A stretch of DNA of 64,000 nucleotides from Malachius bipustulatus. Taxonomy: Eukaryota; Arthropoda; Insecta; Coleoptera; Melyridae. The position numbers were made by a program, and so were the translations under genes. Location of the stretch: NCBI GenBank assembly GCA_910589415.1, contig OU342638.1, positions 1,550,001-1,614,000 of the forward strand. Reading direction: 5' to 3'. Each line of letters opens with the position of its first letter. Within the stretch, counting starts at the first letter, position 1. Positions 1 to 64,000 of the stretch are shown piece after piece. The notes beneath the pieces are model-generated. The model worked only from the letters and a program-made list of their open reading frames with translations. It had not been told where the DNA came from and made no database searches.

Positions 1-1881
1 AAATTAAATTAAATCTATTAAATCTGTCGAAATTAAGTTATTTTCTCCGAAATTTCCTTTATAAACGTTACAAAATGATTACATTACCGTATTGGCAATT
101 GGATGAAGTATCAAAAAATGGAATAAAAAATAAGGGTTGCCATTTAAAAAAAATACCGATGACGTCACCACTTTTTCGCGCATCACCCTGTATACCCCAA
201 TATTATGTCAAAAGTTGAACAACTCAAAAACAAAATCGACCTGTTTTTTTATTTTTTCAAAAAAACAGCCCTCTCCGTTTTATCGAATTTATCCGTTACT
301 TTTGGGAAGCACTGTATACCTAAGTGTAAGCCTTTTATTTGCCGCAATTCCAATAATGTGCTCCCTTGCAGTTTTAAAGGTCTATTATTTGCTGGATTAA
401 CAAAATTTTCCTCTTTGAAATGATCAGTACAAAATAATATGGTGAGAAATCGGCTTCGACACTCCACACTTTTTCAAAATTTCGTCATTCATCGATGTTA
501 TTATAACCTATTTCTTGTTCCTATTTCCATCAGCATAGTTATAAAATATTAATAAGTTTATTTACGCGTCTTCTAAAGTTAACTTTATACATAATTCTTT
601 ATTCCTGCTTGGAACACCGTGGAAAGATCTGAACATGCTTAACAATCCATAGTTGGAGCAACCGCACACAGCACACATCACATATTTTCCAGACATTATG
701 TTCACTTTAATACAGCGGTACATTATAAATGCCTATTTAACTGCGTACGCAACAAAATTATCCGCTGATATAATGCTTTGAGAGTAACTTTAAATTGAAA
801 TTATACTTGAAACTTAAACGTTCAATTACTAATGACAAATTATTAATAATAATTAATTATCATTGACTGCAGCTGTCAAAAACCGTGAAAAGTTACCTAA
901 CTTTTTTGAATTTAAAAACAGCTTAGTGGTCCCAGTTCCTGCATGAGGGCGCTGTAAAAATGGATGGAGGTTTTGAGAGGAAGTGTCCGGTATTAATATT
1001 TTAAGGTATTTGGCTTCACTAATCACTTCGATGTCAATGGCGATTGGCGACTGGCGGAGGCGGGGTCAAACTTCAGGAAAAAACACGACAACTGACAACA
1101 ATGACCACGTGAAGGGTTTGTTTGTATGGAACCAGAACCACTTAGCCCCGCCCTGTGACGTCAGACTGACGGCGTCTATCGCTAAGGTGTATACCAATGA
1201 CGTCTAAATAAAATAGACCCCCTTGTTTACATTTTTATAGAATCATTCATTGCCCCTCCGCAATTGCATGTTTGCCAAACCGTTACTGTGACCAGATTTT
1301 TGAATACTATCGTTCTTGAAACTATGACGTAAATATATTAACAAGACATTATCAATACAAACCACGCGAGGTACTTCTTACTAATAATTAAATAGCATAA
1401 TATTTCTAATAAACTCGAACAACAATAATGGGATAGACGTCAATTAAATCATATCTGAATATAATTTTCAATGTTAAGAAATGAAACACAAAATGCGCGG
1501 CAAAGTCGTATGTTTACGCGACTACGAGATATTTTTACAAATTTTTAAAATTCATTCATCATTTCGAGTGCGGTGTTGTCCCTATTTTGATTTCATTAGA
1601 CGGGTATTTTAACCAAATTAAACTGCTTCCTGCTATTATTTTCACCAATTTAAAATTATAGACTATAGACAATAGTGCGAACTTAGTTGATGTGCAAGAA
1701 AAGTGACGATTTAAACCCAGAAGTTTGTTTTCGTAGGTGAGTACCAGTAAGTAAGGCTATGTTCATATCAGTGCTGTAGTCGCCGCAGGGAAAAATCTTT
1801 GGCAAATCCAGTAAAATTATCCTCTGAACATTGCAATTAGGTACCTACTGTGACAAATTTCAACAGTACGTCCCATTGTAA
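1..1881. other. No recognised gene
   Basis: AT-rich sequence with only short stop-bounded reading frames on both strands and no recognisable protein motif. The stretch from about 900 to 1250 is richer in GC and holds a CRE-like TGACGTCA at 1156-1163. That could be promoter-like, but no exon can be tied to it. Confidence 0.5.
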
Positions 1882-2147
1882 GTATATTAGGTATTATTTT
1901 GATAATAATTATTGGGCTTTAGTTTCCGGCTTACTATTTTCGAAGTTTTAGATTTTGACAAATCTAAATGTCATAATTATATTTTATATTTTAATTTTAC
2001 TTTTAAATTTTTATTTGTACTTTACTTATTATTAACTGTGATCAAGGGACTAATCAGTCTCGAAACGTTAAACTTCCGATTGGTAACTTCGAAAATAGTA
2101 ATAAGCCGGAACCTAAAGCCCAATTATCAAAATAATCCCTAATATAC
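1882..2147. mobile_element. Palindromic MITE, about 266 bp
   Basis: The ends form a long imperfect inverted repeat. The left side reads GTATATTAGG, then ATTATTTTGATAAT, then GGGCTTTAG and TTCCGGCTTA with TACTATTTTCGAAG. The same blocks return in reverse complement at the right. There is no coding capacity. This fits a small non-autonomous DNA transposon or snapback element. No clear target duplication was found, so the superfamily is open. Confidence 0.7.
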
Positions 2148-2967
2148 ATCATCGGCGTCAATTTGGTTCAATATTTACAATTTTCTAATTATCCTCTACC
2201 GTTATCTTAGAAGATGTTCACAAATTGGATGACTTTACAACTTCAACTGTTACACCAGTTCCTTCCTATAAGATTTGCGTTCCTGTTTAATTTAGAAATA
2301 TCTATACATTTGTCTCAAAAATTTCACAAATCACCTTTATTGAGGGTCTAATAAATAACAAAAAATATTATGAATGTCTTTTGTAATCTACTAGTTAAAT
2401 ATGCTAAAGTACCTATGTATTGTCTTAGCTTTCCTGTGAATCAGGAGAAGAGGTTGCTTTAATTGGCTTTCTGTACATCTAAGAAAAGTGTTTTATAGGA
2501 TTAATCTTCATACAGACAGATAAGTACGGTATTCCATTAATCATACAAAGTAACCCAAACTCGCTATTTTTCGTCCTAAATACACAGGAAATAATAATTA
2601 TCTTGAAAAACCCTACGCCACTGGCTCTCATCGCGAAGGTCTCTGAGAGCATTGCCATTTTCGCCGCAAACCTCTGTTTATGCGATCGGTCACTCCTTTT
2701 CCCACTCACATGAAGATACAAATTAGATGATGGATTTCGAATATTTCATATTTATGAATGGAATGTTGGGTCTATTTATCGTGTGAGCAAATGAAAACAT
2801 AATTTAGGCAGGCCTTGGAAAAAAATTTCATGTCTTAGATTGGATCTGTAAAACTGTAAAATGAAAATTTTGGTTTGTAAAATCGTAAACTCATTCTGAC
2901 ATTGCATTCTTCTTGTTTTGCAATTTTATTGTCAAATAATAATTATTTTGACATTTGCTGAAATAAG
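2148..2967. other. Gene-free stretch with one arm of a distant inverted repeat
   Basis: No coding motif was seen. Positions 2777-2846 match the reverse complement of 9081-9152 (shared blocks TCGTGTGAGCAAATGAAAAC and TTTCATGTCTTAGATTG). The two arms lie on either side of the gypsy insertion, about 6.2 kb apart. Confidence 0.5.
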
Positions 2968-3284
2968 TGTTGTGTATCTGGGGGCAGTGTAGTTGTAGGT
3001 ACTATTGTAATAATATTGAATTATACACAAATTAACTTTATTCGATCCTTAACACTAATATATACAGTTGTATGTAAAACGATTATAAGAAAGCTTGAAG
3101 TAATATTTATCGTTGGTGAATGTACTGTAGTTCAGACCAATGTGTAATGTAATCTGTATGCTGGTCTGTATGCTAATTGCTAATGCTGCAGTGGCTGGAG
3201 TGTATACAGGACTCCGGCCGAGAAGCCGGTAGTTTACAGTGTTGTCACTGTGTAATATATTTCCCTAATATGGAAGACATAACA
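2968..3284 (-). repeat. 3' LTR of the gypsy element
   Basis: 317 bp, matching 7560-7876 base for base as far as I can compare by eye. It has TG...CA termini. It is the 3' LTR because the coding region reads on the minus strand and the purine tract abuts it at 3285. Confidence 0.93.
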
Positions 3285-3298
3285 TCTCTCCCTTTCCT
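3285..3298 (-). promoter_or_regulatory. Polypurine tract of the gypsy element
   Basis: On the minus strand this reads AGGAAAGGGAGAGA directly before the 3' LTR. That is the expected place and composition for the plus-strand primer of reverse transcription. Confidence 0.8.
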
Positions 3299-3430
3299 AT
3301 TTTAACTTAAAACTACTAATAAGCTAAACAAAGTAATTAAGATATGTAACTACCTAAATGAGAATATGTTTGTAATTATACTTATACATAAACATGGTTA
3401 CCTTAAGTAAAACAACATATTAAACAATAA

Positions 3431-3709
3431 TTATAGGTTCAATCTAACAACTGGCTTCCTTATTCTAGTTGTTCTTAAAATATTAGGTGGTGTAACATTT
3501 ATATTATTATCATTTACCTGAATGTCAGTCATTGCCTCTGTTGAAGTATCCGGTATAATATTATTTGATGTAGAATCTCTAGGAGTGTATTTCCCTATCA
3601 AGCGTATTTGATTAACGTGTCTGCGCCACGTCATTCCATTGTCTAGTTTAATTAAATAGTGTAATCTACCTAATTTTTTTGTGAATAATTCCAAATTTCC
3701 ATTTTTCAT
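3431..3709 (-). pseudogene. Gypsy integrase C-terminal segment, out of frame
   Basis: Ninety-two codons that continue the integrase C-terminal region (KLGRLHYLIKLDNG followed by TWRRHVNQIR, a chromodomain-like or GPY/F-like tail). The segment overlaps the end of the preceding pol frame (3666-3709) in a different phase. The overlap contains a run of seven T at 3674-3680, so a one-base slip there, either a real mutation or a sequencing error, explains the break. The segment ends about 150 bases before the 3' LTR, as expected for the end of pol. Confidence 0.8.
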
Positions 3710-4895
3710 GATGAATGTAATCCCTAACTGATACTCTCTCTCCTACTTTAAAATTTCTAATAATTTTCTCAGGTGATTTAGTACCGTTCGTATTCTCATT
3801 GGAATTTGGTTTAATCAAATCTAATCGTGTACGTATTTCACGACCTAGCATAAGCTTGGCTGGACTACTTCCCGTAGATGTATGTGGCGTTCTTCTGTAT
3901 TGTAATAAAAATTGTTGTAAGATATCCGAAATTTGAGTATTATTATTATTTGCTGTAGCTGCACGAAGCGAATTTTTCAGTGTTTGTATATGCCTTTCAG
4001 CTAACCCGTTCGTAGCAGGATGATAAGGTGCGCTGCATTTGTGCATTATTCCATTGTTTTTTAGAAACTGTTGGAATTGATACGATTTGAATTGCGCTCC
4101 ATTATCACTAATCAATAAATTAGGTAAACCGAAGGAACTAAAAATTTGTCTACATAATTGAATTGTTGTATGAGTTGTAATGTTCTTTACAGCGTGTATT
4201 TCCGGCCATTTAGAGTATGCATCGACTAGGACAAAAAAATAATAGCCCATGAATGGTCCTGCATAGTCGATATGGATTCTCTGAAACGGTCTTGTAGCTG
4301 GTTCCCATGAATGGGTCTCAACGGGTGGTGGGTTATTCCTAAATTTGTTACACTCGAAGCAATTTCTACCTGCTTCTTCAATTTCTTGGGATATACCTGG
4401 CCACCAACAAAAGCTTCTCGCTAAAGCTTTCATCTTTACGACTCCCATGTGTCCAGAATGTAATTCTTGTAAAATTTCTTTACGGAGTGAGGTCGGAATA
4501 ACTGTACATTGTTTACGGATGACGCAACCGTCTTTTAAAGTAAATTCATTTTGGTTAATATTAAATCTAACCTTAGGTTTTAACAAAAAGCCACGTTCTA
4601 ATCCTAATATTAATTTGGACAATTCGGGATCGTTTTTTGTTTCCCTCTGTAATTTATCAATTGTAATTGGTAATGTTTCTAATTGATTTAAATAAAATAT
4701 GTCACATTCATCGTATTCATTTGCAAGTAATTTTTCGGATGTATCTGGTAAACGAGATAGAAAATCTGCGTTGCCATGTAATTTCGTATTCCGATATTTT
4801 ATGTCAAACTGAAACATTTGTAAATATATTGCGTAATATCCCATCACTGAAACATTTGTAAATATATTGCGTAATGTTGCATTCTCGTAGCACAT
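3666..4895 (-). pseudogene. Gypsy pol: RNase H end and integrase
   Basis: This carries the second part of pol. Near the start is the end of RNase H (FDIKYRNTKLHGNADFLSRL). Then follows the integrase zinc domain (His pair in LHSGHMG, Cys pair in CFEC) and the DDE core: D in HIDYAGPF, D in LISDNGAQF and E in NGLAERHIQ. All three catalytic residues are present. The frame is not continuous with the upstream gag-pol frame, because a 30-bp direct repeat at a 38-bp offset lies between them. The first codons of this open frame come from the duplicated sequence rather than a real start. Confidence 0.88.
4808..4875. repeat. 38-bp partial tandem duplication that breaks pol
   Basis: A 30-bp sequence beginning ACTGAAACATTTGTAAATAT occurs at 4808-4837 and again at 4846-4875, separated by 8 bp of filler. 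The net gain of 38 bp is not a multiple of three, so it ends the upstream reading frame. The filler plus repeat looks like a template switch during reverse transcription or repair. Confidence 0.9.
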
Positions 4896-7438
4896 AGCAC
4901 TGGCAATTGTTTATTTGGATTGAAAATTTGCGTCAATGCTTTGCAGTCTGTATAAAGAATGAATCTTTTCCCGAATAAAAATTGATAAAATTTCTTAATT
5001 CCGAAAATTATGCTGTAAGCTTCTTTGTCTACTTGGGGATAACGTTTTTGCGTTTCCGAAAGTGTTTTTGATGCAAATTGAATCGGTCGCTCTGATCCAT
5101 CTGGGTATAAATGCGATAAGACTGCTCCCACGCAATGAGAACTGCTATCTGTTGCTAAAACTAGCGGTAGTTTCGGATCAAAATGAGCAAGTATCCTATC
5201 GGATTGTATTTCTTTCTTAATGTAATCAAAAGAATTTTGGCACTCCCTGCTCCAAAAGAAAGGTGTATCTTGCCTCAATAATTGATTTAATGGATGTAAT
5301 ATTTCGCTTAAATTTGGAAAGAAACGAGCGTAATAATTTATTAAGCCAATGTATGCTTTAATCTCGTGTTTGTTTTCAGGAATCTTAGCATTTTGTATTG
5401 CACTAATCTTAGATTTAGTTTTGTGTATACCGTTTTTATCAATAATAAAACCACAGTACTCGATTTGATCCCTCATAAATTCACATTTACTACGGTTTAC
5501 TTTGATATTATGATCGGCAAATTTTTGTAATACCAATTTCAGTCGCTCCAAATGTGTATTATCATCTGGCGCTGTAATTTCTATATCGTCTAAGAATACT
5601 GAAATTCCTGGAATGTGCTTTAAAATATTTTCAATTTCACGCTGCCATATGGCTGGTGCGGACGCTAAGCCGTACATAAGTCTGGAACTTTGAAAAAGTC
5701 CCAAATGAGTATTCAAGGTCAAATATTTGCGATCCTCAGGGCGAACTTCTAGTTGTAGGTAGGCTTGACTCAGATCAATTTTACTAAACTTGTCGCCGCC
5801 AGATAAAGATGCAAACAAACTATCTAAAGTAGGTAAGGGATGCTCGTCTATTATTAGATTTGGATTTAACGTTACCTTGAAATCACCGCATATCCGGACC
5901 CGACCGTTTGCTTTCACCACTGGTACAATAGGCGTAGCAAATTGAGAATGTTCGACTCTTGTAAGTATACCTTCCCTGACTAAAAGGTTTATTTCATCCT
6001 CAACTTTCGATTTTATTGCAAAAGGAATTTGCCTGGCTTTAAGAAATACCGGTTGTACGTTTTCTTTCAACTTTAGCGCGGTCTGTATACCTGAAATTTT
6101 ACCGATACTTTCCTCGAAAACTGTATTATATTGTGAGAGTAGCGTGTCTAAATCTGTTCCTAGAGAACGATTCTCTTGTAATTGATGAATATTTCCTAAG
6201 TCAATATTTAATTGCCGTATCCACTCTCTACCTAATAATGGACTCTTATCTATATTCGTAATGTACAAATTTAGTGGAATTTCTTTTCCTTTGTATTTCA
6301 CCTTTACTTCAGCAAAACCAATGACATCGATTCGTTTCTTACAGAATGTAGTTAGAATAATTGAACTCTTATGTATTGGAAGTTCATTGAAAATCATTTT
6401 GAAAGTATTAATATTAATTACACTAACTGATGCACCTGTATCTACTTCAAATAATATGTTATTACTATTCACTTGTAAATTTAACGTATATTGTTCCCTG
6501 AACTTTTCTTGTTCACTTTCGATCTGACAAATTTCATTTAGCGAGTTTACATTTTTTGTCTGATCTGACTTCTTTAGCTTGAAACAAACGTTTCTTGTAT
6601 GACCTTTAGTTTTACAAAAAGAACAATAATTATTACGTATATTGCATTTATCTGCTAAATGATCATATGAGCCACATCTGTAACACTTAGATTTCTTCGT
6701 ATTATTATTTCTGGTAGGAAATTTTCGCTCATGTGAAGTGAATGAAGTTTTAGGTGTACTTACATTTTCGTTCTTGGAGTAGTTTGGTTTTGTATTATAC
6801 GCCTTCACTTTGTGCACTCTCCCTTCGCTGCTATGTAGTTTCGCTGCATTTCTCGTGGATAGCTCGATGTTGGTTGCTACTTCGACTGCTTTTTCTAGAG
6901 TTAGGTCCTTGTACTCCAACAATCTGCTTTGGATGATTTCGGATCTTAATCCGAAGACGAATTGATTCCGTAGCGCTTTCTTCAAATGATCGCCAAATTT
7001 GCAATGTATTGCCAATCGCTGAAGTCCGGTGAGAAAGTCTTCTATAGTTTCTCCCTCCTGTTGTTTCCGTTGATTAAAACGAAAATTTTCGGCGATTTCC
7101 GATGGCTCGGGATTGTAATATTGTTTCATTTGCTGTGTAAGCTCTGCGTATGTTTTCCCTGATGGATCTTCCGGTGCCATTTTGTCACACAAAAGATCGT
7201 AAGCTTCTGCCCCCATGTAATGTAGTAGGTAGTCAGTGCGGTTTTCTTCTGATACATGGAAAACCCTAAAAGCTGATTCCAACCTTTTCAACCATCTTTC
7301 AAATGTTGTCGTATTTTGATTGAAATTTTCAATTGTGAATGTAGTGTGTACTGTATGCTGTACTGTAGTAACTTCTTGGTCCGATGATGTATCCGTACTT
7401 TTGTTTGGTGTTCCCGTAACTTTGTTGCTTTTACCCAT
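4844..7438 (-). CDS. Gypsy gag-pol polyprotein, N-terminal part
   Basis: An open frame of 864 codons starting 120 bases inside the 5' LTR. Residues about 40-200 form the gag region. Two zinc knuckles follow near 250-290 (CYRCGSYDHLADKC and CSFCKTKGHTRNVC). Protease has DTGAS near residue 331. Reverse transcriptase has LDD (in SVFLDDIEI) near 617 in place of the common YXDD. RNase H has ATDSSSHCVGA near 763 and YTDCKAL later. Gag and pol share one frame with no frameshift, as in Mag/K02A2.6-like lineages; I infer that lineage only from general resemblance. The frame ends in the partial duplication, so integrase is lost from this product. Confidence 0.93.
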   Translation of the reverse strand: MGKSNKVTGTPNKSTDTSSDQEVTTVQHTVHTTFTIENFNQNTTTFERWLKRLESAFRVFHVSEENRTDYLLHYMGAEAYDLLCDKMAPEDPSGKTYAELTQQMKQYYNPEPSEIAENFRFNQRKQQEGETIEDFLTGLQRLAIHCKFGDHLKKALRNQFVFGLRSEIIQSRLLEYKDLTLEKAVEVATNIELSTRNAAKLHSSEGRVHKVKAYNTKPNYSKNENVSTPKTSFTSHERKFPTRNNNTKKSKCYRCGSYDHLADKCNIRNNYCSFCKTKGHTRNVCFKLKKSDQTKNVNSLNEICQIESEQEKFREQYTLNLQVNSNNILFEVDTGASVSVININTFKMIFNELPIHKSSIILTTFCKKRIDVIGFAEVKVKYKGKEIPLNLYITNIDKSPLLGREWIRQLNIDLGNIHQLQENRSLGTDLDTLLSQYNTVFEESIGKISGIQTALKLKENVQPVFLKARQIPFAIKSKVEDEINLLVREGILTRVEHSQFATPIVPVVKANGRVRICGDFKVTLNPNLIIDEHPLPTLDSLFASLSGGDKFSKIDLSQAYLQLEVRPEDRKYLTLNTHLGLFQSSRLMYGLASAPAIWQREIENILKHIPGISVFLDDIEITAPDDNTHLERLKLVLQKFADHNIKVNRSKCEFMRDQIEYCGFIIDKNGIHKTKSKISAIQNAKIPENKHEIKAYIGLINYYARFFPNLSEILHPLNQLLRQDTPFFWSRECQNSFDYIKKEIQSDRILAHFDPKLPLVLATDSSSHCVGAVLSHLYPDGSERPIQFASKTLSETQKRYPQVDKEAYSIIFGIKKFYQFLFGKRFILYTDCKALTQIFNPNKQLPVLCATRMQHYAIYLQMFQ

Positions 7439-7539
7439 TTCGGAAGTGTGTAATAAATTTCACTCACGGAAAACTAATAGATAATTTTCACTTGTGTTAG
7501 GAACTCACTGTAGGTACTCACTTTTGTAATAAGGTTCTT

Positions 7540-7556
7540 CTTTATCCTCGTCGCCA
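7540..7556 (-). promoter_or_regulatory. Primer binding site of the gypsy element
   Basis: On the minus strand, three bases after the 5' LTR, the sequence reads TGGCGACGAGGATAAAG. The leading TGG pairs with a tRNA 3' CCA end. I do not assign the tRNA species. Confidence 0.7.
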
Positions 7557-7559
7557 AAC

Positions 7560-7876
7560 TGTTGTGTATCTGGGGGCAGTGTAGTTGTAGGTACTATTGT
7601 AATAATATTGAATTATACACAAATTAACTTTATTCGATCCTTAACACTAATATATACAGTTGTATGTAAAACGATTATAAGAAAGCTTGAAGTAATATTT
7701 ATCGTTGGTGAATGTACTGTAGTTCAGACCAATGTGTAATGTAATCTGTATGCTGGTCTGTATGCTAATTGCTAATGCTGCAGTGGCTGGAGTGTATACA
7801 GGACTCCGGCCGAGAAGCCGGTAGTTTACAGTGTTGTCACTGTGTAATATATTTCCCTAATATGGAAGACATAACA
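7560..7876 (-). repeat. 5' LTR of the gypsy element
   Basis: 317 bp, the partner of 2968-3284. It holds the promoter of the minus-strand element. It is flanked outside by ATAAG, the target duplication. Confidence 0.93.
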
Positions 7877-9153
7877 ATAAGGTGCATCAGGTTGTTAAAA
7901 TTAGTTTTGTATTTCTTGAATAACGCGGACATAAATTATTCGGAGATTGTTCCAGTTACCGTGAAGTTTATTGGATTATTGACACTGCAAACCCCGTAAA
8001 AATGTCATGTTCAATCCAAAGCAATAAAGGATTAATATCTAATAACAGTTTTCCTTAGTCTGCAGTTTGCCCTTTGTAAAATGGTAGGTATTTATGGTTA
8101 AGGCCCTATTACTTATCGAATTATCTATCTACTTATTAATTATAGTAAAGTCATTTATTAAGTATTTGCACCTGAGGGTTTAACATAAACACCCACCAGA
8201 AAGAATCCACCACAAGATATAAAAATAAAATCAAACAAGAATAAAGTAACATAACCAATGAAAATGGGAATAAATCCAGCAGAGATGTTTACACCATATA
8301 ATTAGGAACTTTCTTCCTGCTATGCACTCATGCTCATGATAAAAGTAAGGTCTGTGATCTGTGGCTCTAGTGGTGGCCATTTTTTAAGAGGGCAAACTCT
8401 TCTGGAAATACTGTTTATAAATTTTTGCCGGACGACAGTCGCTCACTCAATTTTTTTTCGAAAAACTATTCCCATAAAGTTGGTATGTCTGTGCTTCTCC
8501 TAAATAGCTGTGCCAACGGAATCTTGCCTTGTCACACCCTTACCTAAAAAAGTCCAGATAGGTGGTACGGTTTAAAAAACACAAATACGGCCCTGAAGGT
8601 GGAATATGCTTTCATAAACAGAAACTGACGTTTATGTGTAACAACCAGAGTGATGCCTTACATTTTCCGGAATTTCGTCAGATTGTTCCATTTTATAAAC
8701 GTAATTCGAACGAGAAAGCAAAGGAAATAATAATTCAAAAGTATTAGATTATGTGTAACTGTCAGATTCACATTTTTTTTAAATTTAATACTAATTTTTG
8801 TAATTTACTAATATTATGCACAGAATTGTGTTTCATGTGTTTCATCAACCCATGTGTTTCTTCAAAACTCTGCGAGTGCACTTCAAGCGTCGTCATCGGC
8901 AATTTATGAACGATGCTAGATTTTTATCCAATCAAGCGAACTGGTTATTTTATGAACGCATCCAGAGTTTTTCATGTATGATGCAAACTGTAATAATTCA
9001 TGAACGCACCCCAGACCACTCAAAATTACAAAATAAGAAAAATAAGATTTTTAAAATTAATGACAGTGATTTTATGGTAGGATTCAATCTAAGACATGAA
9101 ATTTTTTTCCAGGGCCTACTTAAATTATGTTTTCATTTGCTCACACGATATTT
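7877..9153. other. No recognised gene; short ATGAACGC repeats and an inverted-repeat arm
   Basis: No protein motif on either strand. Between about 8905 and 9010 a motif close to TTATGAACGCAYCCAGA recurs three times at 40-50 base spacing; the open frame across it is a by-product. Positions 9081-9152 are the partner arm of 2777-2846. Confidence 0.45.
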
Positions 9154-10557
9154 AGGCCCGGTTGTACCATTCGCCGGTGAACTCTGGATAAACTGAACTG
9201 AGTTCAAAAGATGAACTAAGTTCACCGGCGGCCGCGTTGTACCATGTTGTACCAACTGTAGTCAAGCTCAGTTCAACTAAACCGGTTCAAGCGTAGGTTG
9301 GTATTACATTTCTAGTGAATTTTATAGGGTTTTTTGATTTTACTAGAAATATTATTATTATTGTTCCCTCACCAGACCACTTCATTTGACCTTCACCACC
9401 TAAGTCACCCACTACCCAGTCATTAGGTTCTAATTATTATCTAATTACTTATCTAATAAAGTGATTATATACAGGGTGTCCCGTATCGTTATGTTCAAAT
9501 TTTGTGAGCATATAGTAGGCTTATTTCTAAGCCTAAAAAACCCAAAAGTGGCAGGTCTATCTGCATTCGTTACGAAGTTAGAGGCCTAATAAAATAATGT
9601 CTAGTAAATACCAGATTTAACTTTGAAAACCACATAAAACTTATTTTATTGACCAAATCTTTAGTTTATCATGTGTTAAAAATGTCCTATTCCTTGCTGA
9701 ATACAAGCTTGTGCTCGGAGGCTTATTGCAAAAGTAACAGTTTTCTCGTCTTTTTTCGCGTGCCTAATATCTCTTACCAGCTTGCTGAATACGATCAAAT
9801 AATAATTTCTCTCTGGTATTTAGTTACAAACACCAATTCCGAAATATGCTGGTGCCGCATCTATTTGAATCCTAATGCCATTTATTCGTATGAGCAGGGT
9901 CTACTAATGTTTATTTCGGTGACGTTTACTCATGTGTGGCAATTTTTATGGCTTACAAAGTTGAATCTTGTTATTTACTAGTCATAATTTTCTTAGGCCT
10001 GTAACTTCGTAACGAATAAAGATAGACCTGTCACTTTTGGGTTTTTTGGGCTCAAAATTAAGCCTACTATATGCTCAAGAATTTTGAACATAACGATACG
10101 GGACACCCTGTATAATTGCCCATAGGATATTTATATTTGTTATTATAGTGCCCTTAGTGTCCGTTAACTCCAGTTCTAATAAGTTATGGACATCCATTAT
10201 TAATTACAGATTATTCTTATAATCACAATTACATATAATAACAACAAATATTATATGTATATCAAATAGAAATGCGAGTTCCTATCCTACGCAGTACTAG
10301 GTACGCACAAGAAAAAGTCCATTTTATTGTCATTAGAAACTCATTATTATATTAATATTATAACACAAAGGCACTGTCGACTGTCGGCCATATGTAATTT
10401 CTCTTGAACTCGGTTTAAACGTACCCCAATGGACGTTTAACTAAACCGGCAGTTGAACTCGAGTTCAGTACTGAACCGACGTGGTACAACACAAATGTGA
10501 CGCTAATCTTGGTTCAACTTTGAACCTCCGTTGAACTTGGATGGTACAACCGGGCCT
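9154..10557. mobile_element. Non-autonomous DNA transposon with GGCCCGGTTGTACC ends
   Basis: The terminal inverted repeats are AGGCCCGGTTGTACCAT at 9154-9170 and the exact complement at 10541-10557. Subterminal regions are rich in GTTCAACT and AGTTCA-type motifs in both orientations, typical of MITEs. The interior holds another MITE (9470-10112). The flanks TTA and TTG could be a decayed 3-bp duplication. No transposase is present. Confidence 0.82.
9470..10112. mobile_element. Nested MITE with TACAGGGTGTCCCG ends
   Basis: 643 bp with inverted repeats of roughly 120 bp starting TACAGGGTGTCCCGTATCGT, flanked by a TA duplication (9468-9469 and 10113-10114). The arms share blocks such as AACCCAAAAGTG and TTCGTTACGAAGTTA. 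The TA target and ACAGGGTG start recall Tc1/mariner-like or foldback MITEs. The open frame at 9649-9981 lies inside it and shows no family motif. Confidence 0.85.
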
Positions 10558-10835
10558 TGACGTCATTGGTGTATACCGACACCGACCGTAACCTATCTAC
10601 ATCGTGGTAGAAGGTAGAAGCACAGTTTAGAAGATTGCGTGCGCAATGCGAAAACCGCGTGTTCGTATCGTGGTTCTGAACTTCTCTTGAGCCGGTTTCC
10701 TCGTTCTCGTACCAGTCGTGCCTCGTGGTCGCGGTTTCTAGTCTTTGTTTTTCGTTATCGTTATCGTCAGTTCTTCAAAGCAGTTACAATAATAATAATA
10801 GCTGATTAATCAAAGTATGATCTAAAAATTCGAAA
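10558..10835 (+). promoter_or_regulatory. GC-richer 5' flank of the YARS2-like copy
   Basis: This stretch is visibly richer in GC than its surroundings and lies between the MITE and the YARS2-like start codon. It could be the old promoter or 5' UTR. There is no clear TATA box, and a CRE-like TGACGTCA begins near 10558. This is inference from position only. Confidence 0.3.
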
Positions 10836-12217
10836 ATGTCGAATTTTCGCAGATGTAGATTGTTACACGACTTCAAACGGAACTTTGCGACAAGAAACAT
10901 CCCGAAGCTGAAAGATCATGGAATGTATGAAGGCATATTCCCGGACACAGCTGCAAATACAGTCACCGATCTCCTGAATTCTTCACCTCAATGCGTTTAT
11001 GCTGGATTCGATCCCACAGCCGACAGTTTGCATGTAGGCAATTTGTTGGTCCTCCTCAATCTTTTACATTGGCATCGAGGTGGACATAAATCCATAGCCC
11101 TAATCGGCGGCGCTACTGCTAAAATTGGCGATCCCAGCGGCAAAACAACTGAACGGGAGCTCCTAAATCAGGATACTCTTAAAGGGAATATTCAGGGTAT
11201 TCGAAATAATATCGAGCTTATCTACCAGAACCACCAGAAATATTTCTCTGCTAATAACAAACACAAAACTCGCCCTTTGATTTTGCTCAATAATGAGGAA
11301 TGGTACAACGAACTACTGAACTACCAATAACAAAATTCATCGGAGAAGCTGGCAGATACTTTCGCATGGGAACAATGCTTTCCAGAACCAGTGTTCAGTC
11401 ACGTTTGAACTCCCCACAGAGAATGAGTTTCACAGAGTTTAGCTATCAGCTGTTCCAAGCCTACGATTGACAATATCTCTATGAAAAAAATAACTGTAGA
11501 TTTCAGATTGGGGGAAACGATCAAATGGGCAATATCATGTCCGGCCATGAACTGATTAGTAAGGCTTGTAAAGCGCAAGTATTTGCTTTAACAATGCCGA
11601 TAATTACCAGTGAAATGATAGATAAATTCGGTAAATCAGCCGGCAATGCTGTGTGGCTCTCTGCTAAGAAAACCTCTCTCCTTTCGAGTTTTACCAATTC
11701 TGGATGCGAACTACCGACAGTGAAGTAGAGAAACTGATCCGTCTATTCACGTTCGAGTCTATCGGCAGTGTGGAAGATACAATGAGACAAAATCGCGAAC
11801 ATCCCGAACGTCGACTTCCCCAGTGTCATCTAGCTGAGAAAGTTACACTACTAGTGCACGGTGAAGCAGGTTTAGAACAAGCAAAAGTGGCCTCGAAGGC
11901 GTTGTATGAAGGAAGTGTCTCTGCACTAAGTGGTCTGCCTGCAGAAGAAATAGTAAGACTATTTAAAGAGACGCCTGTAATAGAGCTCTCTGCTGAACCG
12001 GGACAAAGTGTGTTCGACTTGGCAATGAGTGCGGGGTGTTTCCCAACGAAACAAGATGCACTTCGTATTATAGCTGCAGGCGGTTTCTATATTAATCAGC
12101 AACGTTGAGCTAATCCTGCTGAAGTACTCAACTATGGGGTACATAGACTTCCGAATAATATGTCACTACTGACTGAGGATTGGCAAGAGGAATTATTACC
12201 TCGTCAAATGGCTCTAG
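10836..12217 (+). pseudogene. YARS2: Mitochondrial tyrosyl-tRNA synthetase-like pseudogene
   Basis: Reads as a full-length bacterial/mitochondrial-type TyrRS, about 460 codons, with no introns. The HIGH-type motif appears as DPTADSLHVGNLL, followed by LIGGATAKIGDPSGKT. The middle has GGNDQMGNIMSGHE. The KMSKS-type loop is FGKSAGNAVWL. The C-terminal S4-like part ends RIGKRNYYLVKWL with a stop at 12215-12217. Breaks: a frameshift near 11310-11325, an in-frame TGA at 11468-11470 (where Trp or an aromatic residue is expected), a frameshift near 11671-11680, an in-frame TGA at 12106-12108, and a frameshift near 12165-12176. It is a retrocopy or a decayed locus. No poly-A tail was seen, so retroposition is not proved. 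Confidence 0.88.
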
Positions 12218-13392
12218 TGAATTTGATTGTTGACGTGATACTTGTTACCGGTTATTATTATAATAGTGACTGTTTTTGTACATTTCTTTCTAGAATTAAC
12301 GGACTGAGTAGTAATGCAGAAAACTGTTGTCAGTCAAAAGTAATCCAGTAATCCTGTCCTGCAGTTGAAGTGAAATGAATAAGTAAGTCATACAAATTTA
12401 TACAAACATCTGATTTTTTACCATCTTGGGAATGCAATGCAATGCAAGTTTTTCATTTTAGAGTGACCTTAAAATTTTTTAGGTAAGGTTGGGTTTTAGG
12501 AGACACGAAGCGTAGACGGTGGCGGGCATATTCCGTTGGGTAACTGATGACGCTAAAACGCAACCTTACCATTTTTTAATTTGCTTGTATCTATCTAATT
12601 ATTGTAATCAACATCAAATCAGCATTGTTCAAAATTTTATAGTTGATAAGATAATTTTAGCTTATTGAGGGAAATCTTTCTTTAGGAATCCAAATCCAGA
12701 AATTGTTTATAATTTTTACTTTTAAATTTTCCTATACAAGCGTTTTGCAAGAAATATTTTTGCCAGAAGGAAAATACCTATAGAGAAGTTTTTATGTAAA
12801 AGTACAGGGTGAGTTCTTTGCTCACCATCAAATTGTGACAAATGGAAGGCGAGGTCGAGGGTGTGGTATTTTAATTAAAAGAACTTCATATAATCATATT
12901 ATGTCCGATTTTAATTCTCTACGAAGTTAGAGGGCCTCAAAGTTTTCTACATCAGGAGTCAATTTAAGATTTTTTTAACCCTTTAGGGCAAGACCCTGTT
13001 TCTTAATTTTTTTTTTATTTTTTGCGTTCAATGTTACTTAAGAGGCTTTATATTAACTTTTATGAATAAAAAATAATAATAATTCGAAGGGATTTACAAA
13101 AAAATGGTGATTTACTAGACGACCACAGTCTAGCAGTCTACATAACTAAAACGTCAGTGGTTGAATAATAAACCATTGCTTGTTTGTCAAAAATAATTGG
13201 TTACAGTTCAGCCGTTGAAATAAGAACCACATAAAAAATGTTCACAATATACAGTGCATTTATTTTAAGTGTTGCCATAGGGAATAGCATGTAAAAAAAT
13301 ACACCCTATGTTAACTTATGTTGTCTTGTACTTTGGAAGTCGTTTTTAATTTTCAATAATAGTACATGTCATCTACTTTACAATACGGCCTT
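12218..13392. other. No recognised gene
   Basis: AT-rich and without coding motifs. It holds short A/T runs and one ACAGGGTGAG-like block near 12805 that resembles the ends of the foldback elements further right, without a visible partner. Confidence 0.45.
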
Positions 13393-13701
13393 TCAGAAAA
13401 GCCGTAAGTAATTCACAGTAAGTAATTCTTCAGTAAATAATTCACAAAATATACTTATTGGGGATTGAGTGTCTACTTCAATAGATGGTCCAAATGTCTG
13501 TGAAAAGATTGCAGCGTTGTACTTCTCTGGAATGACATCAGTTTTGTTCCAGTTATATACTGGCATATTAGATGAAGGCATTTCTTCATCAGATATGGAA
13601 GATGAACTGTCTGATAAATCCTCATGTAAGATTGGTCTTTTTTTTTCCGATCGGTTCATAATTTGAATCGTCAGAATCAAAGTCTGTAAAACTTTGATCA
13701 T
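13393..13701 (-). pseudogene. piggyBac transposase N-terminal fragment
   Basis: About 100 codons. An acidic Ser/Asp-rich start (EDLSDSSSSISDEEM) is followed by a block ending SPISIFCELFTEELL, which matches the piggyBac pattern of an acidic N-terminus followed by P-x-x-x-F-x-x-x-F-x-D/E-E-L-L. The sequence is lost right after this block, so only the N-terminal tip remains. No catalytic aspartate is present. It sits 3' of the macrodomain gene on the same strand. Confidence 0.65.
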
Positions 13702-13815
13702 GTATGGTATTCGAAACCCCTGATGTCGAAGCTACTGCTATAGGAGTGCCACTTCTAATTAAGTACATAATAACACAAAAAAATATTGTACATATTCGAC
13801 CAAACTAACAACATA

Positions 13816-13821
13816 TTTATT
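13816..13821 (-). other. Candidate polyadenylation signal for the macrodomain gene
   Basis: AATAAA on the minus strand about 90 bases after the stop codon of the OARD1-like gene. Position and sequence fit; use is unproved. Confidence 0.4.
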
Positions 13822-13911
13822 ATTGTGTCAAAAATACCTACTAGGTACATATAATAATATAATAAAAATGATAATAACAAATGATAAAAATAAATTAAAA
13901 TTAAGAAAAAA

Positions 13912-15891
13912 TCAAATGCAGAAATATAGGGAGCAGGGGCTGTCGGCGAAGATATAAGATATCATCATCTTAATGATCACCCAAGATTTGCGGTCACGAC
14001 CGCAAGCTATCTTAGGAAGCCCAAGCTTGGTTACTCCATGTATGTCCAAAAGTCTTTTCAGGTCCATAAGACCATATGAACTAGTGATGGGCAGAATCGA
14101 ATACTTTCAAGAATCGAGACCTCAGTACTCGAATACTTATCAGAATCGAATACTTCAGTATTCGAATACTGACGATACGAGTACCAGACCAAAGATCGAT
14201 TCTGCCGCGCTCGGGACTCCGGAATCGGGCTGTTGCCGATACCTACTACCTACTACTACTACTCGAATGCTTCAGTATTCGAATACTGACGATATGAATG
14301 AGTACGAGTACTACGAGAACAAGGATAAGGATCGATTCTGCTGGTCGAAGGTCGAAGCCGCTTGACTGGCTTGACCTTGATTCCTATTCCTGCTACATAG
14401 GTCCCGCATTGACTTTTCCCGAAGTTGTCTTAGTTATAGGTACTTATTATTATTAATATTATTATTAATACGAGGATCGAGACAGAGACGGAACTTAACA
14501 AATTAACTTTTTTACTATAACTAATATTATTATGGTATATCGGGATCGCGTTGAATATTAACTAGCAGGTTACCTACCTATAGGTATGACCTTATAATTA
14601 TGTGAACTTCATTTTATTTTCAGTACACCAAAAACTGTTAGTTGGATACAATTATTATTATGGGCAGATACCTACCTAGCTGATCTGTATGAAAAATTTA
14701 AACAATTTGATCTTTTTGTATAAGTAGGTATATAGGTAAAATTTTAAGGATAATAGTAATGTTGAATTATTAATTAAAATAATTACTTAAATGACTGCGA
14801 AAGGTACCCATATTCAGTACATATTCAAGTCATTAAAAATTATTAAAATTAAAATTAAAACAAATGAATGATGATACGGTAGGTACCTAGGTAGGTAAAA
14901 CACATTTTATTTTATATTTGGAATGTGAGATTAAAGATAGATTTCATATTTCATCTAGTCTATAAGCGACTGCAGTAGTTTGTAGACAATACAACACAAT
15001 AATAAAAATAGAAATAATAGCGGCAATCCGGCAATGCAATAAATATGGACACGATTAGGAGTTCCGATTTCACATCCGAGAATCGAGACGCGAGGCGAGA
15101 CCCGAGACATTCATCATCCCATCGGAGATCTTGTACTCGTACTCGTATTTTAGTATTCGAATTCTTTTCTGACGTCGAAAATCGCCGATCCCACATCCGA
15201 GCCGAGAATCGATCCACGATCCGAGACATAAGACAAGAAGCGAAGCGACCATCCGAGATCTAGTATTCGAATGCTAGTACTCGAATGTTTTTCAAGTATT
15301 CGAATTCTGTTCTGACGTCGGAATCGGCAAGAATCGATACCACCGAGTACTTGAGAGAATCGAGACATGCGAGTACTTGTGAGAATCGAATACATCTCGA
15401 TTCTGGTATTCGAATACTCCCAACACTAATATGAACCTATATTTCGGCTTTTGGTGGTATTTTTTTTTGGTAATCAAATAATAAATGTATCTATTGTTGT
15501 CCGTAAGATGCACCACTTTTCCAACTTTTCCCTTCTGCTCACTCAAGTTTCCCACTCGTCCAAACTTCTTTCTGAAAACAAATCATCAAATTAGCACTTG
15601 ATAAAAAATAGGACATTATTCGAATTTATTAATCACCACTGTGACATGACACACCTTAATCTAATGAGCCATTTTTTGGAGTTTATGTAAGTATGTATTA
15701 AAATTTAAACGAAAAAAAAGAAAGAAAATTAAGCAATAAAATCGTACTTACTTGAAAGTGACAGCAATTCCGGCCGACATGTGGAGGTCCTCCGAGACAC
15801 AGTGCGCCAACGAATGAGTGTGGTCGAGAGTGAAGAGGTCCCTATCCTCATAGATCATTGTTGTCCTCTTCGGGACAATACTCACACCCAT
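13912..15891 (-). pseudogene. OARD1: OARD1/TARG1-like macrodomain gene split by an hAT insertion
   Basis: Two exons. Exon A (15752-15891) encodes the macrodomain start, with DRDLFTLDHTHSLAHCVSED and MSAGIAVTFK. It ends at a canonical donor (CAA then GTAAGT). A 180-bp intron follows (15572-15751, acceptor TTTTCAG). Exon B continues KKFGRVGNL, RYIYYLITKKKYHQKPKY, then, beyond the hAT element (14082-15428), LGLPKIACGRDRKSW and a stop at 13912-13914. This order matches ADP-ribosyl-acylglutamate hydrolases of the TARG1 type. The start at 15891 is a guess; coding may extend upstream. Odd points: Ser replaces Gly in the M-x-A-G-I-A-V loop, there is a one-base frame change near the insertion point, and the 1.35-kb element sits in the last exon. 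It is a host gene that is dead or dying in this haplotype, or mis-assembled. Confidence 0.8.
14082..15428. mobile_element. Non-autonomous hAT element with a perfect 8-bp target duplication
   Basis: Ends read TAGTGATGGGCAGAATCGA (left) and TAGTGTTGGGAGTATTCGA (right, reverse complement). ATATGAAC is duplicated at 14074-14081 and 15429-15436, and 8 bp is the hAT signature. Both subterminal regions (14095-14345 and 15085-15420) are packed with palindromic GTATTCGAATAC and with AATCGAGAC-like motifs. There is no transposase; the open frames inside are repeat artefacts. Confidence 0.93.
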
Positions 15892-16910
15892 TCTTACACA
15901 CTCCCAGAACCTCCTGTAGTCCGCGTCAACCGTTCTCTGTAGTCGTGGATTCCTTGAGACAAAATAAAATTAGTGTTCTCTATGATAAGTCTCACTGTAC
16001 CGGATGGGCAACTATAAGAATGGACGCCAACCATATCTCAGGAACACAGCTCTGCCCTAATATAGCAGAACATAGTAACTCATATTTGACCAATTTTGCA
16101 GGAGGAGAGGTTTCTTAAAATTTTATTGCCTTACGATTGCTAATACATATAACTGCAAGTTAATTTAAGTTGGTACCTTAGTATTTTTTTACGCTCTATT
16201 TAGAGACATGGATTTTAGGAAGATAAAATGTCAAAGAAAGGCCCAAAAATCAGTTGCTGTTGCTAGTCTATTTTCGATCTCAAGTGAATCTTATTATCAG
16301 ATGAAAATTATGTAAAAACTTGTAACTACACCTACTAGGTTTTAGTAATAATTATTGTTTTTTGGGTTTGAAATGAATTTATAGTGAATCGTAACTCAAG
16401 TTACTAAGTTTTGAATAAAGCATAAAGTAATGAAATTCAATGTATAGTTTGTTGTAAAGTCAAGTTTTATTTATAGTTAGATAGGACATAACTTATTTTT
16501 GACTTTGTATTTATTTATAAAGCATCAACAATAATAGTCAAATTATTATAGAAACTTGCAAACTTACCAACGATTAATACAGCCCTGTAAATTAATTCTG
16601 CATCTGTTATTTTATAATAAATCAACAATTTTTATTAATAAAAAAACTTTATTTATTCAATAATTATTTTGAAATTCTGAAAACTTAAATGCAGTTTAAC
16701 GGATAAGAAAAAAAATATATAGTTATTCATTTTATATACTTAGGTATAATAAAAACAAAATTATATACTTATTCATTTTATATACTTAGGTATAATAAAA
16801 ACATTATTGAAAAATTATTTTTCTGGCACATTGCACAAGTCTGGTGCATTGTCATTAATTGGCATACATTGCCAAAACAATAATTTTTTTCTTTCATTAG
16901 CAAATAGCGA
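15892..16910. other. No recognised gene; small tandem duplication
   Basis: AT-rich. Upstream of the macrodomain gene it may hold its promoter, but no motif stands out. A 46-bp offset tandem duplication containing TTTTATATACTTAGGTATAA lies at about 16723-16804. Confidence 0.45.
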
Positions 16911-18103
16911 TCAATCAACTTCTGTAAAGTTTTCATCTGATATTGAATTTTTGAAATATAAGCTTTTGGATCCTTTTCTGAATTGGATTATTTTTACTGA
17001 ATCTAAAAGAGGAATATTTTTATTCTTCCTTTGCTTACATCCATCAGAAAAAGGAAAGAAGTCAGTGAAATTTAAACTCACACATTTAGTTTTGCGAGAG
17101 GAATCTTCAATAATGTTCAATAAGTGATTAAAATCATAGATGTTTTCATGTTTTTTCATAGAAGTACTGATGCGGCCATGCACTGAATCGGCAGCCATAA
17201 ATGAATGTCCTGGTTCAAAATATTTCACAGTAATTTCTTCTGGGCCCCACTCAGCATTAACAAAACAAACAAAAGAAGTGTAAAGTGTCCAATTTTTGTT
17301 CTGAGCTGAACAATTATCAGCCCAAAATATAAATTTGGTAACTTTTCCATCAGATTGTTTGATTAAGTTATAATATGCTGAAGTTACATCTGCCGCTGTT
17401 CTTCCGCGAATGGCCTCATGCCACATGACACAAATATTTTCGTCCAGTTTTAATGAAGCAAACGTTTCGTTGAAGACAACTAACCTGAAAAATTATTAAA
17501 TAAATACTAAATAAAAGGTATACGATTTAAAATCTTCGGTACCTTGAAACGAAGAAGGATTTTTTTGTTGACATTTTGGGAAGCAATAATACTTTTTGCA
17601 TGTCAACACTATAAATTTTCCCGTTTTCGTCTGATGTTTTCTCTTTATCAAATTTATATGCTTGCCTGGCTTTTGTGTATCGAATCTTGTGGTCTTTAAA
17701 GCGGATACACCGAGGGATACACTTAGAACAATCTTCTAAACAATCTTCTTTTTGGCTATCAACATGAGTTATATTTTGAAGACACACCTCACATTCGTCT
17801 TGAGATGGACGACTAAATCCAATATTTTGTTTATAAAATATTTTTCTGTATAAATCATACAATATTTTATTATTATGTTCACAAAAATCTTTCCAAATAA
17901 ATTTTATAGTCAGCTCAGGAGACAGATAACGTCTATGTGGCGAATGTGCCAAATTATAGTGTGAAACAACTGGGTTGAATTAATTTATATGTCTAATTAT
18001 TTTTTCTCCATTTTCTTCTTTTATTTGTAAAATACTTCTAGAAATAAGTCCTCTTTCATCTAATATTTTCCCCATACCATCCTCGCTAGATCTCTTTGAT
18101 CTA
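16911..18103 (-). pseudogene. DNC-x-[GA]-QNKN-family transposase-like gene, copy 1
   Basis: Two exons on the minus strand. Exon 1 (about 17543-18103) holds a Cys-rich zinc-binding-like block (CEVC, then CLEDCSKC). The intron at 17485-17542 is only 58 bp, with GTACCG donor and TTTTCAG acceptor, and preserves phase. Exon 2 starts with FNETF, WHEAIRGRTA, then ADNCSAQNKNW and KYFEPGHSFMAADSVH. An in-frame TAA lies at 17980-17982 and a TGA near 16910 shortens the tail. The family is repeated twice more in this window (22566-24025 and 49190-50430). I think it may be a Sola-type DNA transposase because of the DNC-x-x-QN-x-N box, but that is not certain. Spliced structure shows it was once a real gene. 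Confidence 0.6.
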
Positions 18104-18757
18104 AAATAACTAAGTAGTGATAATTCCATCAGTTTTTAGTCCCAGAGAATGCAAAAACATGATTTTACACACTGGTATTATCAGTATCATTGACAGGTAA
18201 ATAATATTTAAATGTATACTGTCTGGGAGCAGCAACTTAGTAAATTAAAGGTTACCTACCGCAATATATCACTTGTTTGAGTTGTTCATAATCACTGTGT
18301 ATGTATCACTGTTAATACTCGATCTAATATGTGTGTAATCGAGATTTAATAACGCCGAGGAAATTTTTCTTTTTTAGATTAGGTATCTGTTAGTCTTACT
18401 GTTCTCTTCTGGTATAATACTTATAATTAAATTAAAAAGCACTTTCATTTTGTAATACTATGATATAATATGCGTACCGGTAAAAATCCATGAAAACATA
18501 TCACAATCGCTTGAACAAGAAGTATGAATAGTAGTTACATAAGTTATACATATCAGTTAGGTACAGCAGGTATAAGTTATATGTATTTATGCAAAATGCC
18601 CGTGTACAAATAATACAAAATAAATATACCTAATACTATACTCTATACTTTGTATATAATAATTACAGAGGGAGTGATTTTTTTGGTTTTCTCGTTTTTT
18701 ATGGAATGAGGTTTTTTCGCCAAGTCGTTAAACTCCACCCACGCTCCAGAGATTTTT
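18104..18757. other. No recognised gene
   Basis: AT-rich intergenic sequence between two minus-strand fragments. No motif seen on either strand. Confidence 0.4.
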
Positions 18758-19762
18758 CTACAAAATGCCTTGTAGTGTCCAAGGGAATCTATCACATCCT
18801 GCTTCATGGGTGATTATACCGTTTAACATGTACCGCTGATCTTCGGTAATATTTATTACCGATGGAATTTCACTCAGTGAAATCACGTTTGCTGCGTTTG
18901 AGTAGCGTACTTTGTGGATCATAGAATTAAAAGTAAACTCTGTATCCAGCAGCAAATGATGTCCTGGTCTACGGTGTATTTTTTGCACTTGTGTCCGAGC
19001 GTGGCATTTATTGCACTTAACAGAATCGCCTTAGAAAAAATTCACCATTACATTTTGCAGGCCTTCAGAAAAGTTGGTTCTCCACACTTCCGCAGGAATC
19101 TGCAAAGTGATTAAATTCTCCGCTATGTTGCAGACCGGACATTTGCGTTCTTGGATCGATGATGCCAAATCCGGTAAATTTTTATACAGTCTTTGGATGA
19201 AGTTCCCAGCGTTATCTGCACAGTTCAAACTGTTTTGGCAGACTGTGTATAATTTCGATAGAAGTCGCGCCCGTTTGCTATACACTTCTGTTGTGGTTCC
19301 GTTTAAAACGTAACTTCCAATGAAGTCAATAAAGTCTGATTTATGTTTTGCCTGGTCTAAAAAGTTTTTGTAGAACTCATTTTCTATATAGGCATTCCCA
19401 ATCACTTCAGCCAAAGAATCAAACGGACATGTATTTCTCACAGCCAAGGGTATCCCATTGACTTTCGTTACAGGCAGTTTATTTCCGTTAATTAAAAATG
19501 CGTTTTTATTTCGTGCTACCTTGCGATTATGAATAATTTTTACATTTGCGCATGGGCGCAAGTAGATGCCACGCTGTCCTTTAACTTTTGCTTCGTCTGA
19601 TTCATCCTTCATTTCCTCTTTAACTTCTGTGTCCGCTATTTCTTTATTTTTCACGATGGTTTCGTCAGATTGCACACTGTTTACATATTCTTCAAGAAAA
19701 TTGATGTCTTCTATCGAAATTGCATTTTTGTCTTTCTCGATCGCTGTCGAATGCAGGGGCAT
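18758..19762 (-). pseudogene. Cysteine-protease-like (USP/C19-like) transposon-associated protein, broken
   Basis: The product starts with an acidic region (residues 1-75). Then comes RNTCPFDSLAEVIGNAY, like the Cys box of ubiquitin-specific proteases (N-x-C-x-x-x-x-L), then a four-Cys zinc finger: CPVC, and after the break CNKC. Next are RPGHHLLLDTEF and a tail with WTLQGIL. An in-frame TAA at 19031-19033 separates the two halves, which otherwise stay in the same frame. A Cys box followed by a CxxC...CxxC finger suits a C19 fold. Similar proteins are multicopy in insect genomes and seem to travel with transposons. Function is unknown and the C19 call is tentative. Confidence 0.5.
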
Positions 19763-21054
19763 GTTTGTGTTTGAACAGTTTTTATTTTTTTTTATTTTAT
19801 TTTTATTTTTTAATTTACAGTCAACGGGTGGAACCCCTTAGGATACATTTCAATAAATACATTCATAATAAATCAATAAATTCAATCACAAAACATCATA
19901 TTATGGTTTATTAGGTCTAAAGAAATCTAGTAACTAGGGTTTTAAGCCCCTTTTTAAATGTTGAAACATTATCAAGTCCTAATAGGTGGGAGGGAACAAC
20001 TATTTTATTCCACTTCCTTCTCAAGCGAGGTATTGTCGAGTAATAAATATAATTGTTGTTTAACAATTAAGTATAACAGTTGAAGCTAATCTTTTTTGAA
20101 AACGGATCCACATCTATTTCACCAGATTCGTCGTTAAATATTGACTTTTCTGGTCTTTTTTTCCTCTCCATTCTTCTTCATATTTTAGGTAATCATTGGC
20201 CGATGTAATATCAGAAAACAGCACAATGATTTTTTCTGAACAATCGGTCTTTCTTCTTTTAATTGTTTTGACATCCCTTATAACCTTCCATTCCACCCCG
20301 AGCAATTTTCGGGGAGGTTAGGAATGCTATTTAGCAGCCAGCTAGCTCAAAATGAAAATTTAACTATTGTTATGGCAATGCACACAAATGAACAACGTCA
20401 CAGGCAGAAGAAAATTCACAAGCAAATTTTAACAGTTTTTATTAAAGTAATAAATATAAATAGAGAGTAAAATAGATAATAATTAATAGATTAATGCCCG
20501 TATTCACAAACGATAATTTCCTAAATAATTACGTAATTATTTAAATGAGTGAGATGGAGATGTGCAATTTTTTTACAATAGAATGAGTTGGGGATAATTG
20601 ATTACGTAATTATTTAGGAAATTATCGTTTGTGAATACGGGCGTTTATATCACAAAATATATCAATTAAATGGAATAAATTCAAATATCACAAAAAATGA
20701 GAAATTGTAATTGTTGGTGAATTACAAACGGTATCACAGATATGTATACAATTAACAATGAAATAAGTATTAAATTCATGAAGATTATGAAAGAATTATA
20801 ATAATAAAACAGGTGATTTATGGAAATCGTGGAACGATTAAATTAGAAAGATAAAATAATTACATACAAGAAATGATATTGAAACCCACACGATGACGTG
20901 TGGGGGCGATATTAATAATAGAAAAAATTGCTTTATTTAACAAAAGGAAAAATTACAAACTGCAACGATTATTGAAAAAGTGAGGCACTAGAGCCCTGGA
21001 GGTGAAATGACGGTTAAAAAGCAATGATTTGAAAAATGAAAAGTAGCAACCAGG
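19763..21054. other. No confident gene; one MITE inside
   Basis: Holds the small MITE at 20496-20642. A 63-codon minus-strand frame at 20114-20305 (DITSANDYLKYEEEW core) has a protein-like composition, but I do not recognise it and list it only as a possible scrap. Confidence 0.4.
20496..20642. mobile_element. 147-bp MITE with GCCCGTATTCACAAACGATA ends
   Basis: Near-perfect inverted repeats about 50 bp long: GCCCGTATTCACAAACGATA then ATTTCCTAAATAATTACGTA at the left, and their complement at the right. The middle is short. It has no coding capacity, and no clear target duplication was seen. Confidence 0.82.
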
Positions 21055-22375
21055 CTAGGTACACCAGTGAAGAATTGAACACAATTTAAAATACCTACTT
21101 ATTTCTTCTACAGGAATGCCATTTCCTAACCCATACTCCCTTATTTCAGCTCTAACGAGCAATTTATTGTAAGCAGCCTGACATTGCCTAGCTGTAGGAT
21201 TATTATTGTTCCCAAATCTCGAGCGAATTGAAGGAAAAAATAATTCTACATGGTCTTGGTTCACTTTATAAAGAGGCAAATATTTCAGTAGATTATTATT
21301 TTCCACCAATCGTGAAACATTTCACTTGCATTATTTAAAGCACTAATAATTCCAGTGAAACCTGTTTTTCTGTTTGAAAAAATTACATACTGACCATTAA
21401 TAAATTTCAGCTGTTTGAAGTAGTCAGTAACTACATTTTTTATATATTGACGAACTTCATTAATATTTTTCAAATTTAAAGCTTTTTTTAAATAAGGAGC
21501 CTGTAATGATGCACTGTTCAATATATCAAATGCATTATTTACATGCTTAATAAACTGGACAGTCGCCTCACAGTTCTTGAACTCAGTCAAATGTAACTTA
21601 TTGTTACAAAATGTGATAGCATCGGCTACCGAGTCACTTAATAACTGTGCTGCTAACTTGACTTTCATTTTTTGTTGAGAGAAGTTAACATGACTGGACC
21701 GTAATTTATTTCCCAAATGCAAGAGGGTATCTAGATACAGATGCATTCAATTTTTAAGTATTTAGAGCCTCTTCAGTAAAACCTGGAGACCCATTCACAA
21801 CAGAATACCAAGCACTTAGTGTTCGTGGATGAGGAAGGCATGTGTCAAATACTTTACGTATATAATTATATGCTTTAGGTGAAAAGAAATTTACTGTTAA
21901 AGCAAACTTTCTCAATGGTGCAGGATACTTTCTTTCAAGTTTACCTTTTTTTACTTTAGTTACTTGACGTTGAAGCAGCTCTTTAACACTCTCATTAAAA
22001 CTTTTGAATATCAAATAATTTTCATGCTGAATCAGATTTACATTTTTCAATTCTACCAACATTTGACTCAAGTTTGCAATTTTTTTTCAAATGCAATTTT
22101 ACCTGTTGTAAAGTTTTTATTTTTCGTCTTTGGTGCTCACATTTCTTCTGGAGTATGCTCAAACGGCGCTTCATCGAAGGTAAAAGCTTTGCGGACGTTT
22201 CTATAGACCTCCTAGAAACTGTAGCCACATCTGCAGTAACATGTAAAGTTGGTTCTGCAGATTTCTCAGTCGTTGCAGGAACCATATCAACATGAATGTC
22301 ATTTTCATGAAGCATGGATGCTTCCACCACTGGCACGACATCGGATATTGTTTTAGTTTCTAATGTTGGCAACAA
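21055..22375 (-). pseudogene. P-element/THAP9-type transposase, copy 1, internally deleted
   Basis: Four blocks in order on the minus strand. A basic coiled-coil-like region (LQKKCEHQRRKIKTL), then the P transposase block YPAPLRKFALTVNF with SPKAYNYIRK and LPHPRTLSAWY, then KMKVKLAAQLLSDSVADAI, then NRKTGFTGII and KVNQDHVELFFPSIRSR with NNNNPTARQ. The segment between the second and third blocks, which should hold the catalytic core with its Asp residues, is missing. The frame changes near 21750 and 21300. The THAP zinc finger expected at the N-terminus was not found. It is a defective relic, probably once a cut-and-paste transposase. Confidence 0.8.
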
Positions 22376-22565
22376 AATGATTTTCTATCCAACTGAAAAG
22401 TACTTTCAGTTATATTATCGTGATTTTGAGAAAAAACAAGTGTCGTTTTTGAAAGAAACTCGTGAAAATTTTATACCTCAATGGTTTTTTTTTTATTGAA
22501 AATACCCGCTTCAACTCATTTATTGGAAAAAATAAAATATTTTCACAAAATATTTTATTTAATTT

Positions 22566-24025
22566 TCAATCTTCATAGCCGCTACTGTTATCTTCCTCAT
22601 CGATATCACCCAGGTCAGCGTTGGCTTCCAAGTTAGCTCCCAGGGAATCGTAGAATGCCCGATTTGCTTGTATGCTTAAAACACCACTAAGTTTCTTCAA
22701 GTCGTCAAGTTTTAATGGATTGATTGGAATCGGTCGATCATACATAGGGAAAAGCCGGAAAAGCTGAAGGGCATTTGTCAAGGGGTGCTTATTCCTTATT
22801 ATTGATTGCCGCCATGGTCCAGAGTAACTATCCCTCACTTCCAAAAACTTGTTACATACCTGAATGCGGTACATACGTAAGGACTTCAGTTGAACCGGTG
22901 GTCGTGGGTTCTTGGTAAAAAATTTGTCCGTTGACAATTTGAAGTTAAAAACGTCTTTTTGTTGCACCTTTACAAGTTTAAATGGAGATGGCTTTTGACG
23001 GCAAGTTTTAATAATGTTGTTCCAGTGTTCAGGTATTTTTGCAGTTTCTGCCGCTTTTCTTTTAGAAATTACTGAAAAGTCCTGGTCATTCGGAAGAAAT
23101 GAGTGCCCCCGTGTGGGAAATATGTAAGTAATACTATCAAACAACTTCAAGTGGAGTGCACTAGTATGTATAGAAAGTGCACCATGACATAATTTTTATT
23201 CTGACCTGGACATCCATCGCTTAAAAGAACCAGGTTCCTTGAAGTAATGTCAACCACTTTTGTGAAATAGTGAAATAAAAACGATGTGACCTCGTTTTGA
23301 CCTTTTTTGGCAGTACATTCATTATAAACGTACATTGAGGCACTATGGTCAGCTAGGTTGTGGACGCCGAAAACATAATACCACAAGTGACGACAACGAA
23401 ATGCTAAATTATTCCTTATGTGTGGGAGTGGAAGATTCTGCATATAATCAAAGCATACAACCATTGCTTCACCTCTCTTCGCTTTCATTTTCCAACTCCT
23501 CTTAAGATCGTAGAAGGCTTTTGCTTTTCGTAAATGAAGCTCCTTTTCCGTTTCTAAGGCCGTCTTTACTTCATGGCTTTCTGCTGCTGCAATTTTTTGT
23601 ATGAGTGAATCACAAACAGTACACGTATCAGTTCTCGGCAAACCCTATCTGATGTTGAATTTAGAATGAAAAATATGCCAGTACACCTTGTACGAAACTT
23701 GAACCCTGTATTCTTCTAAGAAAAGTCTGTACATTCTCCTAACACTCAGTGTTTCTGGTAAGTAATATCTATTTGGATTTTGTCGCAGTGAATAATGCGA
23801 CTGTCTAAGCTTAAAAGACCTGATGTGGTCTTCAACTAAGCGTCTTATTTCCGCAGGTGTTGATTTAGGTCTATTTTTATGCTGCCCTCTTTTATCTACT
23901 GGTGATTTTAAAAATTCACACAGTAAGTGCTGTTTTTGCAGAACAGCAAGTATTTCTGACCACAGAATAACCCTGACAGAAGCTGTTTCTGCAAGAAACA
24001 TTTCTTCCACAGTTAGATACAACAA
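22566..24025 (-). pseudogene. DNC-x-[GA]-QNKN-family transposase-like gene, copy 2
   Basis: About 480 codons in three pieces. N-terminal part: NPNRYYLPETLSVRRMYRLF. Middle: PRTDTCTVCD (zinc-like), CFDYMQNLPLPHIRNN and LLSDGCPGQNKNYV, where DGC replaces the DNC of the other copies. C-terminal part: FPTRGHSFLPNDQDF followed by a basic region and an acidic end (DLGDIDEEDNSSGYED). An in-frame TAG lies at 23645-23647 and there is a one-base frameshift near 23150-23165. It is more distant from copies 1 and 3 than they are from each other. The same layout (zinc block, D-x-C-x-G-Q-N-x-N box, GHSF box) suggests one superfamily. Confidence 0.6.
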
Positions 24026-24589
24026 CTATGAAGCAGTGTTGCCACTTATTAGAAAAACTCAATTTTCTGACATGTGCTGTATTACCGGATTCAATCAATC
24101 AAAAATAAACTCCACCACGTTTTTTATTAACCCCCAAAATTTCTCAAAGAACACAAAAGAAAATAATTCAGTAACCCTGTCGACTACCCTTAACCGCTGT
24201 TCTCTTCTGAATGGTCCATCTCCCCAGCTGATGTTCGGTCTGCTCGCTCCCACCTGACATCTGACAGGGGACAGGACACACGTCACCACTCCTGTCATCA
24301 GATTAGAGTCCCCTTCTGCCTGACTCCACCGCGCCTGGCAGAGGAGACTAGTGGCGCCGCTTACATGCGCCTTCGGTACGGATTGCCACGGTGCTGCCGG
24401 TTGTTTGGTAACAGCTGTTTTTGAAAGAAACCCTTCATATGTGTGCAATTTCTGTATGAGACTTACCCTCTATTAAACAACGGTTAATGATATTACTGTA
24501 AGGTATGTATCTACCTCTAACACCTTCATGTGTCTCCTTGTTGGTGCATGATGCGATAATTTTTAATAATGAAAAACGAAATTGATTTT

Positions 24590-24616
24590 ATTAATAATAA
24601 TAATAATAATAATAAC
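24590..24616. repeat. (TAA)n tail of the non-LTR element
   Basis: An AAT/TTA trinucleotide run directly after the 3' end of the non-LTR element. On the element's strand it reads as TTA/TAA repeats following an AATAAA. Such tails are known from several non-LTR clades. Confidence 0.8.
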
Positions 24617-26112
24617 AATCTTTATTTCTGCTGCATGCCCACAAAACAATGTGCTACTCGCACAACATTGCCTCACATAATACATACAAAAGAAATAGCG
24701 TTATGAGTCTACATACAGATATACACAAAATTGTCACGACATGTCACTATGATCCAGGTATTCTCTCACACTATATGGTTCCAATTGAATCAGCATAGTC
24801 TTAATGCATTTTTTGAATTTTTTGGCTGTCAGGATTTCTTTATATTTTGTGGGTAGTTTATTGTATAGTTTTATGCAATTATAGTACGCACCTGTTTCTG
24901 TCAGTTTCAGGCTATGGATTGGGTAGTTCATATCGCGTGTTCGCGTACCATAGTCATGGACCGCCTCCGCCCCCTCGAAAATATTCCTATTTCTGAAGAA
25001 GAACATTAGGCACCCATAGATATACAGCGCAAACACTGTCATGATTGTGTTCTGTCTGAAAACACCCCTGCATGACTCCCTGAAACCCATGTTGAACATT
25101 ACCCGAACAATTCTTTTCTGTGAAACAAATACTCTCTGCATTTCGTTTGCACTCCCCCATGTGGTTATTCCATATCTTACCGCTCCTTCGAAATTGGCGA
25201 AGTATAGCACTCTGAGGCTTTGATGGTTCAGGTACTTTTTCAGAACCCTTGCGCTATAGCATATTTTATCGAGTTTTTTTGTTAATTGGTTGATATGGCA
25301 CTCCCAGCTAAGGTGTTCATTTATATAGATGCCAAGAAATTTTGTGTTTTTAACTAAGTTTTGGGTGTCATTTCCCATTTTTATGGTACCAGGTGTCTCC
25401 AATTGTAATTGTTTTGTCCTGAATAGCATTAGACCAGTTTTTTCAGTATTTAAGAATAGCAAGTTTTTCATGTACCACTTCCGTGCATTTTCATATAATT
25501 TATTCGCTTTATTTATTAACTGTGGATATGTTTTTGCCCCAACTAGGAGGCTATTGTCGTCTGCATATGTTGTTATACATTGATCGTCTTCGGTTATGAT
25601 TTCATCCAGGTCGTTACAGAAAATAAGGAACAATATGGGACCAAGAATACTTCCTTGTGGTACACCTACATTGCTGTACAGCACTTCAGATTTCACTGTT
25701 TCGTTATTTATGGTTGCCTTTACCCTCTGTGGTCTATCCTGAAGATATCCTTTTATCCATTTTAGTATACTTCCCCGAATACCATACCGCTCCAACTTCA
25801 CCAACAATATCTCATGGTCCAGGGAGTCATAGGCTTTCGACAGGTCCAAGAGTATTCCCATTGCAAGCTTTTTGTCTTCGACATAGTTGATGATGTTTTG
25901 GACAAACTGGAACAGTGCGGTTTGAGTTGATCTTCCTTTTAAAAATCCATGTTGGAAGGGGCTAAAACAGTTACATTCATGTAAGAAACCCAACACCTGG
26001 TCACATAGCGCTTTCTCAAATATTTTTGAAAAACCAGGGAGCAAACTGATGGGTCTATAGCTCTGGAATGTTTCGTGACTGCCTTTCTTATGTATTAGTT
26101 TTCTAGACGCTT
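24617..26112 (-). mobile_element. 5'-truncated non-LTR retrotransposon (jockey/I-like)
   Basis: The element runs from the (TAA)n tail to about 26112, where it is fused to an hAT fragment. The open frame (24734-26116) encodes the reverse transcriptase palm and the region behind it. The endonuclease and N-terminal protein are missing. This is the normal 5' truncation left by target-primed reverse transcription. No target duplication could be defined because the left flank is not recognised. Confidence 0.85.
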
Positions 26113-26116
26113 TCAA
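24734..26116 (-). CDS. Non-LTR reverse transcriptase, C-terminal 460 codons, open
   Basis: Reverse transcriptase motifs are in order: YRPISLLPGFSKIFEK, then GFLKGRSTQTAL, LLDLSKAYDSLDHEIL, GVPQGSILGPILFLIFCNDL, TYADDNSLL (the catalytic YADD near residue 185) and FLGIYINEHLSWECHI. The frame stays open to the natural end about 120 bases before the tail, so the copy is fairly young. The start codon is only the first Met after truncation and no full protein could be made. The clade is uncertain between jockey, I and related groups. Confidence 0.85.
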   Translation of the reverse strand: MKASRKLIHKKGSHETFQSYRPISLLPGFSKIFEKALCDQVLGFLHECNCFSPFQHGFLKGRSTQTALFQFVQNIINYVEDKKLAMGILLDLSKAYDSLDHEILLVKLERYGIRGSILKWIKGYLQDRPQRVKATINNETVKSEVLYSNVGVPQGSILGPILFLIFCNDLDEIITEDDQCITTYADDNSLLVGAKTYPQLINKANKLYENARKWYMKNLLFLNTEKTGLMLFRTKQLQLETPGTIKMGNDTQNLVKNTKFLGIYINEHLSWECHINQLTKKLDKICYSARVLKKYLNHQSLRVLYFANFEGAVRYGITTWGSANEMQRVFVSQKRIVRVMFNMGFRESCRGVFRQNTIMTVFALYIYGCLMFFFRNRNIFEGAEAVHDYGTRTRDMNYPIHSLKLTETGAYYNCIKLYNKLPTKYKEILTAKKFKKCIKTMLIQLEPYSVREYLDHSDMS

Positions 26117-26560
26117 CTTTCACCACTTTGGCGGCTTTTTCGTTACCCAGCCTGTTGCGTAATTTGCTCTGAGCTAGGCCGAATGAAGAAAATAGTCTTT
26201 TGACTCCGGCTGATGATGAAGTTACTGCTGTGTGTAGCTGTGTTATTAAATGTACCGTCTCTACATTAATGGAAGTCCTAAGAGCCTTCCACCAATCACT
26301 TCTTTGGTGTGTTCTGAAAAAAGGCAAGGTATAAAAGGTGATTCCATGGCTTGATACTTTATCAATAACGGCATAGCCTGTGGGGAATATGAGTCAACAT
26401 AATCTTTTGCAATTATTAATTGTTCTTGCAACAGCCTTTGTCCTTGGTATCTATGGTTAAGAAGATTAGCCAAAAATTGCGCTGGTGTCATTGCCATATT
26501 AAATCTGTTTTCACACAAATTAGAGTCAGTTTCGGAGAAATTTTCCTTAAACTCATTCAA
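26103..26560 (-). pseudogene. hAT transposase C-terminal fragment
   Basis: It holds a conserved hAT C-terminal region: NMAMTPAQFLANLLNHRYQG, then AMPLLIKYQAMESPF, then the dimerisation block SSSAGVKRLFSSFGLAQSKL followed by RNRLGNEKAAKVVKV. A frame change falls near 26317-26322, a run of six A. The catalytic core upstream is absent; the sequence joins a P-type fragment near 26560. The non-LTR element cut off the last few bases. Confidence 0.75.
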
Positions 26561-26725
26561 CAGTTCTATCCAAATTTCTCTAGATTTCGATATGATACAT
26601 TTGATATAAAACACTTTTTGTGCAGCTTTACAAACACAAAATCTGTTGAAACCACCCAAATTTTTTCGTTCAATCAAAGTTGACCGTTCAATTTTTTCTG
26701 AATTTTTAATAACTGTTTGACAGTA
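26560..26725 (-). pseudogene. P-type transposase, C-terminal piece left of the foldback
   Basis: The product includes TLIERKNLGGFNRFCVCKAA then QKVFYIKCIISKSREIW, which matches the LI-x-R-K-N-x-G-G and C-K-x-A-x-K-x-F blocks near the C-terminus of P/THAP9 transposases. It begins exactly at the TA flank of the foldback (26724-26725). I read it as the continuation of 35132-35443 across the foldback insertion. The border with the hAT fragment is uncertain by about 50 bases. Confidence 0.5.
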
Positions 26726-27535
26726 TACAGGGTTACTGGTAACTGGATACATTCCTTTGGTGATCTGATAAAACAAGAGGTAAGGAGTAAATTAACCCCA
26801 ACATGCACTATACAAAACTCAATAGATTTTGAGATATTTCGATTTTCAACTTTTCTTAAAAAAATGGTTTCAGATGTCTCGAAATATAATTTTCAAAAAA
26901 TCTACTTTAACTTTTTGATTTTTTTTTTTGCTGGAATACTTGTCCAATACTATGCTTCCTTCTGAAATAAAAAATATCCTGAGGTATTTCGATCGTGTGA
27001 AAATTTCAAAGAAAAACTTTCACAAACTATTTTTTTTAAATAAGATTTAAAAGTTTTTACAAGTTTTTTTCGCAAAATTGCCAAGGCAACTTGCGTACAA
27101 ATTGTTTTAAAAACTTCCCTAGTGTAGTAGCTATCTAACAAGGTACGAATCTTGTACAAGAATAACAGAATCTCCCCGCTATGCACCGTTACCGAGGAAC
27201 AAATCCTTAAGTCGGGACGTTTTAAAAAAAATACGGCCCTGAACGGGGGTCTTAAAATTCTCGGATCCGGTCCATTTTCAATAGGTCGTATTTGGGGGTC
27301 ACGAGCTTCGTCCCTACCAATTTTCGTCCCGATCGGTAAAACTTTCAGACACTTAGAGTGGCTATTACTAGGCTATTCCCGAAAAATCCCGAAATTCCCG
27401 AAAAAATGACACTTCCCGGGAACGGATCCCGCTCATTTTCAATAGGCATCGTGCCACGGTGCGCCTCTTCAATCGAGCCAAATTTCAACTTTCCCACATG
27501 AAAACTGGCGGCTCTAGAGTGTTTCCTAGCAAAGT

Positions 27536-27562
27536 CACAGACAGACAGACCGACAGACAGAC
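27536..27562. repeat. GACA-type simple repeat in the foldback loop
   Basis: A short run of CAGACAGA and CGACAGACAGACA units at the centre of the foldback, between the two arms. Confidence 0.7.
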
Positions 27563-27962
27563 ATTTTTCGGGCACAAGAATACGTATACTTACGAAACTT
27601 CTGTGACTTTGCTAGGAAACACTCTAGAGCCGCCAGTTTTCATGTGGGAAAGTTGAAATTTGGCTCGATTGAAGAAGCGCACCGTGGCACGATGCCCATT
27701 GAAAATGAGCGGGATCCGTTCCCGGGAAGTGTCATTTTTTCGGGAATTTCGGGATTTTTCGGGAATAGCCTAGTAATAGCCACTCTAAGTGTCTGAAAGT
27801 TTTACCGATCGGGACGAAACTTGGTAGGGACGAAGCTCGGGACCCCCAAATACGACCTGTTGAAGATGGTCCGGATCCGAGAATTTTAAGACCCCCGTTC
27901 AGGGCCGTATTTTTTTTAAAACGTCCCGACTTAAGGATTTGTTCCTCGGTAACGGTACATAG

Positions 27963-28185
27963 TGTTACCCACTCAATCATTTTTGCACATTCTGGCTTCG
28001 CTGTAAAATGCAATGTAATCCTGCGTCGTGTGACGAGAGAAGACTTCAAGCCAGACTGCGAACAAACATACACGCAATAAATATGTATTCTATACAATCA
28101 TTCATTTTTTAACCATTCAACCCATCAATACAACAACAAATCATATCAAAATAATACATTCAAACATCAAGCATCACAGTTAACA
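27963..28185 (+). repeat. 5' LTR of the BEL/Pao element
   Basis: 223 bp from TGTTACCC to TTAACA. It contains AATAAA near 28077, a possible polyadenylation signal. It appears identical to the 3' LTR. Confidence 0.95.
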
Positions 28186-28190
28186 AAATT

Positions 28191-28205
28191 TGGTCCTTCG
28201 AGTCG
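28191..28205 (+). promoter_or_regulatory. Primer binding site of the BEL/Pao element
   Basis: TGGTCCTTCGAGTCG, five bases after the 5' LTR. The leading TGG pairs with a tRNA CCA end. Confidence 0.75.
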
Positions 28206-28862
28206 ATTACATACAGCAATTATCATTAAATACATCGTCAAGAAACAACGAATTCGCTCATCCAAGAATTCCAGACATCACTTCAAGAAACGTAACGTAT
28301 AGCAGCAGTCAACACTAGCAGGAAGAAGATTCTACGCCAGAGATCCAGTCAGACAGCTGAATAACGCAGGCACAGAGAGAGAGGGAACGTACCCAACAGG
28401 CAGCGACGTTCTCAACACATCTGGTCCGCTGGAATCTGATCCCTTCACAGACTCCGCTCTCCGCTCGCAACTGCACCTGCTCCTGCTACCTACTGGACAC
28501 TGGAAAATTAAGGTCATTTCTTTCCCTATTAACCTACCTATTTTCATAAATTTGATCTCATACATTTTATTATACATACAGCTCAATTAATTCATTCCAA
28601 TATTCTAATCAATTTCGCCTCAAAATAAATACGTAATATTGGGCAGACATTCGATATTTTTAATTCTAAATGGTAGATGGGTATTAGTTAGGTACTTATC
28701 TATTGATAAACAAAACAACAAATAAAATTTTGTCCGCTAATATAAACCTCAGGACATTATTTGATTAATACAGCAATATTATTATTAATTGGTGCATGCG
28801 AAATATCTTTTAATAAATCATTAATACATAGTCAATCATTCAATATTTCACACTGCATTAAT
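28206..28862 (+). other. Leader of the BEL/Pao element
   Basis: An untranslated leader of about 650 bases between the primer site and the likely start codon at 28863. No separate gene was seen. Confidence 0.6.
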
Positions 28863-31800
28863 ATGGCAGAAATGAAAACACTTATCAGGAAAAGGGGTGC
28901 CATAAAAGGTAAATTAACAAGTTTTACCAAACGCATTGCTAAACTGGAAAAAAGGCCAGTCGGGGTTTTGACTTTAGCAGAAATCAAGTATACAGAAGTT
29001 AGGATAGCAAAGACCGAAAACATTCTTTCGGAATACGAAGAAATTCATGATCAAATCTACATGCTATCACCTGAAGACGATCTCGCCGGTCATTGCGATG
29101 AAAAAGATTTGTTCGAGGACAATCACTTTGACGTGATTCTTCGGGCAAGAACAATTATTTCAAAATATTACGCTGAAACAAAACCTTTAGGCCAGTCAGC
29201 AAATGATATGTTGGAAGCAGCACGTTCGACAGAGCAGCCTCCAATAGCTATGAGTGGCGACCAACAAAGCATACATTCGGAAATTTTACCGACAGAAGTC
29301 AAAACCGAAACAATCACAAACAATATCAAATTACCAGTTTTAAAATTAATAAATTTTTCTGGAAAATATTCAGAATGGCTTCCATTTCATGATACTTTCG
29401 TATCTTTAATTCATAACAATCGATCATTGAATTCAATTCAAAAGTTTCATTATCTGCGGTCATGTCTCCAGGATGAAGCTTTACAAGTTATACAAAATTT
29501 AGAAATTTCCGAGATTAACTATGAAGCAGCTTGGGAACTTCTAGAAAGACGTTATAAAAACAATAAGCTTATGATACATACACACATAAAAGGTATTCTT
29601 GAATACCAAAAGCTTTCCAGGGAATCTTTTCAAAATTTAAGAGGTTTACACGACACAATTATGAATCATTTGAGATCCTTGCAGGCTTTAGGTGAACCTG
29701 TGGATCAATGGCACAGTATATTAATTTACATTATCACAGACAAGTTTGATTATTCTACAAAAAGAGAATGGGAGTCCCTAACAGTAAAGTCAAGCTATAT
29801 GCCTTCACTTGATGACCTTACTGAATTTATTGAGCAAAGGTGTCAACTTTTGGAAAAGGTAAACAAACAATCATCCAACGTCATCGTCAATAAAAATGCT
29901 CCATTGTTTCACAGAACTAGTCATCATGGTAATAATATGCCAAGGCAGTCATATGCAAACACAGATGATAATTCTCATTATTTCAAAAATCGTAATGATG
30001 ATACTCGTACTCAAACTCTATGTCCGATTTGTAAACAATTACATCCAGTTTATTTATGCAGAAGGTTCTTAGATCTTAACGTTGGTGAGAGGTTAGCAGA
30101 GGTTAAGAAACACAGTTTGTGTCAAAATTGTCTAAGACCCTACCATTCAGTTTCGAACTGCAGATTAAACAGCCGTTGTCGAGTTTGCGGAAAAACACAC
30201 AATTCTTTAATTCACACAGACAACAGAGAATATAGTCGAAACTCTCAATCCGAACATGTCAATAAACAGGTTCCTGTTAATGCAAACGTTTCAAATGAAG
30301 AAGTTGCTAACACTTCAAATCACTCAAGTATTTTATCTCATTCAATTCACAACCACGAAAATGATCAACATTTACTTCCAACAGCTGAGATATATATTCT
30401 CGACAAGGAAGGTAAACAGCATTCATGCATCGCTCTTCTCGATTCAGGTTCTATGAGTAACTTCATAACTGCTGACTTATGCAGTCAATTAGGAATTAAC
30501 ACTTCAAATGTCAATATTCCTGTTATTGGCATCAATCATTCCAAATCAAATATTGTAAAGAGTGCAAGGGCCACCATCCTTTCTAGATTCGACAATTATG
30601 AATCGACAATCAACCTTCTTGTACTTCCAGAAATCACGCAGTCAATTCCTTCTCGATCATTAAATGTCAGAAACTTGACCATACCCAAAAATATACGTTT
30701 GGCCAATGATAATTTCCATATCCCTAACAAAATAGACATACTTCTAGGAGTCAATATATTCTGGGAAGTCTTGTGCAAAAATACAAGCAATACATTACCA
30801 TACCTGCATGAGACTTTGCTCGGTTTTGTCGTCTCTGGCTTAATTCCCCAAACAGTACCAAGGGAAGCCAAATCATTTTGTAATTTTTCAATGGAACTCT
30901 CTCAACAGCTCACGAGGTTTTGGGAAGTTGAAAACTTGCAATCAAATACAAAATTGCTTTCAGAAGAAGAGCAAGCTTGCGAAGAGCATTTTAAAAACAC
31001 AACAAAGAGGACACTCGAAGGCCGGTTCATAGTCTCGTTACCTATCAAGGGTAATTTGAATGCTTTGGGTGACTCTAAAGAACAAGCAAAAAAACGGTTT
31101 TCAACTCTCGAGAAAAAACTCATTTCAAATGAGGTCTTTCATAAAATGTATTCAGACTTTATGCTGGAGTACGAAGACTTGCAGCATATGACAAAAATTG
31201 ATGAAACACATGACAAAGTTAATCACTCATTCTATTTGCCTCACCATGGCGTATTTAAACAAAACAGTCAAACTACAAAGCTTAGGGTGGTATTCGATGG
31301 CAGTGCTCCATCGACCACTGGGGTATCTATTAACAATCTTCACATGATAGGCCCAACCATACAGCCAGACCTATTCTCAATACTAATTAATTTTAGAAAA
31401 CATAAATATGTCATTTCCGCTGACTGTACAAAAATGTATCGTTCAGTTCTTGTTCATCCAGACCATAGATCCTTGCAAAGAATCTTATGGAGGTCTGACC
31501 ACACACAACCTATTAATACATACAATTTAAACACCCTAACATACGGGTTAAGCAGTTCCAGCTACATGGCCATCAGATGCCTTTTTCAGTTAGCTGATGA
31601 ATGTCAGGAGAAACATCCTGATATTGCCCACATTATAAAAAATAACATGTACGTTGACGACTTATTGTGTGGTGCGGATAACTTAACTCAACTATCATAC
31701 ATATGTCAAACAATTTCTAGCGTGCTAAAATCAGGAGGATTTGAGCTTCGCAAATGGTCATCGAATTATAGCGAAATATTAAAATCAATAAAAAATCCAA

Positions 31801-34211
31801 ACATTTCACATAATGTGTTGGAGTTTGACGACAGTCAGACTACCAAGATGTTAGGCTTATCTTGGAATTGTAATGAAGATAAGTTGTTATACAAAATCAA
31901 TATATCGCATTCAGAAGTCATAACTAAACGCACAGTCCTAAGTGCGATTTCTCAGATATTCGACCCACTAGGGCTTATAAGCCCTTGCACCATAACGGCC
32001 AAGGCGTTCTTACAAAAATTATGGTTAAGTGCTGTCTCATGGGACGATTCTTTGCCACCAAGTTTACACTCACAATGGGTCAAATATATGAACGATTTAC
32101 TCGAGTTAAACAAACTTGAGATTCCACGTCGTATTTGTTACGCACAATCCACACACATTGAGCTACACGGGTTTTCCGATGCTAGCCAGACCGCATATGG
32201 GGCCTGCCTATATGCGCGTTCCATAGACGAATCAGGCAATGTAATGGTAAGGTTGATTTGCAGTAAAACAAGGGTAGCACCCTTAAAACCGGTCACAATT
32301 CCTCGCATGGAATTATTGGGAGCACACATATTATGTAAGCTTGTAAAAAAGGTTACATCTTCACTTGAAATTAATTTTAGCAACACAGTATATTGGACCG
32401 ATTCAACTATAGTGTTGAGTTGGATCGCTACACAACCTCATCTACTAAAATCATTCGTTTGCAATCGAATAGTAGAGATTCAGAGCAATTCAGAACCATC
32501 TAGTTGGCGCCACATCCCAACTAAGTTAAATCCTGCCGATTTATTGTCAAGAGGCACAACTCCAATAGATTTGCAGCAGAACGAGCTATGGTGGCATGGT
32601 CCCCCGTTCTTGTCTCAGCTCGATGAGTCTCATTGGCCCTCACAGAGCTTAACTCATGTCCAAGTACCTGAATTGAAATCAAACAGTCAATGTTGTGCAC
32701 TCACTCAAGTCTATGACTCTATAGATTTCAACAAGTATTCCAATTTATCCAAATTGGAAAGAATCGTCGCACATTGCTTACGCTTCGCTCATAATTGTAA
32801 AAATAAACACAAAAAACTTTACGGAAAACTCACTTTGTCAGAGATAAATCATGCTCATCTTTGTTTAGTTAAATTCGTACAAGGCAATACATTTCATGCG
32901 GACATCAGTTCGTTACAAAAACATCAACAAATTACCAAAGGGTCAAAATTAATGAATTTAAATCCTTTCATGCACACAGATGGTACTTTGCGGGTTGGAG
33001 GACGTATAGGTAATTCCAATTTTCCTTTCTCAAAGAAACACCCTATTGTTCTACCATCCAGTCATAGGTTCTGCGATTTACTAATACAACGAGAACATTT
33101 AAGACTTTTTCACGCAGGGCCTCAGAATTTACTCGCCGCCTTGAGAGATAAATATTGGCCTTTGTCGGCCCGAAATACAATTAAAAAGGTAATCCACAAT
33201 TGCATCACTTGTTTTCGAGTAAAACCAAAATTTGGTCAACAGATTATGGGTAATTTACCCAAGGATCGAACTTCAATATCATACCCGTTCCAAATCACCG
33301 GCGTTGATTATGCCGGACCTCTACAAATAAAAGACAAGGCAGGTAGAGGATGCAAGACACTTAAGTGTTATTTATGTGTATTCATATGTTTAAACACTAG
33401 GGCTATTCACCTTGAACTTGTGTCCGACTTGTCGACAGAAGCATTCATTTTAGCATTGAGGCGCTTTGTTAGTCGTCGCTCAATGCCTTCCAGGCTTTAT
33501 TCAGACAACGGCTCGAACTTCATCGGTGCTGCTTCTAAATTACGCGATTTAGGCAAATTCATGATACAAAATCAAGACAAATTACACGATATTCTGCTAA
33601 AAGAGAAATTCGATTGGCACTTCATTCCATCCTACTCTCCACACATGGGAGGAATATGGGAGGCAGGGGTAAAATCCGCCAAATATCACATAAGACGAAT
33701 AGTAGGGGGTCAATTATTAACATTTGAATGTCTGTACGGTATTATTGTGCAAATCGAGGCCATACTCAATTCCAGACCACTTATCCCTCTTTCCTCTGAC
33801 CCTTCAGAGCTTGAAGCTCTCACACCAGGACACTTCTTAGTTGGAAGGTCTCTCACATCTGTTCCTGATATGGACGTTACCACGATTCCAAAAAATCGTC
33901 TCACACATTATAAACAAATTCAGCAAGCAGTTCAGCATTTCTGGTGCCGTTGGTCCACCGAGTATATATCGGAGCTACAAGTCCGAAAGAAGTGGAAAAG
34001 TGCAGAAAAACTTTTGCATATCAACGACATGGTAATCATCAAGGATCCTAGAATTCCACCTATGAAATGGAACCTAGGCAGAATCATCGAACTACATCCC
34101 GGTTCAGACGATATTGTTCGTGTCGTCACCATTAGAACCAGAAACGGCAGTATAAGAAGATCCATTGCTTCAATTTGTCCCTTGCCTATGAACGATGAGG
34201 GACATCAATAA
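28863..34211 (+). CDS. BEL/Pao gag-pol polyprotein
   Basis: One uninterrupted frame; an in-frame Met lies earlier at 28761, but the Met at 28863 (AEMKTLIRKRGAIKG) looks like a normal gag start. Counting from 28761: gag with zinc-binding Cys/His blocks near 415-480 (CPICKQLHPVYLC and CRVCGKTH); aspartic protease with LLDSGSMSNFI near 560; reverse transcriptase with YVDDLLCG near 963; RNase H with GFSDASQTAYGA near 1137 and TDSTIVLSW; integrase zinc domain near 1450 (HAG...CITC); DDE core with VDYAGP (about 1514), YSDNGSNFIG (1580) and GGIWEAG (1632); and a C-terminal DUF5641-type tail. All catalytic motifs are present and no break was seen. No envelope-like frame follows. Confidence 0.95.
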   Translation: MAEMKTLIRKRGAIKGKLTSFTKRIAKLEKRPVGVLTLAEIKYTEVRIAKTENILSEYEEIHDQIYMLSPEDDLAGHCDEKDLFEDNHFDVILRARTIISKYYAETKPLGQSANDMLEAARSTEQPPIAMSGDQQSIHSEILPTEVKTETITNNIKLPVLKLINFSGKYSEWLPFHDTFVSLIHNNRSLNSIQKFHYLRSCLQDEALQVIQNLEISEINYEAAWELLERRYKNNKLMIHTHIKGILEYQKLSRESFQNLRGLHDTIMNHLRSLQALGEPVDQWHSILIYIITDKFDYSTKREWESLTVKSSYMPSLDDLTEFIEQRCQLLEKVNKQSSNVIVNKNAPLFHRTSHHGNNMPRQSYANTDDNSHYFKNRNDDTRTQTLCPICKQLHPVYLCRRFLDLNVGERLAEVKKHSLCQNCLRPYHSVSNCRLNSRCRVCGKTHNSLIHTDNREYSRNSQSEHVNKQVPVNANVSNEEVANTSNHSSILSHSIHNHENDQHLLPTAEIYILDKEGKQHSCIALLDSGSMSNFITADLCSQLGINTSNVNIPVIGINHSKSNIVKSARATILSRFDNYESTINLLVLPEITQSIPSRSLNVRNLTIPKNIRLANDNFHIPNKIDILLGVNIFWEVLCKNTSNTLPYLHETLLGFVVSGLIPQTVPREAKSFCNFSMELSQQLTRFWEVENLQSNTKLLSEEEQACEEHFKNTTKRTLEGRFIVSLPIKGNLNALGDSKEQAKKRFSTLEKKLISNEVFHKMYSDFMLEYEDLQHMTKIDETHDKVNHSFYLPHHGVFKQNSQTTKLRVVFDGSAPSTTGVSINNLHMIGPTIQPDLFSILINFRKHKYVISADCTKMYRSVLVHPDHRSLQRILWRSDHTQPINTYNLNTLTYGLSSSSYMAIRCLFQLADECQEKHPDIAHIIKNNMYVDDLLCGADNLTQLSYICQTISSVLKSGGFELRKWSSNYSEILKSIKNPNISHNVLEFDDSQTTKMLGLSWNCNEDKLLYKINISHSEVITKRTVLSAISQIFDPLGLISPCTITAKAFLQKLWLSAVSWDDSLPPSLHSQWVKYMNDLLELNKLEIPRRICYAQSTHIELHGFSDASQTAYGACLYARSIDESGNVMVRLICSKTRVAPLKPVTIPRMELLGAHILCKLVKKVTSSLEINFSNTVYWTDSTIVLSWIATQPHLLKSFVCNRIVEIQSNSEPSSWRHIPTKLNPADLLSRGTTPIDLQQNELWWHGPPFLSQLDESHWPSQSLTHVQVPELKSNSQCCALTQVYDSIDFNKYSNLSKLERIVAHCLRFAHNCKNKHKKLYGKLTLSEINHAHLCLVKFVQGNTFHADISSLQKHQQITKGSKLMNLNPFMHTDGTLRVGGRIGNSNFPFSKKHPIVLPSSHRFCDLLIQREHLRLFHAGPQNLLAALRDKYWPLSARNTIKKVIHNCITCFRVKPKFGQQIMGNLPKDRTSISYPFQITGVDYAGPLQIKDKAGRGCKTLKCYLCVFICLNTRAIHLELVSDLSTEAFILALRRFVSRRSMPSRLYSDNGSNFIGAASKLRDLGKFMIQNQDKLHDILLKEKFDWHFIPSYSPHMGGIWEAGVKSAKYHIRRIVGGQLLTFECLYGIIVQIEAILNSRPLIPLSSDPSELEALTPGHFLVGRSLTSVPDMDVTTIPKNRLTHYKQIQQAVQHFWCRWSTEYISELQVRKKWKSAEKLLHINDMVIIKDPRIPPMKWNLGRIIELHPGSDDIVRVVTIRTRNGSIRRSIASICPLPMNDEGHQ

Positions 34212-34434
34212 TTCAAGTTGGTGAAATTTCGTGCAATAGTGCGTTTAATTTCAGCAGTGCATTTTTTACGTTTATTTTCCATGTGGACATTATAAATAAG
34301 AGTCTACTTTTTAATTAGCATTGATTGCTTTACATTTCAAATATTACAATTATTGTTAAATCTTACTTTATTTGATTATTGCATAATCATTATTTTAATA
34401 TTGTAAGCAATACATTATATTATGTACTTCTTCC

Positions 34435-34448
34435 AAGGAGGGGAGTTA
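34435..34448 (+). promoter_or_regulatory. Polypurine tract of the BEL/Pao element
   Basis: AAGGAGGGGAGTTA directly before the 3' LTR, in the expected place for plus-strand priming. Confidence 0.8.
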
Positions 34449-34671
34449 TGTTACCCACTCAATCATTTTTGCACATTCTGGCTTCGCTGTAAAATGCAAT
34501 GTAATCCTGCGTCGTGTGACGAGAGAAGACTTCAAGCCAGACTGCGAACAAACATACACGCAATAAATATGTATTCTATACAATCATTCATTTTTTAACC
34601 ATTCAACCCATCAATACAACAACAAATCATATCAAAATAATACATTCAAACATCAAGCATCACAGTTAACA
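34449..34671 (+). repeat. 3' LTR of the BEL/Pao element
   Basis: 223 bp, the partner of 27963-28185, followed by the second CATAG. Confidence 0.95.
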
Positions 34672-35131
34672 CATAGCGGGGAGATTCTGTTATTCTTGTA
34701 CAAGATTCGTACCTTGTTAGATAGCTACTACACTAGGGAAGTTTTTAAAACAATTTGTACGCAAGGTGCCTTGACAATTTTGCGAAAATAACTTGTAAAA
34801 ACTTTTAAATCTTATTTAAAAAAAATAGTTTGTGAAAGTTTTTCTTTGAAATTTTCACACGATCGAAATACCTCAGGATATTTTTTATTTCAGAAGGAAG
34901 CATAGTATTGGACAAGTATTCCAGCAAAAAAAAAAATCAAAAAGTTAAAGTAGATTTTTTGAAAATTATATTTCGAGACATCTGAAACCATTTTTTTAAG
35001 AAAAGTTGAAAATCGAAATATCTCAAAATCTATTGAGTTTTGTATAGTGCATGTTGGGGTTAATTTACTCCTTACCTCTTGTTTTATCAGATCACCAAAG
35101 GAATGTATCCAGTTACCAGTAACCCTGTATA

Positions 35132-35443
35132 TCTGGTAGAAATGAATCTTCTTCATCATCAGAATGCGAATCAATGTTAGTCAAATATTCTGAGAATTTG
35201 TTATAAAAATCATAATTTTTACCACTTGTGACATTTAAAATTCTGATTTCGTCTTGTGAGACGCAGTTGCTATTTTCTGATGTTTTTATTTGAACATGTA
35301 CAAGTAAACGTTTGTATGCCCCTTCAAATTGTTTTGCTGTTGGATTGTTATTAAAACCGCCCCTAGCTCTAATTGAGGAAAAAAATAATTCTATGTGATC
35401 TTGATTTAACTTGTACGTCAAAAGGTAATTCAAATGTTTATTA
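35132..35443 (-). pseudogene. P-type transposase, middle C-terminal piece between two insertions
   Basis: The product has YLLTYKLNQDHIELFFSSIR, then GGFNNNPTAKQFEGAYKRLL, typical of the P/THAP9 C-terminal half, ending in an acidic block (SDDEEDSFLPD). It starts at the TTAA of the piggyBac element (35444-35447) and stops at the TA of the foldback. The reading frame continues across the piggyBac site from 41247: joining the two TTAA flanks gives an open frame through HIIN and NKHLNYLL. Confidence 0.8.
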
Positions 35444-35795
35444 TTAAACTTGCGGTAGTCGCACTTACGAAATAAACACCAGTGCTCGCACGCGGAGTAA
35501 TACTCCGCATTACATTTTTCGTACATTTACATTTACATATTCGTTATGTCCGCTTCAAAGTACAAGTTTTAAGAAGTGGTAAAATCATAAACGTATTTTA
35601 GTTATATTTATTAGATAAAAAACAATAAAATAAATTAGTATTATAAACAAAAATAAAACATACGTCATATAATGGCTGTAAAAAATATGTATATAATTAT
35701 TATAATAATAATGATAATGTTAATCGAGCGGAGAAATTAAAAAAGTCTGCCTCAGGAAGCCCTAGGTTAGAGCGATATGCCCGTTATAATTATTA

Positions 35796-38186
35796 TACAG
35801 GGTGAGTTTTTTTCAATGTTTAGTACAGGGATCTCGTAAACTACTGCAGTTAGAGGAACGGTTAAATGGGGAAAGAAGTGCAGTTTTATGAGCTTAATTC
35901 GAAACAGCTTTTGTTTTTTTGAAAATCTCCATGGCTTCCTAGATATTTAACATAAAGTAAATTCCGCGAATTTCTTTACACCGAGATAGCAGTCTTATTA
36001 TTGGTATTAGAGAAAAATCGTAAAGGTAAACATTTTAGAGGATTTCATAGACAATAAAACGGCGTTACAATTTTTTTTATTTGTTGTGTCATTTTCGAGC
36101 TATGACGTAAACTTGTGTTTTTTTAAATGTAAGTCATAGTTGACTATGACATCATTCGATATGTCTTTTTTTTCTAAATACAACGATATAAAACTCGATA
36201 TAGTTTTTTCTGGAAATAAAAAAGTTAGGACGGTTTTTAATTTTATTTCCTCAACTTAATTAGGCGGCCATGTAAGCATAACTGATAGGCCTCAGTTGAA
36301 TTCTAAATTATACATAGAAAATTTTGCAGAATAATTTGTAATCCTCTATGCAAACAATTATACTTAATTAACTACAAATTTTCTAATCGCCATCTAGTAA
36401 CTCTAGAAAATATTATGAAACATTTGAATATAAAAGCTAAAAAGCTATAAAAGTAGGTATATCACGTAACAATGAAAATGAGGGAACAAATCAACTGAAA
36501 GTTACAAATGTTCAAAATGGTCACCAATATTTTGAATGCATAGATTGCATTCTAGTAACTAACTGTCAAATTTAATAGTTTCACTGTTTCTGTTACTGTT
36601 GCTAAGCAACCGTCACATTTTGATATGAATATTTAGTCTACAGTTCTACAGCGTAGGTAGGTATTGTATACGCTGGCTGTAGAACCAACAATGGGTGTTA
36701 CACCTAGAACCTGGTTAAACACCGCTTATTTTCTTATTAATGTCAATCGCATTTGATTTGACATCTGGTATAGAGCTAGGTTGTAAATCTAGCTATTTAG
36801 TATGAATAGTTTGTGTAATGCAATATTAACACTTGGTTATGGTCAATGTGAGATGAATAAATTTAGGTATATATGTAAAAATATGAGTTTTATGATGTTT
36901 ATTAAGTATTAAGTTTACAGATTTAATTTCTCACAGGGAGTAGGAACTTACTCTCCTGAGAGGACTGACTTGAGTGAGTGCTTAGCTTACTTGCTACTCT
37001 ACTGGGCCCGTCCAGCCCCAACTCGCAACCCTGCATGGTTATTTCCAGTAGGGTGGGAGCGGACACTGGACAGCGACCAGCGATGTTGTATATACAGGGT
37101 TATACAGGTATTATTGTTACAAGATTTTTGAAAGATTAGAATTGAAATTAATAAAAAATAAAAAATAAACGGGATAGCTAGTTTTCGAGAACTTTTAAAA
37201 AAATATTAATAAATATTATTAAATTTAAATAAAAAAATAAAAAAATATTAATTAAATATTTTTTATTAATTTCAAATCCAATCTTTCAAAAATCTTGTAA
37301 CAATACCTACCTACGCTGTAGAACTGTAGACTAAATATTCATATCAAAATGTGACGGTTGCTAGCAACAGTAACAGAAACAGTGAAACTATTAAATTTGA
37401 CAGTTAGTTACTAGAATGCAATCTATGCATTCAAAATATTGGTGGCCATTTTGAACATTTGTAACTTCCAGTTGATTTATTCCCTCATTTTCATTGTTAC
37501 GTGATTTATTAGTGAGTTAGGTATTTACGTAATACATACCTACTTTTATAGCTTTTTAGCTTTTATATTCAAATGTTTCATAATATTTTCTACAGTTACT
37601 AGATGGCTATTAGAAAATTTGTAGCTAATTTAAGTATAATTGTTTGCATAGAGGATTACAAATTATTCTGCAAAATTATCTATGTATAATTTCAAATTCA
37701 ACTGAGGTCTATCAGTTATGCTTACATGGCCGCCTAGTTAAGTTGAGGAAATAAAATTAAAAACCGTCCTAACTTTTTTATTTCCAGAAAAAACTATATC
37801 GAGTTTTATATCGTTGTATTTAGAAAAAAAAGACATATCGAATGATGTCATAGCCAACTATGACTTACATTTAAAAAAACACAAGTTTACGTCATAGCTC
37901 GAAAATGACACAACAAATAAAAAAAATTGTAACGCCGTTTTATTGTCTATGTTTTCCTTTACGATTTTTCTCTAATCCCAATAATAAGACTGCTATCTCG
38001 GTGTAAAGAAATCCGCGGAATTTACTTTTTGTTAAATATCTAGGAAGCCATGGAGATTTTCAAAAAAACAAAAGCTGTTTCGAATTAAGCTCATAAAACT
38101 GCACTTCTTTCCCCATTTAACCGTTCCTCTAACTGCAGTAGTTTACGAGATCCCTGTACTAAACATTGAAAAAAACTCACCCTGTA
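35796..38186. mobile_element. Foldback element A with about 870-bp arms
   Basis: Termini are TACAGGGTGAGTTTTTTTCA and the complement. Left arm about 35796-36669, right arm about 37301-38186; comparable stretches look almost identical. TA flanks both sides (35794-35795 and 38187-38188). The 630-bp loop includes a second inverted repeat (37117-37303). There is no coding sequence. The transcript of either strand would fold into a very long hairpin. Confidence 0.9.
37117..37303. repeat. Inner inverted repeat in the loop of foldback A
   Basis: TTGTTACAAGATTTTTGAAA then GATTAGAATTGAAATTAATA at the left, mirrored at about 37259-37303. The AT-rich middle is a smaller palindrome, possibly another MITE. 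Confidence 0.7.
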
Positions 38187-38188
38187 TA

Positions 38189-39390
38189 TACAGGGTGTCC
38201 CATAATATGTGGGCAATCTCCCGGATTTGGGTAAATTTCGTAAAAATAAATGAAAAAATAGCTATAAAATTAATTCCTCAGAGACACCCCTAAAAAGATA
38301 TTAGCTGTTGAAGTTGAGGGTTGAAAATCAATTTTTTGCAATAACTTTTTTATTTCTTGACCGATTTTGATAATTTTTTGTTTTATTTTGTATTATTTTG
38401 GACTGTTTAGAATAGTGTTTCATAATCTTTGGTAGCACATACATAGACCTCGGGATGGCATAACCCCCTCATTCACTTGAAAGAAAACAATAAAAATAAT
38501 AATTTTACACTTTTTTAGGGTTAATTTTCTTTTTATTTGATATTTTTTACATAAAAAATGTATTTTTATTTATTTCGATAGGGCGAACCGTTATCGAGAT
38601 AAACGTCCTTCTAATAGGTGATGCGCCGCAGGAACTTTCCAAATTTCAAGTAAATTTTAACAAGATGGCTGATCTATGACAGTAGATTGAGCAGGAAACA
38701 AAACAAAAACTTAATTAAATACACGTCAAATAGTGTCAAAGATTTCATTTCATGCAGATTCAATTCTAACTGATTTTAAAATGAGTTACAGAAACGCTGA
38801 ATACGCAGAAAATCAGTTAGAATTGAATCTGCATGAAATGAAATCTTTGACACTATTTGACGTGTAGGTATTTAATTAAGTTATTGTTTTGTTTCCTGCT
38901 CAATTTACCGTCATAGATCAGCCATCTTGTTAAAATTTACTTGAAATTTAGAAAGTTCCTGCGACGCATCAACTATTAGAAGGACGTTTATCTCGATAAC
39001 GGTTCGCTCTATCGAAATAAATAAGGATACATTTTTTATGTAAAAAATATCAAATAAAAAGAAAATTAACCTTAAAAAACCGTAAAATTATTATTTTTAT
39101 TGTTTTCTTTCAAGTGAATGAGGGGGTTATGCCATCCCGAGGTCTATGTATGTGTTACCAAAGATTATGAAACACTATTCTAAACAGTCCAAAATAATAC
39201 AAAATAGAACCAAAAATTATCAAAATCGGTCAAGAAATAAAAAAAAATTGATTTTCAACCCTCAACTTCAACAGCTAATATCTTTGTAGGGGTGTATCTG
39301 AGGAATTAATTTTATAGCTATTTTGTCATTTATTTTTACGAAATTTACCCAAATCCGGGAGATTGCCCACATATTATGGGACACCCTGTA
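38189..39390. mobile_element. Foldback element B with about 590-bp arms
   Basis: Termini are TACAGGGTGTCCCATAATAT and the complement, with TA at 38187-38188 and 39391-39392. The arms meet near 38780-38808 with a loop of only about 30 bases. It abuts foldback A with just the two bases TA between them. There is no coding sequence. Confidence 0.9.
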
Positions 39391-39420
39391 TATATTTATA
39401 TATAAAACACGAAAGAAAAT

Positions 39421-40885
39421 TTCCACTCATACGTCATTTTCCTCTGGTCTTGCGAGTTCCTGATAGCATTCCGGGCAAATCTGCTCCGAATGCTGCAAGC
39501 ACAAAAATTTGTGGCATTTTTTGCAAGAATATTTGGTTGGTCGATTTTTCTTCCTGTCTCCCGTGATTTCGAGAGGGCCCTGCTTGTTGTGTTGGAATTT
39601 CTTCAATTCCAGTTATTTCCCGTAACCTTGTTCGCAAATTTGTTGGCAGATTTACAATTCTTGCCCGCATTTGAAGATGTTCTTTCACCAAGTCGAAACA
39701 GAGTTGACGTAGAAAGCTTCTCCGTGGAATATTCTCATTGTAATCGATAGCTCGAAAAATTACATAGGAATTTATCCCTGATATATTCAGTAACGAGTAA
39801 AATATTACCATAGGCCTGCGGCGAGAATATCTAGCAGAATTATATAACGAACATAGTTTGTCAACATTGTCCACACCACCTTTTGTACTATTATAATCCA
39901 TGATTATATCTGGTTTTCCTGCAGTTGCATCTATAATGTCATCAAGATGAAGTGTGGATACAAGCAATACATTTCTGTACTTCTTAGGAACGTAGCTTAC
40001 CAAAGTAATATTTTTTTGGAAGCCAAACATACTAGAACCAACTGGTCTTGTTTTAGTGTTGGTAAATTCCAGAGGCAATTCCCTTTTATTTTTTCTAATT
40101 CTTTCAAAGAAAAAAAAAATAATTCCGATAAATTGTATGCACTTTGTATTCTCGTTATAAAATAATCCACAAAGTCTCTAATGGGAGCTAAATTATCAAG
40201 ATTTTTTCGCTCTTCTCTTGTTCGAATATCATCGAAACGGAGCATCCTTAGCAAAAACCTAAACCTTCTTTCTGACATTGTCAAACGAAACAATTCGATT
40301 CCGGTCCCATCAGTTTTCTAAAGCTCATCTGTGTTGAGATGATTGGATTTCATAACTCTCGCAAATAAAAGAAGAGCAAGAAAAGCTTTCATTTCTGTAA
40401 TATCTGACAACCGTGCATCACGTTCTCGTGAATATCGCTCTTGAATTGTCTTTATTTTTATGTTAGTGTTTGTTACAATTATTTCTAATAAATGGTCATC
40501 AAAAAATATTTCCAAATTTCTAAGGGAGTTTTTAGAGATTTGACAGGAGCTCTGACACCCGGAAGTATTTTTATTATGTTTTCTGCTCTTTTTTTTACTC
40601 GGAACATGTTTATACCATTTAGTTGCTTTATCTTTGCCAAAAAAAAAATGGTCCTCCATAATCCGCTTCTATAACTCCTTCCATTGGAACTGCTTCCGAT
40701 AATTCTTCTGAATCCAAACCACTTTGTTCTGTGTCAGTTATTTCATTGATTTCTTCCACAGAGTCCTCTTCACCTGTGTCACTTTGATCACCATAAACTG
40801 CTGCTTCACTGTCTTTAGTGTCTTTATTCAACATTTCATCGGCCAATCGCTGCAATCGAGCTTGCTCAGCTTCATATGAATGCAT
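39421..40885 (-). pseudogene. piggyBac transposase, internally deleted
   Basis: In order: acidic N-terminus (to about residue 85), LEIFFDDHLLEIIVTNTN, a block RRFRFLLRMLRFDD, then directly FTNTKTRPVGSSMFGF, LVSYVPKKYRNVLLVS and the third catalytic region PDIIMDYNSTKGGVDNVDKL, followed by a Cys-rich C-terminal domain. In the last 30 codons the Cys block (CKKC, CPEC) lies in a different frame from the main C-terminal frame, so a frameshift near 39540 is needed. The segment that should hold the first two catalytic Asp is missing, so the copy is dead. It is the resident gene of the 35448-41242 element. Confidence 0.85.
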
Positions 40886-41246
40886 TTGAATGAATCTGAT
40901 AAAAAATATTTTTTCTTTCTCATAAAAAATAAACTAATAATTATGATATGATAACATAATATTCAAAGCAATGATAGCTTACCTTGATTTTATATGCATA
41001 TATTTTCCACTGAAAAATTAGTAACGTCAGTAGTCGCGTGCGGAGCTTGACTTTTTGTACTCAAAAATTTACAAACGCCAGTAGTCGCGCGCGGAGCTAG
41101 ACTCCACAAGTGATAACTGGTTCATGATTTTTATATATTGGGAGGATACTATGAGCCGCGGTGCTGAGAACAAAGGGACTTCTCCGTTACTATCAAATTA
41201 ATTTCACTGCGGAGTATAGCTCCGCGCGCAACTACCGCAAGGTTAA

Positions 41247-42345
41247 TAATATGATCCTCAATTATTCCCTTAATAGTAACAACTAAACCCAAAAATCCCA
41301 TTTTTCGCCTAGATTCCAACACATTTATATTGTCTTTAGTACTCAATGATGTTATATACTCCTTACATCCTTCAAAAAAGTTATCAACAAAACTTAAATT
41401 ATTTTCGGTAATGGACTTTTTATAAGGATTTTTGCTTAAATTGTTTCCTGTATTCAAATATTCAAAATATCAAAAAGCGAATTAAACATGTAGCAAAACT
41501 TGGAAGTGGCTTCTGAATTTTCAAATTCTTTATAATGTAAGTCTTTTTCACAATGCACCAAAGCATCTCCAACACTCTTAGATAAAACTTGCACTGCCAA
41601 TTTTACTTTCATTTTTTCTTTTTCATAATTATTAATATGCCTCCTTCTAATTTTTGTCCCTAAATGAAGTTGAAATTTTTCTTGCATTTGTACAAGTCTT
41701 TCAAAGAAATGCCAGTATATAGCGTTCCCTTCACCGTCACGGATTTCACCTAAATCACCCAATGCATTTCTTATCAACTTGATCATATGACATGGATCTA
41801 AAATTATGTATACTTTTTCTTTGGAAATCGGATGAGGGAAAAAAGTTTTCAGGCTGGGGTAAGGTATGTCGGCACCCAACGCATGAGCCATGCTTACGTT
41901 CACTGCCGCACCATCAAAAGTTATTGAAACAATTTTCACCCCAGTATCTTCCATCATGATGAAACATATCCCTTCACCAGATTGGCTCTTTCTTCTGTGT
42001 TAAGTCCATTGATTAAAAAATAAGCAATAGGGATTTTCCAACGAGAGTTAAAGCCTACATGCAAGAAGACTATGACATCTTTTGCTAACGGTAAACTATC
42101 GCTGTCCATGTCATAACCATAATTGACGTACCCTGTCTGGCGATTTCCGCACATTTCGACGTGCTGTCTTATCGACATTTCGTCTACAATAAGGGCACAA
42201 ATTCACTTCTTCAATGTACTCGGGTATGGAAGGCAATTATCATAATATGTCCTACATACGTAATTGTATGCCGAGCTGGAATAAAAATTCAAGGTCAAGG
42301 CAAATGTACGTAGTTCTTGCGGATATTTCGCAAATTATCAATAAT
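41247..42345 (-). pseudogene. P-type transposase, N-terminal and middle pieces
   Basis: The product begins with YPQELRTFALTLNFYS and LPYPSTLKK, then VDEMSIRQHVEMC, VGFNSRWKIPIAYFLINGL, ITFDGAAVNVSMAHALGA, a long block with YIILDPCHMIKLIRNAL, KMKVKLAVQVLSKSVGDAL and RRKMGFLGLVVTIKGIIEDH. DEM and FDGAA carry Asp residues at the places of the P/THAP9 catalytic core. A deletion lies near 42180-42200 and frame breaks at about 41950 and 41455. The gene runs on at 35443 once the piggyBac element is removed. Confidence 0.85.
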
Positions 42346-42383
42346 TAACCATTAACTAATCAATCTTCTTGCTGGAATCGTAT

Positions 42384-42399
42384 CCCGTTTCTGACACCA
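42384..42399 (-). promoter_or_regulatory. Primer-binding-site-like sequence after an LTR
   Basis: The minus strand reads TGGTGTCAGAAACGGG two bases after the end of the LTR-like segment 42402-42854. TGG at the start and the spacing fit a retrotransposon primer site, so the LTR next to it is a 5' LTR of a minus-strand element. Confidence 0.6.
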
Positions 42400-42401
42400 A
42401 T

Positions 42402-42854
42402 TGTTACAGGTCTCACAATAATAAATCACCACCACTAAAAGTCTGCAAATTCCTTTATTGACTAACACAAGTAGTAGATACAACTTATAACCTCTAAAAA
42501 TAAACGCAGCTGTCCTCGTGTCTCCACTCATAGATACTACACCACTTGTCTATTCTACACAATCTGCTATATAGCACTACTGGCTTCCTTACTTCAGACT
42601 TCACTCCCACTTTCAAGTAACTACTGCTCTGTCTTCCTTACTATACTTCAGCTTTCTCTTTCATGTCCAAGATACCACTACTGCTCTAAAGCGCCGACAG
42701 CTCTGTATTTATAGTACTGGCCGTGGATTCTGGAAATGTCAGATTGTTCGGCGAGACTACTCTAGTACTCCATAGAACGCACAACTGTCTGTCAGTGTGT
42801 CATGTGTCGAATTGTCGCGAACTGTCATTGTCTTTAATAGACCAAACCGTTACA
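42402..42854 (-). repeat. 5' LTR fragment of an LTR retrotransposon
   Basis: 453 bp with TGTAAC...GTAACA ends on the minus strand, a TATAAATAC box near 42705-42713, and a primer-site-like sequence directly after it. Only about 55 bases of internal sequence remain before the P-type fragment starts. There is no second LTR in the window. It lies between a piggyBac fragment and a P fragment, so its own target duplication is lost. Confidence 0.6.
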
Positions 42855-42879
42855 AAAAACGTAAACAAACAATATGGTG

Positions 42880-43416
42880 AAACTGAAATGTTAAAGAAAC
42901 AACTAATAGAATTTTTCGAGAGTGGTCTTGTCATACTATCATTGAAAAATATGTCAAAATATTTTAAAGGGTTTTCGGACACGACCTCTTGCAAGGAGCC
43001 CATTTTTTCAGAGAAAATAAATGAGGAATATTCAGTAGGTCCATTCAAAACTGTTGTCTTCAACATTTACTGCTGTTGTTTCATCTCCTGACTCATCACT
43101 ACTACCTGACGATGGCATTAATTTTGTAGGTGAAGATTCTTTTTGCTGGAGATTTTCTGGAACAAAATCAGGAACTTCTATTGAATCATCAGACCCATTC
43201 CAATCCAACTGAGAAGACTGTAACATTTTTACTTATTATAAAGCTGATTAACCACTTCTCTTCGGCATCAGTGTCACCCCCAATATCAGAATTAGCTGCC
43301 TGTTCATATGTAATTTCTTCCAAATTCTCTGCATGCTCTTGTAGCTCTCTTTCTGTGAGAGGTCGAACATTATCCCATTTGATTATCCAGATGTATATGT
43401 TCCGCTCAATAAACAT
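42880..43416 (-). pseudogene. piggyBac transposase N-terminal fragment, second family
   Basis: Acidic N-terminal pieces (RPLTERELQEHAENLEEITY, SDIGGDTDAEE, then SSGSSDESGDETTAV) followed by VVSENPLKYFDIFFNDSMT, the start of the piggyBac core. The pieces fall in three frames. The sequence stops at the LTR fragment near 42855. The family differs from the other piggyBac fragments in the window. Confidence 0.6.
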
Positions 43417-43447
43417 TATTACTTATTAGAATACCTATAGATTATGT

Positions 43448-45180
43448 TTTGTAACGAAGTCCGGAAATCCGGCCTCCGTTTTTGTCTTAGTGTCAGGGGT
43501 TGTGCCAGTCATTTACGTTTTTCATTGTCTTTTGTTATTTTTAAATTAATTAAATCAATCAAATCATAAAGCAAAGTCGAGTCCCGGTTAGTTTCCCGAT
43601 ATTTAAATTTATTATTAATATACCTACCTACTTGGTTTTTTATACATAAGCCGTAAAAATAACAATTTTAAATCGTCGAATTCATACACCGAAGCTGAAG
43701 ACTCCAATCGCCGAGGAGATAACGCTACGCGATAACGGCCGCAATCGCAGGTAAATTGATTAATCCAAGAGAAAAACAATGTTTATCGCTAGCGCGTGGC
43801 TTCGGTTATTTTACAAATTTAATAAAAGTTTTTAGATTGCAACCGCGGTAGGGATACGGGCATATAAGGTCGGAACGCGAAGAATCTCTCTCCCTGCTTT
43901 TCTTGGTTTCATCCGATTTACTACTGTCTGCAATTAAAGTGTTATTATTGTTTCCGCCCCGTCTGGGAATAGTGACCGGTGTTACTCTCTGCTCTTCCGA
44001 ATTTTATTCGAGTCAGTACTGTCCACGAAGTGTTTTCGAAAATTGTTGATTCCGCCCCGTTCCGGGATTAGTGACCGTGTTAGCAATTGAGAGTACCTGC
44101 GCAACCGTTTTTGCAAAGCCGCGACCGTCAACAATAGTTTCCCGCAAAATAATAACAAGGTAGGTACCATCAAACATTGAGTCGAATTTAATCGTGCCCG
44201 TTTGTCGTGATTCCATTTATTCCCGTCCCTCACCGAGATTAGCGACGTACCCGATAGATTAGGCTCATTAGGTACCATCAACCCTGTCGTAGCGTAGAGA
44301 ATTATTTGGCCCTTACTAGGAGTGCACTAGGCGGTGTGTGTACCTACGGACGCGTGATACCTGACTTTCCATGCGGTGTATGGCCCGGCGAGTCAGGGGT
44401 TAACGTCGAAGTAGTTACGCGGCCATATAGGGATTCACGCCCGAGGCGTAGGCGTCTTTCCATGCGGTGTTAAGCCCGGCCGGACGCCGCACCTCAGGAG
44501 TGTCTCCGTGCGAAACCGTGTATCTCTACAAAATTATCGTCCTCAGCAACTATTAGCAGGGTTACACCGCGCCATACCTCTTGTTACATTTTTACTCCCG
44601 CGCACGGCCGAAATACTCCGCCGTTCGTCGTATCGTTAATTTTTTTTTGCGAACAAGAACCGTCGCCCGTACTTTTTATTTAATTTAATCCGTATTACAT
44701 TATTTTACCGACCAGACGACTCGCTCAGATCAACCGCCGAACCTGCAATAAAATTAGTTTAATAAGGGATACAAATATAGCTTGTTTTCATTTATCTGTG
44801 AGTTTTATTTTGTGTGTGTACTGTTACGAATTACGACCGCCTTCTCGCCCACATCTTCGCTCCGTGAATTGCCCAGCGCTAGTGGCTCCGTGCCTAAAGA
44901 CCACGCGGCCACGCACGATTTTATTTTATTAATTTTTGCGTCCAATCAACCGACCCCTGGGCTAATTCCGTCTCCAGTGAGCTACCTTAGGGACAAGTGC
45001 ACCATAACGGTGTCAATTGTGCGAACAGGTTCAACAGGGAATTCAGCGAGAGATTCCCCGAGGGAGTAAACCCTTCCAAAAATCTGGCGCCCGAGACATC
45101 CGAAGGTGAGTACCGCCAAACCACGAAACCGGATCCTCAGAAGTCTCAGAACGCGAACAATCGTCACAGTTTCTTTTAAG
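43448..45180 (+). other. GC-richer stretch with internal repeats and a tRNA-Lys-type primer site
   Basis: No protein motif was found. Internal repeats: CCGCCCCGT with TAGTGACCG at about 43951 and 44050, and TTTCCATGCGGTGT at about 44367 and 44458. At 45086 the sequence TGGCGCCCGAGACATCC resembles the tRNA-Lys primer binding site of LTR elements. The stretch starts TGTAACGAAGTCCGG. It may be a long LTR plus leader of a plus-strand retroelement whose coding region is gone, or a CpG-island-like promoter. The LTR right end is not clear. Confidence 0.35.
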
Positions 45181-45479
45181 TTTTTTTTGCTAATTATTAA
45201 AAATAATCACTTAAATAGTGGCTAAATAAAAATTATCACAAAATAGTGGTCTCATTTGTACTTCATACAAATTATTAGCAGTTAATCTACCCATCAATAT
45301 TTTAATAAACCTTCAACATGGAATTCCATCTTAGCATTGGCTAACGTCACAACTGCTCCCATGCGTTGGCACCGTCCTACACTCACAGTTTTTCGTAGGC
45401 CTAGTACTAGAAGAGAGTTCAGAAATTCAACTCGTCCACACACCAACAACTTGAGTCATTGCCACAATTCGTCCACGAC
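45181..45479. other. No recognised gene
   Basis: AT-rich stretch between the GC-rich block and the copia scrap. No motif seen. Confidence 0.4.
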
Positions 45480-45700
45480 CGACTAGCTTATCTTTTCACT
45501 TTTCACGCATAGTAACAAACCACTTGTCATCATTGAACATGTGACAAGTGGCATCACTATCTGCAATTACTTCATCACTACGTTCACCAGCCGTGGCAAT
45601 CTCGGCAACACCTTCGAGCCTGCTCTATCAGACCTTTTATGACATCGTTCTGGACAATCCTGTTTGAAATGTCCCAACTGCTCACAAAAGTAACAGTATC
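45480..45700 (-). pseudogene. Ty1/copia gag-protease scrap
   Basis: In one frame the minus strand gives a CCHC zinc knuckle, CYFCEQLGHFKQDC. In another it gives IADSDATCHMFNDDKWF, like the copia protease motif D-S-G-A-T-x-H-M with Gly replaced by Asp. Order and spacing fit copia gag followed by protease. No further pol sequence was found nearby. Confidence 0.55.
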
Positions 45701-46319
45701 AAAGCAGCAGGGAGTGAATTGTTTACCCAACTACGAAACAGATAAAATGAGACACTCACTACTGAAGAGCGCATAGTCGTATAGCCGACTGGCAGGGTGG
45801 TCTGCCAAGCCAATTCCTGCAAGTGATCTCATTTCTTGCAGGTGCAGCCCATAAAAACTGGTTTTATGTTGCTGCTCTGTTTACACAAGTTATTTCACAG
45901 AATTTACTCTTTATGCTTTATGCAGATTTTGAACTTAATTTTTAGGAGTTCTGTTTTATACAGCTTGTATAAACCCAGCTTAAATTTTTTTGATTGTGGC
46001 AGGAAAAATGCATAGACAGATTATTAGGGCATTGATTCTGCAAGAGGTAACAAAGGAGTGATGGTGTGTGACACCATCACTTCAAATTCGAACGATTGCC
46101 GGCTTAATTTTAGAAAGTAGCGCTAGAGAACGTTAAAATTATTGTCCGCTACCATATGATACACAGCGATACGGAGCCCTTAGTGTCGTTGAACGCAAAA
46201 TGATTGGTAGCGATACCAATCGCTCCAGATCGCTCCCTCCCGTTGAACGCACCTAATGAAAATGTGTGAATATAAAAAGAAAATTCATAATAATATTTTG
46301 GATATATATTTTACAAAAT
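45701..46319. other. No recognised gene
   Basis: No coding motif. Near 46190-46250 a CGTTGAACGC motif occurs twice close to CGATACCAATCGCTC, which hints at the subterminal part of a DNA transposon, but no partner end was identified. Confidence 0.35.
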
Positions 46320-47330
46320 TTAATGCTTTTCACATTCCATCTTTCTTACGAGGAGCTCCCTTTCCTTAAGCTGGAGCTCCTTTTCTTTAAAAATGAGCTC
46401 CTCCTTAAAGAGGAGCTCCTTTTCCTTGAAGCAGAGCTCCCTCTCCCGAAGTTCGAGCTCTTTTTGGTGTGATATGGACTCTGCGGCTGACCTCCTGTCT
46501 CTTTGAGCAGCTGCATACGTCGCAACGACATTTTCTAATATAGATTTTGCTGTAACAAAAAAATATGTCAATAGTAATAGTGAGACAAAAAAAACAACAA
46601 GTATGAAACACCTTACTCGAGACACATGTTCTTTTATTTGTGGCATTGTTGCCATCACTGCAGTTGGGGGATTTGAGGAAACTCCTCTTCTGCAGCACGG
46701 TCTTCGCCGGACTATGGGGCTGCGACCCAGTTTCCGTCACAATTTCTACGGTGGTGGGTTGCTTGGGTGGTTCGGTGGTTGTATGGGTGGGACCAAACCC
46801 AATCTCGCCGATGTCCTCGTTGCCCCGAACACTGATCCATGTCAGTAGTGACATGAGCTTTTCCTCGGATTGACTTAGTTTTTTTTTTGGTTTCATCCTC
46901 CCCACCACCGCCAGTTCTGCTTAACGCCACATGCAAGTCTCTTGTCTTTTTTTTAGTGTGGCATTTCCAGTCGATGAAAGTCTAAAAAAAAATCTCATAT
47001 CATCTTCATATTTAGTGTGTCCACGGATGGAGCTCACTATACTTGAAAATTCGAATTTATTGCACAGGGTGAGCTAAAAAAAGTAAAACACTAATCTTGT
47101 ATACTCCTACCTTTTTCCACTGGCTCTTTGATTTAGCTGGACCACAGCCACAGCTGTTCAAAAGTGTGGTCAACTCCTGCCACTGGGTATCCGCTTCCTC
47201 TATTTCTGTGGATTTTGTTTTCCCGTGCAGGAGAAGTGGATGCTTTCCAATAAACTGCACCATCAGATTGAACTGCTGTGGTGCAGTTTTTTTTTTTCAC
47301 TTGAAGTGCGGTGCACGTGGGGTCACTCAT
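46320..47330 (-). CDS. Three-exon Myb/SANT (zeste-like) gene with a coiled-coil tail
   Basis: Exon 1 (47111-47330) starts MSDPTCTALQVKKK and encodes the first part of a zeste-type Myb/SANT domain: QFIGKHPLLLHGK and LNSCGCGPAKSKSQWKK. The donor is GTAGGA. Exon 2 (46617-46981) completes the domain with TFIDWKCHTKKKTRDL and a TGGGG linker. The donor is GTAAGG. Exon 3 (46320-46549, acceptor GTTACAG) gives a charged, Glu/Leu-rich helix (RELCFKEKELLFKEEL) that should be a coiled coil. Exon phases match. Two frame breaks exist, both in homopolymers (11 T at 47287-47297, 10 T at 46879-46888), so sequencing error is likely. Such proteins bind DNA, either as host regulators or as Harbinger-type accessory proteins. 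I cannot tell which. Confidence 0.7.
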
Positions 47331-47826
47331 TTTTAAATACAGCGATCGACGTTTTATAAATTAATAATAATAAAATAACAATAATATAACAATAAAACAA
47401 CAAAACTTAATAAAAACAACCCAACAACTGATTAACAAAAACAAAATGTAACAAAAAAAGTCAAAGTTAAAAAATCACGAAGCGCACACAATACAACCAA
47501 CACGAGGAAGAATGAAGAATGTTCAAGTTCTTGTCATTATGATTATAATGTAATTGTAATTATAATGTACCTAATTATAATTAAATAACCTGACGTGAAG
47601 TCCGGATTTTATGTTACCATTTTATGGTACTTGCGCGTGCGTAGACCAATTTCTATTTACCTCAACCGGACCTCGACAGCACGGAAGCGATCGGAATTCA
47701 TTTCTACTGAATTTAAATTTCTAGTGCGCTACGGAATACCGAATCTAAGTAACTTCTACTCACGCCCCCCACTTCTATTCTATTCTCGTCATCTCTATTC
47801 GATTTGAAGTTACGGAATAGGGCTGA
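47331..47826. other. No recognised gene
   Basis: Upstream of the Myb/SANT gene. AT-rich, no motif. It may contain that gene's promoter. Confidence 0.4.
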
Positions 47827-48659
47827 TTATGTTACTTCTTCTTTTTTTTTTGTGGTGCTACAGTGAGCACGACGTCTGTATGTACCCACTTTTGGTAGAT
47901 GTGTTCCAACATTAAGTAATGGAGGAACAAGTTTCAAAGGACGTCCAATAATAGAATCATATTGCTTGTCCATTTTTGGCCTAGGACCTTTACTTTTTCG
48001 TCCACAATAATAACTGCACACACCCTCTCTCGAAAATTCAGAATCCAAATCGTCTTTATATAAATTTTGCAAAGATGTTGCCTTTAAAACAATATCTGCA
48101 TCACTCATATGTATTAAGTTTCAGAGAAATCCGAAGCTATGTTCAATTTCTCTGTATTCACTTTTACGTTTATATAGCACGTTCACTGCCACTCACCATA
48201 AGGGTGCCGAAGGTTTTGTATTCTGAACACCAAGAATGTCAGTTTTGCTCTGTCACTTCAATGCTGACATTATATATTATATCCATGGAAGTTTCTTAAA
48301 CATCGATACATATTTCTTCTTTCAGATTTAGTTCCATGCATCTTTTTCTGATGACGTTGTATAAGGGTCGCACCTTATATAAAACATTGGTGCAGTTTGC
48401 TGGTTTAGTTAGATTGTCAACAAAATGAAGATTATTTCTTAACTGAAAAAATCAATCTCTTGTCATATTTTCTGTAAATATAGCAAGTCCCAAAGACTTT
48501 TCCCAATACATTCATGCGAGCTCTAGGCATTTTTAGAGCTCCCGCAGCAATGTGAAGACCAAAGAGTACCCTAATTTCTTTTTCTGAACACATTTTAAAA
48601 TTAGTCTTATTATTTTGTAACACATACATGCTCGTGTTTTCTGCAACACTTTGGAACAT
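47827..48659 (-). pseudogene. piggyBac transposase fragment, third family
   Basis: The N-terminal core piece reads MFQSVAENTSMYVLQ and EIRVLFGLHIAAGALKMPRA. Further on, another frame gives NNLHFVDN, YKVRPLYNVIRKRC and CIDE, the region of the first catalytic Asp. Then the sequence jumps to a C-terminal piece, DKQYDSIIGRPLKL, ending in a short Arg/Cys tail. The middle with the second and third Asp is missing. PGBD3-like families look closest by pattern. Confidence 0.7.
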
Positions 48660-49189
48660 TTCATTAGGTATATATTTAAAAAAATAATTCAGTGGGGAAG
48701 AAATTTCACTTTCGTGTTCTTCATCTGCATTTAGAAAGTTGTCTTTAGGGATGAATACTGCCCTATCTTTGCTCCATTTTATTGTATTTTTTGGTGTGAT
48801 AATCTCTAAAAAATAAACATTGGTTCTTTAAGTATTCATATTCTGCCCAAAAAAGGCAAAAGGCAGTAAGTGAGAAAACCCTGAATTATGATAAATTGAA
48901 TTTCAGTGAAATTTAATGCCCGTTCCATAATAATCGGGCTATGCAATGAAACTGGGCTCTTATAATAAACAAAAAATACACGTTTTATTTCTTTTATAAT
49001 CATGAAGTGTTTCACTTTTTAATTTAATAAAAAAATCACATACTGCCTTTTTCGTCAGTTTTTTTTAATAGGTTGATTGATAAATCAGCAGTGATAAGTG
49101 AAGTAAATGAGAAGGTACTTATTCTTTTCAAAATGTTTATTTATTTTTATACATCTGTAATTTTTGACTTCATTTTTTTGGATCATTGA
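48660..49189. other. No recognised gene
   Basis: AT-rich sequence between a piggyBac and a DNC-type fragment. Part may be upstream piggyBac N-terminal sequence, but no motif is certain. Confidence 0.35.
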
Positions 49190-50430
49190 CTTCAGTAAGC
49201 GTCCCTTAAATTCATCCAGAATAATTTCCTGTTTTCGGTCATCAGAGGCCCCAATCCAGATAAGATTCCTTGCTTTTTGGCAACTGGAATTCCTCTTGGC
49301 CCGACACACAATTTTTCTGATATTTCTAGCCGATGTTTTTTCTTCAAGAAATTATATTCCCGGAATACCTGGTCCATCGAACTATTTTTGTTATGTATAT
49401 TAGATGGGTTTCTTCTGAACTGGATGACAGAAACACAGCACAGAAGAGGTCGATTATTTTTTTTTCGATTTTGAATCGCCTGATTTCCAGTCCAAAATGC
49501 CTTCGTTGTCTAAGCATACAACGTTCATTTTTTCCCCGTTAGAATTTTGAGCCGCACCAACGAAGTCATTAAAATCATATAGATTGCCCATGTACTTCAT
49601 GCTTAGTTTAACGCCATGATGAATAGAGTGTGCCCTGCCCTCAAATGTGTGCCCTGCTTCAAAATATTTCAACATGATATCTTCAGCTGCAATTTTGTTG
49701 GAATTTACTAAAGTCAGCAATGCGGTAAACAATTTCCAGTTCTTATTTTGCCCTGAGCAATTATCCACCCAATAGACGAAGTGAAAGACGTCCCGTTCTT
49801 CCATCAATGCTCTGTGATAGCAGGATGCTATTTCTTCTGCTTTTCTGCCAACTAGTGCCTCATGCCACAAAACTGATATATTTTTCTTCACGCCGCTACA
49901 TTTTGGATCTCTCATTAGGGGAAATGTTTGGTGGAAGGCGACTATTCTTTTTGTAAAACATGTTTTCTTGCTGCCTGGAATTCGTGGTAACATGATAACT
50001 TTTTGTAAATCTACACTTCAAAAACTGATTTCTTCTTTGATACATGATTCTGCTACGTCTTGCCTATATTGATCTCTAGAAATTTTAACTTTCCTTGCAT
50101 GCTCCAAAAATTTTTTGTAGATGTTACAGTTTTGAAATTTTTCAGAATTTTTACATCTAGTATTCATGACACTTTGTTTGTCGTTAATATTGACTTCTAC
50201 CTCTTTCTGATTTTCTTTTTGTTTTTCACTTTTGTTATTATTACTCTCTGGTTCATTCTGATGATTTCCATCAGTTTCATTTGCCAGTCCTGTAGGAACA
50301 TTGGTACCCTCACCGCTTTCATGAAATTTTAAGTGTTGATCTTGGATGACACAATGGCCACATTTTTCGTGTCCCAGTTTTGTAAAACTGATTTTTAATT
50401 CATCAGTTACCACTTTTTGGTATGTTTTAA
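49190..50430 (-). pseudogene. DNC-x-[GA]-QNKN-family transposase-like gene, copy 3
   Basis: The N-terminal part has KLGHEKCGHC (zinc-like) and a Lys/Glu/Asn-rich linker. The core has SVDLQKVIMLPRIPGSKK, WHEALVGRKAEEIASCYHRA, WVDNCSGQNKNWKLF and KYFEAGHTFEGRAHSIHHG. The C-terminal part reads CCVSVIQFRRNP and SEKLCVGPRGIPVAKKQGIL. An in-frame TGA near 50015 and a frame change in a nine-T run (49457-49465) interrupt it. The order of blocks matches copy 1 (16911-18103), but there is no intron between the zinc and DNC parts here at the place where copy 1 has one. Confidence 0.6.
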
Positions 50431-50539
50431 ACAATAAATAACAAACTAAATAACAACAAATAAATAGACAATAAAATAAACAAAAAAGTATTGGAAAATT
50501 TAAGTTGGCACCCAAACTAAAGCCATAGATTAATTGGTT

Positions 50540-51045
50540 GCAGCTCCATCAAATGGTAAAGAAATAAGTCATATTATTCCTGCAATGTGTAACATTTTAC
50601 AGCAACCTTTCACTAAAGTAGCTTTTTCTGAAGCAGTTACAGAGTTTATCAGAAAATACCCTATTGGTACTTTCCACTGGCAATTTACACCGACTAATAA
50701 AAAAACTAAAGCTTCTCTTGCTAAAGGGAGTGAGTCATTATCCAGGTTGACACCAAAGTTAATATACCCTATATTTCTTCCAACTTGCCAGTCTACATGT
50801 TGTCTAATAGACATTTCGTCCATGATGAGGGAACACACTAGATCTTTCCCTTGACTTTTAAGCTCCTGAGCTTTAATTTTTATCGCCGTGAATCCTTCTG
50901 AAGTATATCCTGGAGAGGCGTCAATGGAAGAATACCACTTCCTAATGGTACTTGGATGAGGCAAGCAATTACCAAATTGTTTTCTAATATAATTATATGC
51001 CCTGGCAGAATAAAAATGCAATGTTAGTGCAAATGCTCTCAGATC
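50540..51045 (-). pseudogene. P-type transposase, N-terminal half, rearranged copy
   Basis: Product: LHFYSARAYNYIRKQF, LPHPSTIRKWYSSIDASPGY, LIMDEMSIRQHVDWQVGRN and VGVNCQWKVPIGYFLINSV. These blocks belong to the first half of the P/THAP9 transposase. On the minus strand this half comes after the C-terminal half (51045-51640), the reverse of the normal order. The border near 51045 has a run of nine T. Confidence 0.75.
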
Positions 51046-51640
51046 TGGAGAATTTTTTTTTGCTCACATTGCTCACATTTAATCCTTTTACTTAATTTCT
51101 CACTAACAAAACCTGCAATATAGGTATCTACTTCTGAACTATACAATGACAAATTATCGTCGTGAAATGCGTACGTATGGTCCTGTAAAAATTTGTAATT
51201 ATCAGATTCAGCTTCTGTTATTTCTGATATTAATTTTTGGTTGGGCAAAGTTTCATTAATAATTTCTTCTGGCGGTTTATTAAAGGAAGAAACATTTAAA
51301 ATATTAATTTCATCTAAAGGAATGCAATTTCTAGCTCCTCCATCTCTTACTTCTGCATCTACTTTCGAGTATCACGAGCTTTTTATCGGCAGATGTAAAC
51401 TGCCTACGAGTAGGGTTGTTATTATAGGCCCCCCTGTGATCTGACCTCGGATCTGACAGATGAAAAAAAATTCTAGGATATTTTTCTGCAAGTTCAGACC
51501 TCATTCCCAGTAAACTTTTAAGGCCGATTAAGCCTAGAAAACCAATTTTTCTGTTTGAATATAAAATGAGGAATTGTGCTGTGGCAGAAAGATCTGAAAG
51601 ATATTTTCTTATGGAAATCTACAATTTTTTAATACATCAT
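51045..51640 (-). pseudogene. P-type transposase, C-terminal half, rearranged copy
   Basis: In two frames: SNRKIGFLGLIGLKSLLGM, then GAYNNNPTRRQFTSADKK, then YIAGFVSEKLSKRIKCEQC. These are C-terminal P/THAP9 blocks. They precede the N-terminal half at 50540-51045 on the same strand, so either two truncated copies lie tail to head or the gene was circularly permuted. Confidence 0.7.
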
Positions 51641-51666
51641 ATTTAAGCATAGGATTCAAATAAAAG

Positions 51667-51801
51667 TATAGTTAGACCAGAGATATAACGAAACGACTTC
51701 TGTCATTTTATCAATTTTTGGATTATTGAAATATTGTTGAAGTCATAAAATATGACAGGTTAACAATTAGATCATTTCGTTATATCTCTTGGTCGACTAT
51801 A
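51667..51801. mobile_element. 135-bp MITE with TATAGT ends
   Basis: Inverted repeats: TATAGTTAGACCAGAGATAT (left) and TATAGTCGACCAAGAGATAT (right, reverse complement), each followed by AACGAAAYGA. TA-rich flanks fit a Tc1/mariner-type target. No coding capacity. Confidence 0.78.
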
Positions 51802-52599
51802 CCTACATACCTGTGAAATTTTAACTTAAACTTTTTTGTTCTCCGTGAAGTACAATTTATAGCTGAACAGGAGGACTCAACCATTTTTAAAACAACTGAT
51901 ATTAAGTATCTAATAATTAAATTACATTAACTCTCAAGTCTAAAACTTAAAATAGTGTATTTTATTATAAAAATACACTAATAAAAAATTCGTCTGTGCA
52001 CTAAAAATAAGTCCACGAGTCCAACTGCTCACAAGCAAGGAATTAAATGGCTGGCTGACTTTGAATTTTGATCTTTCTGCCCTGACTAGCACCATCCTCT
52101 CTATCTGTCTCACTCTGGAATCGATCGATGCACGCTATGGCTTGTCCATTGGTATTATAAAGTCAATGGTTTTAACACTCGACTATTTTTCGTGAAATTG
52201 CGGTCACTTAAAATAGCTCTAATAGTCCAATGTTATGTCATTTGTTTCAATGTAGCCTAGGGTGGCAAGGAAAAATGTCTTACACACCTGGACAGATTGG
52301 TCATCTAGGGATTTTAATGAATATTTGTTAGTACATGAATTGCGAAAGAATAGTATTGCGTTTTTTATTCAATATCAACACACCCAAGAACAAAAATGCT
52401 TTCTGTTCTTGAGATTGAAGTTCTCAATATTGTGAGTTAATTGGTACACGCCTGTCCTCTGGTATTTTTTCAGTACCTACACTTGAGCCTGCATGTTGCA
52501 TGACAACCTTCAATAACTGGATGTGTTTGTTTAACTATCAGTCTTTTAATTTTCTTTCTTTCCAAATGGTTATGAAAAAAAAAAGAAATATTTGAGAAT
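51802..52599. other. No recognised gene
   Basis: AT-rich with a GC-richer part near 52040-52150. No coding motif seen on either strand. Confidence 0.4.
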
Positions 52600-53656
52600 A
52601 GAAGTTATCAGCAAATAATATTTTACCAGATATGTCCCTAACTCTGCTTTCAATAGTTTGAGAACAATCGATTGAGAATGCCCCAAGCCAGCTTCCGTTT
52701 CACCTTTTCCAGTATAAATAATCACATTGGAAGGTATATCCTTCCGGTGAACAAAGCTTTATATAATTTTACTCCATATTTATGGATTTTGTTTGGGATG
52801 TATTGCCGGAAATGGAGTCTCCCTGTGAATGGTACCACAGATTCATCAATAACCAGAATGTTACCAGGTTGTAGAACTTTCTGGAAATTTTTTAGCAATT
52901 TTGAAAATATATTGTCAATTTTATGCAGTCTGTTTGATCGATCAGAAGTTTTATTGTTCTCAAAATGAAGAAGTTTTAACAGCAGTAGATATCGATCCCC
53001 GCTCATAACACTTGCGATGAATTTATTGAAAAATATGCCGTCTTTGGACCAATAAAAATTGATATGGGGAACTTGCGTAAGGGCCATGGCTATAGTTATG
53101 CCTAAGAAGGCCTAATCTCATTTTTATTTGTCGGGATCCACGAGTTCAATCTGGATTTTTTAGAATGCCGAATTCCAAGTTGCTGAGCGGCATAATTGTT
53201 GGTTTCGGTAACAATAATTTCCAGGATCTCATCAGTGACAAACAACTGAAAAGCATCTAGGGGTTTTGTTATCTCAGACTTTATCTCAGACATTATCCTC
53301 TTCCAGATCATACCATTGTTCATCATTCTCATTTTGATTAATTATTTCTTCTTGTTCATTTATTGTTGTAAATTCTGCTACATCGCTATCATTATATTCA
53401 GAAGACTCTGAGGAATCGGGGACATAATTTTTATCTAAAACACTATCATCACTGCTCTGTGGATCTTCTATTCTATACTATTCTCATCCGATCGGATAGA
53501 TGACCTACTATTATTGTCTATTTCTGTTTGCATTTTATTATCATTTATGGTTTCTACTTCCATTTCATCTTCGACTCTTTGTTCTCTTTCAACATCTTCA
53601 ATGTCATTCACATTACTGTTTCCATTATTAACACCTTCATTAGCTTCTGGTTGCAT
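52600..53656 (-). pseudogene. piggyBac transposase fragment, fourth family
   Basis: Acidic N-terminus (to about 53285), then PLDAFQLFVTDEILEIIVTE, FLGITIAMALTQVPHINFYW, GDRYLLLLKLLHFEN, VIDESVVPFTGRLHFRQYIP (first catalytic Asp) and KYGVKLYKA. In a shifted frame follow YTGKGETEAGLGHSQSIVLK and, after a gap, FADNFYSQ (second catalytic Asp). Sequence beyond that is lost. At least four frame breaks are needed. A 12-bp duplication GTCTGAGATAAM lies near 53270-53293. Similar in pattern to PGBD4-like proteins. Confidence 0.85.
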
Positions 53657-53959
53657 GTTACTTTGATTACTGCTGATTTACACTTCATTCTCAATAGAAA
53701 CAACATTTTTATCAAGTTAGTTATTTAATCACAATTAATTCATAACAAAAAGCAATTTACGCAAGTAACACGTCTGCGCAGGTGGGACTCACCACACAGT
53801 AACCCAATGTCGCCGGAGGCATGTGCCGCACAGAAATTATACAACTTGAGTAGTGTGTGGCCCATGCCTCTGGAGGCATATTTATTTATTTAATCATATA
53901 CGGGCAAAATTGCGTTTTTACAGAAGTTTGGTATAACATAGTGTGGTTTTGTAATGCGA

Positions 53960-54060
53960 TTAACAAAATATTATATTAAAAAATAATAACAATAATAAAA
54001 ACAATAGCAATAATAACAACAATAACAAAATTACTAGAAAACAAAACAGTATTAAATACT
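53960..54060. repeat. AAT/AAC-type low-complexity run
   Basis: Imperfect AATAAC, AATAAAAAC and AACAATAAC units. Simple sequence with no other content. Confidence 0.7.
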
Positions 54061-54087
54061 TGAGATAAATAAATAAGTTTAACAATA

Positions 54088-54798
54088 CAGTAGAAGCTCG
54101 ATTATCCGAAGTAATGTGGACCGAACCCATTTCGGATAAGTGAAAGTTCGGATAATACGGAGTTTTTTACGAATATATAAAATAATGTAGGCAGATAAGT
54201 TACATGACTTTTTATTGTTAAAAACAACTCAACATAGTAATAAATCTTCGTAATCCTGCGTGGCGGCCACTGTTTTTAATAACTCTCCTTTATCAAGACG
54301 CTCGATTGCTTTTAATTTATCTGTCATTGTTACTACCATTTTTTTACGTTTTTTTAAATTGCTGGATGACATGTTTACGTGACTAAAGACTATTGCTTAC
54401 TTGGAAAGAAACTGAAATTGTAAATCATAAAGGGAACAAATACCTAACTGAAGTGAAAATCCTCTTATTGGAAGTGAAGCAGGCAGGAAATAAAAACCGG
54501 TTATTTATTGGGCAGTTCCGTGAAATTCTAACATCTGGCTAGTGAAAAGCATTTTATTATTCCTGAGAAAATGTATACCTAAATATATTATGTGTATGAA
54601 CAGTAAATATTACAATTTCGGATAATGCGGAGTATTTGAAGGCGCGCGTTTCGGATAACGCGGATGACTTGATTTTTCGTTCAAATTTCGGATACGGACC
54701 ACGATCGTTCCGGATAAAGCGGCGGTTTTAAAAATCAATTTTGTTCCGGATAAAGCGGATTCCGGATAATCGCGATCCGGATAATCGAGCTTCTACTG
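54088..54798. mobile_element. Tigger/pogo-type deletion derivative, 711 bp
   Basis: Ends read CAGTAGAAGCTCGATTATCC on both sides, with a TA duplication (54086-54087 and 54799-54800). Subterminal regions carry many CGGATAA units. Inside is a short piece of a pogo/Tigger transposase start (54229-54372), so the element is an internally deleted copy and not a random MITE. Confidence 0.9.
54229..54372 (-). pseudogene. Tigger/CENP-B-like transposase N-terminus
   Basis: 47 codons starting MSSSNLKKRKKMVVTMTDKL, then KAIERLDKGELLKTVAAT, then unrelated residues to a stop. This is the first helix-turn-helix of a pogo/Tigger (CENP-B-type) transposase, cut off in the second helix by the internal deletion of the element. 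Confidence 0.75.
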
Positions 54799-54800
54799 TA

Positions 54801-55641
54801 CTATGACAAATTTTATAAAGATATAAAAACAAAAAAAATAGAAAATATAATTTTCAACGAATTTAAACAAATTTTATTGTAAAAGATTTATTTTCCCTAG
54901 AGAATATTGACAAATTATTCGCAGAACGAGCTGAAAAAGGCAAATTATTCCAGTTTCTAACTAACCTAATTGAGGATGTATACTGCGTATAGTTCTGATT
55001 ACTTAGAGGATTGTATCACAAGGAGATTTGGGTTCCGAATTTATTGTAAGGTTGAAACATGCACTTTATCTCTTCTGAGTTTGTATAGCCATTAATAGAT
55101 TTAAAAACAAAACGGTTTCCTCGGCAAATGTGTAACGATTGGATGGTATGTTAAAATTTAGCAGTGACATCTTACGCTTCTTTTCAAATCAAACTCATAG
55201 CTATTTATTTAATTGAAATCCGTGTAGAACTTGTTAAGCTATCGCTTTCGCACAAGGGGCAGTTCAGGTTGTCTTCCAGCGACTAAAATCGACCAAAAAG
55301 TAGCTTAGGGAAAGAACGATGTAATTACTAATTATTTGTAATCCCGCGAGGGGCATCCAGCATTACCTGTTCTTTCTCTATGTTTCTGACCCGTTACTCG
55401 AGCTCCCAACCCTTTATATACGATTTTCTACTCCTATCGCCCCTTCCCCGGCGCTCCTAGTGATCTGCTTATCGTTTCTTCCCCTCTGATGAACGAATTC
55501 GTTCTTTAAGCCGTGTATACCTACTATAGAATTTATTTACTTCTTTATAATTTTTATCATCCTGCAAATTATTCTTTTGTTTGTTGGAATTTTATTTCCT
55601 ACCGTAGGTATTTGTTGAAATTTCTTCACTTAAATATTTAT
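54801..55641. other. No recognised gene
   Basis: AT-rich with a GC-richer part near 55240-55470. No protein motif seen. Confidence 0.4.
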
Positions 55642-57397
55642 TTATGCCTTCTCGGTAAATAATATTTTCATCAAATTTTCTAGGGGTATAATTTTCTTAA
55701 AACTTCGTACCTGGGTGTGGTCCATTTCAATATCATATAAATTTTTGCTTACATTAATGCCAACAATTAAATTACTAATATTTTTTACAAAAATATCTTC
55801 CAATTTATTAATAAACTCCTGGAATGACTGATGTGGCATTTTTAAATTGCCAAAAAAGTAATTATTCTTATTTTGGTAGGCTTTGAAATAACAAAACAAG
55901 TTTTGTTCTTGAAGAGATGTAACTTCTTTTGAAAATTCATCACATACCTGACAGGTGTGAATTTGCAGGCACTTTTTAATCAAGTAGCCACATACATAGT
56001 TGAGGGCATTAGCTGCAGGCATGTTGTTACGGTAATCCGTTGTATTGACTGGTAGTGCCCTGAACAAATTGGATTTGTTATACTTATACACTATTTCTTG
56101 ACTGCTACTTGCATTCGATATGGAAATATTATGATTGTCATTATCAATTAATCAAAATCATTAACACAATTTGCATTACTTGAGTGTTTGTTCTAAGTAA
56201 TGCAAACAGTAAAGTTTTTAAAAAGCCCAGACAAACTGCATGGGAGTAGGGTTGAACGAACTACCATTCTGCTGCCGAACTGTGCAAAAATAATTTTCCA
56301 AACAGTCTTGGTTTAACCACCTTGTCAACAAGTAACTAAACTTCTGTGACTTCACATAGCTGCATCACTGACGCGATTGTCAATTGAAGACATTTTAGGC
56401 ATTTCCGAGTTTTTGTGACATATTTGCCATTTGTGCCATTTGCCATACTTTGGGCTCTTAAATTTCAATGAATTTAAAATATTGAATAATTTGTCACACA
56501 TTTCAATCAATTCGGCAGTTCCCATTGCAAACGATGAAAGATTATTTAAACTCACGTAAGTATTGAGAACAGCTGCCACTGACTGACTCAGTACTTGGAC
56601 AGCAAGCTTGACCTTCATTTTTTTAAACTGCCTGGGGAACATGTACGCATCAGATAATTTTGGTAGCATGTCTTAGAGCTTGTTTCTTATCTACATTATA
56701 AACATGTTGTATGTGGTCGAACGATGCAACCTTTCCATCGAAATGAAAGGTGTGTTGCAGCAGCATGTTACGAACTGCTTTAAAAATATGCGGAGTATCA
56801 AAGATATAAAACACCTTCTTACGAAGACACATTTAGCGCAACGGACAGTTTTATAAAATTGGAACCCATATCGGATACCATGCTGCACACAATAAGCCCA
56901 ATTTGTTGTAATTCACCTATGCAAGAGATTATTGTCTGAGTCAGTGTTTCTCCGCTAAAGTTTGAATTAACAAAAAAATATGCTAAGGGCTGCTTCCAGC
57001 GACTGTACAAACCTCGCGCCATAATAACAGCAACAGTTTTTGCTGGTAGAAGTGTTCTTCTACCTGCTATATCCTCTAACCCTACAATTTCATCTCTGTT
57101 TAGACAAAAAAATAAATTAGACTTCAAGGACATTTCAACACAGATAACACAATATCTAGAGGTTTTGTCGAGCCTATCTATTTTAAATTTCAACGCCTTC
57201 ATCAACGTATGCTGTATTCCAGCACTAAAATTAAAATTTTTGGTAATCCTGCGTAAGGAAAGTTTTGACGGTAAACAGAACACTTTTTCTAGGAATTTAT
57301 AAACTCTAGGGCCAAGAAAATATACTGTCAGAGCAAACTGCTTGAACTCATTCGAATACCGGTTGCATTTGGAGTTTGGCTTCAGACTGAGCTGCAT
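55642..57397 (-). pseudogene. P-element/THAP9-type transposase, longest copy
   Basis: Blocks in normal order: YSNEFKQFALTVYFLGPRVY, FLEKVFCLPSKLSLRR, VICVEMSLKSNLFF, ARGLYSRWKQPLAYFFVNS, VSDMGSNFIKLSVAL, KVFYIFDTPHIFKAVRN, KMKVKLAVQVLSQSVAAVL, LNQDCLENYFCTVRQQNGSS with FNPTPMQF, and NALNYVCGYLIKKC. The D of SDMG sits at a catalytic place, while the earlier DEM is VEM here, so one Asp is replaced. Frame changes occur near 56825, 56660, 56350 and 56095. No THAP finger was found upstream. About 585 codons in total. Confidence 0.82.
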
Positions 57398-57859
57398 TTT
57401 TGTGAAACGGGAAATGTTTGGTGATAAAAATGTATCACTCGGTTTGATTGGTCAAGACTGATGTTGCCTGCATCCACTAATCATTATCTATAAAAAAAAT
57501 AACACGAGACAACAAATGAACGCAATACAGGACAAAAAAATTCAGTGAATATTTAATTGTATATTATTGGTTTGTAATATGTGCAAATAACAGTGAAAAC
57601 AGGTCAGTGCTTTAGGTAAAGTGATACTTTTGAATCAAGTTTTTGTGAATTTTCATATAATTAAATATGGAAGTATTATTTATTACCTTCAATTTTCCAT
57701 GTGCCAGACGCACTTGGCATACACAGTTAGTTCATCATTGGAATTGGAATCAGAATTCAATGGCGCAGCTCACTCACTCGATGGACCTGCCACGGCTTCA
57801 GGCTCACACGGATTTGAGATGTTTCCTCCTACAAATATTAATAACGGTAATAATATTAA

Positions 57860-59051
57860 TAAATATTATTACATTTCCGAATGTGATCGACTGACTGGTT
57901 CAAAACTAAATTCAACTTATGGGCATAGCAATGAACAAAAATAGCTTGTTTATATTTTTCTCTGATTAGTGTCGGAAGCCCGCTATGTTCACCAGTCATT
58001 ACTGCTGCTCTGTCTTACGTTTGGGCAATAATTTTTTCGCTGCATCCAAACTCTTCAATGTGTTTAAAGACTAGCTCAGATAAACCAATTGCAGTACGGT
58101 CCTGACTTACATTTTCAAACCTCAAAAATGTCTCTTGAACATTTACTTCATCTGTAACATATCGAAAAAGAGCTGAAAGCTGGGATATGTTGGAAACATC
58201 TGTAGTTTCATCCATAATAATTGATATAAAAGAAGAAGCCTTCATTTCATTTTTTATTCCATCAGTCATAAAAAGGCTTACAGACTGTATTAAATCATCC
58301 TGTATATCATTAGAAGTTCCAGAAAAGACCTTAGAATTTTGTAAATGATGCTTCAATCTCTCGTTTTGTTGAGATAAAAGATGCAAAAGCTCTATGTAGT
58401 CCCCCTATTATCGGAATCAGATTTTTCATTGTGGCCCCTAAAAGCAAGTTTTGCAAGCCAAGGAAACGGACTGCATCAATTAAACGGTTGACAATATGCC
58501 GATTTATCTTTACATTTTCATTAAATTTTTGCACCTCATTCTTAAAAGCTTCACTTAAACAAAACTCTTTTCTAGTTTTGCCAAATTTGATTAGTTCCAT
58601 TGAAGCTGTGATGTGGACGTTTTTTTAAATTTTGGAAATTATTTAAGTCACTAACACCTGATTTATTCCAAATGTTTTTTTCAGAACAAAATAAAATGCA
58701 CGGCCAACAAAACATTTTTTTTTTATGTTTACAGCCAGACAACCACTGAATTTCCGTGTACCAACTATCTTTGAAATGATGGCTATATGTTTTTTTCTTG
58801 TCTTTGGAAACTACAGACATATCAGTTAAATGTTTTTCCCTGACCTTAAAAGGTCTTTCCTGACTGATAATTAATTGTTTTCGGGAAAAACTGCAATGGC
58901 TAAATGGGCGCTTGAATAAATCTTCGCGAATACATCCACAAGAAGTATCAGTGGTTTTTAAATTACTTGCGTTTTCCATAATAAGAGTTATTCTGAGAAT
59001 ATAAAACACTAAAAAGAAATATACCTGCATTAGAACTGAAGAATAATACAT
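57860..59051 (-). pseudogene. hAT transposase (DUF4371-type), N-terminal two thirds
   Basis: A TTF-type zinc region: HFKDSWYTEIQWLSGCKHKK, FCWPCILFCSEKN and FQNLKKRPHHSFNG. Then LIPIIGGLHRAFASF and the DUF4371 block: FSGTSNDIQDDLIQSVS, FISIIMDETTDVSNISQLS and LFRYVTDEVNVQETFLRFEN. Past an in-frame TAA near 58015 come DRAAVMTGEHSGL and FVHCYAHKLNLVLNQS. DETTD and DRAAVMTG mark the catalytic region. The C-terminal dimerisation block is missing. Frame change near 58600. Confidence 0.85.
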
Positions 59052-59187
59052 AATAAAACATGAGGAAAATTACCTTTTAAACAAAAAATTTAAATATTAT
59101 TCAAGCACTCACGCACTAAATAAATGAAGCGAGTTTTTAAATTTGAAACTTTCCAGCTCAAACTCTAATTTAAAACTCTACCAAATT

Positions 59188-59370
59188 TCATTTCATAGTC
59201 AACTTCTTAACAATATTAACTGAATAATTTGCATTCGTTGTATTCCACTCCTTCCCTGGACATTTATCCGATTTACGTCCAAATGCATTGCATACGAAGC
59301 ATTTTGTTCCCTTTGACTTTTCTGGGCAATCGCTGGCTATGTGGCCCTTTCCTCCACAGTTATAACACAC
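59188..59370 (-). pseudogene. Two CCHC zinc knuckles from a retroelement gag
   Basis: Product: CYNCGGKGHIASDCPEKSKG followed by CFVCNAFGRKSDKCPG. This is a pair of gag-type zinc knuckles, the second with Lys-Ser in place of the usual Gly-His spacing. Too short to place in copia or gypsy. The segment follows the hAT fragment. Confidence 0.65.
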
Positions 59371-59900
59371 TTGTGTTCAGCTACTAGGTAATGCAGACGT
59401 CCTTTAATTATAAGTATTTGATCTTTTCCCTGTGTTACCTAAATACTTATTTGTCATCCTTTCACGTGTGGAATAATTCTTTTGCTTTACCATCTCATAT
59501 ATTTTCACCTTTTCTTTAAATACCATGAAATTCTTTGCACCCCAAATAATAACTTTATCAACTTGAGTGCCAGTTATATCGTCGCTATCCAGTCAAAATG
59601 TGCTATGGGGAAAATGCAAATTTTAGAGGAGCTTGAAAAAACCTTCACATTTTTTAACTGTTGTTACCAAAATGTTTTTGGTAGCTTTTCTTGAAATAAG
59701 TATTGTTATTGTTCAAGTAAAACATAAAATTGTGTGACAACAATTTATTCATGAACTTTATAACAAAAAAATACATTTCTGTCTTACATAGTAGCTTTAG
59801 GGTGTAAAATAATGCCAGAATGCCACTAACTTATTTATAATTATAATAGCAGTTAGTAAAGTAAAAGTGATGAACAAAAAAAAAATTATTATTCGCTGTG
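59371..59900. other. No recognised gene
   Basis: AT-rich; part of the left half may belong to the same gag relic, but no motif is certain. Confidence 0.35.
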
Positions 59901-60800
59901 AAGGGAATCATAAAATGGATGATACTCAGCAGGAAGGGTTGATTTCAGTTGCTGCAGGTGTTGCATCTTGTCTTTTCTATTTAAACGCAAGGTTTCTGTC
60001 ACATAAGTTTACCTATGTCGCAGTTCCTGGGTTCGCCTTACACTATTGTAAAAATTATCCATGAATAAGGCATGACCATTATCAAATTTTTCTGTTCTAA
60101 AGCCAATACAAATTTTTCGGTGTGTCCTGGTAAATTGGGGTCTGCTGTACTCTAATATCTTCAAAGCGGTACCGGTACCATTGGGTTCACACAAAACATA
60201 AAGCTTAATCCCGAATTTATGCCTTTTGCCTCTTATATATTGGCAAAATTTTAGGTGCCCCCTCCACAAAACCATAGATTCGTCAATGGATAGTTCTAGT
60301 TCCCTTATCGGATAATAAATTTCTAACATTCTGTTATTATAAAAATTTATGATAGGCATAATTTTTCCAAACTGAGTTTGTGGTTCTAGAGTGTCAGTGT
60401 CTTCAAACTGCAAGCTTCTTAAAATTAGCAAAAACCGATTACGGCTCATAATAGTTGAAAAACATCGTAAATTAAATAGATGATTCGTTTTCCAGTAGTC
60501 GTTCATTCTATTCAGTTTTATTGTTCCCATATGAAAAAGTAATCCTAAAAAAATCTTTATTGCATTTGGAGTAACATCAGTTCAACCAGCTATTTTCAGT
60601 TCCGGACACGGAACTTCAGTATATCTCCAATCATTGTTTTGTGCACCAATTGGATTTGTGTTCCATAGAGAATGGCTTTGTGAAGGTGGTGGCAAAACTG
60701 TAGGGGAAGGAGGACGAAGCAGCACTTGCCGAGATTGAGAAGAAGAGTCTATGTCTTCGGAATCATCACTTTCGGTCTCGTAATAGGATCATCGTCGCTA
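59900..60800 (-). pseudogene. piggyBac transposase fragment, fifth family
   Basis: N-terminal acidic/Ser-rich block (ESDDSEDIDSSSQSRQV), PSQSHSLWNTNPIGAQ, then IKIFLGLLFHMGTIKLNRMN, FLLILRSLQFEDTD, LSIDESMVLWRGHLKFCQYI (first catalytic Asp), KFGIKLYVLCEPNG and HALFMDNFYNSV (second catalytic Asp), then TYVTETLRLNRKDAT in the same frame after an in-frame stop. An in-frame TGA lies near 60577. The third Asp and the C-terminal domain are missing. Confidence 0.85.
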
Positions 60801-61700
60801 TTGTTTTTACGAAGGGGTCCACCTCGTCAAATTCTCCTAAAATAGCTAAACAGTTCATCGTCTGAAAGTTTTTTGTGTTTTTCGTGGGAATATTCAAATT
60901 TTTTTGAAGTAATATAGAAAAATTATTCCTAATGGCATATGAGCATAGTGGAAGTATTTGAACTTTTTTTAGCTCAAATCGGCTCTCCAGGGCTTACAAC
61001 TTTTAGAAAAAAATATCACAGTAAACTTGAATTTGAAAACGTCTGGAATGGGATTATTATTATTATAAAAACGTAATTTAAATAATCAGGTACCTAACTA
61101 AATTATTAAAGGTTATGGATGTTTATGAGGGACCCGCTATAGCTTTCTTACTCTTCTCCCTGCTGTTTCTTGGAGTGGCCTGTGCCAGCCATTTTGAAAC
61201 AGCACCGGTGATTGCATCATCTGTTGCATCTTTTATGTGGAGACGAACAGTTTCTAAGGAAAAATCAAGTATTTTTTAACTAGTAATCAAGCTAAATGAT
61301 ATGAAATGTGTATACTATGTGTTTATTAATTCTCTATGACTCGCTTGCTATGACTTGGCAGACTCTTATCAACTCTTTAAAAGACCTCTTCTTTTTGAAC
61401 CCAGCCCAACTAAATTCTTGGGTCAATTAATTTGAGAGCAGCATTTTGTTGATACTGGTGGCTTTCGGAGCCACCTGTTGATGCTAGTCTCGTTTTTTGA
61501 AAGAACACCAAGAAATTTAAAAGACTTTAATTGAGTATGTTAAACACAAAGATGAAAAGAAACGTACAAACTGCTTAGTGGCTAGCGGTCGTGGTAGTAG
61601 TCAAGTCCAGTCAGTCTCTCTCCCTTCTGCCTGACATCCCTTGCTTGGCGATGTTGCCACATTGAATACAAATTCAGGCAGCAGAGTTACCAAGTGCACT
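60801..61700. other. No confident gene
   Basis: Mostly AT-rich. A minus-strand stretch near 61120-61260 (TPRNSREKSKKAIAGPS core) looks protein-like, but I do not recognise it. Confidence 0.35.
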
Positions 61701-62352
61701 TCACCAGATACTTTTTGATGGTCTGCCCAACCGTCTACACAAATTGGAACTTCTGTCTTCTTTATTGGATTTAATCAAGGTTAACGCAAGGTCGGTCTTA
61801 AAATTCTCAATTTTGATCTTCAAGAACTCTATCACTTCGTGTAAAATTCCAGGAGAAAATTTGAAACCTTCTAGCCTTCTGCTAACCGCTCTTAAAGATG
61901 GGAGTGGATATTTTTGCTTCCTTAATAAATCGTAACCAGAGGACCCACATGCAAACTTCAACTGAATGGCTTCTTTAATTATTGTATTATTGGACCACTT
62001 CATCCACTTGAAATTTTTTCTTTGCATAGCAGAAATCTGATCTTCGTGAAAGATGTTCTTCAGCAGTTTTGCAGATTTTTTATATTCCTGGAGATCCTTT
62101 TTAAATTGTAGTAATTTTTCCTTCATTTTGGTAATGGTTTGATTTTTTGAATCTGAACTTTTGAATGCAGAATCTGAACTCTTCTCAAACATTTTCGTCG
62201 GGTTGAAGACATTCTTCAACAGCTCTGTTGACTCTCTCCTGGCTTTTGAAGTGACTTGGATACAAGCATATGTTCGCCCGCAACCAAGTGTACGGTGTTA
62301 GAATCACACGATCCTCAAGCTGGATTATGTGAAACTTCTTTTGAGAAGCCAT
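61701..62352 (-). pseudogene. DUF4806-like start joined to a P-type N-terminal region
   Basis: From 62352, 56 codons read KFHIIQLEDRVILTPYTWLR, then HFKSQERVNRAVEECLQPD, resembling the N-terminal block of DUF4806-type insect proteins; it ends at a TGA where Trp is expected (about 62185). In another frame (61701-62219) come a coiled-coil-like Lys-rich region, WSNNTIIKEAIQLKFACGSS, YPLPSLRAVSRRLEGFKFS and GILHEVIEFLKIKIENF, a block found N-terminal in THAP/P-type transposases. Either a chimeric protein or two neighbouring relics. The similarity calls are from pattern memory. Confidence 0.5.
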
Positions 62353-62491
62353 TACTGTAAGACCAGTTATTTGTGTATTATCACATATTCAGAGTAATAT
62401 TATGTAGTATAATTTGTACCTAATGGCTAGTTAGTTTTCAGTCTCACATAACAACAATAATTGTCTTCTGTGATTTGTGATAATAGATTGA

Positions 62492-62728
62492 GGGCCGGTT
62501 GTTCGTACGTCAGTTAAAAATTTTGAGATAACTACTGATTTTAAAATGACCTGTATTATCAAACCATTGGTCTGATATTTCTGAAAATGAATTCTGCTCG
62601 CTTTGAGAAGAGTTAATTACTGATTAAAAATACAAGATCATTAATTATATTCGCCGTATTTTCAAAATTTGCAATTTAAAATCAGTAGTTATCTCAAAAT
62701 TTTTAACTGACGTACGAACAACCGGCCC
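62492..62728. mobile_element. 237-bp MITE with GGGCCGGTTGTTCGTACGTC ends
   Basis: Inverted repeats of about 50 bp (GGGCCGGTTGTTCGTACGTC then AGTTAAAAATTTTGAGATAA) with a 3-bp duplication TGA on both sides (62489-62491 and 62729-62731). A 3-bp target fits PIF/Harbinger-like MITEs. The end resembles that of the 9154-10557 element. Confidence 0.85.
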
Positions 62729-63000
62729 TGAATGAATTATTTTCTTCATTGTTTGACTGATGTTGTGACATATCGAAGTTTATTTCTCTATATCTTTTTA
62801 TCAATTGCTGCAATGGTCTTTCATTTTTCCACAGGTATTTTTAATGCTAGACCTTTAATTTTCAAATTGAAAAGAATTGAGTTATCTAAAGAGCCAAACT
62901 TCTTTACATCAGCAGACAAATGCAGTAAGTTGTGAACATTGTGTGAGACAAAATGTTTTCCATAAATTACTTTGAAGCAAACAACAAAATGGTTTAGGAG

Positions 63001-63450
63001 CTATTCGGCATAATTAATGTCTTCCTGTCTGTTATTAGGCCTAATTAGGATTGTTATAGCCACAGTTAAAGTAATAAATTGTAAATATAATTTTTTTTTA
63101 CAATATTTTTTTAAAACAATGGGCCCTGTATACAAAAGAAAGTTTCTGAATTCTGTTGCTTTCCATTGAAATTCTTTTGGCATCGAATTTTTTAGAGAAA
63201 GGAAACGTTTCGATATTTTTTCTACTTTACAAGATCTAACCGACAAAGGCCCGTCTTTGATCCAAAGTAATATTAGTTTTTTTACTATCACTAAACAGAT
63301 CAGATGCATATCATCTAGCGGAACGTCAGTAATGCGTCCAAACCCAGGAACGTTGTATAAAATGATTTGTCCTACTTGAAAATCGTCACATGCATTACTT
63401 AAAAATTGACCATTTTCTCTCGGAATAGCAGCAGTATCTGAAAAAAACAC
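63001..63450 (-). pseudogene. Transposon-associated protein fragment of unknown function
   Basis: About 150 codons. Recognisable pieces are LKNSMPKEFQWKATEFRNFL, LLYTGPIVLKK and FITLTVAITILIRPNN. The K-A-T-E-F-R-x-F-L-L-Y-T-G-P block is one I associate with multicopy insect proteins linked to DNA transposons, of the kind that carry transposase-like domains. I cannot name the superfamily. It opens without an obvious real start, so it is an internal piece. Confidence 0.45.
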
Positions 63451-63519
63451 TGTTCCATTAATTATCCTCCTTCAGTCACACACTTTAAACAACTATTAAA
63501 ACCTTTTGCAAGAGCATCA

Positions 63520-63800
63520 CCCAGACAGCACACAATATGCATTAGATGTCCATTAGATATCCTTGAAGGATATCCAATATATCTGTTGGATATCCTTGGA
63601 TGTCCAACATACATCCACTGGATATCCAAATGTCCGCCTATATCCAGGATATGACAGATATCCTATAGATATCTCAACAGATGTCCCATAGATATCTCAT
63701 ATAGATATCCTATAGATATTTCGATAGATGTTCCATAGATATCTCAACAGATGTACCATAGATCTCTCAATGGATATCCTATAGATATATTGACAAATAT
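63520..63800. repeat. Cluster of GATATCC-like repeats
   Basis: Dozens of overlapping variants of GGATATCC, AGATATCC, TAGATATC and AGATGTCC in about 280 bases, in no strict period. There are loosely repeated units such as CATAGATATCTCAACAGATG. It could be the subterminal region of a DNA transposon that runs past the window edge, or a decayed minisatellite. Confidence 0.7.
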
Positions 63801-64000
63801 AAATATTCGTACCGGCAATTCGTACCAGAAGCCTGAAAATTAAAATTTGTGTTCAGAATTTATTTTCAAGCTTACTAGCATTAAAAGTTCACCCCTCGCT
63901 GAAAGATGAGATTACCTACTTATACATACATGCAACCCTCATTTTTTAATTGGAACTGTCAACTGTCAGCTTTTGACACCTCTTATTTGTAGAGTGAAAT
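63801..64000. other. No recognised gene at the right edge
   Basis: AT-rich end of the window. No motif seen. Confidence 0.4.

Follow-up and report, generated by a model that had tools for sequence, protein, structure and literature searches.

A one-strand array of transposon remnants beside a duplicated YARS2 gene as the left end of a candidate megabase-scale uni-strand piRNA source locus in a beetle

The window, that is the whole stretch of 64,000 nucleotides analysed here, corresponds to C16:1,550,001-1,614,000 in the 544 Mb assembly of a beetle. It comprises a gypsy element, a duplicate of the locus of YARS2, the gene of mitochondrial tyrosyl-tRNA synthetase, and an array of transposon remnants interrupted by palindromes (Table 1). 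The BEL/Pao element is the sole plus-strand transposon found in the window. Scans of the window for tRNA genes and Rfam families found nothing, and no Pfam match was obtained on either strand between 1 and 2.96 kb.

Table 1. Elements of the window from left to right (positions within the window; E values and identities as obtained in Pfam and tblastn searches).
Feature	Position	Strand	Remarks
Gypsy element	2965..7856	-	LTR stretches of 300 nt, identical; lies left of the YARS2 duplicate
YARS2 locus duplicate	10696..13251	+	DNA-level copy; decayed gene 10836-12214
C14 duplication, continued	13750..16051		Two blocks, 13750-14072 and 15429-16051
DUF7869-type copy 1	16818..18178	-	tblastn, mostly 54-59% identity to the two nearest references
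P-type transposase copy a	21088..22174	-	tblastn; internal deletion
DUF7869-type copy 2, divergent	23108..23905	-	22-25% identity, E 4.8e-10 to 7.2e-14
Non-LTR reverse transcriptase, open 461 aa	24734..26119	-	PF00078 E 1.5e-31
Long palindrome A	26724..27962 (left part), 34672..35131 (right part)		Arms ~823 nt, termini TATACAGGGT
BEL/Pao element, young	27963..34671	+	Open gag-pol frame; LTRs of 223 nt, identical to each other; target duplication of 5 bp (CATAG)
P-type copy b/c, C-terminal part	35119..35466	-	Reference residues 405-476
Palindromes B and C	35794..38188 (B), 38185..39394 (C)
piggyBac copy	39434..40617	-	PF13843 E 1.6e-11
P-type copy b/c, N-terminal part	41179..42331	-	tblastn
Copia-type scrap, weak	45478..45698	-	Zinc knuckle and Pol_BBD, E 0.0006 and 0.0019, both below curated cut-offs
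piggyBac N-terminal fragment	48329..48827	-	PF13843 E 5.3e-5 and 2.5e-6 (two scans)
DUF7869-type copy 3	49207..50437	-	tblastn
P-type copy d, N-terminal half	50515..51060	-	72% identity to nearest reference
P-type copy e, C-terminal part	51051..51633	-	24-33% identity; not colinear with copy d
piggyBac copy	52591..53320	-	tblastn
P-type copy f	55774..57421	-	tblastn; P-element transposase structure 6p5a E 4e-8
DUF4371 fragment, presumably hAT-type	58015..58404	-	PF14291 E 9.4e-10
piggyBac copy, best preserved of four	59898..60662	-	58% identity over 284 residues to reference P0123
P-type copy g	61701..62297	-	tblastn; same copy in the C14 paralogue
DUF4218-like transposase fragment	62727..63593	-	53% identity to reference P0243; same copy in the C14 paralogue

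The Pfam scan was performed identically for both strands, with stops read as X, on 51 segments from each strand that together span 7.9-10.9, 12.2-27.9 and 34.7-64.0 kb. On the minus strand 12 families were matched: DDE_Tnp_1_7 (piggyBac) in four segments, four P-transposase domains in three to four segments each, DUF7869 in three, RVT_1 and zf-CCHC in two each, DUF4371 and Pol_BBD in one each, and two weak zinc-finger matches. The plus strand outside the BEL/Pao element yielded no transposon family and a single family in total, a weak Alg14 match. By tblastn, 120 reference proteins of the P, piggyBac and DUF7869 types gave 788 matches and 94 additional references gave 138, none of them on the plus strand; since the references were picked as relatives of the minus-strand pieces, this result covers those families, and two plus-strand frames that were also used as queries for references brought in nothing matching plus. 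Stop-to-stop frames to the right of 12.3 kb, the BEL/Pao element left aside, number 20 on the minus and one on the plus strand at a length of at least 150 aa, and 39 and 14, respectively, at a length of at least 100 aa.

Independent transposon copies between 13.4 and 63.6 kb amount to 17 on the minus strand versus one, the BEL/Pao element, on the plus strand. The former include six P, four piggyBac and three DUF7869 copies as well as one each of a DUF4218-like, a DUF4371/hAT-type, a non-LTR and a weak copia-type piece. Two minus-strand items were left out of this count, namely the frame at 26264-26791, which has no solved-structure match and a sole Pfam match with E 0.12, and a gag-type zinc knuckle at 59326 inside the array, which stands alone. 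The one-strand arrangement described by a previous sequence-only reading is therefore confirmed by the symmetric Pfam scans and by tblastn, with minus orientation everywhere except for the BEL/Pao element, and its count of about 25 minus-strand fragments is replaced by the 17 independent copies. Two P pieces that it had kept separate (35.1-35.5 and 41.2-42.3 kb) belong to a single P element that subsequent insertions have divided, because the matched reference residues run to 402 and then continue from 405. For its piggyBac scrap at 13.4 kb and its C19-like pieces no Pfam family was matched, and no Tigger-type family appeared in the minus-strand Pfam scan for its Tigger piece.

The split of 17 to one has a two-sided p of 1.4e-4; among 20,000 random insertions, chance should produce about 1.2 runs of 18 copies in which no more than one is reversed. 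The window alone is thus unexceptional for a whole-genome scan; it is the genome-wide pair test given below that speaks against chance. Transposon remnants were listed in 13 rows for the window versus one row for control DNA made up of three 60-kb windows and another 30 kb, a contrast inflated by database-derived P, piggyBac, DUF7869 and DUF4218-like queries that are relatives of the window's own families. Transposon enrichment and a predominant single orientation, both features of uni-strand clusters, are found in the window.

At the left edge of the array, the YARS2 duplicate lies on the plus strand and ends at 13251. It matches C14:345838-348295 with 89.5% identity over 2598 alignment columns, and the duplication extends about 140 bp upstream and 1 kb downstream of the gene. 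The C16 copy is decayed, with three frame changes and two in-frame stops; the parent on C14 is open at 346027-347355 on the plus strand and likewise intronless. A retrocopy reading of the C16 gene was dropped, since the parent itself lacks introns and the match spans upstream and downstream DNA. The similarity continues in the two blocks to the right, which match C14:350937-351910 with 92% and 96% identity, so that the two loci are paralogous across YARS2 and the array, with most blocks at 88-96% and a partly changed order. Downstream of the parent gene, in the stretches of C14 that were read (341-361 and 370-380 kb), four of four transposon copies are on the minus strand (354.6, 355.6, 371.1 and 374.3 kb), two of them being insertions of the window itself that both loci have in common through the duplication; P matches at 0.418-0.421 Mb are also minus. 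C14 therefore shows the layout of a host-gene-anchored locus, with an intact YARS2 upstream and antisense transposons downstream of it in the same direction. On C16, the duplicated 5′ DNA of YARS2 points on the plus strand into the array and is a candidate promoter end.

The window forms the left margin of an orientation domain that reaches megabase scale. Between 1.55 and 7.55 Mb of C16, 46 of 49 P, piggyBac and DUF7869 copies are minus and three are plus (43 and three without the window), so that the bias persists beyond the window. A uniform stretch of 2.4 Mb has 22 of 22 copies in one direction, the domain having been cut by a model favouring uniform runs. The left 20-kb flank contains no copies; the right one holds five of five on the minus strand, mostly weak, together with a gypsy match of 36 bits. 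In the next block of C16 (7.8-13.7 Mb) P and piggyBac copies are 15 plus and three minus and DUF7869 copies five plus and six minus, hence this block is uniform only in part. The sequence-only reading had included neither the scale of such domains, which occur on several chromosomes, nor the host-gene duplicate at the left edge.

Genome-wide, strand agreement was assessed for pairs of P, piggyBac and DUF7869 copies from different families at most 500 kb apart. The best 116-150 candidates per family were scored, by which old and short copies are under-represented, and same-family, same-strand matches at most 5 kb apart were merged, reducing 416 to 409 copies. Just three P copies among the 409 come from the window. 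The same strand was shared by 312 of 401 pairs (null mean 200.8, sd 18.4, 0/2000), although segmental duplication makes copies non-independent and the null may be too narrow. Agreement was 39/41 below 50 kb, 106/128 at 50-200 kb and 167/232 at 200-500 kb, and each of the three family pairs contributes (89/112, 128/176 and 95/113). With C16 left out 143 of 185 pairs agreed (null 92.6, sd 8.1, 0/2000), and without the window's copies 312 of 398. Orientation domains of hundreds of kb to Mb are present on several chromosomes; the figure of 148 of 149 for the domains cut by the model is descriptive, given that the model favours uniform runs, and the pair tests are the fair measure. Kinase-domain matches, considered as a host-gene control (128 of 138 rows used, the other ten being second pieces of listed genes), agreed modestly with the local transposon majority, in 18 of 31 cases within 100 kb, 30 of 46 within 200 kb and 35 of 52 within 300 kb; this control is not clean, as several matches look multi-copy and intronless inside the domains.

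A uni-strand cluster transcribed on the plus strand is the best reading of this layout, because published uni-strand clusters of beetle, moth, mosquito and fly hold transposons mostly antisense to the transcribed strand (PMC5613491, PMC5844692, PMC3259105, PMC10643416). We therefore propose, with a probability of roughly 0.6, that the window forms the left end of a uni-strand piRNA source locus of megabase scale, anchored by a host gene. Its plus-strand transcript would begin at or close to the captured YARS2 duplicate and proceed rightwards across transposons nearly all antisense to it. The transcript would be complementary to mRNAs of P, piggyBac, DUF7869, DUF4218-like, hAT-type and non-LTR elements and would be cut into piRNAs, and the strand bias would arise by selection, antisense copies being retained and sense copies lost. 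Transcription, piRNA production and selection are what we infer here from the arrangement, and the domain of 2.4-6 Mb may hold several clusters. Speaking against the proposal are a bias stronger than that per insertion in moth uni-strand clusters, a size beyond the Tribolium range, the partial uniformity of the next C16 block, the modest agreement of the kinase-domain matches and spacers that show no clear loss of plus-strand poly(A) signals. The uni-strand piRNA cluster suggested earlier is thus retained as the best reading, with a layout reaching far past the window.

Judged by orientation alone, piRNA function and any other long one-way transcription look the same, and giant introns or long non-coding units from which sense copies are eliminated on account of transcript-breaking terminators and splice sites would yield an identical geometry. 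Such units agree with the occurrence of domains on several chromosomes and with the antisense bias of intronic transposons in mammals, ascribed to selection against sense copies in the published accounts (PMC3517506, PMC3088655, PMC1794541). We nevertheless consider them unlikely, as they require a megabase unit or many such units, and these families are more densely represented in the window than in the three 60-kb control windows. The spacers also lack a clear depletion of poly(A) signals on the plus strand (AATAAA 45 plus, 51 minus); the asymmetry of poly(A) signals and of skew proved uninformative. The scanned parts of the window contain no plus-strand host exon except the decayed YARS2 and the weak Alg14 scrap; the intron of a spanning host gene was rejected as a simple reading for this reason, the tyrosyl-tRNA synthetase being a decayed copy.

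A structural origin, in which direct segmental duplication multiplied and dispersed a few one-way arrays and blocks were subsequently turned round by inversions, would fit the paralogy of C14 and C16 with its partly changed order and the DNA-level duplication of YARS2. It is given a low probability: direct duplication preserves the existing relation of two families and should lead on average to 50% cross-family agreement, versus the 78% observed, same-family copies in the window share no direct repeat longer than 42 nt, and the approximately 45 kb from 16051 to 61170, with 15 of the 17 minus copies, face merely 1.9 kb between the flanking matches on C14. Hardly probable is an insertion polarity, whereby a local process such as the direction of replication or transcription fixes the orientation of entry and selection is not needed. 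The orientation common to several unrelated families speaks for it, but unrelated transposases would have to share the polarity, and the two young LTR elements are opposed (gypsy minus, left of the edge; BEL/Pao plus, inside; n=2). The chance of a random run found by scanning many windows, for which the modest p of the window itself could be cited, is negligible in view of the 43 of 46 minus copies in the rest of the domain and the same pattern on other chromosomes; it is excluded by the pair test unless copies are grossly non-independent.

The locus bears on how piRNA clusters are born and acquire a single transposon orientation. Here, orientation alone exposes domains of hundreds of kb to Mb that are common to unrelated DNA transposon families, and the duplicated pair offers two stages for comparison, an intact gene with an array on C14 and a decayed gene with a larger array on C16. 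If small RNAs confirm the piRNA source locus, uni-strand clusters could be located in sequence by cross-family strand concordance with little need of annotation, and DNA transposons would allow a test of the trap model. A further-reaching scenario, which we regard as rather doubtful, is that a household gene seeded a defence locus: read-through from YARS2 on C14 would have turned the downstream region into a trap for antisense insertions, gene and array would have been duplicated to C16, where the gene decayed and its promoter still drove a one-way transcript, and the array would then have expanded to megabases. The other domains would likewise be giant uni-strand precursors directed mainly against DNA transposons, and much of the transposon-dense DNA of this beetle would consist of such piRNA precursors.

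Among known systems, host-gene-anchored piRNA loci are described for mammals under the name "promoter hijacking" (PMC13252550), and in flies piRNAs are reported to arise from antisense insertions within the 3′ UTRs of host genes (PMC13226689). The arrangement of antisense transposons downstream of a codirectional host gene, intact in the case of YARS2 on C14, resembles the loci described there; unlike them, the anchor on C16 is decayed and the one-way domain is far larger. With flamenco and flamenco-like clusters of Drosophila (PMC10643416, PMC11400887) the locus shares transposons mostly opposite to the inferred transcription and a single presumed start at one end. The likeness to flamenco drawn by the sequence-only reading holds better for this layout than for content: flamenco-like clusters are reported to be rich in antisense Gypsy, the sole LTR family with a strand bias there (PMC10643416), whereas no such richness was found within the window, where P, piggyBac and DUF7869 DNA transposons bear the bias and one clear gypsy lies left of the array. 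Near-uniform orientation as seen here has been reported for Aedes aegypti, with many clusters having transposons all or nearly all one way (PMC3259105). In the moth Trichoplusia ni, 79.7% of transposon nucleotides in uni-strand clusters are given as antisense, dual-strand clusters being random, and half of the cluster bases in ovary fall into 67 loci with a median of 53 kb and a top locus of 264 kb; orientation bias outside flies is common to both species, but the bias here exceeds the 57.1% per insertion stated for that moth's uni-strand clusters (PMC5844692). The beetle precedent is Tribolium castaneum. Its clusters are described as mainly uni-stranded and 10-365 kb long; their transposon ORFs usually run against the dominant strand, Gypsy is most widespread and active elements may sit on the opposite strand (PMC5613491). 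The present locus, known from DNA, is similar in being a transposon-rich beetle locus with ORFs mostly opposite to one strand, and differs from that account in its one-way domain, 2.4 Mb without exception or about 6 Mb with three, measured on DNA transposons. Richness in DNA transposons and perhaps the megabase size set it apart from what is reported for Tribolium.

Nearly all transposon genes between 13.4 and 63.5 kb had been read as minus-strand in the sequence-only reading, and this was borne out by 17 independent copies on minus against one on plus. The Pfam scan was carried out alike on both strands, and treating stops as X allowed broken genes to be counted as well. In the window, this stop-tolerant scan revealed no transposon family on the plus strand besides the BEL element (a young BEL/Pao LTR element at 27963-34671). 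The families on minus are P, piggyBac, DUF7869, reverse transcriptase and DUF4371, together with weak copia and gag signals. None of the 788 matches to 120 P, piggyBac and DUF7869 reference proteins lies on plus, nor does any of the 138 matches to 94 further references (mostly DUF4218-like, plus a few P-type). Right of 12.3 kb and without the BEL element, open frames of at least 150 aa number 20 on minus and one on plus. Some pieces formerly regarded as separate had to be joined: a single P element, interrupted by later insertions, accounts for those at 35.1-35.5 and 41.2-42.3 kb. The 17:1 split corresponds to p = 1.4e-4, and about 1.2 such runs would be expected by luck in a genome scan among 20,000 random insertions. 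Database-derived protein queries gave 13 rows in the window versus one in three 60-kb windows of C1 and C2 plus 30 kb more, a contrast that is inflated because the queries are relatives of the window's own families.

Related minus-strand frames are located at 19031-20075 and 54866-55015, with 19920-20066 and 54866-55015 matching each other. Their protein has no Pfam match and the frames sit upstream of DUF7869 copies, possibly representing a second gene of the DUF7869 element. At 57798-58055 on plus, the host gene Alg14 is weakly matched (22.7 bits, below the cut-off of 27); this stretch is interrupted by stops and adjoins the hAT-type fragment. In addition, the window harbors four palindromes which share the terminus TATACAGGGT, with arm lengths from about 146 to 890 nt; beyond the terminus, the three largest have unrelated arms. 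Once transcribed, these palindromes would form long hairpins, from which siRNAs might arise. In PMC4678618, a Rhodnius MITE whose ends read TACAGGGTG is labelled Tc1-like, with a question mark attached.

Palindromes detected in the window (window coordinates)
Feature	Position
Long near-perfect palindrome	9468-10114
Long near-perfect palindrome	26724-27962 with 34672-35131
Long near-perfect palindrome	35794-38188
Long near-perfect palindrome	38185-39394

Orientation was also studied across the assembly (544 Mb, 52 contigs), where the best 116 piggyBac, 150 P and 150 DUF7869 places gave 409 copies once merged. Concordance was counted only between copies of different families. Such pairs share a strand in 39 of 41 cases up to 50 kb apart, in 106 of 128 at 50-200 kb and in 167 of 232 at 200-500 kb, and agreement declines to half past 500 kb on other chromosomes and past about 4 Mb on C16, where the window occupies 1,550,001-1,614,000. 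The total up to 500 kb (312 of 401) was reached in none of 2000 trials in which strand labels were shifted along each chromosome within each family (null 200.8, sd 18.4); the same holds without C16 (143 of 185; null 92.6, sd 8.1; 0/2000), and the concordance is present in every family pair. Further one-way runs, picked by a model that favours uniformity, include one on plus at 28.8-32.2 Mb of C1 and, on C4, a plus run at 6.3-8.6 Mb and a minus run at 10.3-11.5 Mb.

On C16, the domain of 1.55-7.55 Mb comprises 46 minus and 3 plus copies of the three families among the matches listed, the first 22 all being minus up to 3.97 Mb. From 7.8 to 13.7 Mb the orientation is less uniform, with 15 plus and 3 minus copies for P and piggyBac and 5 plus and 6 minus copies for DUF7869. 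The 20 kb to the right of the window hold five copies, all minus and most of them weak, and in the 20 kb to the left no copies of the searched transposon families were detected. The first 22.5 Mb of C16 hold 104 of the 409 listed copies, while the whole of C16 makes up only 7.4% of the assembly; this region may represent a sex chromosome or an arm that is heterochromatic. Within one-way domains in transposon-dense blocks of C16, C6 and C17 there are protein-kinase frames without introns, roughly 350-480 aa long, some scoring identically at different places. They are often oriented as their domain (5/5 minus in C16 1.55-7.55 Mb) and may be part of a mobile element.

At the left edge of the one-way domain, a tyrosyl-tRNA synthetase copy (YARS2) on plus carries three frame changes and two stops, and its best homologues are beetle proteins to rank 35 among those with a species name. 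The parent gene, open and with one exon, is located on plus at 346 kb of C14. Both match at 89.5% over 2598 columns. Because the match takes in about 140 bp upstream of the start codon and reaches 1 kb past the stop, the gene was copied as DNA. Blocks within 351-360 and 370-380 kb of C14 share 84-96% identity with the window and the flank to its right, including P and DUF4218-like pieces, with partly changed order; one more P match reaches 69%. Opposite the 45 kb at 16051-61170, which hold 15 of the 17 minus copies, only 1.9 kb is found on C14. In the stretches read, all four copies downstream of the C14 gene are minus, two being insertions that the window also has. On C14, P matches around 0.42 Mb are minus as well, and to the left of the gene a P copy at 0.19 Mb reads plus. 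A minus-strand Mariner-like transposase fragment, named by eye (C14:348772-349269), separates two blocks that lie near each other on C16.

The geometry, the scale and the duplicated gene are observed in the sequence, and we infer plus-strand transcription and piRNA production. In the most likely scenario, a plus-strand transcript would have its start at the duplicated gene end or close by, would run rightwards, and would be antisense to all transposon families on the minus strand of the window. Segmental duplication ties copies together and so weakens their independence, although duplication alone would not be expected to bring different families into agreement. Any long one-way transcription could also lead to the loss of sense copies, as described for introns in mammals (PMC3517506, PMC3088655, PMC1794541). 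Two further observations count against the piRNA reading: the spacers show no clear plus-strand loss of poly(A) signals, and kinase-domain matches agree only modestly with local transposon orientation. A gypsy element (2965-7856) and the BEL element, both young and with identical LTR stretches, point in opposite ways, so new insertions do not have to share the orientation of the domain.

For single features of the proposed host-gene-anchored, uni-strand piRNA source locus, precedents are known from other animals. Tribolium clusters are mainly uni-stranded, with the dominant strand usually antisense to transposon ORFs (PMC5613491), and in a moth 79.7% of transposon nucleotides are antisense in uni-strand clusters, dual-strand clusters being random (PMC5844692). 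In flies, piRNAs are made from antisense insertions in host 3′ UTRs, which suffice (PMC13226689), and host genes have been proposed as anchors in mammals (PMC13252550). Our literature search, partly aimed elsewhere and with most subscription papers outside it, did not turn up any account of such orientation domains at megabase scale. According to PMC10643416, antisense Gypsy elements abound in flamenco-like loci, Gypsy being the only LTR family carrying their bias. In contrast, the bias here is carried by DNA transposons, and the Pfam scan of both strands and the family queries revealed no clear Gypsy copy in the array of minus-strand copies. The content of the locus is, as far as tested, not flamenco-like, so the locus may work in the manner of a uni-strand cluster of another type.
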